A stretch of 38,632 nt of DNA from Cytophagales bacterium (lineage in GTDB: Bacteria > Bacteroidota > Bacteroidia > Cytophagales > Cyclobacteriaceae). The notes under the pieces were generated by a model. That model did not search any database, was not told where the DNA came from, and saw only the letters and a list, made by a program, of their open reading frames with translations. Each line of letters begins with the position of its first letter. The stretch's first letter is position 1. A program made the translations under genes and the position numbers. This document shows, one piece after another, positions 1 through 38,632 of this stretch. The stretch covers positions 1 to 38,632 of the forward strand of contig JADBYQ010000066.1 of NCBI GenBank assembly GCA_020402945.1, in the 5' to 3' direction.

Positions 1-2
1 AG

Positions 3-113
3 TTGGTTTTTGTCGAGAATTTTGAAACACGAGTTCAGGCCAGCGAACGAGAGAAATATTTGAAAGGCGGTTCTGGCAAAGAGTTTATAAAGAGATATTA
101 TTTGGGCCTGTAG
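3..113 (+). pseudogene. GIY-YIG nuclease-like protein, C-terminal part cut by the window edge
   Basis: The frame from base 3 to the TAG at 111-113 encodes the last 36 residues of a protein that matches the complete copy at 176-421 except for one Ser-for-Arg change. Its 5' part lies outside the window, so whether the full gene is intact cannot be judged here. As in the downstream copy, the stop codon falls inside a tRNA-like 5' end that starts at 104. The label pseudogene means only that the visible part is partial. Confidence 0.7.
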
Positions 114-154
114 CTTAACTGAATACCTGCCTGCCGGCAGGCAGGGAGCATCTG
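104..154 (+). pseudogene. tRNA-Arg 5' remnant interrupted by a palindrome
   Basis: The first 22 bases equal those of the intact tRNA-Arg at 412 (acceptor 5' strand, U8-A9-G10, D arm). A 20-bp palindrome follows, then GAGCATCTG as in the real tRNA. The sequence then diverges before the anticodon. It has no anticodon loop, T arm or 3' acceptor strand and cannot be a working tRNA. It is the trace of a partial duplication of the tRNA gene just upstream of the complete one. Confidence 0.85.
126..145. repeat. 20-bp perfect palindrome inside tRNA-Arg remnant
   Basis: CCTGCCTGCCGGCAGGCAGG is its own reverse complement. It sits exactly between GAATA and GAGC, which are adjacent in the intact tRNA, so it is a clean insertion without loss or visible target duplication. 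Short GC-rich palindromes of this type are, to my knowledge, frequent between genes of Bacteroidota. A second, different palindrome occupies the same place in a tRNA-Cys remnant at 37231-37248. Confidence 0.85.
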
Positions 155-175
155 GTGTGAACTAAAGTTGGGTTT

Positions 176-421
176 ATGTATTATGTTTACGTTTTAAGAA
201 GCGTAGATTTTGGAAGGTTTTATGTCGGGTTATCCGACAATGTAGAAAGGAGATTGAACGAGCACAATAAGGGTAAAACGAGTTCGACAAGATTTTATGC
301 TCCGTGGGAGTTGGTTTTTGTCGAGAATTTTGAAACACGAGTTCAGGCCAGAGAACGAGAGAAATATTTGAAAGGCGGTTCTGGCAAAGAGTTTATAAAG
401 AGATATTATTTGGGCCTGTAG
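176..421 (+). CDS. GIY-YIG nuclease family protein (UPF0213/UvrC-N-like), 81 aa
   Basis: This is a small single-domain GIY-YIG protein. It shows the N-terminal YVYVLRS strand (residues 3-9), the RFYVG variant of the second motif (14-18), the helix with ERRLNEHN (24-31) and the catalytic-type Glu in AREREKYLKG (58-67). The length of about 80 aa is usual for this stand-alone family, often misannotated as excinuclease subunit C. No DNA-binding domain is present and the substrate is unknown. The ORF is preceded by a partial copy of itself and ends inside tRNA-Arg: its stop TAG (419-421) is U8-A9-G10 of the tRNA, a 10-base overlap. Family assignment is secure. A role in moving or copying the tRNA-linked unit is inference. 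Confidence 0.88.
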   Translation: MYYVYVLRSVDFGRFYVGLSDNVERRLNEHNKGKTSSTRFYAPWELVFVENFETRVQAREREKYLKGGSGKEFIKRYYLGL

Positions 422-485
422 CTTAACTGAATAGAGCATCTGACTACGGATCAGAAGGTTGGGGGTTTGAATCCCTCCAAGCCCA
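412..485 (+). tRNA. tRNA-Arg(ACG)
   Basis: It folds as a standard cloverleaf. The acceptor strands GGGCCTG and CAAGCCC pair with one C-A mismatch, and the discriminator is A485. The anticodon stem is TCTGA/TCAGA with loop CTACGGA, giving anticodon ACG at 446-448. The T arm has GGGTTTGAATCCC. CCA is not encoded. The 5' end overlaps the GIY-YIG reading frame, so transcription may come from a promoter inside or before that gene. Confidence 0.93.
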
Positions 486-570
486 CTTTACATCGCGGTG
501 CAATATTTTAATTGTTCCGCTGTTAATTAGTTTAGAATTGTAAAACTTTCCGGTTAATCAAATAGTCTTA

Positions 571-1992
571 GTGAAGGTGGTTAGTAAACGTGCAAGCAAG
601 GCTATTTTAGTGGGTAAACCGTTTCTCGGTTACGCTTTTGTCATCTTTGTGTTGTTTTTAATCAGCTGTGAGGACCCAGGCATTTTAAAGGGAGATCAAA
701 ACTTCGGCAAAAGCAGTTTGAGAACGGTTTTCGTAGATACCTTTTCAGTAGTAACCTCCACCATCTTGGTTGATTCACTTCCTACGACAGGGACCAACCA
801 GCTAATGCTCGGTCGTTATCAAGATGCTTATCTGGGAAAGGTTTCTGCTTCTACCTATTTTCAAGTCGGCTATTCGGGCTCATTTGCGCCTGATCAAAAT
901 AGTTCATTTGATTCTATCGGCCTCGTTCTTCCTTATTCAAAATATTTTTACGGAGACACCACTCAAACGCAGACTATTCAGATTCATCAAATGACTAGTA
1001 TCCCGCGTCTGAGAACCCCGTTGCCATACAGAATAGATGATAACATTTCTTTTTTTGTAGCTGCCACTCAGTCGGCAATTTACAACACTAGTCAAGCCAA
1101 CTTTAATCCTGTTCCGATCACAACGGCTAGTGTAAAGTTCTCACCAAACAGGGACTCACTTTACATCAAGCTACCGGCAGCGTTTGGAAAGAATTGGTTT
1201 GATTTGGCACAAGCGGATGCGATTGCAGGGACAACAACCTCTTATTTTTCAAATCCAAATACTTTTATAACAGATTTTTTTAATGGCCTTCATTTAGTCA
1301 CAGACGCCTCAGGAAATGGAAGCGTGGTTGGTTTTCGAGCTAATAAGGTAAAGATTAGGCTTTATTATAAAAAGCTATTTGGTGATTTGTTACAACAAAC
1401 CTATTTCGATTTTCCGATACGAAATGCTTCCGCGCAGTTCAATAGTATACAAAGCGATCGGAGTGCCACTCCACTTGCTGCGTTAACAGGCCGCAGCTCG
1501 ATTTCATCTAGCCTTACGGGAAATACTACTTTTGTTCAATCGGGAATAGGATTGGCTACTAAAGTTGAATTCCCAACTTTGAAGGGTTTCTTTTCTGAAA
1601 AGAACTTTGTTTTAATTAATGCTTCGTTAGAAATTGTGCCAGTACAAAATACTTACTCTACCAGCTTGAGGGTACCCAATTCTTTGGCGTTGTTTATTAC
1701 AGATCAATCGAATGTTGTTCTAAATCGTGCGCCTGCAATTGATCGATCGGGTTACCTCTCTGCAAACATTTTATATGATTTTGAATACGGAGTAAATACG
1801 AAATACTCTTTCCCGTTGGTCAATTTCTTGGGAAGTGAGTTGGGCTCCAGTCTCAGCACTATTACGCCATTGATTATTGCAGTAGCTCCGCCTATTTATT
1901 ATTCTGAAGTAAACCGGGTGGTATTAGGCGATCAACGAAATTTGCAACATAAAATCAAGTTAAAAATCAATTATTCGTATGTACAAAACTAA
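571..1992 (+). CDS. DUF4270 family lipoprotein, 473 aa
   Basis: A GTG start is followed by a basic segment, a hydrophobic helix and the lipobox LISC with Cys near residue 33, so it should be an exported lipoprotein. The pattern FDSIGLVLPY, the early segment TNQLMLGRYQDAYLGKVSAS, and the long Ser/Thr-rich beta-type body match the Bacteroidota family DUF4270, whose function is unknown. The GTG start gives an unusually long n-region; the GTG four codons... downstream alternatives such as GTG at 580 would shorten it only slightly. The last 14 bases overlap the following Kelch gene, so the two are almost certainly co-transcribed and translationally coupled. Both products probably sit at the outer membrane or cell surface. 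Confidence 0.82.
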   Translation: MKVVSKRASKAILVGKPFLGYAFVIFVLFLISCEDPGILKGDQNFGKSSLRTVFVDTFSVVTSTILVDSLPTTGTNQLMLGRYQDAYLGKVSASTYFQVGYSGSFAPDQNSSFDSIGLVLPYSKYFYGDTTQTQTIQIHQMTSIPRLRTPLPYRIDDNISFFVAATQSAIYNTSQANFNPVPITTASVKFSPNRDSLYIKLPAAFGKNWFDLAQADAIAGTTTSYFSNPNTFITDFFNGLHLVTDASGNGSVVGFRANKVKIRLYYKKLFGDLLQQTYFDFPIRNASAQFNSIQSDRSATPLAALTGRSSISSSLTGNTTFVQSGIGLATKVEFPTLKGFFSEKNFVLINASLEIVPVQNTYSTSLRVPNSLALFITDQSNVVLNRAPAIDRSGYLSANILYDFEYGVNTKYSFPLVNFLGSELGSSLSTITPLIIAVAPPIYYSEVNRVVLGDQRNLQHKIKLKINYSYVQN

Positions 1993-3058
1993 TAGCACTG
2001 TGAAACACCTATTTTATTTTTTGGCGATAAGTTCAGTGAGCTTTTTTGCACTTACCCTTTCCTCGTGCGGGGGTTCATCCTCAACACCAACGGTTGCGAA
2101 ACCAGGGAACTGGTCGCAGGTTGCAAACTTTAGCGGATCGGGCAGGAGCGGAGCAGCCTCTTTCTTAATTGATGGAAAGGTCTATGTAGGTGGTGGGTTT
2201 GATTCGGAAGGTAAACGTCTGAATGATTGGTGGCAATTCGATCCTATTAAAAATGGTTGGATTAAGAAAGCAGATTTTCCCGGTCCGGCAAGAAGTGGCG
2301 CAGTAGCCTTTGTTATCGCTGGAAAGGGCTATGTAGGCACAGGCATCGGCACAACGAGCAATAGGCTAAAAGATTTCTGGGAGTTTGATCCTGCCGGAAA
2401 TAGTGGAGTTGGAACCTGGAGGCAGGTGAAAGATTTTGGCGACCCTATTACAGAAACTGGCAGATACGGTTGCATTGCATTTTCTATCAGCAATCGTGGA
2501 TTTGTGGGTGCAGGAACTACAGTTGGCTCAAATGCGACCAACGACTTGTGGGAGTATAAGCCGACAACAAACACGTGGGAACAGCGCACGGGAGTTTCAT
2601 TTAAGAGGGTGAATGCTTTTGTGATGACGATCGGCAATTTTGCATATGTAGTAGGAGGTACAAACAATGCGCAAACCATTCGCAATGTGGAGCAGTATGA
2701 CCCTACTAATGATACGTGGACTCAAAAGCTTTCACTCAATCAGCGAGACGAAAGCGGAAACAAGATAGATCAGCCTGCAGCAAGGGAGCTAGCTTCGACA
2801 TTTACTATTGATGGGTTTGGCTATATTGTTGGTGGAGGTGTCAATGGGTCCCCATTGGCCGATGTATGGCAATACAATCCAACGACCGATCGGTGGGTAC
2901 AATATTATTCTATTAATAACCAATATGGTGGCGTGGCCAGAGAAGCTGCAGTCGGTTTTGGCGTGGGGAGCTTTGGCTACGTAACGACAGGCAGGAACGG
3001 TAATTTTAGATTGGACGACACCGTGAAATTTGACCCAATCGGAGTTCCAATTCAATAG
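1979..3058 (+). CDS. Kelch-repeat lipoprotein, 359 aa
   Basis: The ATG lies inside the end of the DUF4270 gene. A signal peptide with lipobox SSCG (Cys about residue 30) is followed by a Ser/Thr linker and five or six Kelch repeats of about 50 residues. Each repeat has a hydrophobic-GG or G-GYVGGG type strand and a W..DP...W signature (for example WWQFDPIKNGWIKKADFPG, VEQYDPTNDTWTQK, VWQYNPTTDRW). These should form a beta-propeller at the cell surface. No catalytic residues of galactose oxidase can be identified, so binding or scaffolding is more likely than catalysis. The overlap with DUF4270 suggests a two-protein surface unit. Confidence 0.88.
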   Translation: MYKTNSTVKHLFYFLAISSVSFFALTLSSCGGSSSTPTVAKPGNWSQVANFSGSGRSGAASFLIDGKVYVGGGFDSEGKRLNDWWQFDPIKNGWIKKADFPGPARSGAVAFVIAGKGYVGTGIGTTSNRLKDFWEFDPAGNSGVGTWRQVKDFGDPITETGRYGCIAFSISNRGFVGAGTTVGSNATNDLWEYKPTTNTWEQRTGVSFKRVNAFVMTIGNFAYVVGGTNNAQTIRNVEQYDPTNDTWTQKLSLNQRDESGNKIDQPAARELASTFTIDGFGYIVGGGVNGSPLADVWQYNPTTDRWVQYYSINNQYGGVAREAAVGFGVGSFGYVTTGRNGNFRLDDTVKFDPIGVPIQ

Positions 3059-3060
3059 TT

Positions 3061-3636
3061 CTAATAATAGTTTGTTGAAAAAGCTAGGGCATGAAGTGCT
3101 CTGGCTTTTATTTTTTCCAAGTCGACTAGCGGGGTATCTAACTCTTTCGCTTGCTCATCCCAGTACCTCATTTTTATGCTGGTAGCGAAAAGTGGGTCTT
3201 TTTCGAATGCAACAGCTTCACACTCGTTCATCACGCCCCCTTGTAGCTCCAACGTTTTCTTACTGGCCTCAGAAAGGTTTTTGAGATAATCAGGCTGTTT
3301 GTATGTCAAGTAACGCTTTGCTTGGACATGGTTTTCGACCAGTTTCGCAATACGCTCAGAAAACCCTTTCTCGCGCAAAAAATCAGCCCCTATTTTTTCA
3401 TGGCTTTTTGTTCCGAAGCCGCCCATGTCATTCTCTTTGTTTCGACTTACGCAAATGTGCCCTATATCATGAAAGAAGGCTGCCAAAATAACTTCGTCAT
3501 CGTATCCCTCTTTCATGGCTAACGCGGCTGCCTGAGACATGTGTTCGATTTGTGAAACGGGTTCTCCGATGTAGTCTTCGTTGCCGTATTTATCATACAA
3601 CTCAAAAACCTCATTTACAATCGCTTCACTTTTCAT
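3061..3636 (-). CDS. PhnZ-like HD-domain phosphonate oxygenase, 191 aa
   Basis: The protein matches the phosphonate-degradation HD-oxygenase family, mixed-valence di-iron enzymes that use O2 to cleave the C-P bond of 1-hydroxy-2-aminoethylphosphonate, giving glycine and phosphate (PhnZ), or of its trimethylated analogue (TmpB). All expected metal ligands are visible: H32, H56-D57, H79, H103 and D160 (in RYWDEQAK). The Y22-I-G-E25 motif corresponds to the Tyr/Glu induced-fit gate described for PhnZ, and K107 follows the fourth ligand. Length is typical. No partner hydroxylase (PhnY/TmpA, 2-oxoglutarate dependent) is in the window. It is divergent from the phosphonatase-like gene at 3777, with a 140-bp shared promoter region. 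Substrate is inferred, family is firm. Confidence 0.85.
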   Translation of the reverse strand: MKSEAIVNEVFELYDKYGNEDYIGEPVSQIEHMSQAAALAMKEGYDDEVILAAFFHDIGHICVSRNKENDMGGFGTKSHEKIGADFLREKGFSERIAKLVENHVQAKRYLTYKQPDYLKNLSEASKKTLELQGGVMNECEAVAFEKDPLFATSIKMRYWDEQAKELDTPLVDLEKIKARALHALAFSTNYY

Positions 3637-3776
3637 ATTCTCGTCTTTGTTAGTTCGAAGGTACTCAAGATAATTTCTAAGCTGATCTGAGTTTACGTTA
3701 CTAAATAGTTAATTAAGATACTGTTTCGAGGATATGACGAACATTCTCCCATTCTTTGTTTTAAAATTGAACAGCT

Positions 3777-4478
3777 ATGATCGACTTAGTAGTATTTGAC
3801 TTAGCGGGAACAACCGTCAAAGAAAATTTTGATGTGCAGCGCACGCTTAAAAATTCATTTGCCAAGGTAGGGTTGGAAATCTCTATAGAGCAAGCTAGCC
3901 AGGTGATGGGTATTCCGAAACCAATTGCTATACGCCAACTTCTGGAATCATTATACTACGATTCTATTTCTGATGATATCATCAGGGCGATACATGCTGA
4001 TTTCGTAGCGGATATGATTTCATTTTATGAGCAAGACCAAACCGTGGAAGAAAATGAAGGGGTTTCAGAAACATTTCGTCAATTGAAGGCTGCTGGAATA
4101 AAGGTATTTGTTGATACGGGATTTGATCGACCCATTGTAGATGCACTTCTTCAACGAATGGCTTGGGAAAAGAATAAATTAATTGATGGTAGTGTGACAA
4201 GCGATGAAGTAGCTCATGGCCGCCCTCACCCGGATTTAATTTTCAGAGCCATGGAGTTAGCCGGTTTAAGTGACGTGAAGCGCGTAGCCAAGGTTGGAGA
4301 TACGGCTTCGGATTTAGGCGAAGGCAATGCAGCGGGATGCGGCCTCGTAATCGGAATTACAACAGGCGCATTTACACGTGAGCAATTATTATTGACCCCT
4401 CACACTCATTTAATAACCCAAATTCCTGAAGTGCTAGGAATAATTAATTCGCAAGCAGGCGTAGTTTTATATTACTAA
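3777..4478 (+). CDS. Phosphonatase-like HAD hydrolase (TIGR03351 type), 233 aa
   Basis: The N-terminus has DLAGTTV (D8 nucleophile with the DxAGT form specific to phosphonatases, instead of DxDxT). The cap region has MGIPK (K48) where PhnX carries its Schiff-base lysine in MGLLK. The lysine before motif III is replaced by Arg (HGRPHPD), also as in PhnX, and motif III is KVGDTASDLGEG. TIGR03351 is the closest sister family of PhnX and is known to travel with the TIGR03364 FAD oxidase, which is present at 7322. The expected chemistry is C-P cleavage of an aldehyde such as phosphonoacetaldehyde to acetaldehyde and phosphate. The exact substrate of the family is not settled to my knowledge. Confidence 0.87.
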   Translation: MIDLVVFDLAGTTVKENFDVQRTLKNSFAKVGLEISIEQASQVMGIPKPIAIRQLLESLYYDSISDDIIRAIHADFVADMISFYEQDQTVEENEGVSETFRQLKAAGIKVFVDTGFDRPIVDALLQRMAWEKNKLIDGSVTSDEVAHGRPHPDLIFRAMELAGLSDVKRVAKVGDTASDLGEGNAAGCGLVIGITTGAFTREQLLLTPHTHLITQIPEVLGIINSQAGVVLYY

Positions 4479-4513
4479 ATTGTTAACTTCATGTTAATAT
4501 TACTTAACATGAG

Positions 4514-5095
4514 GTGAAAGTTATTCTGTCAAGCCTTCTACTAGCCGTTTCTTGGGTCATTTCGGCCCAACCGAAAATGTTTGATGGGGTGGTTGTGAAT
4601 CATCGCCAAGAGGTTATTCTTGCCAAGGTTGCTGTTGAGACGGCATTCGATGCCGTGATTTTTAAATCAAACTCCGACACAGCCATTTGCTCCATTTTAC
4701 CTGCACACCGTGTAAACTCTTTTCGGTATTTCGACACCACCAGCAATATCAATCGACAATTCATCTCACTGCGCCACGATGGAGCCTACCGATTTTTTGA
4801 GATCGTGGTGTACGGCTCAGTGCAAGTATTGAGAAGGCTGAAACGGGGTGTAAGTCCCTTAGAACCCGATGAGGGAGACGACTATAATTTCTTCTGCTGG
4901 TTTGGAAATGAATTGACGCAAATGAAAAGCTTTAAGTCAACCGTTTTCCCCTTACTTGTTCAGTCGTACGGGAAGGAATTGGAAGATTTTATTAGTCAAA
5001 ATAAATTGCGCCTTCACGATCAAGTTTCTGTTTTTTCCATTGTGAAGAAATGCAACGAACTAAGTCGAAGACAACATCTTGTCGCTACCCGTTAG
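4514..5095 (+). CDS. Exported hypothetical protein, 193 aa
   Basis: It begins at GTG 4514; the ATG at 4509 runs straight into a stop. A cleavable signal peptide ends at about ISAQ (residue 18). The rest has no motif I recognise: alternating strands and helices with IVVYGSVQVLRRLKRG near residues 97-112, an acidic patch after it, and a basic C-terminus. It lies 35 bases after the HAD gene on the same strand and ends 11 bases inside the convergent DUF5690 gene. It is probably co-transcribed with the hydrolase, but nothing in the sequence ties it to phosphonate chemistry. Confidence 0.65.
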   Translation: MKVILSSLLLAVSWVISAQPKMFDGVVVNHRQEVILAKVAVETAFDAVIFKSNSDTAICSILPAHRVNSFRYFDTTSNINRQFISLRHDGAYRFFEIVVYGSVQVLRRLKRGVSPLEPDEGDDYNFFCWFGNELTQMKSFKSTVFPLLVQSYGKELEDFISQNKLRLHDQVSVFSIVKKCNELSRRQHLVATR

Positions 5096-6380
5096 CTAAT
5101 TTCCAATTCTTATGTTTGTAATGAAAATAGATCATTGAGCCAGCGATCAAGAAGGTACCAATTACCGAAACTAAATACCCTCCAGAAATAAAAAAGTTCA
5201 GCCAACTTAGGTTGGCGTAGCCAAATTCTTTAAAGAACAAAACACCCACACTGCCCAGATAGCCAAACGAATCGGCCACGTACATAATGAAGCCAACGGT
5301 GCCGGTGTACTTGAATGCGGCTAAAAGTCGATCAAAGAAAATGCTGTTGAAAGGTATGTAACCAAGATAGAGGCCTAAGCCGATCAAAATCATCCAAAGT
5401 TGTGGACTGATCAGCGACTGCTCAAAAAAGTAATTGGCAACGCCAATTAAAACCAGACCGAAAGCAATCAGGACATGATTGATCATTAGTGCCAGTTTGT
5501 TGTTCTTGATAAGCATCAAGCTGCCCATACAAATTAACACAGCAATGGATATAGGAACTTCTGTTCGCGTGTAAATGGATGGATCGTTTCCGAGCCCTAA
5601 TGACTTCCAAATTTCTGCCGAGAAATTATCTCTAAAATCCCTGAAGGCAGTTAACAATACATACGCTAGCACAAAAAAGATGATCCCTGGCAAAAAAGTA
5701 CTTGTGAATTTTTTTCGTTCTTCACTGTTCATTGGCAACCGCTTGGTGCGCAATTGTTCATCCAATGCCGAGGGGGCAGGAAGTTGGTTGAGTAGATAAA
5801 GAAAGACGACCAACGGAACAAAGAACAAACAGCTGGCCACAAAAGGCATCCAATATTCGGAAGTTCCCCAATCGCGAATGAGGTAGGCGCCCACCGATCG
5901 GCACAAGCCTGCTGAAAAAATAAAACTAACCGATAGTGATGCCCCCAAGACTTCCGTCATACGTCTGCCCTCTAGGTAGCCGAACACCATTCCCCATACC
6001 ATGCCGAGTGGTAGCCCGTTGAAAAATAGAAACACAATATTATAAGGAGCTGGAACTAGCGCAAACAACAGCCACGAGGTTCCTGCTACGCCTACCATCA
6101 GAAGGATTCCCATAGCGCGAGAATGGGCTTTGAGTTCAGAGATGATTTTGATGCCAATAAACTTAGAGAGTGCATAGCCAATCACTTGAAACGTCACCAA
6201 CCAGACTTTATAGTTGATACCCAGAAACATCAAGCCTTCAAATGTAGCCGCGGCAAATGTTTTGCGGAATGCATACACGCACGTGTAAAGGCAAAAGGCT
6301 GCGAGCGATGCGTAGATGGTAAACCAAATGCCGTGAGTATTCTGCAGCCAGTTGGTGATTTTGGAAGATGTGGTTTTCAA
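5085..6380 (-). CDS. DUF5690 family MFS-like permease, 431 aa
   Basis: The product is a polytopic inner-membrane protein with about 12 hydrophobic segments. Its N-terminus, with GIWFTIYASLAAFCLYTCVY followed by AFRKTFAAATFEG, is typical of DUF5690, a Bacteroidota branch of the major facilitator superfamily resembling organophosphate:phosphate antiporters. The loop GMVWGMVFGYLEGRRMTEVLG matches the MFS loop region between TM4 and TM5. Its start codon overlaps the stop of the PHP gene by 4 bases, so the two are co-translated. With phosphonate-type enzymes on both sides it is the best candidate for inner-membrane uptake of an aminophosphonate or organophosphate. This role is inference from context. 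Confidence 0.8.
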   Translation of the reverse strand: MKTTSSKITNWLQNTHGIWFTIYASLAAFCLYTCVYAFRKTFAAATFEGLMFLGINYKVWLVTFQVIGYALSKFIGIKIISELKAHSRAMGILLMVGVAGTSWLLFALVPAPYNIVFLFFNGLPLGMVWGMVFGYLEGRRMTEVLGASLSVSFIFSAGLCRSVGAYLIRDWGTSEYWMPFVASCLFFVPLVVFLYLLNQLPAPSALDEQLRTKRLPMNSEERKKFTSTFLPGIIFFVLAYVLLTAFRDFRDNFSAEIWKSLGLGNDPSIYTRTEVPISIAVLICMGSLMLIKNNKLALMINHVLIAFGLVLIGVANYFFEQSLISPQLWMILIGLGLYLGYIPFNSIFFDRLLAAFKYTGTVGFIMYVADSFGYLGSVGVLFFKEFGYANLSWLNFFISGGYLVSVIGTFLIAGSMIYFHYKHKNWKLANG

Positions 6381-7225
6381 AGGATTATTCCGTTTTCGTT
6401 AAAGGTAAAAGGTTTCCATTCACCTTGGTAAAGAACATGGATTTTTTTAAAACCAATTTCTTGCAGGAGGTTGGCGGTGGTGTCAAATTGGCTAACCAAA
6501 TCATCGGCATGGTGGGCATCGGAGCTGATTGTGATCGGAACGTTTTTTTGTTGAAGTAATTCTAAAATCCACGGACTCGGGTAGGTAGTAGCAGATTTCT
6601 TTTGATAAATGCCTCGCGTGTTCACCTCCACTACCGCGCCTGCTTTTTTGATGGCTTTGATGGTTTCTTTCACTTCGTTCTGGTACCAGCTTTCTTGTTC
6701 GTCAAAGAATTTGTTGTCCGGGTTTTGAATTTTCATTTTGTCGAGGTGGCCTATAATGGTAGGGCAGGCGAGATCAATCATCTCACGCGTCAGCTCAAAA
6801 TAGCGGGTGAAAGCCGCTTGATGATTGTGATGAAAAATCTCATCGAGCCCTTTTAAGAAGACCACATGAAGCCCATCAATTTCCCAAGGGGTGCCGTCTA
6901 CCAAGGCATCGACAAAATGAATGGAACCAATCGTATAGTCCAGTTGGTCGCGGAAGTCGTTTGGCGAAACCCGAGTCGGTACATAGTCTACCTCTAGGCC
7001 TGCATAAATCTCTATTTCTTTTGTAGTTGTTTTCAGTTTTTTGATGGATTCAAGATACAATCCCAACTTTTCTTGATCCATGCACCACTGACAATCAAAC
7101 GGAACCGGGGCGTGCGAAGAAAAACCTAAGCTTAATAGATCTAATTCTTTAGCTTGTTGAATTTGCTCTTCGAGTGTACTTTTTCCATCGCAGTAGTTCG
7201 TGTGAGTATGAAAGTTAGACCACAT
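6377..7225 (-). CDS. PHP-domain phosphatase (histidinol-phosphatase HisJ-like), 282 aa
   Basis: The N-terminal NFHTHTNYCDGKS (H6, H8) is PHP motif I. GLEVDYVP (about 77-84), IIGHLDKMK (about 164-172) and the C-terminal ISSDAHHADDL complete a trinuclear metal site as in HisJ. Length is normal for HisJ (about 270 aa). HisJ removes phosphate from L-histidinol phosphate, but no other his gene is nearby. The gene is translationally coupled to the DUF5690 permease and follows the FAD oxidase after a repeat-rich 96-base gap. A phosphomonoesterase acting on an intermediate of organophosphonate or organophosphate use is as plausible here as histidine synthesis. Confidence 0.8.
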   Translation of the reverse strand: MWSNFHTHTNYCDGKSTLEEQIQQAKELDLLSLGFSSHAPVPFDCQWCMDQEKLGLYLESIKKLKTTTKEIEIYAGLEVDYVPTRVSPNDFRDQLDYTIGSIHFVDALVDGTPWEIDGLHVVFLKGLDEIFHHNHQAAFTRYFELTREMIDLACPTIIGHLDKMKIQNPDNKFFDEQESWYQNEVKETIKAIKKAGAVVEVNTRGIYQKKSATTYPSPWILELLQQKNVPITISSDAHHADDLVSQFDTTANLLQEIGFKKIHVLYQGEWKPFTFNENGIIL

Positions 7226-7232
7226 CTTTTCA

Positions 7233-7328
7233 ATTTGAAGATTTGAAAATTAGTTAATTTGAAAATGAAATGCTAAACATTCTACCAAGCATCATTTTCA
7301 AATCTTCAAATCGATTCATTTTCAAATT
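7233..7328. repeat. Two overlapping inverted repeats built from a TTTGAAAAT-type module
   Basis: A perfect 18-bp inverted repeat has arms 7233-7250 and 7294-7311. A second perfect 14-bp inverted repeat has arms 7256-7269 and 7315-7328. Both use variants of the same module (ATTTGAAAAT). Their arms interleave, so only one hairpin can form at a time. The second right arm runs into the stop of the FAD gene. The block may act as a transcript-processing or attenuation structure between the FAD gene and the PHP/DUF5690 pair, or it may be a drifting intergenic repeat. Confidence 0.75.
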
Positions 7329-8473
7329 AGTTTTTTAATACTCGCCTCCGCATAGCCAGCCGAAGTGGTCATGCCTTTTCCGCCAATGGCAGTTCGGATA
7401 TGTATTTTATCTTCGATGTCAATCTCCACAATGTCTTTTTCATTATGCTGCGGATAAAAGCCTGACCAGGCAGTTGCAATTTTAGTTACGTCAAAGTTGA
7501 CAATGCGTTGGGCTTCATTTAGCATTAACTGGTTGATGTATTCATTTTGTGCAAATCCCAAGTCATCGGTATGGTTCACGTCAGCGTATTCGTGCGAGTC
7601 ACCAATAATAATCGAGCCATCCATTGCTTTTTTAAAGAGAATGTGAATTCCCCATTTCTTCAATTCGATCAAATGGTCGGGTGTCTTTATGTTTTCATAT
7701 GAAGCGCACTCTTGAAATGACTCATACCTCCTAATGGTCAGGCCTGTTAATATGTTGCCTTCCAGCGCCACCGTCTGCATGGGAATCGAACGCAGCATTT
7801 GCAGTTTACTGGTCACAATTCCACTTTGCTTAAAAAGGTCAGGAAACAATAATTTGAATTCACCGCCATTGCAAACGATGACTTTATCGGCTTTAAAAAC
7901 TTCCTTTAAGTTAGAAGTTACATTGACGTGATCTCCAGAAATGGTGCAGTCTATTATTGTCCTTGCTGGTCGATAGGTGAGGTTCTGAAATTGCTGAGTC
8001 ACGTAAGTCAGTAAGTTGAAAATCATTTTCTCCGGCTCTGCACTCACCTCTTGTGGAAAAAACAATGCCTCTTTGCAATAGTTGCCATTTAACGCTGGCC
8101 ACTTTTCCAGACATTGATGTGTATTGAGCAGTTCTGCCTGATAGTCGCGAGTGTCCATCATCGCCTTCAATTCATGGATTAGTTGTTGTTCATCGTTATC
8201 TGACGCGATGTAAACACTTCCATTGTTTCTGATGGAGATATCATATTCATTCTGGATCTGATTGTAGATAGCGGTACCCCTCACGCCATAGTCGAACCAA
8301 TCCGCGCCCATGCCGGATGGCACCACCTGACCGAAATTTCGAACGGTCGCTTGGGTAGGGAATTGATCCTTCTCAACCAGCAAAACTTCTTTGCCGAGTT
8401 TAGCGGCATGGTAAGCGTGAAATGTCCCTAGCACTCCGGCACCGACAACAATAACGTCAAAATGATTCTTCAT
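7322..8473 (-). CDS. TIGR03364-type FAD-dependent amine oxidase of phosphonate clusters, 383 aa
   Basis: This is a DAO-superfamily flavoprotein. The Rossmann motif VVGAGVLGTFHAYHAAKLG with VLLVEKD is at residues 9-35. The stretch TVRNFGQVVPSGMG after it is characteristic of the TIGR03364 clade, which is known to be syntenic with the phosphonatase-like TIGR03351 HAD, found here at 3777. The C-terminal FAD segment AIGGKGMTTSAGYAE is present and length is normal. The expected reaction is oxidative deamination of an aminoethylphosphonate (or an N-methyl derivative) to phosphonoacetaldehyde, which would feed the HAD enzyme and replace the missing PhnW transaminase. It heads the leftward unit FAD-PHP-DUF5690. 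The clade is firm, the substrate is inferred. Confidence 0.85.
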   Translation of the reverse strand: MKNHFDVIVVGAGVLGTFHAYHAAKLGKEVLLVEKDQFPTQATVRNFGQVVPSGMGADWFDYGVRGTAIYNQIQNEYDISIRNNGSVYIASDNDEQQLIHELKAMMDTRDYQAELLNTHQCLEKWPALNGNYCKEALFFPQEVSAEPEKMIFNLLTYVTQQFQNLTYRPARTIIDCTISGDHVNVTSNLKEVFKADKVIVCNGGEFKLLFPDLFKQSGIVTSKLQMLRSIPMQTVALEGNILTGLTIRRYESFQECASYENIKTPDHLIELKKWGIHILFKKAMDGSIIIGDSHEYADVNHTDDLGFAQNEYINQLMLNEAQRIVNFDVTKIATAWSGFYPQHNEKDIVEIDIEDKIHIRTAIGGKGMTTSAGYAEASIKKLI

Positions 8474-8638
8474 TTTTTAACTCGTAATTTTCTCAAGTTG
8501 GTTAATTGGTATTATTAAACTGTTAATCAAACAAGAATTCTTTTCACAAAAGCTGTGTAAATGAAGAGCTAATAAAATATAAAGCTGTCATCGTAAATTG
8601 ATGAATGGAAAGACGATATTCCAACTAATTAAAAATAC

Positions 8639-8646
8639 TACATTTG
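8639..8646 (+). promoter_or_regulatory. Possible Bacteroidota -7 element upstream of the phosphatase gene
   Basis: TACATTTG matches the Bacteroidota -7 consensus TAnnTTTG, 48 bases before the ATG at 8694. No good -33 TTG is seen at the right distance, so this is a weak call. The 220-bp gap 8474-8693 must hold the divergent promoters for the FAD oxidase and the phosphatase. Confidence 0.3.
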
Positions 8647-8693
8647 ATCGATTGATTGTTGTGTTTTCTTAAACCAAATTTCCTTACACCCTC

Positions 8694-9995
8694 ATGAATA
8701 GATTCATCTTGCTCGTTTGTTTACTTTTTCTAGCCATAACATCGTTTTCACAATCTCTGGATATTATCAGAGGCCCTTATTTAAATAGCGTATCATCCAC
8801 TTCAGCGGTTATTCGTTGGCGAACTGAAAAGCCTACCGATAGCAAAGTGTTCTTTTCCACCGACCGCTTTAAAGTTGAGCAGGCCAGTGTGGTAAGTGAG
8901 GCCGAGCTAGAAACAGATCATGAACTTGTTATTTCTGGTCTTTCTCCTGCCACCAAGTATTTTTACTCAGTGGGTGCTAATAGCGCCAAACCGAAAATGT
9001 ACGAAGACCAATTTTTGGTAACTGCGCCACCAGTAGGATCTACTTCACCGCTGCGCATTTGGGCACTAGGCGATTTTGGCGATGGTTCAACCAATCAACT
9101 TAATTGTCGTGACGCGATCATTAAAGAAACGACCGATCACCGACCGGATGCGTGGCTTTGGCTAGGCGATAATGCCTATAACATTGGCTTGGATGATGAG
9201 TATCAGCGCCATGTTTTTAGAGTTTATCAGGAGAGCTTTTTTAAGAATACAAATCTTTATCCTTCTCCCGGCAATCATGATTACGGAAAAGCAAAACGCA
9301 ATCCGACCGATGTTTCGTACTTTAAAATATTCACGATGCCTAAGGACGGAGAGGCTGGGGGAATCCCTTCCGGGTCGGAATCTTATTACGCAGTTGATTT
9401 TGGAAACGTACACTTGATTTCTCTGGATTCACAAGGTGAATTGGATGGAGGGTTTCGAATTTATGATACGTTAAGCAAACAGATTACCTGGTTGAAGAAA
9501 GATTTGACGGCCAATAAACTGCCTTGGACTATTGTTTACTTTCACCATCCTCCCTATACGAAGGGATCGCACGATTCTGATCGCGAGAATGAATTGGTGA
9601 AGATCAGAGAAAATTTACTTACCATTCTTGAGCGTTTCAAGGTCGACTTGGTTTTGACTGGCCATAGCCACGTGTACGAGCGCACTCATCCACTTCGCGG
9701 TCACTATGGCGAAGCCAACACGTTTGATCCTACAAAGCATGTTGTTGAAAAGAAGGATTCACCGAATAACTACCGTGTTGGAAAAGAAGGTCAAGGAGTA
9801 ATCTACATTGTAAGCGGTTCAGGTGGCCAGGTGGGCGGCCAGGCGGAGGGGTACCCGTTACGGGCGGCTACTTATTATAATACAACGGTCGGTGGTTCAC
9901 TACTGATGGATTTCAATGACAATCGATTAGATGCAAAATGGATTTGTGCTGACGGACAAGTAAGAGATAGATTTTCGATTACGAAGGAAAAGTAG
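8694..9995 (+). CDS. Secreted purple-acid-phosphatase-like metallophosphoesterase, 433 aa
   Basis: A signal peptide (residues 1-20, ending SFSQ) is followed by a fibronectin-like N domain (about 22-112, with SAVIRWRT and LSPATKYFYSVG), then a calcineurin-type domain. All metal motifs are present: GDFGDG (about 126), WLGDNAYN (about 158), GNHDYG (about 193), YFHHPPY (about 282) and GHSHVYERTHPL (about 322). This is the purple acid phosphatase arrangement, so the enzyme should release phosphate from phosphomonoesters outside the cytoplasm. It has its own promoter region, divergent from the FAD oxidase, and ends 36 bases before the convergent regulator gene. Confidence 0.9.
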   Translation: MNRFILLVCLLFLAITSFSQSLDIIRGPYLNSVSSTSAVIRWRTEKPTDSKVFFSTDRFKVEQASVVSEAELETDHELVISGLSPATKYFYSVGANSAKPKMYEDQFLVTAPPVGSTSPLRIWALGDFGDGSTNQLNCRDAIIKETTDHRPDAWLWLGDNAYNIGLDDEYQRHVFRVYQESFFKNTNLYPSPGNHDYGKAKRNPTDVSYFKIFTMPKDGEAGGIPSGSESYYAVDFGNVHLISLDSQGELDGGFRIYDTLSKQITWLKKDLTANKLPWTIVYFHHPPYTKGSHDSDRENELVKIRENLLTILERFKVDLVLTGHSHVYERTHPLRGHYGEANTFDPTKHVVEKKDSPNNYRVGKEGQGVIYIVSGSGGQVGGQAEGYPLRAATYYNTTVGGSLLMDFNDNRLDAKWICADGQVRDRFSITKEK

Positions 9996-10031
9996 TTTCT
10001 ACACGTTCCACTTCAGCCATTTTTTTGGTCG

Positions 10032-10607
10032 CTATTTCACCGTTAAAAAGTAAAAGACCAGCATAGTCACTTTCCGTTTTGTATTATTCACAGGGTAATG
10101 CGGCTTAGACGCATCAAAGTAAATGGAATCGCCCTCGCGCAATGCTATTTTCTCATCTTGAATATAATAGTCGCAATCACCTGACACTACATACTTGAAC
10201 TCAAAGCCGTCAGTGGTGGTAGCTTTACTTTTAGATTTTGGTTTGATCGACAATAAAACAGTCTCCATCGTACATCCCTGAAGAGATTGAGCCAGGATGA
10301 ATCTATAGTCGAACCCAGGGCGATTCTCTTTTTTAATGTGTTTGTATTCTTTTCGTTTGATATGAAGATAGTTTTGACTGCTAGCGGCTGAAAGCGTATC
10401 GAAAAAGTCTTGCGGTTTTATCTCCAGCGCATTCATTATGTTGAATAAAACAGGGACGGACGGAATGGTTCTTGAGTTTTCTATTTTAGAGATCAGCCCT
10501 TTCGTTAAGTTAGTGCGTTCACTCAGTGTTTGCAGTGTAAGGCTCTTTTCATTTCGTAACATCTTGATTCTTTTGGCAATAAGGGGAATCAGCTCTTCTT
10601 GTACCAT
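10032..10607 (-). CDS. XRE-family regulator with C-terminal cupin domain, 191 aa
   Basis: An XRE helix-turn-helix occupies about residues 10-64 (LQTLSERTNLTKGLISKIENS, a SinR-like pattern), followed by a cupin sensor domain (about 115-190, with YVVSGDCDYYIQDEK and SIYFDASKPHYPVNN). The frame opens at a TTG at 10631, but that lies inside a palindrome. The ATG at 10607, preceded by AGGA, is the better start. Regulators of this build often control amino-acid, betaine or phosphonate use by binding a small ligand in the cupin. It is divergent from susC, with the palindrome at 10625-10645 between them. Confidence 0.85.
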   Translation of the reverse strand: MVQEELIPLIAKRIKMLRNEKSLTLQTLSERTNLTKGLISKIENSRTIPSVPVLFNIMNALEIKPQDFFDTLSAASSQNYLHIKRKEYKHIKKENRPGFDYRFILAQSLQGCTMETVLLSIKPKSKSKATTTDGFEFKYVVSGDCDYYIQDEKIALREGDSIYFDASKPHYPVNNTKRKVTMLVFYFLTVK

Positions 10608-10624
10608 AGTCGTTTGTTTCCTAT

Positions 10625-10645
10625 TTGTCAACTTTCTGTTGACAA
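10625..10645. promoter_or_regulatory. Perfect palindromic operator candidate for the XRE-cupin regulator
   Basis: TTGTCAAC and GTTGACAA form perfect 8-bp arms around TTTCT. The site lies 18 bases before the chosen ATG of the regulator and contains a TTGACA word on each strand. Position and symmetry fit binding by an XRE dimer that represses its own gene and perhaps the divergent susC operon. No second copy was noticed elsewhere in the window by eye. Confidence 0.6.
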
Positions 10646-10848
10646 TGCAAGCTATCGCGCAAGTATGAACTTATTGTTATTGAAAAGATATCTTTATTTC
10701 ACTTCCAATGGCCGTTTTTCCATATTGACTTTAAGCGAGTGTGAATATTTTTTTTTTCACTCCTGTATTCTTAACCGATCAATAACCTACGTCTAAACTC
10801 TACATCAATTGTTAAATCAATCTTTGGGCAAGCTAAGCATGGAATGAC

Positions 10849-13800
10849 GTGCGAGTGAAAACTAAACCCATTATCAGTATGATTCAATTTTTACAAAACA
10901 GTCCGCACAAGCAGTCGGTGATTCCCAGGATCATTGCTTTGCTGTTTGTGCTCATGGTGAACTCGATGGCCATGGCGCAGTACTCGGTCTCAGGAAAAGT
11001 AACCTCCGGAGAAGACCAAAGCCCGCTTCCGGGCGTAAACATTTTGGTGAAGGGCACAACAAGTGGAACAATCTCAGATGCCGATGGTGCTTTTACAATT
11101 ACTGTTGCCTCGGGCAATGATATCTTGGTGTTCTCTTTTGTTGGATTCACATCTCAAGAAGTTCCTATTGGAGGACGCACGTCATTTGATGTGACATTGG
11201 CATCTGATGCCAAACAGCTATCTGAAATCGTTGTGACGGCATTGGGCGTAGAAAAGGAGAAAAAGAGTCTTGGGTATGCAATCCAAAGTGTTGGCGCAGA
11301 AAGCCTGACAACGGCTAGAGAGACAAACATCTCGAATCAATTAGCAGGAAAAATTGCAGGTGTAACCGTTATCGGAAGTAATTCAGGAGTGGGAGGATCG
11401 TCAAGAGTAACTATTCGCGGAGAGCGTTCTTTGAATTTGAATGCTAATCAACCTCTGTATGTAATTGATGGAGTGCCAATTAGCAACGGAATAACGGGCG
11501 GGTCGGGTCGAAGTAATTTGGAGGTTGACTTCGGCAATGGAGCAAGTTTTGTTAACTCTGATGATATTGAATCTATGACTGTACTGAAAGGCGCTGCGGC
11601 CTCGGCATTGTATGGCTCTCGTGCTGCGAATGGTGTTATCGTTATTAAGACAAAGTCGGGTAAGGGCACTAAAGGAATTGGAGTAGAAATCAATTCCAAT
11701 ACAACCTTTGAAAACGCATTACGATTGCCTGACTACCAAAATGTATATGGGCAAGGAAACGGTAATGGAGGCGACTTTGCATTTGTGAATGGAGGTGGTG
11801 CTGGCTTAACTGATGGAACAGATGAAAGTTGGGGTCCCGCCTTTAACGGCCAGTTGTATCCTCAATTCAATTCGCCAAGAACGTTGAATGGTTCACCTAT
11901 CGCTTTTAGAGGTGGAGATTTAAATGCACCTGCTGGAAGTGTGATCACTCCAACACTCTGGCAAAATGACAAGGATGGCGTAAAGAATTTCTTTCAAACA
12001 GGAAAAACATTCACCAATAACGTAGCCCTTGTTGGAAGTAACCAAAATGGAGACTTTAGACTATCTTATACAGGCCTTGATCAGACAGGCATAGTACCAA
12101 ACACCGATTTGAGACGTAACACAGTTTCGTTTGGTGGTGGGTATAATCTGTCGAAAAAATTCTCTGCTCGTGCGTTCGTAAGCTATATTAAAAGCGAGAG
12201 TGATAATCGTCCTTCGATCAGCTATGGCACGGAGAACATTATGTACTTATTCAATTGCTGGTTGCCACGATCAGTAGATATGGAATCACTACGTGATTAT
12301 TGGATGCCGGGCTTAGAAGGAAGAAGACAGTCAGGATGGAACTACAACTATCATGATAACCCCTATTTCACTGTGTACGAAAATACCAATGGCCAGAACG
12401 TTGATCGAATTATCGGTAACATCTCGCTTAAGTACGAGTTTACCCCTTGGTTAAATTTACAATTGCGAACAGCTCTAGACTACGGAAACGAGAGACGACA
12501 ATACAGGAGAGCTTTCAGTACGCAACGTTTTCCTTTTGGGCAATATCGGGAGGCAAACATTGTGACGGAGGAGCGTAATACTGATTTCTTGCTGACATTC
12601 AATAAGGAGATCCTACCTTCTGTTTTTACACTCACTGCGTCATTGGGTGGAAACCAATTGCGCCAAAAATCGGAGTTCTTAGAAATCAATGCGCCACAAT
12701 TGAATATTCCAGGTGTGTATAACCTAACCAACTTCAGATCGGCACTCCAAAGTTCTCAGACAGATGTTAAAAAGAGCATCAACAGTTTATATGGGTCAGC
12801 ACAATTGGGATATAAAAACATTCTTTATCTTGATTTGACCGCTCGCAATGATTGGTCGAGCGCACTGACGCTGCCGCAGGCGCTTAAAGATGCTGGAATC
12901 GGCACTCAAAACAATTCCTACTTCTATTCTTCAGCTGCACTTAGTGCGGTGATATCTGATATGGTTGAGTTGCCCAAGTTCATCTCTTTTGCGAAAGTAA
13001 GAGCGAGTGCTGCGCAGGTTGGTAATGATACAGATGCCTTCACATTTACTCAGTCATTTAATCCGAGCGATCCATTTGGAACTACTCAGGTTTATGGCGA
13101 GACAGACCGTTTGGCAAACTTTAGCCTTAAGCCAGAGATTAGCACTTCTTATGAAGGAGGTTTTGATGTTCGATTTTTTGGAGACCGCTTAGGATTGGAC
13201 TTTACCTATTATCAGACACTTACAAAAAACCAGATATTAAATATTCCGCTTTCTAATACGAGCGGATACAATGCTCGATCAATTAATGCTGGTGAAATAA
13301 AAAATTACGGATTCGAAGTGATGGTGAATTCGATTCCCGTGAGGCTGTCAAACGGTTTTCAATGGAATTTAGATGTTAATTTTTCTAGCAACCGAAGCGA
13401 AGTGGTTTCACTTTCTGATGGTTTAACCAACTATGTGCTTGCGACTAGGAGAGTTTCAATTGAGGCACGCGTGGGTGAACGAATGGGGGACATGTATGGA
13501 ATTGGCTTTGCAAGAGTGCAAAATACAGATCCGACAAAGCCTTACTATGACGCTTCTGGGCAGTTTGTGGGCCAGCAGGTGTTTACTAACCCCAACGCTC
13601 AAGGTCAGGGAGGAGGTCGTCCGATTGCAACAACAGCAAGAATCAAATTAGGTAACTATAATCCAGACTGGATGGCTGGTATCAACAATACGTTCACTTT
13701 CAAAGGCGTAAGATTGGGCGTACTATTTGACATCCGTCAGGGAGGTCAAGTATACTCTGAAACTCAAACAGTAGGTAGGGAAGGTGGAATTATTATGGAG

Positions 13801-14262
13801 ACTTTAGAAGGTAGGGAAAATGGATACTATCCCCAAGCCTTAGCGACTGCTGATCCCCGTTTATTGAATGCACCTGCGGGGACGTATGTTGTAGGAAATG
13901 GTGTTAATCTAAATTCCGATGGTACTTTCAAAGTCAATGATAACAGAATTTTGCCAAGGCAATGGCATTCCGCTTACACAGGAGGAAGGAACATCGCAGA
14001 AGGCGTGGTCTATGATGCGTCATTTGTGAAGTTGCGCGAGTTACAAATTGGTTATACCATCCCTAACAAAGTTTTTAGCAAGACGCCCTTTAGAAGCGTC
14101 ACTATTTCATTGGTTGGAAGAAACCTAGCGCTTTGGACAAATGTTCCGCACATTGACCCCGAGGTGATGTCGTATACAGGCGGTACTGCACTTCCTGGCA
14201 TTGAAAACATGTCTATCCCTTCATCGAGAAGTTATGGATTTAATGTTGGACTTAAATTTTAA
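10849..14262 (+). CDS. SusC/RagA-family TonB-linked outer-membrane transporter, 1137 aa
   Basis: A signal peptide ending MAMAQ (residue 44 from the GTG) is followed by a carboxypeptidase-like regulatory domain (YSVSGKVTSGEDQSPLPGVNILVKG, about 45-125) and a plug (about 130-275, with VTIRGERSLN, LYVIDGVPI, and SALYGSRAANGVIVIKTKSG). The rest is the long 22-stranded barrel ending in aromatic LKF. Start is either GTG 10849 or ATG 10879; the ATG gives a more usual n-region. SusC forms the channel of a lidded importer with SusD, which follows 93 bases later. The substrate cannot be read from the sequence; the neighbours suggest a phosphorus-containing molecule. Confidence 0.93.
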   Translation: MRVKTKPIISMIQFLQNSPHKQSVIPRIIALLFVLMVNSMAMAQYSVSGKVTSGEDQSPLPGVNILVKGTTSGTISDADGAFTITVASGNDILVFSFVGFTSQEVPIGGRTSFDVTLASDAKQLSEIVVTALGVEKEKKSLGYAIQSVGAESLTTARETNISNQLAGKIAGVTVIGSNSGVGGSSRVTIRGERSLNLNANQPLYVIDGVPISNGITGGSGRSNLEVDFGNGASFVNSDDIESMTVLKGAAASALYGSRAANGVIVIKTKSGKGTKGIGVEINSNTTFENALRLPDYQNVYGQGNGNGGDFAFVNGGGAGLTDGTDESWGPAFNGQLYPQFNSPRTLNGSPIAFRGGDLNAPAGSVITPTLWQNDKDGVKNFFQTGKTFTNNVALVGSNQNGDFRLSYTGLDQTGIVPNTDLRRNTVSFGGGYNLSKKFSARAFVSYIKSESDNRPSISYGTENIMYLFNCWLPRSVDMESLRDYWMPGLEGRRQSGWNYNYHDNPYFTVYENTNGQNVDRIIGNISLKYEFTPWLNLQLRTALDYGNERRQYRRAFSTQRFPFGQYREANIVTEERNTDFLLTFNKEILPSVFTLTASLGGNQLRQKSEFLEINAPQLNIPGVYNLTNFRSALQSSQTDVKKSINSLYGSAQLGYKNILYLDLTARNDWSSALTLPQALKDAGIGTQNNSYFYSSAALSAVISDMVELPKFISFAKVRASAAQVGNDTDAFTFTQSFNPSDPFGTTQVYGETDRLANFSLKPEISTSYEGGFDVRFFGDRLGLDFTYYQTLTKNQILNIPLSNTSGYNARSINAGEIKNYGFEVMVNSIPVRLSNGFQWNLDVNFSSNRSEVVSLSDGLTNYVLATRRVSIEARVGERMGDMYGIGFARVQNTDPTKPYYDASGQFVGQQVFTNPNAQGQGGGRPIATTARIKLGNYNPDWMAGINNTFTFKGVRLGVLFDIRQGGQVYSETQTVGREGGIIMETLEGRENGYYPQALATADPRLLNAPAGTYVVGNGVNLNSDGTFKVNDNRILPRQWHSAYTGGRNIAEGVVYDASFVKLRELQIGYTIPNKVFSKTPFRSVTISLVGRNLALWTNVPHIDPEVMSYTGGTALPGIENMSIPSSRSYGFNVGLKF

Positions 14263-14277
14263 TCCTTTATTAAAATA

Positions 14278-14339
14278 GAATTCGGAAACGATTGATGCTC
14301 GATGTTTAGAGCGGAAAAAAGTTCCTCGTTTCAGAATTC
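14278..14339 (+). repeat. Inverted repeat between susC and susD
   Basis: Arms 14278-14291 (GAATTCGGAAACGA) and 14326-14339 (TCGTTTCAGAATTC) pair over 14 positions with one mismatch, around a 34-base loop. It occupies most of the 93-base gap between the two genes. No T-run follows, so it is not a classic terminator. It could stabilise or process the transcript and set the SusC to SusD ratio. Confidence 0.6.
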
Positions 14340-14355
14340 AAAAAATAAATAACAA

Positions 14356-15873
14356 ATGAAAAACTTAAAGAAATTTATTGTCGCGTTCGTTGCCGTCTTT
14401 ACAGTATTTTCCTGTGATGAGGGCTTTGAAGAGATTAACACGAACCCAAACGTGCCCACGACTGTGACACCAGACTTGCTTTTATCTGGTGTGATCAGAA
14501 ACACCATAAATGATCAAGTGAATGAAGCCTGGAGCATTGGCAATATTGTCGTGCAGCATACCGCTAAAATTCAGTTCGTAAACGAAGATCGTTACTTATG
14601 GGGTGAACGTTCTGGTGTGTGGAACAGTGTTTATGGAAATCTAAGAAATGTACAAAACATCATTGCGGCTTCTGAAGCAGCAAAGCCTGTACAAAATAAC
14701 TATCTAGGTATCGCGTTGATTTTGAAGTCGTGGATGTTCTCTGTTGTGACCGATACCTACGGAGACGTTCCCTACATCGATGCAACAAAAGGGAAATCAT
14801 CAGCGATTTACACTCCCAAGTATGATGCGCAAGAAACCATTTACAACGGAATCTTAGCAGATTTGAAAAGAGCAAATGAGATACTCGGCACGAGTTCAGA
14901 AACTGTTTCAGGAGACTTGATTTACAATGGTAATGTTGCACAATGGAAGAAGCTTGCTAATTCTCTTCGACTTCGCTACCTAATGCGCATATCAAACAAG
15001 CGAGATGTAAAAGCCGATATGCAAGCGATTTTGGATAATGCCTCTCAAAACCCTGTGTTTATCGGCAATGCAGACAATGCTGCTTTGGTTTATCAATCTG
15101 CTGCGCCAAATCAATGGCCTTTATATACAGCCAGAGTTGGTTCGTTTGATGAATTTAGATTAAGCAAAACAATGAGTGATTATTTGACTAGCATCGGAGA
15201 TCCGCGTTTGCAGGTTTTTGGTCGCCCGACTGAAGCCTCCGTAGCTGCAGGAACTCCGATAGTACAAGGAATACCTAATGGCCTTGAAGATACGCAAGCA
15301 CTAAGTTTTAATGGTGGTCCGCAAGGTGTTTCACGAGTAGGCTTAACGTTTGCATGTTTGGTTTGTAGCTCACCTGCACCTGTAGCTAATGCTTCCAGAG
15401 GATTGATAATGACTTTTTCAGAAGTTCAATTTATTCTGGCCGAAGCACGTGAGAAAAACCTAATAACTACGGGTGTTGCGGAGACTTATTATACAAATGG
15501 AATAAATGCCAATTTCGATTTTTATAGAGCGATCGTTCCTTCCTCGTATGGGATAAGCCTCACGCTGCCGGCAAATTATTTTACGCAGCCAAGCATTGCA
15601 TATGCAGGTACTCAGGCACAAAAATTGAACTTAATTGCACGGCAAAAGTGGGTGGCGCTTTTCTTCAATGGTTTAGAGGCTTGGGCAGATTGGAGAAGAT
15701 CTGGACTACCTGCGCTAACACCCGGTGCAGGAAATTTGAACAATAATTTAATTCCAGTGCGTTACATCTATCCTCAATCCGAACAGTCTTTAAACGGAGC
15801 AAATCGTGCTGAAGCAGTTGGTCGGCAGGGTGCTGATGATATCAATACTCAAGTTTGGTGGGATAAAAATTAG
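14356..15873 (+). CDS. SusD/RagB-family lipoprotein (SusD-like_2), 505 aa
   Basis: The signal peptide has lipobox FSC (Cys about residue 20), followed by the SusD-like opening DEGFEEINTNPN. The helical TPR-type body includes SWMFSVVTDTYGDVPYIDA and RLRYLMRISN, and the C-terminus has RQKWVALFFNGLEAWADWRRSG and YPQSEQ, both typical of the SusD-like_2 branch. The protein is the surface lid that captures ligand for SusC. It is immediately downstream of susC and followed by a strong terminator, so susCD forms its own unit. Ligand unknown. Confidence 0.93.
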   Translation: MKNLKKFIVAFVAVFTVFSCDEGFEEINTNPNVPTTVTPDLLLSGVIRNTINDQVNEAWSIGNIVVQHTAKIQFVNEDRYLWGERSGVWNSVYGNLRNVQNIIAASEAAKPVQNNYLGIALILKSWMFSVVTDTYGDVPYIDATKGKSSAIYTPKYDAQETIYNGILADLKRANEILGTSSETVSGDLIYNGNVAQWKKLANSLRLRYLMRISNKRDVKADMQAILDNASQNPVFIGNADNAALVYQSAAPNQWPLYTARVGSFDEFRLSKTMSDYLTSIGDPRLQVFGRPTEASVAAGTPIVQGIPNGLEDTQALSFNGGPQGVSRVGLTFACLVCSSPAPVANASRGLIMTFSEVQFILAEAREKNLITTGVAETYYTNGINANFDFYRAIVPSSYGISLTLPANYFTQPSIAYAGTQAQKLNLIARQKWVALFFNGLEAWADWRRSGLPALTPGAGNLNNNLIPVRYIYPQSEQSLNGANRAEAVGRQGADDINTQVWWDKN

Positions 15874-15916
15874 TTCAACAACAAATAATACTTGCTAGGT
15901 GTTTTTTTAATCAATT

Positions 15917-15948
15917 TCCGGGGCTCTGAAAAGACCCCGGATTTTTTT
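15917..15948 (+). terminator. Rho-independent terminator after susCD
   Basis: The stem TCCGGGG/CCCCGGA (15917-15923 with 15935-15941) is followed by a run of seven T. An inner TCT/AGA can extend the helix around a GAAA loop. It ends the susCD transcript before the next gene starts at 15978. Confidence 0.9.
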
Positions 15949-15977
15949 AACCCTTTTTTTACTGATAATTCTACAGA

Positions 15978-18719
15978 ATGATAAGAAACTACTTTTGTGT
16001 GCTTTGCTTTGCTTTGTTAATCGCTTGTCAGCCCGAAAGAAGAAAGGTCAAGGTATTGCAAGTGCCGGGTGTCAATGAATACGCGGTCATTAACGCAAAG
16101 GGAAATTCAGTATTGCCCAGCGGCAGATACGTCACGCCCGCGGGCGAAACGATTCGCATTGATCGAGCCCCGTACGGCTTGAGTATATCGCCTGACGGAA
16201 AGAAGGTACTCGTTCTACATCACAACGGAACGGTTACCATTTCTGATGCTTTCAACTTAAATACCAGCGTCCGCATTCCAAGTTTTGATAAAAAAATAGC
16301 GCCCGTGATGGAAGGCGCATCGTTTCTGGGAGCCGCTTTTTCAGCAGATTCTAAACTGGCCTACTTGAGTGGAGGCGATCTTGGCAAAATAGTTGTGTTG
16401 GATGTACTCACCTATAGAAAAGTTGACCAGATCAACTTGAATGGCGTTTTCGAGGGAGTTGACTATCAAGAAAGTTTTACGTCTGATTTGGCGATCGACT
16501 ATGACCGCAATGAATTGTTCGCATTAGATCGGGCGAATAACCGATTGGTAAGAATTGATTTACAATCGAAAAAAATTATTGCTTCTGTAAAAGTAGGACG
16601 GATTCCATTTGGTATTGCATTAAGCAAGGATAAAAAGTATGCGCTTGTTGCGAATGCAGGATTATTTGAATACCCCGCAGTGCCGGGCGTTACCAAAGAA
16701 AACCGTGATACGATGATGTTGGAGAAACCTCCTTATGGTACTTTCTCGAAGGAGATGGAAGATGGTGTGGAGGTGGAGGGAAGAAAAATACCCGGCCTTG
16801 GAAGTGCTCTAGTCCCTGAAGCAATGAGTGTGTGGACAATTGATCTAGCATCTAATAGAGTAATTGATCGGCATAAAACGGGTCTTCAGATTGGTCAACT
16901 GATCGAAGGAGCAGAAATTGTGGGCGGGGCAAGTCCCAATTCTATTGTGGTGGGAACAAAGTATGCCTATGTTTCCAATGCCACCAACGATAATATTTCA
17001 GTTATCGATTTAGAGAATCATTCTATCAAAGAAGAAATTCCAATTCTAGTCGATGAGCGAATAGATAAATACCGCGGCCTTACACCTTTTGGATTGACAT
17101 TAAGCAAAGATGAGCAAACGTTGTACGTTGCCCTGCTAGGCTTTAATGCCGTGGCTGTGATGGATACGCAAACGAAAAAAACAAAGGGATTGATCCCAAC
17201 GGGATGGGGTGCTACTCGTGTGAAGCTTTCCCCTGACGAAAAGAAACTATACATCATTTCTGCAAGAGGTCATGGTGCCGGCCCTAACGGGGGAGCGGAT
17301 TTTGAAGAGCCACCGCAAGGCACATACATTGGCGACATTCAATTAGGAACTTTACAAGAGGTAGATGTACCTACAGATGAGCAACTAAAGCGCTACACCA
17401 GTCAGGTGCTTACCAATACTTTTCGCGAAGTTGACATAGAGGATGACGGAAAAAACCCGTTGCCGCCTCTGCCGAAACTTCGCGAAAGCCCAATCAAGTA
17501 CATTGTGTACATCAATAAAGAAAATCGTACTTACGATGAAGTATTCGGCCAACTAAAAAATGGAAAGGGCGATTCAACCTTAGCGCGCTTTGGAGTTGAT
17601 GTCGCCTATACACTGCCGGATTCGATGAAAAATAAATTTCAAGGATTGAAGGTCATGCCCAATCACCACAAGCTTGCCAAACAATTTTCCTACTCTGATA
17701 ACTTCTATTGCGATTCTGACGCTTCCATTCATGGGCATCATTGGTTGGCAGGTGTTATTCCCAACGAGTATGTCGAAGCCAATTCTTCATCGAAAGGTAG
17801 TTTTAATACTTTTTCATCGGCACCGGGCAGGCGGTTTCCCAAATCAACTGGGGCGATTGACCCGGAAGACTACAATGAGATTGGTGGGATGTGGGAAGCG
17901 CTGGAAAGAAATAAGGTTTCGTTTTATAGCTTCGGAGAAGGCAACGAATATGCGGGTGTGTGGGAGGAGTGGAATCATACTTCTTTTGGTGCCCGTCAGC
18001 CCGTTGTGTTCCCGATGCAAAATGCGCTCTATAAAAATACCTCCTGGAACTATGCTGGCTTCAATATGAATATTCCAGATCAGTATCGAATGGATCAATT
18101 CGACGAGGAGTTTACCAGCCGATGGATCAAAGGAAACGAAAAAATGCCCAGCCTGATTGCCATGCAAGTACCAAACGATCACGGTTCAGATCCAAGGCCC
18201 GCAGCAGGATTCCCCTTTGTACATTCATTTATGGCAGATAATGATTTGGCGATTGGTCGGATTCTTCATTTCCTGTCACGCACAAAGTATTGGAAGAATA
18301 TGCTGGTGATCATGATGGAAGATGATCCCCAAGGCGGGGTAGACCACATTGACGCACATCGATCTGTGTTGATGATGGCGAGTCCATACATTAAGCGTGG
18401 CTATGTTTCTCATGCGCATGCGAATTTTGGTTCACTGGTCAAGATAGTGTACAATATTTTGAACGTGCCGTATGTAAATCAGTATGATGCAACGGCTTCC
18501 TTGCTGCAAGATTTTTTTACCGACAAGCCCGACTTTACGCCTTATTCACTAGAACCTTGTGATCTTCGTATCTTCGATCCTCAAAAAGCCATGGATGTCT
18601 ATCATAAGACTTTTGATATGAAGAAAATTATGGCTGGGCCAGAAATGGATGACGAAGCCGAACAACGTAGTTCGTTTTATCAGCAACACCCAAAGCGAAA
18701 CGATATTTCCAAAAAATAA
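15978..18719 (+). CDS. Lipoprotein with YncE-like beta-propeller fused to phosphoesterase domain, 913 aa (copy 1)
   Basis: The lipobox LIAC (Cys17) predicts an outer-membrane or periplasmic lipoprotein. Residues about 60-460 hold YVTN/YncE-like repeats (PYGLSISPDGKKVLVL, PFGIALSKDKKYALVANAG, PFGLTLSKDEQTLYVALLG). Residues about 505-870 are an alkaline-phosphatase/phospholipase-C-like domain with ENRTYDEVFGQL (about 513), NFYCDSDASIHGHHWLAG, VPNDHGSD and DDPQGGVDHIDAHRS, the usual metal and nucleophile region of the phosphoesterase family. The paralogue follows at 18739. The likely activity is hydrolysis of phosphodiesters or monoesters outside the cell; the actual substrate is unknown. Confidence 0.88.
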   Translation: MIRNYFCVLCFALLIACQPERRKVKVLQVPGVNEYAVINAKGNSVLPSGRYVTPAGETIRIDRAPYGLSISPDGKKVLVLHHNGTVTISDAFNLNTSVRIPSFDKKIAPVMEGASFLGAAFSADSKLAYLSGGDLGKIVVLDVLTYRKVDQINLNGVFEGVDYQESFTSDLAIDYDRNELFALDRANNRLVRIDLQSKKIIASVKVGRIPFGIALSKDKKYALVANAGLFEYPAVPGVTKENRDTMMLEKPPYGTFSKEMEDGVEVEGRKIPGLGSALVPEAMSVWTIDLASNRVIDRHKTGLQIGQLIEGAEIVGGASPNSIVVGTKYAYVSNATNDNISVIDLENHSIKEEIPILVDERIDKYRGLTPFGLTLSKDEQTLYVALLGFNAVAVMDTQTKKTKGLIPTGWGATRVKLSPDEKKLYIISARGHGAGPNGGADFEEPPQGTYIGDIQLGTLQEVDVPTDEQLKRYTSQVLTNTFREVDIEDDGKNPLPPLPKLRESPIKYIVYINKENRTYDEVFGQLKNGKGDSTLARFGVDVAYTLPDSMKNKFQGLKVMPNHHKLAKQFSYSDNFYCDSDASIHGHHWLAGVIPNEYVEANSSSKGSFNTFSSAPGRRFPKSTGAIDPEDYNEIGGMWEALERNKVSFYSFGEGNEYAGVWEEWNHTSFGARQPVVFPMQNALYKNTSWNYAGFNMNIPDQYRMDQFDEEFTSRWIKGNEKMPSLIAMQVPNDHGSDPRPAAGFPFVHSFMADNDLAIGRILHFLSRTKYWKNMLVIMMEDDPQGGVDHIDAHRSVLMMASPYIKRGYVSHAHANFGSLVKIVYNILNVPYVNQYDATASLLQDFFTDKPDFTPYSLEPCDLRIFDPQKAMDVYHKTFDMKKIMAGPEMDDEAEQRSSFYQQHPKRNDISKK

Positions 18720-18738
18720 AACTAATCCTTACCTCAAA

Positions 18739-21540
18739 ATGAACTACTCGAGAATTTTCCTGACGCTGATCTCTGTACTGATTCTATCTGCCTGTGCAGA
18801 CAAAAAGGAAACGGACTCAAAGAAAATTTGGATTGCCTCCGCCCCAGCGGGCGATCGCTATACCAAAATTGATCGGGCGGGAGAAACCATACTCCCCAAC
18901 GGTCGGATCATCACACCGACCGGAAAACAAGTAACCGTTGCGCCCCATCCGTTTGGGTTAACCTTAAGTCCAGATGGAAAAACAATCATCACGGCCAATT
19001 CCGGTGTGGGACCATTTTCAATTTCCATTATTGACGATTATACCTCAACTGCGCCAATAGTAAAGCAAATTCCGGAAACACTCAATCCAGAGAAGGGACT
19101 GCTTGAGGCTACGTTCATGGGTTTGGCCATTTCTCCAGACGGACAGAAAGTGTATGTGGCAGGCGGGCAACAGAATAGAATTTATGTTTTTGATTTGAAG
19201 ACCAATAAGAAATTAGCAGAGATCAATTGCAACAAAACGTTTGACGGAACGGACTATAGCGATGGCTACATTGGCGACATGGCATTGAGCAAAGATGGAT
19301 CGAAGTTGTATGCGGTCGATCAAATCGGATTTCGCATGATGGTAATCGACACAAAAACCAATCAAGTTATTCACAATGTAAAAACAGGTCGCTATCCTTT
19401 TGGCATAACCCTTTCGCCTGATGAAAAGACAGTCTATGTGGCCAATGTAGGGATGTTTGAGTATTCGTACATCAAAAGTTTGGATAAGAAAAGTCTTAAT
19501 GAAACCGCGGCTAAATTTCCCACTTCCGCTTACGGCTCCAAAGAAATGAAAGAAGGAGTGAAGAGCGATTCGATTGAATTTGCTGGATTAGGCGATCCGA
19601 ATGCACCCGAATCATTTTCAGTGTGGAGCATTGATGTGAGCAATGAAATTCCAGCTGTAACTTCGAAAGTGAAAACAGGTGTGCTGGTGGGAGAGGAGAT
19701 TGACGGGATTTCTGCCGTGGGTGGATCGAGCCCAAATTCGATGGTAGCTACGGATCAATTTGTGTACGTGAGCAATGGAAACAACGATAATATTTCCGTC
19801 ATCAATGCAAAGCAGAATAAAGTGGTGGAGAGCATCGAATTGAAATTGGATGAACGGCTAGCAAGTTTGAAAGGAGTGATCCCATTTGGTTTAACCATTT
19901 CTCCCGATCAAAAAAGATTATATGTAGCGGAAGCAGGCGTCAACGCTGTCGCGGTAGTTGATTTAGATTCTAAGAAAGTTCTAGGTCACATTCCAACCGG
20001 TTGGTTTCCCTCCAAGCTGAAGGTTACGCCTGATGGTAAGCAGTTGATCGTATCCAATGCCAAAGGCTTTGGTAGCGGACCTAATGGAGGAAAAGACTTC
20101 AAGCCGCCTTTTGATCATCCCTACGCCAGTTACATTGGTGCACTGATGCTGGGCACGGTTTCAATCATTGATATTCCCGCGGACGCGGAATTGAAAGCCC
20201 TCACCGAAAAAGTAGTCGCCAATAATTTTAGTTTCAAAGAAGTTGCCTCTGTGGAAAGCGAGAATCCAATTCCCTCATTTCCCAAGGCGAAAGAGTCTCC
20301 GATCAAATACATCGTCTTTATTTCAAAAGAAAACAGAACCTACGATGAGGTGTTTGGCCAGCTTCAAAATGGAAAGGGAGATTCTTCGCTCGCTCATTAC
20401 GCCAAAGATGTTTCGTTCACCAACAAAAAGAAAACGATGAAGGTGGAGAACGCTACTGTGATGCCCAATCATTTGGCATTGGCCGAGCAATTTACCATCA
20501 GCGATAATTTTTATGTCGACTCGGATGTGTCGGCCGATGGGCATGTGTGGTTGACCAACACCTATCCTAATCAATGGATGGAAACCCACCATCCTGCCTC
20601 TTATGGTGGCAAGCGTAGTCAGCGAGAAGAATCAAAAGCGCCCGGCAAATTTGGTATGACGGGTGCTGCCGGGGCGATTTTTCCCGAGAGCTACAACCAA
20701 GCGGGGTCTATGTGGGAAAACTTGGAAAGACATGGAAAAGAGTTTTACAATTTTGGGTTTGGAGTTGAGTTCGATGCAGGTGGTTTTTCAGATTCCACTT
20801 TTAAATATGGTGGCGTTCGTTACCTCGCGAATTATCCGTTGCCAGGGCCGTTGTACAATCGCACCTCCCGTTTGTTCCCGACCTTTAATATGGCAATCCC
20901 CGATCAATTCCGTACTGACATCTTTGTGAAGGAGATCACAGAAAAGTATATCAATCCAAAAAAGGAACTGCCTTCTGTGTTGACACTTCAACTGCTGAAT
21001 GACCACGGAGCAGGTGAGCGCGCAGCGGCTGGGTTTGCATTCAATGAAAGTTATATGGCCGATAATGATTTGGCATTAGGCAGAGTGATTGAATTTTTGA
21101 GCCATACTGAGTATTGGAAGAATATGATGATCGTTGTTACGGAAGACGATGCACAGGGCGGTCGCGATCACATTGACGCCCACCGAAGCATTCTCATGGT
21201 GATCTCTCCTTATGCCAAGAAGAATTTCAATAGTCATCAGCACTTTAGTTTCGGAAGTATTTTCAAAACATTTTGGAATGTGTTGGGCACTTCCTATCTG
21301 AATCAATATGATTTTGGGGTGAATGATCTAAGCGATTGCTTCACCAGCAAACCAGATTTTACACCCTACAATGCGTTGCCAGTTGATCCACGAATATTTG
21401 ATCCCACAAAAGCGATGTCGCCACTTGATGAAAAGTTTGATTGGAAAGCCTTTCGCGATTCGCCAGAACTGGACGATCCTGAGGATATGAAAGAAAATGC
21501 GAAAAGAAAAGACGATGGTAGGACAAAAGTAAATCACTAA
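18739..21540 (+). CDS. Lipoprotein with YncE-like beta-propeller fused to phosphoesterase domain, 933 aa (copy 2)
   Basis: The architecture is as in the preceding gene, with lipobox LSAC (Cys19), propeller repeats (PFGLTLSPDGKTIITANSG, PFGITLSPDEKTVYVANVG) and ENRTYDEVFGQL near residue 532. Metal-region motifs follow: NFYVDSDVSADGHVWL, LNDHGAGERAAAG and EDDAQGGRDHIDAHRS. The frame is open from 18649 inside the previous gene, but the ATG at 18739 puts a proper lipoprotein signal at the N-terminus and leaves 19 bases between genes. The two copies have clearly diverged (for example GHHWLAG versus GHVWLTN), so they may act on different substrates rather than being a recent duplication. Confidence 0.9.
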   Translation: MNYSRIFLTLISVLILSACADKKETDSKKIWIASAPAGDRYTKIDRAGETILPNGRIITPTGKQVTVAPHPFGLTLSPDGKTIITANSGVGPFSISIIDDYTSTAPIVKQIPETLNPEKGLLEATFMGLAISPDGQKVYVAGGQQNRIYVFDLKTNKKLAEINCNKTFDGTDYSDGYIGDMALSKDGSKLYAVDQIGFRMMVIDTKTNQVIHNVKTGRYPFGITLSPDEKTVYVANVGMFEYSYIKSLDKKSLNETAAKFPTSAYGSKEMKEGVKSDSIEFAGLGDPNAPESFSVWSIDVSNEIPAVTSKVKTGVLVGEEIDGISAVGGSSPNSMVATDQFVYVSNGNNDNISVINAKQNKVVESIELKLDERLASLKGVIPFGLTISPDQKRLYVAEAGVNAVAVVDLDSKKVLGHIPTGWFPSKLKVTPDGKQLIVSNAKGFGSGPNGGKDFKPPFDHPYASYIGALMLGTVSIIDIPADAELKALTEKVVANNFSFKEVASVESENPIPSFPKAKESPIKYIVFISKENRTYDEVFGQLQNGKGDSSLAHYAKDVSFTNKKKTMKVENATVMPNHLALAEQFTISDNFYVDSDVSADGHVWLTNTYPNQWMETHHPASYGGKRSQREESKAPGKFGMTGAAGAIFPESYNQAGSMWENLERHGKEFYNFGFGVEFDAGGFSDSTFKYGGVRYLANYPLPGPLYNRTSRLFPTFNMAIPDQFRTDIFVKEITEKYINPKKELPSVLTLQLLNDHGAGERAAAGFAFNESYMADNDLALGRVIEFLSHTEYWKNMMIVVTEDDAQGGRDHIDAHRSILMVISPYAKKNFNSHQHFSFGSIFKTFWNVLGTSYLNQYDFGVNDLSDCFTSKPDFTPYNALPVDPRIFDPTKAMSPLDEKFDWKAFRDSPELDDPEDMKENAKRKDDGRTKVNH

Positions 21541-21574
21541 ATATTCTAGATTTAAGATTCAGAATTTGGTTTCT

Positions 21575-21635
21575 ACAAACTTGAAACTTGAATCTTGAGT
21601 TTTGAATCTTGAACTTTAAATCTTGATCTTTGAAT
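21575..21635. repeat. Degenerate tandem repeat of a TTGAATCTTGA-like unit
   Basis: The gap before the TonB-dependent receptor gene is built of imperfect copies of (A/C)TTGAATCTTGA, about 10-14 bases each. It has no coding sense. The block resembles the module block at 7233-7328 in style and is common-looking intergenic filler for this phylum. It may hold the promoter of the receptor gene. Confidence 0.6.
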
Positions 21636-21646
21636 CGTCCACATGC

Positions 21647-23908
21647 ATGATTAAATTTTTTTCAACAATCCTGTTTTTGTTTTGTACTCAACTTGCCTTT
21701 TCGCAATTTAAGGGCATTGTCATTGATCAAAAAACACGGCAACCGGTGGCCGATGTTCACGTATCAATTATCAATTCTGCACTCGGCACAGTTAGCGATA
21801 AGGCAGGAGAGTTTGTTTTAAACAATTCTGTTGCCGATTCGCTCCGCCTTCGCGTCAGTGCCATTGGCTATTCGACTGTTGAGTACGTAATGGCACGAGA
21901 AAGGGAAAACTCCATCGAGTTGATTCCTTCAGCCATTCTTCTCAACAATGCCGTTACCATCACCGCACAACGCAGTGAGAGACTGTCTTTTGATGTGGCT
22001 CAGTCCACGTCTTCCATTTCTGCAACTCAACTCGCGGAACTCGCGCCCAGGTCAACGCCTGAAGCGCTGTTGAATGAAACAGGCGTATGGGTTCAAAAGA
22101 CAAATCACGGTGGAGGCTCACCGATCATTAGAGGCCTTGTGGGTAATCAGGTACTGTTGGTAGTAGATGGAATCCGGTTGAACAATGCTACGTATCGATA
22201 CGGACCTAATCAATACCTTTCCACGATTGATCCCGGATTAATTGAACGGATAGAAGTCAATAGAGGAAGTGGATCTGTGTTGTATGGGAGTGATGCGCTA
22301 GGCGGAGTGGTGCATGTTATTTCGGCCACACCTTCTTTTCACTCCAACGGATTGCAAGTTGGTGGACGCATTCAAACAAAATGGATGAGTGCCGGAATGG
22401 AACAGAGCATTCGTCCGGAGATTGAATTGAGGGGACAGCGGATCGCTTTTTTGGGTGGCTTCTCGGCTCGTAACTTTGGTGATGTGGTGGCTGGTGGGAA
22501 CTTGGGCGTATTAAATCCAACACGATATGATGAGCGATCTGGTGATGCCAAATTATTACTACGGACGGGTGCGCAAGGAGTGCTCACAGCAGCTTTTCAA
22601 CAAACAACGCAAAATCACGTGCCGCGCTACGATCAAGTAGTGCAGGGTGGATTTGCTGTTTTTGAATTTGAACCTCAAACCCGCCAACTGAGCTATTTAC
22701 GTTGGGAGTCTTCGACAAAGAGCCCTTGGCTTCGGTCGTTTCGGTTGACGGGCTCTATCAATCGTTCTATCGAAGGAACCATTTCTCAAAAAAACAATTC
22801 AACTGAAATCAAAAAGCAGCTAGATGAAGTAAATACCTTGGGAGCAATAGCCGAGGTTCAATCAAACCCCATTTCCAATTGGTACATTCAATCTGGGATA
22901 GAATTTTATTCCGACAAAGTGAAGAGTAGCGCGAATGTTTTGAATACTACCACCAACGTGGAAACAGCCCAACGTGGATCGTATGCCGATGGCTCTACTA
23001 TTTCAAATCTTGCCATTTTCACAAACCACCAATTGGATTGGAAAAAATTTCAATTTTCGGCAGGTGCCCGATTTAACAAGGTCACGGTTTCTGTTGTGGA
23101 CAATGTGTTTGGCAATCAACAAATCAATCCAAGTGCATTTGTTGGAAATGCGGGAGTCATGTACAAGATCAACAAAAACTGGCGTATGATCGGCTCTGTC
23201 AATACAGGTTTTCGCGCACCGAATGTAGACGATATGAGTAAATTTGGCACGCTAGAAGCAAATGTGTTTGAAATTCCGAGCGGCAGCCTTTCTCCAGAGC
23301 GTTCGCTGAATATAGAGACGGGCTTCAAGTACAGTAGCCCTAAACTTTCATGGGCGATCACAGTCTACCAAACAAAGTTGACTGATCTAATCGATCGCGT
23401 AACGGCAAACTACAATGGTTCTCCCACTTTCGATGGACGAACGGTTTATCAAAAGCAAAATGTAGGCGAGGCGCTGGTAAAAGGTTTAGAAGCAGATGTC
23501 GAGGCGGTGGTCGTAAAGTCACTGACTGTATTTGGAAACGTTACCTACACGCATGGCGAAAATGTAACCAAGAAGGAACCCATGCGAAGAATTCCACCTG
23601 TATTTGGTAGAGTTGGATTTCGATACACTCATAGGTCAGGGACTTGGATCCGTACAGAATGGGCTATGGCGGGAAAGCAAGATCGATTGGCAGCTGGCGA
23701 TAAGTCGGATGTGCGAATCAATGTACGATTGATTGATGGTGCTATGCCTGCTTGGGATATTGTAAATCTGTATGCCGGCTATTCGTTCAAATTTATCAGT
23801 ATTCAAGTTTCCGCCCAAAATGTATTTGACCGGGCTTATCGCGTTTATGCATCTGGTATTGATGGCTATGGAAGATGCATGACTGCATCGCTCAGCGTCA
23901 AGATTTAA
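21647..23908 (+). CDS. TonB-dependent outer-membrane receptor, 753 aa
   Basis: The first ATG (21647) starts a clean signal peptide ending AFSQ; the frame is open from a TTG at 21623. A carboxypeptidase-like regulatory domain (FKGIVIDQKTRQPVADVHVS, about 20-95) precedes a plug (about 115-230, with SPIIRGLVGNQVLLVVDGIRL and SGSVLYGSDALGGVVHVIS) and a barrel that ends in an aromatic-poor SVKI. The plug resembles BtuB/haem-type receptors more than SusC, and no SusD follows. It may import a metal or cofactor; di-iron and metal-dependent enzymes upstream would fit. Ligand is unknown. It overlaps the convergent tonB gene by 4 bases. Confidence 0.9.
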   Translation: MIKFFSTILFLFCTQLAFSQFKGIVIDQKTRQPVADVHVSIINSALGTVSDKAGEFVLNNSVADSLRLRVSAIGYSTVEYVMARERENSIELIPSAILLNNAVTITAQRSERLSFDVAQSTSSISATQLAELAPRSTPEALLNETGVWVQKTNHGGGSPIIRGLVGNQVLLVVDGIRLNNATYRYGPNQYLSTIDPGLIERIEVNRGSGSVLYGSDALGGVVHVISATPSFHSNGLQVGGRIQTKWMSAGMEQSIRPEIELRGQRIAFLGGFSARNFGDVVAGGNLGVLNPTRYDERSGDAKLLLRTGAQGVLTAAFQQTTQNHVPRYDQVVQGGFAVFEFEPQTRQLSYLRWESSTKSPWLRSFRLTGSINRSIEGTISQKNNSTEIKKQLDEVNTLGAIAEVQSNPISNWYIQSGIEFYSDKVKSSANVLNTTTNVETAQRGSYADGSTISNLAIFTNHQLDWKKFQFSAGARFNKVTVSVVDNVFGNQQINPSAFVGNAGVMYKINKNWRMIGSVNTGFRAPNVDDMSKFGTLEANVFEIPSGSLSPERSLNIETGFKYSSPKLSWAITVYQTKLTDLIDRVTANYNGSPTFDGRTVYQKQNVGEALVKGLEADVEAVVVKSLTVFGNVTYTHGENVTKKEPMRRIPPVFGRVGFRYTHRSGTWIRTEWAMAGKQDRLAAGDKSDVRINVRLIDGAMPAWDIVNLYAGYSFKFISIQVSAQNVFDRAYRVYASGIDGYGRCMTASLSVKI

Positions 23909-24588
23909 TTCAATTTAAAATTGAGTTGCATCCCCATCTTCACTCGCACTGGCTTTCCGCGCTGTTTGCCTGGTTCCCATTTTGTTAAAGAGAGTACGCG
24001 CAGGGCTTCTTCATCGCAGCCAGAACCAATGCCACGGATTATTTTTAAGTCAGAAGGCTCACCATTTTTGTTTACAATAAATTCCACAAAGACCTTACCT
24101 TCGGTACCCATGTGCTTTGCTTGAGTAGGGTATTTTAGATTTTTAGCAAGTTGCTGGTAGAAATTTTTGAAACCGTTAACTGGCTCGGGTTTTTTTTCTA
24201 CAATCACAAACACAGTATCGACTTCCGTATCCACGGGAATGAATACAGATGGAAGAAGAATCTCATTACCAGTTTCTATTATTGGAGTCTGATCATCAAC
24301 AGGTATTTCATTTTCAACTTCTACGAGATCAGTAGGTGTTGGTGATTGTATTTTAGGTTCTAATTTCTTGATTGGCTGGGGAGCTTTTGCAGGTTCGAAA
24401 GTTGTAATCGGAGGGAACAGCAAAGTACCGGCTTCAATCAGGTTCGGCTCACGGATGATTGGCTTTATCTTTACTGAGCGCCACTCAAACGCGGTGATGG
24501 CAAGACTGATGCTAACGGTTAAGCCAACCAAGAAAAATTTGTTTCGTTGAAGGCTTAAATCTTTATTGGGATTTTTCTTTGCTTCCAT
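23905..24588 (-). CDS. tonB: Energy transducer TonB, 227 aa
   Basis: A short basic N-terminus and one TM segment (about 17-35) are followed by a Pro/Glu-rich periplasmic spacer (about 40-125) and a TonB C-terminal domain. The domain has YPTQAKHMGTEGKVFVEFIVNKNG (residue positions about 152-175) and VLSLTKWEPGKQRGKPVRVKM near the end. It links the proton-motive force to the two TonB-dependent transporters nearby. It is convergent with the receptor gene, so the two share position but not a transcript. No exbB or exbD genes are in the window. Confidence 0.92.
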   Translation of the reverse strand: MEAKKNPNKDLSLQRNKFFLVGLTVSISLAITAFEWRSVKIKPIIREPNLIEAGTLLFPPITTFEPAKAPQPIKKLEPKIQSPTPTDLVEVENEIPVDDQTPIIETGNEILLPSVFIPVDTEVDTVFVIVEKKPEPVNGFKNFYQQLAKNLKYPTQAKHMGTEGKVFVEFIVNKNGEPSDLKIIRGIGSGCDEEALRVLSLTKWEPGKQRGKPVRVKMGMQLNFKLN

Positions 24589-24702
24589 AATTGATTGGGT
24601 TAGAATTTTCCTTCTTAATCCGCAATCGAAGATGGAGTCACGAGTTATTTAGGATTTATGTTTTGTAATTTGTGGTTTAAGTTTCCGGTTTCCAGTTAGC
24701 CG

Positions 24703-24972
24703 TTACGAGTTTACCTCACCACGAGCACTAACCTTTAATTGGTAACTAGTAACCGGCAACTTTTTTACCCGAGCCTTCTTCTCCCATTTGTTTACTACTA
24801 CTATAAGCAAGATCACTACCACAATCAACAAAAAAAACGTAAACACCCGGACAATTTTTTTCATACGCTTTTCCTCTTCGTGTTGTTTTAGCACAGCACC
24901 ATAGTTCTTAAAGCGATCCGTCCCGCGGGTGGTCAGTCGCTGTCTGCGCATACGTATTTCGTGCTTACCCAT
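24703..24972 (-). CDS. Small single-TM protein downstream of the ECF sigma gene, 89 aa
   Basis: A basic cytoplasmic N-terminus (about 1-38) precedes one TM helix (about 42-60, VFTFFLLIVVVILLIVVV) and a short tail. The gene overlaps the end of the sigma-factor gene by 8 bases, so the pair is coupled. Position suggests an accessory or anti-sigma-like membrane protein, although no zinc-finger (ZAS) or other anti-sigma motif is present. The tail LPVTSYQLKV is translated from an intergenic-type GGTTACTAGTTACC repeat, so the original C-terminus may have been replaced. Confidence 0.6.
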   Translation of the reverse strand: MGKHEIRMRRQRLTTRGTDRFKNYGAVLKQHEEEKRMKKIVRVFTFFLLIVVVILLIVVVNKWEKKARVKKLPVTSYQLKVSARGEVNS

Positions 24973-25525
24973 TGTACTTCACTTTGATGTTAAACTGAGT
25001 GCGCAGTTTATCCAATGCTCTGTACGTCCGCATTTTTGCGCCACTCTCCGTCATGTCCAATATAAATGCAATTTCCTTAAAGTCCTTGTCTTCAAAAAAT
25101 CGAAGCTCCAATACCTGCACCATGTCTGTGGGCAACTCGTTCATGTAATTGATTACTTGCGTGATCAATTCCTCGTCCCAGCCCTCATCACTTTGTTCAA
25201 CCAGCTCTTTTACTTTTAATTCTTCAATGCTAAACACTTTTTTCCCTTTGTTTTTACGATAGTGTTTATTCACCTCATTGCCCGCAATTTTGTAAAGCCA
25301 GGCCGAAAACGGAAACCCACGAAATTCATACTTGCCCAAGTGGTTGAGCGCGTTCACAAAAGTTTGCGAGCAGAGGTCGCCTGCTAGTTCTTCGTCATCC
25401 GTTTGACGGTAGAGGTAGTTATAAATCCGGTCAAAGTATTGCTCGTAGATTTCACCAAAGGCGTTCGGGTCTTTTTTCGATCGCTCGATCACTTCCTGCT
25501 CTTTCCGGATTTCATCTTCCGACAT
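24965..25525 (-). CDS. ECF-type RNA polymerase sigma factor, 186 aa
   Basis: Region 2 (about 20-90) has FGEIYEQYFDRIYNYLYRQT, AGDLCSQTFVNAL and FSAWLYKIAGNEVNKHYRK. Region 4 (about 125-180) has LPTDMVQVLELRFFEDKDFKEIAFILDMTESGAKMRTYRALDKLR. This is a normal-length group-4 sigma-70 factor. The small membrane protein that follows is its likely operon partner. Its regulon cannot be read here; the neighbouring TonB and TonB-dependent receptor are obvious but unproven candidates. Confidence 0.92.
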   Translation of the reverse strand: MSEDEIRKEQEVIERSKKDPNAFGEIYEQYFDRIYNYLYRQTDDEELAGDLCSQTFVNALNHLGKYEFRGFPFSAWLYKIAGNEVNKHYRKNKGKKVFSIEELKVKELVEQSDEGWDEELITQVINYMNELPTDMVQVLELRFFEDKDFKEIAFILDMTESGAKMRTYRALDKLRTQFNIKVKYNG

Positions 25526-25739
25526 GCGTAGGCGGTTTATAGTCTAGTACTTCGCAACAACTTACTGGTGCATGGTAGTAGTGGTACAAAGTGATAACGC
25601 AAAGGAATTTATTAAGTCACAGGTAATAAAAAGAATATTCTCTTTTTACATCATATATTCTCGACACATTAAGCGGTGAATGATGACTTTATGAGGTGCC
25701 TGGTTTTAGAAGTGGCAAAAATGGATATTGAGAAAATGG

Positions 25740-25763
25740 TTAAACCCAGATTTTGCAGTAGAA
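25740..25763. repeat. Left terminal inverted repeat of the IS1380-like element
   Basis: TTAAACCCAGATTTTGCAGTAGAA-type terminus at 25740-25763, complementary to 27108-27131 with one mismatch (G versus T at position 10). The outer TTAA is palindromic and may be the target site rather than part of the repeat. Confidence 0.85.
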
Positions 25764-27127
25764 CTATCCAGTCAGACTTATTGGCAGATTTATATTTTGG
25801 ACATTTGAGAATAATCCATCGTACCATTGCCTTCTTTTGAACGGGACGGACATTTTCAGTACCCCTTTTTGGGCTTCTTGCTCTACCCAACTTCCAACTG
25901 CAAAGCAGTTGAACCTTAATGTGGAAAGCTTGGGCTGTGGCTGTTTTTGATGGGTTATTAGCCGGAATAGGCTCAAATTATAGGCTACCATCACAAAGCG
26001 CATAGCTGTTTCAGTAGCACAAAAACCATCCATGCAAAAGCCTTCTGTACCGAAATTTTCTTTCAACACTTTGATCCTGTTTTCGGCATCACCCCTGCGC
26101 TTATATTGTTCCCATATTTTTGTTGCCGGCAGGGCTTGGTTAGTGACAAAGGCATGTTACCTTTTGCGGCACACTTTTTCGTCCGCTATGCCCAAGCTGC
26201 CGAATAATGTCTTGAGCTTCTTACCCGTTGCCTTGGCCCTGATTTCTTCACTTTGCTTGATGACCACAATCCTACGGGCTTTGCCCTAACCGGCCTTGCT
26301 GGTAGTTTATTTCCGATACACATAAGCCTTCGCCTATCGCATTCCATTGGGTGATACCATAAATGCTGGCTTGTAAATTGGAATACAGCTTACAAGCAAT
26401 GATGTAGGGGATATTTCTCTGCTCAATGAAATCCAAGACTGTAATGGTACAAAACCCACTATCGGCTCTGAACAACCCTACTGTTTTGTTTTTGAGGATG
26501 GCAAATGTGTCTTCTAAAAAATGGATGCAGTTGCTGTTGCACCCTGAATTGCCGCTGCGGTTCCAGCAATTGGCCACCATGCGTATGTCATTGACAAAAG
26601 CAAACAAGGGATGATGGCTGCCACGGCCAGGCTTCTTGGGGTTGTACCTTTTTTTGCTTCCTGTGCCCCGTAACGGGTGATCGCACTGCTGTCCATATCC
26701 AACGTGTAATTGTCAAATTGGATATGCTCAAAAAACCACGTGTACAGTTCAATGAAAAATTGGTGGTTCATTGTGGGCGTAAATTTTTTAAAGAAACGCC
26801 CGAAGGTGGTTCCCGAAGCAACCCGCTTCCATCCAAATACCTGGCGCAACACTTCATCAACCTGCACCACCGCTGTGTGACTAAAACGAAAGCAACCAAT
26901 CCAGATGCCCACCCAAAAACTCTCTATTATACCCACGGCATCAATCCGGTTGTTACTCTTGCTCTCAGGCAAACCAAGCTCGGCCAACTTCTTTCTGGTC
27001 CCAGTTTGGTCAACCAATATTTTCATCTCTTTCATCCCGCCACAGGCTGTTACTAACTTATCGGTGTAGTGGTATATTCAAATATAGGACACCTTGTCAC
27101 TAATTTATTCTACTGCAAAATATGGGT
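25744..27127 (-). mobile_element. IS1380-family insertion sequence, degenerate, about 1384 bp
   Basis: Matching inverted termini bracket a broken transposase. If TTAA at 25740-25743 and 27128-27131 is taken as the target duplication, the element runs from ACCC to GGGT. Length and the DDE transposase type fit the IS1380 family, which is related to eukaryotic piggyBac elements that also use TTAA. The element is dead in this copy but could still be mobilised by an intact relative elsewhere in the genome. Confidence 0.85.
25764..27035 (-). pseudogene. IS1380-family transposase, frameshifted with an internal stop
   Basis: The N-terminal part (27035 to about 26560) has the family start KKLAELGLP and the first catalytic Asp in YTLDMDSSAITRYG. 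The middle part is in another frame (about 26600-26280), with the second Asp in GLFRADSGFC. The C-terminal part returns to the first frame with RRIVVIKQSEEIRAKATGK and YKRRGDAENRIKVLKENFG (catalytic Glu), then AYNLSLFRLIT. Lesions seen are one frameshift near 26560-26600, one near 26275-26295, and TAA at 26157-26159. The combined length of about 424 codons is normal for the family. Confidence 0.88.
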
Positions 27128-27131
27128 TTAA
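27108..27131. repeat. Right terminal inverted repeat of the IS1380-like element
   Basis: This is the complement of 25740-25763 with one mismatch, ending in GGGTTTAA. It lies 73 bases upstream of the first transposase codon (27035). Confidence 0.85.
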
Positions 27132-27189
27132 TGCATGTTCTTATCAATCCACTTTTATGCTGTTATTCAAGTACACCAAAAACAAATCC

Positions 27190-27429
27190 TCATTCATCTT
27201 GTCTTTTGGTGAACTCGCGCTCATTGCCCCTCACGCAACACCGACAAAGTCGAGAAAAATCTTTGGTATTAAACAGGAGCGAGTAATAGGGTTCAAATAC
27301 TACGTACCCCAGCTTATAGTTTAATGACCATATCCGATTACCTGCATAGTATATATTAAGGCTATCTCTTAGTTGCGGCAGAATTGCTTTTGTCGCAGAT
27401 ATGGATTCGATCTTTCTGTAATCACGCAT
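27190..27429 (-). CDS. Possible small hypothetical protein, 79 aa
   Basis: The ATG comes 3 bases after the stop of the gene at 27433-28590 on the same strand, which is what a second operon gene would do. Residues 1-55 look like a normal globular start (YRKIESISATKAILPQLRDSL). The Cys/Arg-rich end reads like non-native sequence, and the dead IS1380 element lies 59 bases further on. It may be a gene shortened by the insertion and later deletion. No family recognised. Confidence 0.35.
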   Translation of the reverse strand: MRDYRKIESISATKAILPQLRDSLNIYYAGNRIWSLNYKLGYVVFEPYYSLLFNTKDFSRLCRCCVRGNEREFTKRQDE

Positions 27430-27432
27430 ACT

Positions 27433-28590
27433 TTAATCTGGAAAGCCCGTTTGGTTTTTCCAGAACTCCGAGTCTTTTTTTGCTTTACTGAAATAGATAT
27501 TGCAAGGGTTACATTCGTTTTGAAATCGTTTGTATGCAGAGACAACTAAATCGGCTTTAGCTACTGCCCACGATTGATTATCATACCCATTTATTCTTTC
27601 AACATGGGAATCAGACAAGAAATAGAATCCATCATATTTTTTGAAATTTATTATGCTGATAAGTTGTTTGAATTGAATTGCTTTGTTAAATTTTTTTTCT
27701 TGTTCCGACTTCGCTTTTGGGTCATAGTTCTTTAATAGTATAGTCTCTTCTATCTTTAGGATGGCATAATCCTCTTCATTGATTATCATCTTGCCAAATA
27801 ACTTTGTAGCATTGGGCCATCCTCCATCTTTGGTTGCGGACGGGTCAATTAGCTCATAATTTATTGCTATAGCTGGAGCTCCGTCATATTCATAAACGTT
27901 CTTATCGATCTTATAAGAATATGCTTTTCGGGAAGTGTATGGGTATGAGTAAGAGTAGGCATCATGTCTTCTCAGAAAAAATAAATCGATCCAAAATAGC
28001 TCCTCGTCATCTACGGTTCTAAATTCACCCTCTCCAGCTACCTGCCCCTGAACAAGATTCTGCATTCTCTTGATATTTTTTGTATAGCCTCTGGCATAGT
28101 ACTCATCGAAGAAAACATCCGTCCTTTGCAAAAGATTGTTTGACGCATCAAATTTTCTCACTCTGGCTGACAATTCGCGGTGAAATGGCTCACTACTGTA
28201 ATTTTTACTTAAGTTTTGATAAATATTGAGTAGCGTTTCTTCCACCGTTGTTGTTTTGGCTCGAATGGTTACTTCGTCAAGTTCAACTACTTTCCTGTTA
28301 AGGAGAATAAGGCCTAAATCAACTTCTGGTGAAACTGGCTGTATTTTCATTATTTTTGTTTCATATCCAACACTACTTATTTTGATTGAAACAGGTGAGC
28401 TTACGTCAGGTAGTTTAAACTCAAACAGACCATTGTCGTTTGAACAAGAGCCAAAGTTTTTTAGTGTTATGTTCGCATAAGGTAGAGGCTCACCCGCAGC
28501 ATCCATGAGTTTACCTTTAATAATAAGCTGAGCGTCACACTGATAAAAGGATATAAATAGAATAAACACAACAACTATAGATTTCTGCAT
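27433..28590 (-). CDS. Secreted protein with carboxypeptidase-like regulatory domain, 385 aa
   Basis: A signal peptide (about 1-20, ending CDAQ) is followed by a carboxypeptidase-D regulatory-like beta-sandwich (about 21-110, LIIKGKLMDAAGEPLPYANITL, SSVGYETKIMKIQP, VVELDEVTI). The remaining 270 residues have the mixed alpha/beta composition of the family of unknown function that commonly follows this domain in Bacteroidota. No plug or barrel is present, so it is not a transporter. It lies 64 bases downstream of the GG-leader peptide gene and may be expressed with it. It is probably periplasmic or at the outer membrane. Confidence 0.8.
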   Translation of the reverse strand: MQKSIVVVFILFISFYQCDAQLIIKGKLMDAAGEPLPYANITLKNFGSCSNDNGLFEFKLPDVSSPVSIKISSVGYETKIMKIQPVSPEVDLGLILLNRKVVELDEVTIRAKTTTVEETLLNIYQNLSKNYSSEPFHRELSARVRKFDASNNLLQRTDVFFDEYYARGYTKNIKRMQNLVQGQVAGEGEFRTVDDEELFWIDLFFLRRHDAYSYSYPYTSRKAYSYKIDKNVYEYDGAPAIAINYELIDPSATKDGGWPNATKLFGKMIINEEDYAILKIEETILLKNYDPKAKSEQEKKFNKAIQFKQLISIINFKKYDGFYFLSDSHVERINGYDNQSWAVAKADLVVSAYKRFQNECNPCNIYFSKAKKDSEFWKNQTGFPD

Positions 28591-28611
28591 AGGATAGGAT
28601 TTTAATATAAA

Positions 28612-28639
28612 GCGGGCCGCTGTCTATGAAGCAACCCGC
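28612..28639 (-). other. Possible stem-loop between peptide gene and downstream gene
   Basis: GCGGG at 28612-28616 and CCCGC at 28635-28639 can pair around an 18-base loop in the leftward transcript. The sequence after it is T-rich but has no continuous T run. It might lower expression of the downstream gene relative to the peptide, as is common for abundant small precursors. Weak evidence. Confidence 0.35.
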
Positions 28640-28653
28640 ATTGCTAATTGTTG

Positions 28654-28833
28654 CTACAATGCCTGACAATCCGCCTTATAGCTTCTCCCCATTCCTTTCG
28701 ATTTTTCGCATCTCCATCCGGTACTTAGCGAATAGGTAATTCCACCCTTCACATTCATCATTTCACTTTTGTCAAGTGATGAAAGAGTTTCTTTGTTCAA
28801 CGACAACTTTTTGCTGATTTTTAACTTTTTCAT
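28654..28833 (-). CDS. RiPP-like precursor peptide with GG leader (class I lanthipeptide-type / TIGR04149-like), 59 aa
   Basis: This frame is too short for usual ORF cut-offs. It begins MKKLKISKKLSLNKETLSSL, continues DKSEMMNVKGG (double glycine at residues 30-31), and ends in a 28-residue core with ITYSLSTGW, two Cys and several Ser/Thr. The Lys-rich start, K-x-T-x-x-x-L-x-x-x-E-M-x-x-V-x-GG pattern and Cys/Ser/Thr core match Bacteroidota GG-leader natural-product precursors. No LanB, LanC, radical-SAM enzyme or C39-peptidase transporter is in the window, so maturation enzymes would have to be elsewhere. It lies directly before the carboxypeptidase-domain gene. Confidence 0.75.
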   Translation of the reverse strand: MKKLKISKKLSLNKETLSSLDKSEMMNVKGGITYSLSTGWRCEKSKGMGRSYKADCQAL

Positions 28834-29184
28834 TTTTGTAAATTTTTTGGTTAAACAATTACTTTTTTTATGCCGCTTCCACTATGGCGATCAGCATCGT
28901 TGGCAATTCAAAAGTATTTGCTGGTCGTCCAATGCCACTGAACTGCGCAAAGAATATTTGATTTTTAGCTTCGAATTGGAGCCACCCTTCATCTTATCCT
29001 TAATTCCATTGCCAACGATAAGTGTAATGTCATTCAAGTAGACATAACTCTTTGTTCGGTGGCAAGAGTCCAACTGTGCTCCTAGTTCCTTCATTTCTCG
29101 TAGGTTTTTTACTAGCATGATGCGATAAAGATTGCAAAAAAAAAATTCGATAAACTAGAAGGTGAAAAAATTTGAAACGGGTTT
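28834..29184. other. Stretch without a convincing gene
   Basis: This must hold the promoter of the leftward peptide gene. A 75-codon frame on the minus strand (28891-29118) has an ATG and some balanced composition but no recognisable family and no partner; I do not call it. A run of nine or ten A near 29137 and AT-rich sequence lead into the IS5 remnant. Confidence 0.5.
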
Positions 29185-29490
29185 TTAGAGATGCCTTAAA
29201 TTATAATAGCGCTGCAAAATCAATATTTTGAACATCATCAGATAATCAAAGGAAGGGCGACCGCCCTGGCTTCTGTCTTTTCCCGATACAAAATGTGCCT
29301 CCAAGGGTTTGCGAAAAATCTAAAAATCAATGAGGGCTTCTAATTTTAACGATGGGTCGTTTTGCTAACCGATTTTATCCAACCGAAACTGCTTATCAAA
29401 TAATCCTCTCGATTTATTTTTCATCTATTTTCTACTTTTTCTCAAGAAACAAAATTTATAGATAACTTCGTAGGGTTTTTAGAGATGCCC
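29179..29490 (-). mobile_element. IS5-family remnant with same-orientation terminal words
   Basis: GGGTTTTTAGAGATGCC occurs at 29179-29195 and again at 29473-29489 in the same orientation, enclosing a 5' piece of an IS5-type transposase gene read leftward. The right copy sits where the upstream terminal repeat of the element should be. The left copy is in the wrong orientation for a normal downstream terminus, so internal deletion plus rearrangement, or insertion of a second copy, must have occurred. Confidence 0.75.
29185..29424 (-). pseudogene. IS5-family transposase, N-terminal fragment with two internal stops
   Basis: Read from ATG 29424 leftward: MKNKSRGLFDKQFRLDKIG, stop, QNDPSLKLEALIDF, stop, IFRKPLEAHFVSGKDRSQ, then GGRPSFDYLMMFKILILQ and RYYNL. 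The last part is the conserved N-terminal region of IS5-type transposases (GGRP..D...MFKILIL). All catalytic DDE residues are missing. The stops lie where other family members have coding residues. The gene is dead. Confidence 0.85.
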
Positions 29491-29535
29491 TGATTTTATT
29501 TTGATAGATTAGATAGCTCGTTAAGGCTTTAAAAT

Positions 29536-32061
29536 ATGCCAATAAATCATCCCACCATTCAAGGCTTAACGACAGAACAAGTTCTCCAGTCTAGAAAAAA
29601 ATTTGGCTACAACAGAGTAGAATATAAAAAGGAAAACAGATTTCTTAGTGCGTTAAGTAAGTACGCAAAAGACCCAATGATTATTTTGTTATTGGCGGCC
29701 TCTTCAATCTACTTCGTCAGCGGAAAACCTATTGATGGAGTATTTCTAGCTTCCGCGATTGTATTAGTCTCGCTCATTTCTTCCTATCAAGACTCCAGAA
29801 GCCGAAATGCACTGGAGAAATTGAAAGACTTTACACAACCCAAATGTAAAGTTATTCGCAATGGAAAAACCGAGGAAATAGTAAGCGAAGAGCTGGTAAT
29901 AGGAGATAGTCTGATGGTTGAAGAGGGATCATCGATTGCTGCAGACGGAAAGCTTGTCCAATCCAATGATTTTTCAGCCAATGAATCAATACTTACGGGC
30001 GAGGCAATGTCTGTCTACAAAGATCAATCGACAGAAGATAATCAGATTTATCAAGGAACAACCGTAGCCAGTGGCTTGGCAATTGCCACAGTCATCGCTA
30101 TTGGTGGGCAAACCAGGTTAGGTAAAATCGGAAAGAGTTTAGAAGACATAAAGGAAGAGAAGACACCTCTTGAATTGCAAGTAAATAATTTTGTAAAGAA
30201 AATGGCCATTGTTGGTGGGGTCGTCTTTCTCATTGTCTGGGTAATCAACTATCTCCATTCTCACAATGTTCTGGAAAGTCTGCTGCAAGCGCTTACCTTG
30301 GCTATGAGCATTTTGCCAGAAGAGATCCCAATTGCTTTTACCACTTTTATGGCGCTTGGCGCTTGGCGTATGATGAAGATGGGCATTGTGGTAAAGCAAA
30401 TGAAAACGGTAGAAACATTGGGCAGTGCTTCTGTTATCTGTACGGACAAAACAGGGACGATTACTGAAAACAAGATGAGTTTGGCAAGACTCTTTGTCCT
30501 GTCTACCAATACAATTTCCAATCCTGAAAAAAGCATCAATGAAGATGATGCGGCCATCATCACCTTAGCTATGTGGGCTAGTGAGCCTATTCCTTTTGAT
30601 CCAATGGAAGTGGCACTACATCAAGCCTACGCAAAAGCAACGTCCGCAGACGAAAGACCCAACTATAAAATCGTACATGAATATCCGCTAGGAGGGAAGC
30701 CTCCTATGATGACACATGTTTTTGAAAATAGATCGGGCCATCGCGTCATAGCGGCCAAAGGGGCACCGGAAGCGTTGATGGCTTTATCAAATCTTACCGC
30801 CATCCAAAAACAAAAGACCGAGGAAGCCATTAAAACACTATCAACGGATGGTTATAGACTGTTAGCGCTCGCAGAAGCAAATTTTGACGGCAATAACTTC
30901 CCCCCAACACAACAGGAATTTCAATTTGTATTTAAAGGGCTTCTGGCATTTTATGATCCACCTAAGAAAAATATTCAAACCGTACTAGAACAATTTTACA
31001 AAGCCGGCATTGCTGTAAAAATTGTTACCGGAGACAATGCTGCCACCACATTGGCCATTGCAAAGCAAGTAGGGTTTAAAGGTCTGGAAGATAGCTTGAC
31101 GGGTGATGAACTCATTAAATTGCCGGAGACTGAATTACAAGAAGCCGTTTTAAAGACGAGTGTGTTCACACGAATGTTTCCCGATGCCAAACTCAAAATC
31201 ATCAATGCCCTAAAAGCAAAGAATCAAATTGTTGCTATGACAGGCGATGGAGTCAATGATGGTCCCGCGTTGAAAGCAGCCCATATTGGTATTGCAATGG
31301 GGAAAAAGGGAACTGAAATAGCCAAGCAAGCGGCCTCATTGGTTCTTTTAGAAGATGATCTTTCCAAAATGGTGGATGCTGTGGCTATAGGTAGAAAGAT
31401 TTATAACAATCTTAAAAAAGCCATTCAGTTTGTTATTTCCATTCACATACCAATAATACTCACGGTTTTTATTCCTCTGGTGCTCGGCTGGATTTACCCC
31501 AATATATTCTCGCCTGCGCATATTATTTTTCTGGAGTTGATTATGGGCCCAACTTGTTCTATTATTTACGAGAATGAACCCATGGAAAAAAACACGATGC
31601 TTCAAAAACCTAGGCCTTTCACTACTACTTTTTTCAGTTGGAAGGAATTAGCCACCAGTATCATTCAAGGTTTGGTGATTACCATGGGAACGTTGTTCAT
31701 CTATCAATACGCGGTGAACCAGGGATGTGGTGAGGCTCACACAAGGACGATGGTTTTTGTAGCGTTAGTCACAGCCAATGTATTTTTGACATTGGTCAAC
31801 CGTTCATTTTATTATTCAATGATTGCTACGCTGAAGTACAAAAATAATTTGGTTCCATTGATCATCGGCATAACTGTTTTATTGACTGCACTTCAATTAT
31901 ATGTAAAGCCCTTGACAAAATTCTTCCAATTTGAATATCTTACTTTACACCAATTGGGTATTAGCATTGGCGTTGGCTTTGTTTCAGTAGTTTGGTTTGA
32001 AGTGGTGAAATGGAAGAATAGAAATAAAAAATGGCAATCCGGTAAGCCCTCCGAAAGTTAA
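29536..32061 (+). CDS. P-type cation-transporting ATPase (P2-like), 841 aa
   Basis: The order is N-terminal cation-ATPase domain (GLTTEQVLQSRKKFGYNRVE), actuator with LTGEAMSVYKD (TGE loop), M4 motif PEEIPIAFTTFMALG, phosphorylation site CTDKTGTITENKM, KGAPEAL nucleotide-binding motif, and hinge MTGDGVNDGPALKAAHIGIAMG. C-terminal TM helices follow. The gene is complete and undamaged. PEEIP in M4 fits Ca2+/Mn2+-type or related P2 ATPases, but ion specificity is uncertain. It is adjacent to decaying stress genes, a linkage seen in hypoxia/stress clusters of other bacteria. Confidence 0.92.
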   Translation: MPINHPTIQGLTTEQVLQSRKKFGYNRVEYKKENRFLSALSKYAKDPMIILLLAASSIYFVSGKPIDGVFLASAIVLVSLISSYQDSRSRNALEKLKDFTQPKCKVIRNGKTEEIVSEELVIGDSLMVEEGSSIAADGKLVQSNDFSANESILTGEAMSVYKDQSTEDNQIYQGTTVASGLAIATVIAIGGQTRLGKIGKSLEDIKEEKTPLELQVNNFVKKMAIVGGVVFLIVWVINYLHSHNVLESLLQALTLAMSILPEEIPIAFTTFMALGAWRMMKMGIVVKQMKTVETLGSASVICTDKTGTITENKMSLARLFVLSTNTISNPEKSINEDDAAIITLAMWASEPIPFDPMEVALHQAYAKATSADERPNYKIVHEYPLGGKPPMMTHVFENRSGHRVIAAKGAPEALMALSNLTAIQKQKTEEAIKTLSTDGYRLLALAEANFDGNNFPPTQQEFQFVFKGLLAFYDPPKKNIQTVLEQFYKAGIAVKIVTGDNAATTLAIAKQVGFKGLEDSLTGDELIKLPETELQEAVLKTSVFTRMFPDAKLKIINALKAKNQIVAMTGDGVNDGPALKAAHIGIAMGKKGTEIAKQAASLVLLEDDLSKMVDAVAIGRKIYNNLKKAIQFVISIHIPIILTVFIPLVLGWIYPNIFSPAHIIFLELIMGPTCSIIYENEPMEKNTMLQKPRPFTTTFFSWKELATSIIQGLVITMGTLFIYQYAVNQGCGEAHTRTMVFVALVTANVFLTLVNRSFYYSMIATLKYKNNLVPLIIGITVLLTALQLYVKPLTKFFQFEYLTLHQLGISIGVGFVSVVWFEVVKWKNRNKKWQSGKPSES

Positions 32062-32224
32062 CTACCAGCCATAGAAACAGTTTGTTGCTCAAGTGACTCA
32101 GTCAACGTTCAATCTGTAAATGATGTAACGTTTCAATAGAATTGTGTAACACCCACACAACTCAAGAGTATGACATTTGTTGTGTATTCAAGCCGCTTTG
32201 AAGCGAAAGTTGGTTACACAAACT

Positions 32225-32409
32225 ATGCCCATACAAACGATCAACCCTACCACGAGTAAGTTTGTTCAGTTATTTGAGCGATGAGGATGCAAGCTGTAGA
32301 TGCAGCCGTGGCGCAAGCAACAGAAGCTTACGCGAGCTGGAGAAAGACATCGTGCGAGCAAAGGGCTTCTCTCTTACATAAAGTAGCTGCATTAATGCCG
32401 CGTGGATAG
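32225..32409 (+). pseudogene. Aldehyde dehydrogenase N-terminal remnant
   Basis: The first frame gives MPIQTINPTTSKFVQLFER and stops. A shifted frame from about 32305 gives VDAAVAQATEAYASWRKTS and EQRASLLHKVAALM, then stops. Together these match the first 60 or so residues of NAD(P)-dependent succinate-semialdehyde/aldehyde dehydrogenases. The catalytic Cys and Glu regions are absent. The rest of the gene has been lost before the UspA pseudogene at 32459. The preceding 163 bases (32062-32224) hold no gene I can see. Confidence 0.8.
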
Positions 32410-32458
32410 TAAGAAGATATTTGAGAACTAGCAATCAAATGGTAGAATTCAAAATGGC

Positions 32459-33337
32459 ATGAAAAGAATACTTGATCCATGAGACTTCTTTGAACCATCT
32501 TTTCAGGCTTTTAAGTTTACACTAGAGATAGCAGGAAAGACAAAGGGTCAGGTGTTGTTGCTTCATATTGTGGAAGTGCCTGTGATGTATGATACGGTGA
32601 TCTCACCTGTACTAAATTTCCAAGTGTCATTCTTCAACGAATTGAAAGCTAAGGCAGAAAAACAGTTTGTAAAAATGCAAGCAAAATTTGCAAAGGAGAA
32701 TGTTAAAATTCATTCTTTTGTTGAGTTAGGCTCAATTCAGAAAACCATTGCGCGTATCACGGAGGAGAAAAGAGTTGATCTAGTAATAACGGGTACTCAC
32801 GGAACAGTGGGGCTTGTAGAGTCTTTCATCGGCTCAAATACTGAAAAGGTAGTTCGTTTTTCAACTGTGTCGGTTATTGCCATTCATCAATCAGGGAGGC
32901 CATCGAAAATCAAAAACATCGTCTTTCCCACTAATTTGGAAAAGAATCAAACGCCATTAGTCAGTCAAATAAAAAAATTACAGGCATTCTTCTCTGCCAC
33001 GCTCGATCTCTTACAAGTGAATACACCTGCCAACCTGAAACGTACAGGATATGAAAAGCAATTGATTGAAGCCTTTGCAAAACAACATCACTCAGCAGAC
33101 TATACCGTTAATACCCGAAACGAGTTTACTGTAAAGGGTGGAATTGTCAATTTCGCCCACGAAGTGAAAGCCGGCATGATTGCGGTGGGCACGCATGACC
33201 GTAAGGGATTATCGCATTTATTCCTAGGCAGTATTGCTGAAAATGTTGTCAACCTAATTACTTGTCCGACTTGGACGTATGCTGAGAAAAAACAAAAACC
33301 AAGAAACAATGATCACAAAAGCAAATCTAGAAAGTGA
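32459..33337 (+). pseudogene. Tandem-domain universal stress protein (UspA) with a nonsense codon near the start
   Basis: From ATG 32459 the reading is MKRILDP, TGA (32480-32482), DFFEPSFQAFKFTLEIAGKT, then an open frame to 33337. The normal family start is MKRILVPTDFSEPS, so TGA has replaced the Thr codon. The first Usp domain has GTHGTVGLVESFIGSNTEKV. The second has GTHDRKGLSHLFLGSIAENV. Only this one lesion is seen, so reinitiation, read-through or a very recent mutation are all possible. It overlaps the following PRC-barrel gene. Confidence 0.82.
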
Positions 33338-33741
33338 AAATAGGACCGGTCATAACACACTTGGACCTAATGCGAATCGTCCGCTTCATCTACTCACAGC
33401 TTCTTCGATAAAAGGCGACAAAGTAGAAAACAGACAGGAACAAAACATCGGTAAGATAAAGGACATTATGATCAATCTGAACGATGGAAAAATAGAATAT
33501 ATGGTAGTTGAATTCGGTGGCTTTTTAGGAATCGGGGAAAAGTTATTTGCTATACCTTTTTCAAAGCTCAGACTGAATCGTAAAAAAGGAAAACTTTGAA
33601 CTGGACGTCAATAAAAGCGTGCTGGAAGCAGCACTAGGATTTGATCTTACGCATTGGCCAGAAATCAGTAGCCAATATCTGGATGTAGATACTTACTGGG
33701 GGTCATTTGTCAGCCCACATACGGGTATCCTGTCTATCTAA
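33309..33741 (+). pseudogene. PRC-barrel domain protein, frameshifted
   Basis: The ATG at 33309 starts 96 codons with a PRC-barrel domain (LHLLTASSIKGDKVEN, IGKIKDIMINLNDGKIEYMVVEF, GEKLFAIPFSKLRL), ending at TGA 33597-33599. The next frame continues the same protein without a break: FELDVNKSVLEAALGFDLTH, then WPEISSQYLDVDTYWG, ending at 33741. A one-base insertion near 33592-33596 explains this. Such proteins occur with stress and sporulation-like functions and often next to Usp and CsbD genes. The last 29 bases of the uspA frame overlap its start. Confidence 0.82.
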
Positions 33742-33778
33742 TTCTATTCGAAAACAATTAATTTAACTATCCCAACGT

Positions 33779-34420
33779 ATGACAAAGGAAAACAGAGGGT
33801 CCATTGACCTCTCCCATAGCGAAATTGCCTTCTCAGTTAGGTATTCAATGATTGCCCGCGTGAAAGACACTTTCAAAATTTTTGAAGCGAGCATATACAC
33901 CACGGAAGTGATTTTTCCACTGCGGAGATTGATCTTTGGATTGATGTTACCTCTATCACAACGGGTGACTCTTAAAGAGATGAACACCCTTAAAACAAAC
34001 GAGTTTTTTGACGTCAAGAGTCACCATCAAATCACCTTTACAGCTAGAACGATGGCGAAGAAAGGATCAGATGTGAATCATGAATTGTGGGGAGAACTAA
34101 CAATGATCGGAATAACGAAAAACGTCAAGTTAGACGTTCAATTCGGAGGCATTTCGAAAGACACTTATGGAAATGAAAAGGCGGGGTTTTCGCTGACTGG
34201 AAAAATCAACTGTAGCGATTGGGGGCTTACCTGGAATGCGACTTTAGAAACCGGTGGTTTTACGGTTAGCGATGAAGTCACGATTTCCTGTGAGATGGAA
34301 TTGACCAACAAAGGGACAAAAGAATTGTCAGTGGAACTAGACCCCGTTGAAAGTAAACAGATAATAATTAAAAAGGGGCTCGTTTGCCGATTATGGATTT
34401 TTGAGAATACTATTACCTGA
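33779..34420 (+). pseudogene. YceI-family lipid-binding protein with compensating frameshifts
   Basis: The open frame reads like YceI at both ends (SIDLSHSEIAFSVRYSMIA; TLKTNEFFDV, ITFTARTM, LWGELTMIGITKNVKLDV, GFSLTGKINCSDWGL). Residues about 42-70 are unlike the family. In the neighbouring frame this part reads GSDFSTAEIDLWIDVTSITT, then GDS, stop (33973-33975), RDEH, which is the family sequence. So one base was lost near 33898-33903 and one gained near 33986-33990. The product would have a scrambled segment in the lipocalin-like barrel and is probably non-functional. Confidence 0.78.
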
Positions 34421-34498
34421 AAATTAGTGTAGCAATTTTTGCATCAATGCTACTTCATGTCTTTACCGACAGTTTGCGGGATTTTGAACCAAAACAAA

Positions 34499-34683
34499 AT
34501 GAATACGGCAGAGGTAAAGGGAAACTGGAACGAGAAAAAAGGAAAGTAAAAAAAGTTTGCGATGTTAACAGACAATGATTTGATGTTTGCAGAAGGGTAA
34601 AAAAAGGAGCGATGATGGGAAAGCTTCAGGTTTAACCCGGCAAGACAAAAGAGGAATTGCACAAGATCATTTCAGCACTATAG
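34499..34683 (+). pseudogene. CsbD-family stress protein, broken
   Basis: Reading from ATG 34499: MNTAEVKGNWNEKKGK, TAA (34547-34549), KKFAMLTDNDLMFAEG, then after a shift MMGKLQV, stop, PGKTKEELHKIISAL. This is the CsbD pattern (IKGNWNEQKGKLK, LGKTKEEL). At least two nonsense changes and one frameshift are visible. It is the fifth broken stress-related gene in 2.5 kb. Confidence 0.8.
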
Positions 34684-35033
34684 GTTTATATTCGTTGACT
34701 AGATCAAATGGAGACTCAGGTGGTGTCCATTTTTGTATTTCTGTTTCTTTTCGTTCATCCTAATTGCGTAATTTGAACGATCCGTATCTAAAAACTACGG
34801 TCAAGTTGCGTGATATGCGAATTTCTGTTTGTCGGGGATATTCATATTTACGTACAGCAGGGTTGGGCTAACTGAAGAATTCTTTGCTCATGAAATGGGG
34901 AAGAATTCCAAAAGTTTATCAAATGCACGATACCAGTTACTGTTATGAGAGGCCATTCAAACCAAATGACGTTATAGTCAAGTATTTGCTACTCTATTCC
35001 GACTTTTGACTTCTCTACTTCAATCTCAACTCT
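34684..35033. other. Gene-free stretch between CsbD remnant and PLD gene
   Basis: All frames are interrupted. No remnant, RNA or repeat was recognised. The right end faces the 3' end of the leftward PLD gene, and no clear terminator hairpin was seen there. Confidence 0.5.
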
Positions 35034-36200
35034 CTATTCCTGTTGACTCTTTCTAAAGGTAAACAATACAAGCATGAAACGGAGTAGATTATAAGCAGCC
35101 CACTGTAAAGCACGTTTTACGATATTTATTTCTTGTTTGTAAGACTCTTTCGTTACTTGAATACACTCTTTTTCAATGATATCTATCAGGGCATGTTCCG
35201 CTTGTTTTGCAAACTCATCATTTTTAACTTCAATATTCAATTCAATGCTGGCATAGGCACTTAGATTATTTATGTTATACGAGCCAACCGTTGTCCAGTG
35301 GCCATCACAAGTTGCTATTTTTCCGTGCAACACACTTTTTTGATATTCGTAAATCTTAATGCTGTACCGCATTAGCCAATCGTATAAATAACGCTCTCCG
35401 TATTTCGACAAGGATATATCAGACATTCCGGCTAGAATTAACTGTACTTTTACTCCCCGCTGAGTGGCTAGCCGTAGCTGCTTCCGAAAAGCTCGGCCTG
35501 GCAGAAAATAGGGAGACATGATAATAATCTTTGAGCTTGCGCCTTTCAACATTTGTAAGTAGCTCTTTGTGATTTCTGATTTACGTGCAACCCAATCATT
35601 CTGGTTGATCTTTATGGCACAGCCCTGTTTGCTGTCTTCGTTAATTTGGATGAGCCCGCTTGTCTTATGATGTGCAAAGGAAAATTTACCTTTGATTCTT
35701 CTTTTGCAAACCTGTTCCAGCTCGATAGACGCCTCACCCACGACATACGCAGCCCAGTCGAGCCACGCAATATTCTCGGGCATATCGTTGTATCGATCGC
35801 TGATGTTGAGCCCACATACAAGACTTTCTTTACTATCGATCACAATCACTTTGTGGTGCAGCCTTCTACCAAGGTAGAATTTCCTATTTTTGACATAGAG
35901 CGTAAACCATCGAAAATGGACGCCAGCATCTTTCATATCTTGAACAAATGACGTTGAAAGGCCTTTAGAAGCGTAGCCATCCAATAACAAATGCACCGCT
36001 ACATTTCTTTTGGCGGCAGCAATCAACGCGTGAGCTACTCTTCGCCCAGTGTCATCTTCATCAAAAATATAGATTTGAAAGTAGATCGTATCCTTTGCCT
36101 GATTAATCAACGCTTCCAGCATTTCAAAAAAGGCTAGCCCGCCTTTAATCAAGCGTACCTGATTAGAGTAGGAAAAACCGGCATGTAGGTGTTTTCGCAT
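35034..36200 (-). CDS. Phospholipase D / cardiolipin synthase family protein, 388 aa
   Basis: Two HKD motifs are intact: HHKVIVIDSKESLVCGLNISD (about residue 114) and HGKIATCDGHWTTVGSYNIN (about residue 291). There is no N-terminal pair of TM segments, so the layout resembles ClsB rather than ClsA; a C-terminal hydrophobic or amphipathic segment (LQWAAYNLLRFMLVLFTF) could attach it to the membrane. The likely activity is phosphatidyl transfer to make cardiolipin or related lipids. It is complete, in contrast to the genes to its left. Confidence 0.9.
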   Translation of the reverse strand: MRKHLHAGFSYSNQVRLIKGGLAFFEMLEALINQAKDTIYFQIYIFDEDDTGRRVAHALIAAAKRNVAVHLLLDGYASKGLSTSFVQDMKDAGVHFRWFTLYVKNRKFYLGRRLHHKVIVIDSKESLVCGLNISDRYNDMPENIAWLDWAAYVVGEASIELEQVCKRRIKGKFSFAHHKTSGLIQINEDSKQGCAIKINQNDWVARKSEITKSYLQMLKGASSKIIIMSPYFLPGRAFRKQLRLATQRGVKVQLILAGMSDISLSKYGERYLYDWLMRYSIKIYEYQKSVLHGKIATCDGHWTTVGSYNINNLSAYASIELNIEVKNDEFAKQAEHALIDIIEKECIQVTKESYKQEINIVKRALQWAAYNLLRFMLVLFTFRKSQQE

Positions 36201-36416
36201 GCTAAAGTGGAGTGCAACTATTAAAACTGAGCCAATTTAGAATGCTATTGGTCACTTTAAAAGGTCTCATTCAAAAAATAATGCAAACAAAGTGATGTAA
36301 ACTATTCTAACCACCGTGTAGAACAATATCTGCACACGCGGCAGCGAATAGCATGAATTGGGCGCACAAAAATTGGCTGAGTAATTGTTAAAGTGTTAAA
36401 CCTAACTAAAAAGAAT

Positions 36417-36649
36417 ATGAAAAATCTTGGAATTACTCTGATCATTAGCGGAGCTGTTATGATGGTATTTACCGGATTTAACATCGTCACAAAAAAAAGG
36501 TGGTAGACTTGGATGCCGTGGAAATTACCAGTGATGAAAAGATCCCCATTTATTGGTCACCCATAACCGGTGGCATAATACTGGCGACCGGTCTTTTAAC
36601 ATTTTTTGCAAGCCGAAAAAAAATCGAGTCGATAAAGACAAAGGCATGA
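36417..36649 (+). pseudogene. Small two-TM membrane protein, frameshifted in an A-run
   Basis: From ATG 36417 the frame reads MKNLGITLIISGAVMMVFTG, FNIVTKK and stops soon after. In the neighbouring frame the protein continues KVVDLDAVEITSDEKIPIYW, SPITGGIILATGLLTFFASR, KK, to TGA 36647-36649. The join is an eight-A run at 36491-36498. Combined it is a normal two-helix Bacteroidota membrane protein of about 77 residues. A real indel, polymerase slippage that restores the frame, or a homopolymer sequencing error are all possible. Confidence 0.75.
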
Positions 36650-36662
36650 AACCAACATTTGA

Positions 36663-37115
36663 TTGTCTTTAAGGTTACCGCTAAAAACAGAGAATCCGTG
36701 GGATACGTTTGAAACGATCTTTACCATTGGTTCTGTTCATAAGTGTACCATCATCAGCAAAAATGATAAAGGCGCTTCATTGGAGCTTCCTTATGGAATT
36801 GAGGGATTCTGTTCTGCCAAGAACTTAGTGAAAGAAGACAATGGAAAAGTAAAAGCCGGTGAAGCTTACGATTTCAAAGTGCTAGAATTCTCTAAAGACG
36901 ACAGACGCATAGGACTTAGCTTGAAGGCGATGACGCCTACCGAAGAGGCAGCTCCGAAAGCAGCTGCAGCTCCTAAAAAGGCCGCAGCCCCTAAAGGAAA
37001 GACCGTTGAGAAGATCAATCAGGAAGTGGAGAAGTCTACACTTGGAGATAATGAGGCTTTAAATGCATTGAAAGAAAAGATGAATGCGGCTGAGGCAAAA
37101 GGCGAAGGCAACTAA
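36663..37115 (+). pseudogene. rpsA: Orphan 3' fragment of ribosomal protein S1 gene
   Basis: Homology begins at about ENPWDTFETIFTIGS (36690). It covers the last S1 domain (IGSVHKCTIISKNDKGASLE, LPYGIEGFCSAKNLVKED, DFKVLEFSKDDRRIGLSLKA), the Ala/Pro/Lys linker, and the C-terminal tail. Full S1 of this phylum has several S1 domains and about 600 residues; everything before the last domain is missing. There is no ATG before the domain, only a TTG at 36663. The frame is undamaged and keeps a native-looking terminator, so the fragment is recent or under some constraint. A complete rpsA should exist elsewhere. Confidence 0.82.
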
Positions 37116-37136
37116 GTCTTTGCTGTATGTAAACAG

Positions 37137-37170
37137 AAGAAGGTGGCTTCGGTCACCTTCTTTTTTTTAG
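37137..37170 (+). terminator. Rho-independent terminator after the rpsA fragment
   Basis: AAGAAGGTG (37137-37145) pairs with CACCTTCTT (37154-37162) around GCTTCGGT, followed by a T run. This is a strong classical terminator, probably the native one of rpsA. Confidence 0.92.
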
Positions 37171-37213
37171 GGTTGTAATACCCCGGTTTTTTTTAGCGTT
37201 GTGTAAAAAAAAT

Positions 37214-37264
37214 GGTTCCGTGGCCGAGTGCCCCGATTGGTATCGGGGTGAGGTTTGCAAAAGG
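37214..37264 (+). pseudogene. tRNA-Cys 5' remnant interrupted by a palindrome
   Basis: GGTTCCGTGGCCGAGTG matches the start of the intact tRNA-Cys at 37288 apart from one base. An 18-bp palindrome then replaces the D-loop, and TGAGGTTTGCAAAAGG resembles the rest of the D stem and the anticodon arm. The variable loop, T arm and 3' acceptor strand are absent. It is a dead partial copy 74 bases upstream of the real gene. Confidence 0.8.
37231..37248. repeat. 18-bp palindrome in tRNA-Cys remnant
   Basis: CCCCGAT and ATCGGGG are perfect 7-bp arms around TGGT. It occupies the D-loop position of the tRNA-Cys remnant, as the 20-bp palindrome does in the tRNA-Arg remnant at 126-145, although the two sequences are unrelated. 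Confidence 0.85.
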
Positions 37265-37287
37265 GAATTTAGATATTGATTGAATAA

Positions 37288-37358
37288 GGTTTCGTGGCCG
37301 AGTGGCTGGGCTGAGCTCTGCAAAAGCTCCTACAGCGGTTCGAATCCGCTCGGAACCT
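37288..37358 (+). tRNA. tRNA-Cys(GCA)
   Basis: Acceptor GGTTTCG/CGGAACC (one T-G pair), anticodon stem GAGCT/AGCTC with loop CTGCAAA (anticodon GCA), T arm AGCGGTTCGAATCCGCT, and discriminator U73, which is the identity base of tRNA-Cys. CCA is not encoded. A terminator follows at once. Confidence 0.95.
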
Positions 37359-37361
37359 CTG

Positions 37362-37392
37362 AAACCTTGAGCCTTTGCTCAAGGTTTTTTTT
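37362..37392 (+). terminator. Rho-independent terminator after tRNA-Cys
   Basis: AAACCTTGAGC (37362-37372) pairs with GCTCAAGGTTT (37377-37387), followed by T residues to 37392. It separates tRNA-Cys from tRNA-Gly. Confidence 0.9.
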
Positions 37393-37441
37393 GCTAAAAA
37401 TGAATTTCAGGAAATTTGTATTTTTAGGCCGTCTTTAAAAA

Positions 37442-37514
37442 GCGGGAGTAGCTCAGTTGGTAGAGCGACAGCTTCCCAAGCTGTAGGTCGCGAGTTCGAG
37501 CCTCGTTTCCCGCT
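37442..37514 (+). tRNA. tRNA-Gly(CCC)
   Basis: Acceptor GCGGGAG/TTCCCGC (G-T at the last pair), D arm AGCTCAGTTGGTAGAGC, anticodon stem ACAGC/GCTGT with loop TTCCCAA (anticodon CCC), T arm with GAGTTCGAGCCTC. CCA is not encoded. Confidence 0.94.
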
Positions 37515-37633
37515 CTCCTGATAATCAAATAGTTAGGTTGTGTTTTGATCAAAAAAATAGTTGAACATCTTTTCTGCTTTGACACGAGTTTAACACAAAT
37601 AAGGAATTAGCCCCTATTTTGTTGGCGCAGTTT

Positions 37634-38372
37634 TTAATCACCCGATGTTGAATAGTAACGCTGATCTCGCCAGACGGCCAAGTCATGAACTTTTCGACCG
37701 ACAAGTATCTTATCCACTTTAAAAAAGTCCGATTGAAATTTAGCGACAACTTCAATTGGCCGCCTTATTAATGAGATTAAATCATGTAGTGTCTCGATCT
37801 CTCTAACTTTATCTAGTCGTTTTGAATGTCGGTAAGTGTCAAAAATTGCATTAAAAACCGGATTGAATAAGTTTGGGTCACCGTTGTTATAAATTATTAG
37901 GTCACCATTAATTAAATATTCATGGACAACTTTTCTGCATTCAGGGTCCCTGTGTCTTTCCTCTGGTGGACTCCCCGTTATTGAATGAAAAGTCTCTCTC
38001 GAATAAGAAAGTTCTCTCAATTCGACATATGCTGTATTAGCATAGTTTGAAATCAAGAATAGCTCTGGGATATATGTCCCTTCGATAAGTTCATAGCCAG
38101 TAACATGAAGCCCTATTCCATACTTCAACCATTGTCGTACTTTATATTCTGCTTTTAACTCTTGGGTTAATCTTAAAAACTTTGTTGTCCACAGGCATTG
38201 ATCCGGCTAACGAATCTTCCAAGCTTAAAATTTGAAATTCTGTCTTTCCTAACAAGCCTAGTGCGTTGTCAACGAGATAGTCAATTAGTTCAAAATATTT
38301 TGCTTTGCTCTTATCTTGACTATTCACCATTAAAGGGCAGACTAGAAATAAAACCACAAAAATTGTCCTCAT
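37634..38372 (-). pseudogene. Exported hypothetical protein split by a frameshift, about 245 codons
   Basis: The ATG at 38372 starts a signal peptide (MRTIFVVLFLVCPLMVNSQ) and a frame that ends at 38142. In the neighbouring frame the sequence continues sensibly as KVLRLTQELKAEYKVRQWLK, then YGIGLHVTGYELIEGTYIPE and on to 37634. The switch lies at a run of five A on the plus strand (38175-38179); removing one base restores a single protein. No family recognised. The part after the switch has no good start codon of its own, which supports one original gene. Confidence 0.65.
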
Positions 38373-38632
38373 TTGTAAAAACTATTTTAGTCTAATTTCT
38401 AATTAACCCTTGCAGGTATTGCCGCCATCATTTGTGTTTGCGCAGTAGTGCAATTTCGAAGCCGCGCCCTGTCCGCGTGACCAAAACGTTGAACGAAGAT
38501 ATAAACTTTGGGCTACACGTCAACGCACCATTGCGCAAAGCTTCTATGCTATAAAAAGTGAGGCGTCTAGGGAGAAAGGTAGTCCTTCACTAACGTAGTG
38601 TTGGCTACAAATAATTAGTTGAAACGATAACC
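38373..38632. other. Gene-free end of window
   Basis: No convincing coding frame, RNA or repeat was seen. It must contain the promoter of the leftward hypothetical gene. The right half is somewhat richer in G and C than the gene before it. Confidence 0.5.

Follow-up and report, generated by a model that had tools for sequence, protein, structure and literature searches.

A SusCD locus of the Cyclobacteriaceae with the gene content of a candidate aminophosphonate-scavenging system

The locus at positions 3061–21540 of the window studied here, a stretch of 38,632 nucleotides from a Cytophagales bacterium (GCA_020402945.1, contig JADBYQ010000066.1), is probably a phosphate utilisation system (PUS) that scavenges aminophosphonates. 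This reading draws on gene content, conservation, catalytic residues and a predicted fold. Family models confirmed the gene calls, with every named gene at the coordinates given below, and agreed with the set listed in the original prediction (PhnZ-like oxygenase, HAD hydrolase, TIGR03364 oxidase, DUF5690, PHP phosphatase, PAP-like phosphatase, XRE-cupin regulator, SusCD and propeller phosphoesterases). The SusC-type TonB-dependent transporter (10849–14262, plus strand) scored 644.6 bits against TIGR04056 (cut-off 368), and is followed by a SusD-type lipoprotein (14356–15873, plus strand; PF12771, 342 bits). The absence of glycoside hydrolases and sulfatases, likewise claimed beforehand, held in a Pfam scan of 28 window ORFs, from which minor overlapping ORFs had been left out. 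The locus accordingly shows the gene-content features of a PUS, namely SusCD with phosphoesterases and/or phosphonate enzymes and, among these 28 ORFs by Pfam, no CAZy-type hydrolases, and lacks the glycan-cleaving enzymes beside SusCD that define a polysaccharide utilisation locus.

The scheme that we infer for this organism, comprising the enzymatic and transport steps, their order, the surface display of the phosphoesterases, the macromolecular source and the regulation, would run as follows. Two propeller lipoprotein phosphoesterases would cut small phosphonates or organophosphates off larger molecules, for which phosphonolipids, phosphonoglycans and teichoic-type polymers are candidates, and these compounds would cross the outer membrane through SusCD, energised by TonB. 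DUF5690, as a G6PT/GlpT-like carrier of the MFS fold, would then take them over the inner membrane, probably against phosphate. Of the cytoplasmic enzymes, the TIGR03364 oxidase would convert 2-aminoethylphosphonate (AEP) and N-methyl-AEP to phosphonoacetaldehyde, which the phosphonatase-like HAD would split into acetaldehyde and phosphate, and the PhnZ-like enzyme would oxidise 1-hydroxy-AEP to glycine and phosphate. The XRE-cupin protein would act as the regulator.

The FAD-dependent oxidase (7322–8473, minus strand), a putative aminophosphonate oxidase of the PbfD type, belongs to TIGR03364, with 344.3 bits against a curated cut-off of 285.1. In PMC10590968, PbfD1 of A. baumannii carries the TIGR03364 annotation, and PbfC/PbfD oxidases are described as converting N-methyl-AEP to phosphonoacetaldehyde, those of the PbfD type acting on AEP as well. 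The HAD hydrolase (3777–4478, plus strand) is close kin to TIGR03351 and falls outside it formally (213.6 bits, cut-off 218.9); against the genuine PhnX model, TIGR01422, it reached 110.7 bits for a cut-off of 220. Aligned to 2iof, it carries the catalytic residues of phosphonatase PhnX, D8, A10 and K48, which are identical in 37/37 aligned sequences. We take D8 to be the nucleophile Asp, A10 the Ala two residues on, as in PhnX, and K48 the position of the Schiff-base lysine, where 2iof has K and 2ioh has R. The PhnZ-like HD-domain protein (3061–3636, minus strand), a putative C-P oxygenase, lies near the Phn-HD family TIGR03276 and, at 213.3 bits, 1.3 under the cut-off of 214.6, is not a formal member; it matched the PDB entry of PhnZ, 4mlm, with an E value of 3.6e-48. 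Its residues H32, H56, D57, H103 and D160 were conserved in 14/14 aligned sequences, and H79 in 13/14; in the alignment to 4mlm, these fall at the HD metal-site positions. No PhyH-type hydroxylase able to feed the PhnZ-like enzyme was found in the window. The genome has four PhyH genes, all outside the window.

Searches of the organism's own genome, which is 99.9% complete, returned no match to PepM, and none to PhnW at E≤1e-40. With both missing, the oxidase would replace PhnW, and the locus would be catabolic. Elsewhere in the phylum, PhnA and PhnY replace the HAD in 15 of the 80 named loci (Pedobacter, Mucilaginibacter and others), their identity having been judged from one representative each (PhnA, 499 bits, cut-off 408; PhnY, 665 bits, cut-off 636). 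The loci of Mucilaginibacter lappiensis (L074) and Pedobacter nyackensis (L069) are of this version. Of these 15 loci, 13 have SusC, and 12 carry it on the same strand as PhnA, PhnY and the oxidase and upstream of all three.

DUF5690 (5085–6380, minus strand; PF18943, 553 bits) is predicted to be an inner-membrane MFS carrier whose fold is closest to that of phosphate-ester antiporters. Its predicted structure (pLDDT 89) has 12 long helices and, in a fold search with this model, matched human G6PT/SLC37A4 best, together with GlpT (1pw4, E value 1e-5), which places it within the MFS fold of the organophosphate:phosphate antiporters GlpT, UhpT and G6PT. By sequence alone, no PDB match to a solved carrier was obtained. 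The hhalign probability was 26.8% against three organophosphate antiporters and 3.5% against GlpT alone, compared with 0.3% for ProP and 0.1% for GalP. In GlpT, phosphate-binding Arg/Lys residues lie on helices 1 and 7; a weak alignment paired R39 and K73 of DUF5690 with GlpT R45 and K80, and R247 and R250, candidate counterparts of GlpT R269, were invariant (71/71). The MCR-2 matches given in NCBIfam for 4/20 members are weak and probably spurious. The term DUF5690 was absent from the literature searched. The adjoining gene encodes a PHP-domain phosphatase of the HisJ family (6377–7225, minus strand; TIGR01856, 133.3 bits, cut-off 90.2).

Both putative surface phosphoesterases are lipoproteins combining a YncE-like propeller with PF04185. 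Copy 1 (15978–18719, plus strand) scored 26.5 bits and copy 2 (18733–21540, plus strand) 27.5 bits against a gathering cut-off of 23, which was passed by each protein as a whole and by no single stretch of it. The ORF of copy 2 spans 18649–21540, and its true start is likely 18733. The copies share 44% identity, and the lipobox Cys of copy 2 was invariant (20/20 aligned). In two close relatives, a PF01663 phosphodiesterase gene stands in the place of copy 1; the window matched one relative locus (L062) at 95.7% as far as 15957 and then from 18823 onwards, the copy-1 stretch in between having no match. The predicted structure of the propeller protein had a mean pLDDT of 58, and its catalytic domain was unusable. 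We take the InterPro entries of Fjoh_3414 to be of the propeller type. That protein is listed as an orphan low-phosphate lipoprotein (PMC8115612, Table 1).

The secreted purple-acid-phosphatase-like (PAP-like) metallophosphoesterase (8694–9995, plus strand; PF00149, PF16656) is a lineage-specific insertion, present at this position in only two of the 80 named loci (L062 and L063). A protein of unknown family, hyp193 (4514–5095, plus strand), has a signal-like N-terminus in translation and no Pfam or NCBIfam match; homologues are retained in some own-genus loci. Downstream, a heme/siderophore-type TonB-dependent receptor (21623–23908, plus strand) is an uncertain member of the locus, and such a receptor also lies near the copy-2 homologue in G025, G027 and G034. 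The XRE-cupin gene (10032–10631, minus strand; PF01381, PF07883) is divergent from susC, and 44/80 loci have an XRE-cupin gene no more than 8 kb from the oxidase. A palindrome in the gap between them (10684–10695) was rejected as a regulatory motif: among the 28 loci scanned, the matching gap held it in three, each time imperfectly, L062 and L063 having one mismatch apiece and L066 two. Four promoter gaps shared no word of at least 10 bases, and no conserved regulatory site was found in these comparisons.

The pairing of SusC with the oxidase is not due to chance, since it recurs in relatives against matched control loci. Within the genus, SusC adjoined the oxidase in all 13 evaluable genomes. 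SusC counts per genome took in at most 11 scored candidates, and matched control loci served as the comparison in their place. Across the phylum, 296 evenly drawn Bacteroidota genomes gave 20 oxidase loci for examination, of which 10 had SusC within 8 kb, versus 0/20 control loci (Fisher p 4e-4), the controls being centred on own-genus amine-oxidase paralogues and the test loci phylum-wide, and two control stretches (L199, 7.8 kb, and L184) being short on one side. Neighbourhood labels were assigned by BLAST with proteins of the window and its relatives rather than by per-gene HMMs. The original prediction was to be given up if relatives did not keep SusCD beside the phosphonate genes; many of them do keep it. 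The pairing is not universal: SusC was missing at the other 10 phylum-draw loci, in 0/12 Sphingobacterium loci was it present, and it was not found at the oxidase loci of G278 and of G039, G045 and G051, which lie outside the genus. Among the 80 named loci, it was not found within 8 kb in 28, and 14 loci were cut by contig ends.

SusD phylogeny pointed the same way. The SusDs of oxidase loci fell almost entirely into two clades, that of the window belonging to clade A, and the tree required 7 label changes versus 24.9 when labels were shuffled. In clade B, 40 of 41 rows came from oxidase loci; rows were assigned to the phosphonate class by their oxidase locus, which includes the second SusD of L110, and the 30 other rows, a selection drawn from the organism's own order, included high-scoring PF12771 matches, duplicates and special cases. 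In the reverse direction, the top clade-B SusD matches had adjacent C-P genes in 9/12 cases, with at most five candidates scored per genome, as in both profile searches. Because the clade-B profile was built partly from genomes later searched (G206, G304, G269 and G257), these were set aside in a separate count, which gave 5/8. Clade-B SusCD pairs of G064, G308 and G324 had no C-P gene nearby.

One rival account, which we consider unlikely, is that of a general organophosphate (phosphodiester) locus, in which SusCD, the phosphoesterases, DUF5690 and PHP would import phosphate esters, the C-P genes would be a passenger module and phosphonates would enter by other routes. It is favoured by the distribution of DUF5690, which is present in 37/58 relatives, whereas the oxidase exceeds its cut-off in 19, and which often adjoins phosphodiesterases without C-P genes: of 20 oxidase-free DUF5690 sites, seven had the c6 phosphodiesterase close by, three PHP and one a propeller phosphoesterase. 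Likewise, G064, G341 and G329 hold SusCD with c6 and without a C-P gene, and at the same site G011 has DUF5690, PHP, SusC, SusD, phosphodiesterase and propeller genes without the oxidase, on a contig that ends about 260 bases beyond DUF5690, so that a HAD or PhnHD gene may lie further on (the contigs of G005, G019 and G022 also end close to DUF5690). Against this account, the oxidase-free DUF5690 sites that could be evaluated numbered 19, among them three from beyond the genus and second copies from genomes that also bear the oxidase, and just 3 had SusC, compared with the 13/13 beside the oxidase; two of those three SusCs were <27% identical. Clade-B SusDs follow C-P genes across families, and the one-strand order of SusC, PhnA, PhnY and oxidase described above also speaks against it. 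Part of the locus thus looks like a general organophosphate module, given the DUF5690 and phosphodiesterase genes without C-P genes and the G011 locus. The earlier reading, in which SusCD serves phosphorus compounds whose C-P bonds are cut in the cytoplasm, is supported in part; DUF5690 and the phosphodiesterases are commoner than the C-P genes and occur without them, which speaks against a phosphonate-only reading.

We give very little credence to an ordinary polysaccharide utilisation locus with phosphonate genes adjacent by accident; SusCD pairs mostly serve glycan systems and part of the oxidase loci have no adjacent SusC, but the Pfam result for the 28 ORFs, the recurrent pairing against 0/20 controls and the clustering of the SusDs all argue otherwise. 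It is similarly improbable that the locus does not scavenge but breaks down or recycles phosphonolipids or phosphonoglycans of the cell itself. PhnW-like genes do occur elsewhere in G011, G017, G026 and G028, none reaching the cut-off, and no query genes were found at those loci in G011, G017 and G026; without a PepM match, however, the own genome has no known route for making C-P bonds.

Beyond the preferred reading of an aminophosphonate-scavenging PUS, we tentatively suggest that Bacteroidota may have evolved dedicated phosphonate-utilisation loci, with two SusCD lineages specialised for lipids or glycans that carry phosphonates, interchangeable sets of phosphoesterases (PF01663, propeller-PF04185 and calcineurin-like), the previously unassigned DUF5690 as an aminophosphonate/organophosphate:phosphate antiporter and exchangeable C-P modules (phosphonatase-like, PhnY-PhnA and PhnZ-like), so that intact phosphonoconjugates out of reach for users of free AEP could be consumed. 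If true, C-P compounds would join glycans and phosphate esters as targets of the SusCD toolkit, and DUF5690 would gain a testable function; the idea could be tested directly in named culturable strains of Pedobacter, Mucilaginibacter and Dyadobacter.

Among known systems, E. coli glpQ-glpT works alike, an extracytoplasmic diesterase adjoining a G3P:phosphate antiporter, and has no outer-membrane SusCD; GlpQ is periplasmic, and DUF5690 resembles the fold of GlpT without a significant sequence match. The AepXVW, AepP and AepSTU transporters share the proposed role in AEP uptake (PMC8316502); they have no outer-membrane component, neither TonB nor the outer membrane being mentioned in that text. 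PbfC/PbfD AEP clusters, whose homologues extend to the FCB group, Bacteroidota included, also place a TIGR03364-type oxidase beside a phosphonatase-type HAD without phnW, and no SusCD is described for them in the available part of PMC10590968; the window differs in its HAD, which is TIGR03351-like and not PhnX, and in having a PhnZ-like oxygenase as well. Close counterparts are the PUS loci of Flavobacterium, where PusCD is co-localised with phosphonate-degrading enzymes, so the earlier statement that no described SusCD system of this composition was known was too strong. Like the window, they pair SusCD with phosphoesterases and with enzymes of phosphonate degradation, and CAZy hydrolases are missing. 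They differ in belonging to other genera and in their demonstrated induction by phosphate depletion, and for their PusCD clusters the available part of PMC8115612 mentions neither a TIGR03364 oxidase nor DUF5690 nor a propeller phosphoesterase.

Open-reading-frame calls and family scans bore out the gene list originally proposed for 3061–21540, with assignments of carbon–phosphorus (C–P) genes of unequal strength against curated family cut-offs. The PbfD-type FAD oxidase (7322–8473, minus strand) scored 344.3 with TIGR03364, well above the cut-off of 285.1, and both the PhnZ-like HD oxygenase (PhnHD; 3061–3636, minus strand; 213.3, cut-off 214.6) and the phosphonatase-like HAD (3777–4478, plus strand; 213.6, cut-off 218.9) fell slightly below theirs. 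The alignment with PhnZ (4mlm) spanned residues 7–174 of 191 in the PhnZ-like protein (E = 3.6e-48), and D8, A10 and K48 of the HAD were identical in 37/37 aligned sequences, including that of the window. D8 is the nucleophile, and K48 aligns with a residue that differs between PDB 2iof and 2ioh. Lipoprotein-type signal peptides were recognised in the translations at the N-termini of SusD (14356–15873, plus strand) and of both propeller phosphoesterases (YncE-like with PF04185; 15978–18719 and 18733–21540, plus strand), and the lipobox cysteine of the second propeller family was kept in 20/20; these three proteins would reside at the cell surface. Elsewhere on the contig, IS1380-type transposase fragments occupy three separate ORFs (25764–27035) adjoining an ECF sigma gene, and a PLD-domain protein with two PLDc_2 stretches (35034–36200, minus strand) lies outside the locus.

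The proposed association of SusCD with phosphonate genes was found to be conserved in relatives. Within the window's genus, an oxidase above the cut-off was present in 15/36 genomes and adjoined SusC (10849–14262, plus strand, in the window) in 13 of these; in the remaining two, G017 and G029, the contig ends on the SusC side, and a SusCD of the window's SusD clade (clade A) lies on another contig. Outside the genus, the stretches covered around the oxidase contained no SusC in G039, G051 or G045, whose locus is at a contig end, and the oxidase contig of G052 is only 5.2 kb long. Of 296 evenly drawn Bacteroidota genomes, 23 carried the oxidase at E ≤ 1e-80, and 20 of these loci were examined with wide flanks. 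SusC lay within 8 kb of the oxidase in 10/20 (13/20 by looser BLAST over the whole stretch), with DUF5690, a predicted MFS carrier (5085–6380, minus strand), and the phosphonatase-like HAD in 14/20 each. The other three were the window's own genome (G000, with SusC), G045 (without SusC in its stretch) and G278, which has an oxidase under the cut-off, an XRE-cupin regulator (10032–10631, minus strand, in the window), HAD, DUF5690 and phosphoesterases, SusC being absent. Among 20 other amine-oxidase genes from own-genus genomes, used as a control, SusC was found within 8 kb in 0/20, the nearest at 8.3 kb (Fisher p = 4.4e-4, ignoring kinship). A locus from another family of the same class, L165, comprises SusC–SusD–propeller phosphoesterase–phosphodiesterase–PhnHD–HAD–DUF5690–oxidase, nearly the window's set.

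An oxidase-alignment scan of named genome contigs provided 80 loci, which are the best 80 by similarity rather than a random sample, 14 of them cut by contig ends. Within 8 kb of the oxidase, these contained DUF5690 (72), SusC (52), XRE-cupin (44), SusD (41), phosphonatase-like HAD (36), PhnA (15), PhnY (15), PhnHD (11) and PHP (10; 6377–7225, minus strand, in the window). SusC and a C–P cleaving gene occurred together in 37/80, and 44 of the 52 SusC loci had a secreted phosphoesterase of some type within 10 kb by BLAST match; SusC was found in 0/12 Sphingobacterium oxidase loci. For PhnA and PhnY, one representative of each 15-member cluster was tested against the curated cut-off, giving phosphonoacetate hydrolase (499 bits, cut-off 408) and phosphonoacetaldehyde dehydrogenase (665 bits, cut-off 636), respectively. 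PhnY acts on phosphonoacetaldehyde and PhnA on phosphonoacetate. None of the 15 PhnA/PhnY loci carried the HAD, and 13 carried SusC. The two substrates fit the product reported for PbfC/PbfD oxidases, phosphonoacetaldehyde, in the available portion of PMC10590968. The C–P cleaving part thus varies while oxidase and SusCD remain, which is strong evidence that the module acts on compounds of the 2-aminoethylphosphonate (AEP) type.

Three related arrangements were observed. In G182, a SusCD–phosphodiesterase–PhnHD–PhnA–PhnY locus (L255) is accompanied by DUF5690 and a different amine oxidase, with no TIGR03364 match at E ≤ 1e-80 anywhere in the genome; we read it as an AEP route using another oxidase. 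Within the genus, one gene context is shared by two types of TIGR03364 oxidase that are about 30% identical and score 400–432 and 339–358 bits (L002–L005 of G017, G015, G029 and G026 versus the window type). A PhnW-like aminotransferase under the cut-off lies in a neighbourhood common to G017 and G026 (L251, L252), without SusCD, which perhaps serves phosphonate biosynthesis.

In a SusD tree of 83 rows, 53 of them from oxidase loci, two clades took in 52 of the 53, and the oxidase-locus label changed 7 times versus 24.9 in shuffles. Clade A comprises 17 rows, 12 from oxidase loci and the rest from G011, G047, the split loci of G017 and G029, and a G052 SusCD that has a propeller phosphoesterase close by. 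Of the 41 rows of clade B (support 100/99), which spreads over at least six families, 40 come from oxidase loci and the last lies next to PhnHD; in the window's genus, the same genomic site is occupied by SusD of either clade. As a reverse test, a clade-B profile was searched against the 296 Bacteroidota genomes, and 12 matches were set apart at ≥495 bits (next, 398). Nine were linked to a C–P gene (5/8 without the genomes used to build the profile): the oxidase was the linked gene in six, PhnHD accompanied by a propeller phosphoesterase was found in G045 and G155, and G182 lay near PhnA, PhnY, PhnHD, the other amine oxidase and DUF5690. G064 had only a phosphodiesterase nearby, and G308 and G324 nothing recognisable. 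The clade-A profile set apart four matches at ≥819 bits (G000, G106, G347 and G259), all oxidase-linked, which are rows of the profile itself and therefore no independent test; the next matches (G254, G250 and G203; 540–552 bits) had no C–P gene in the stretches covered.

The original observation was confirmed and its interpretation supported in part; G011 and the DUF5690 sites without oxidase argue against an exclusive phosphonate role. DUF5690 was found in 37/58 relatives, and 20 of its sites lack the oxidase; close to these were a PF01663-type phosphodiesterase (7), PHP (3) or a propeller phosphoesterase (1). Two of the 20 (G005, G019) are on contigs that end on the expected SusC side, and in the remaining 18 SusC occurred in the stretch only in G002 and G033, each <27% identical. 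The syntenic site of G011 (L237, contig 187) contains SusCD, phosphodiesterase, propeller phosphoesterase, DUF5690 and PHP. The oxidase is absent from it, with none above the cut-off in the rest of the genome, which carries a PhnW-like gene elsewhere. This contig breaks off some 260 bases beyond DUF5690, on the side expected to hold HAD and PhnHD, so that both genes may still be present; the G022 site is likewise cut by a contig end. The shared site is flagged in several relatives by kelch/DUF4270 on one side and TonB/ECF sigma on the other. We read these data as an older organophosphate module into or beside which C–P genes came, usually with SusCD. Exchange was also evident between close strains: the window and L062 are collinear at 95.7% over 293–15957 and, after an unmatched stretch up to 18823, at 88.6% to the end of the L062 overlap. 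The unmatched stretch (15958–18822) corresponds to propeller copy 1, in place of which L062 and L063 have a 361-residue PF01663 phosphodiesterase, so that close strains exchange this enzyme and retain the cytoplasmic part.

Overall, the locus is probably a system of the type of the Flavobacterium phosphate utilisation system (PUS), with aminophosphonate scavenging as the leading mechanism. The PUS idea is taken up again in PMC8812569, and AEP transporters are treated in PMC8316502, as far as the accessible parts of both go; among the literature matches listed, titles and abstract openings described no SusCD locus that includes a TIGR03364 oxidase or DUF5690. According to the available portion of PMC10590968, the FCB group, to which Bacteroidota belong, has homologues of PbfC and PbfD; SusCD is not mentioned there, whereas in the window the oxidase occurs with SusCD. 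In the accessible part of PMC4642753, two genomes of P. glucosidilyticus are reported to have phnA, and none of the Pedobacter genomes compared has a complete AEP pathway; the oxidase–PhnY–PhnA loci that we detected in further species of Pedobacter constitute a route additional to those it describes.
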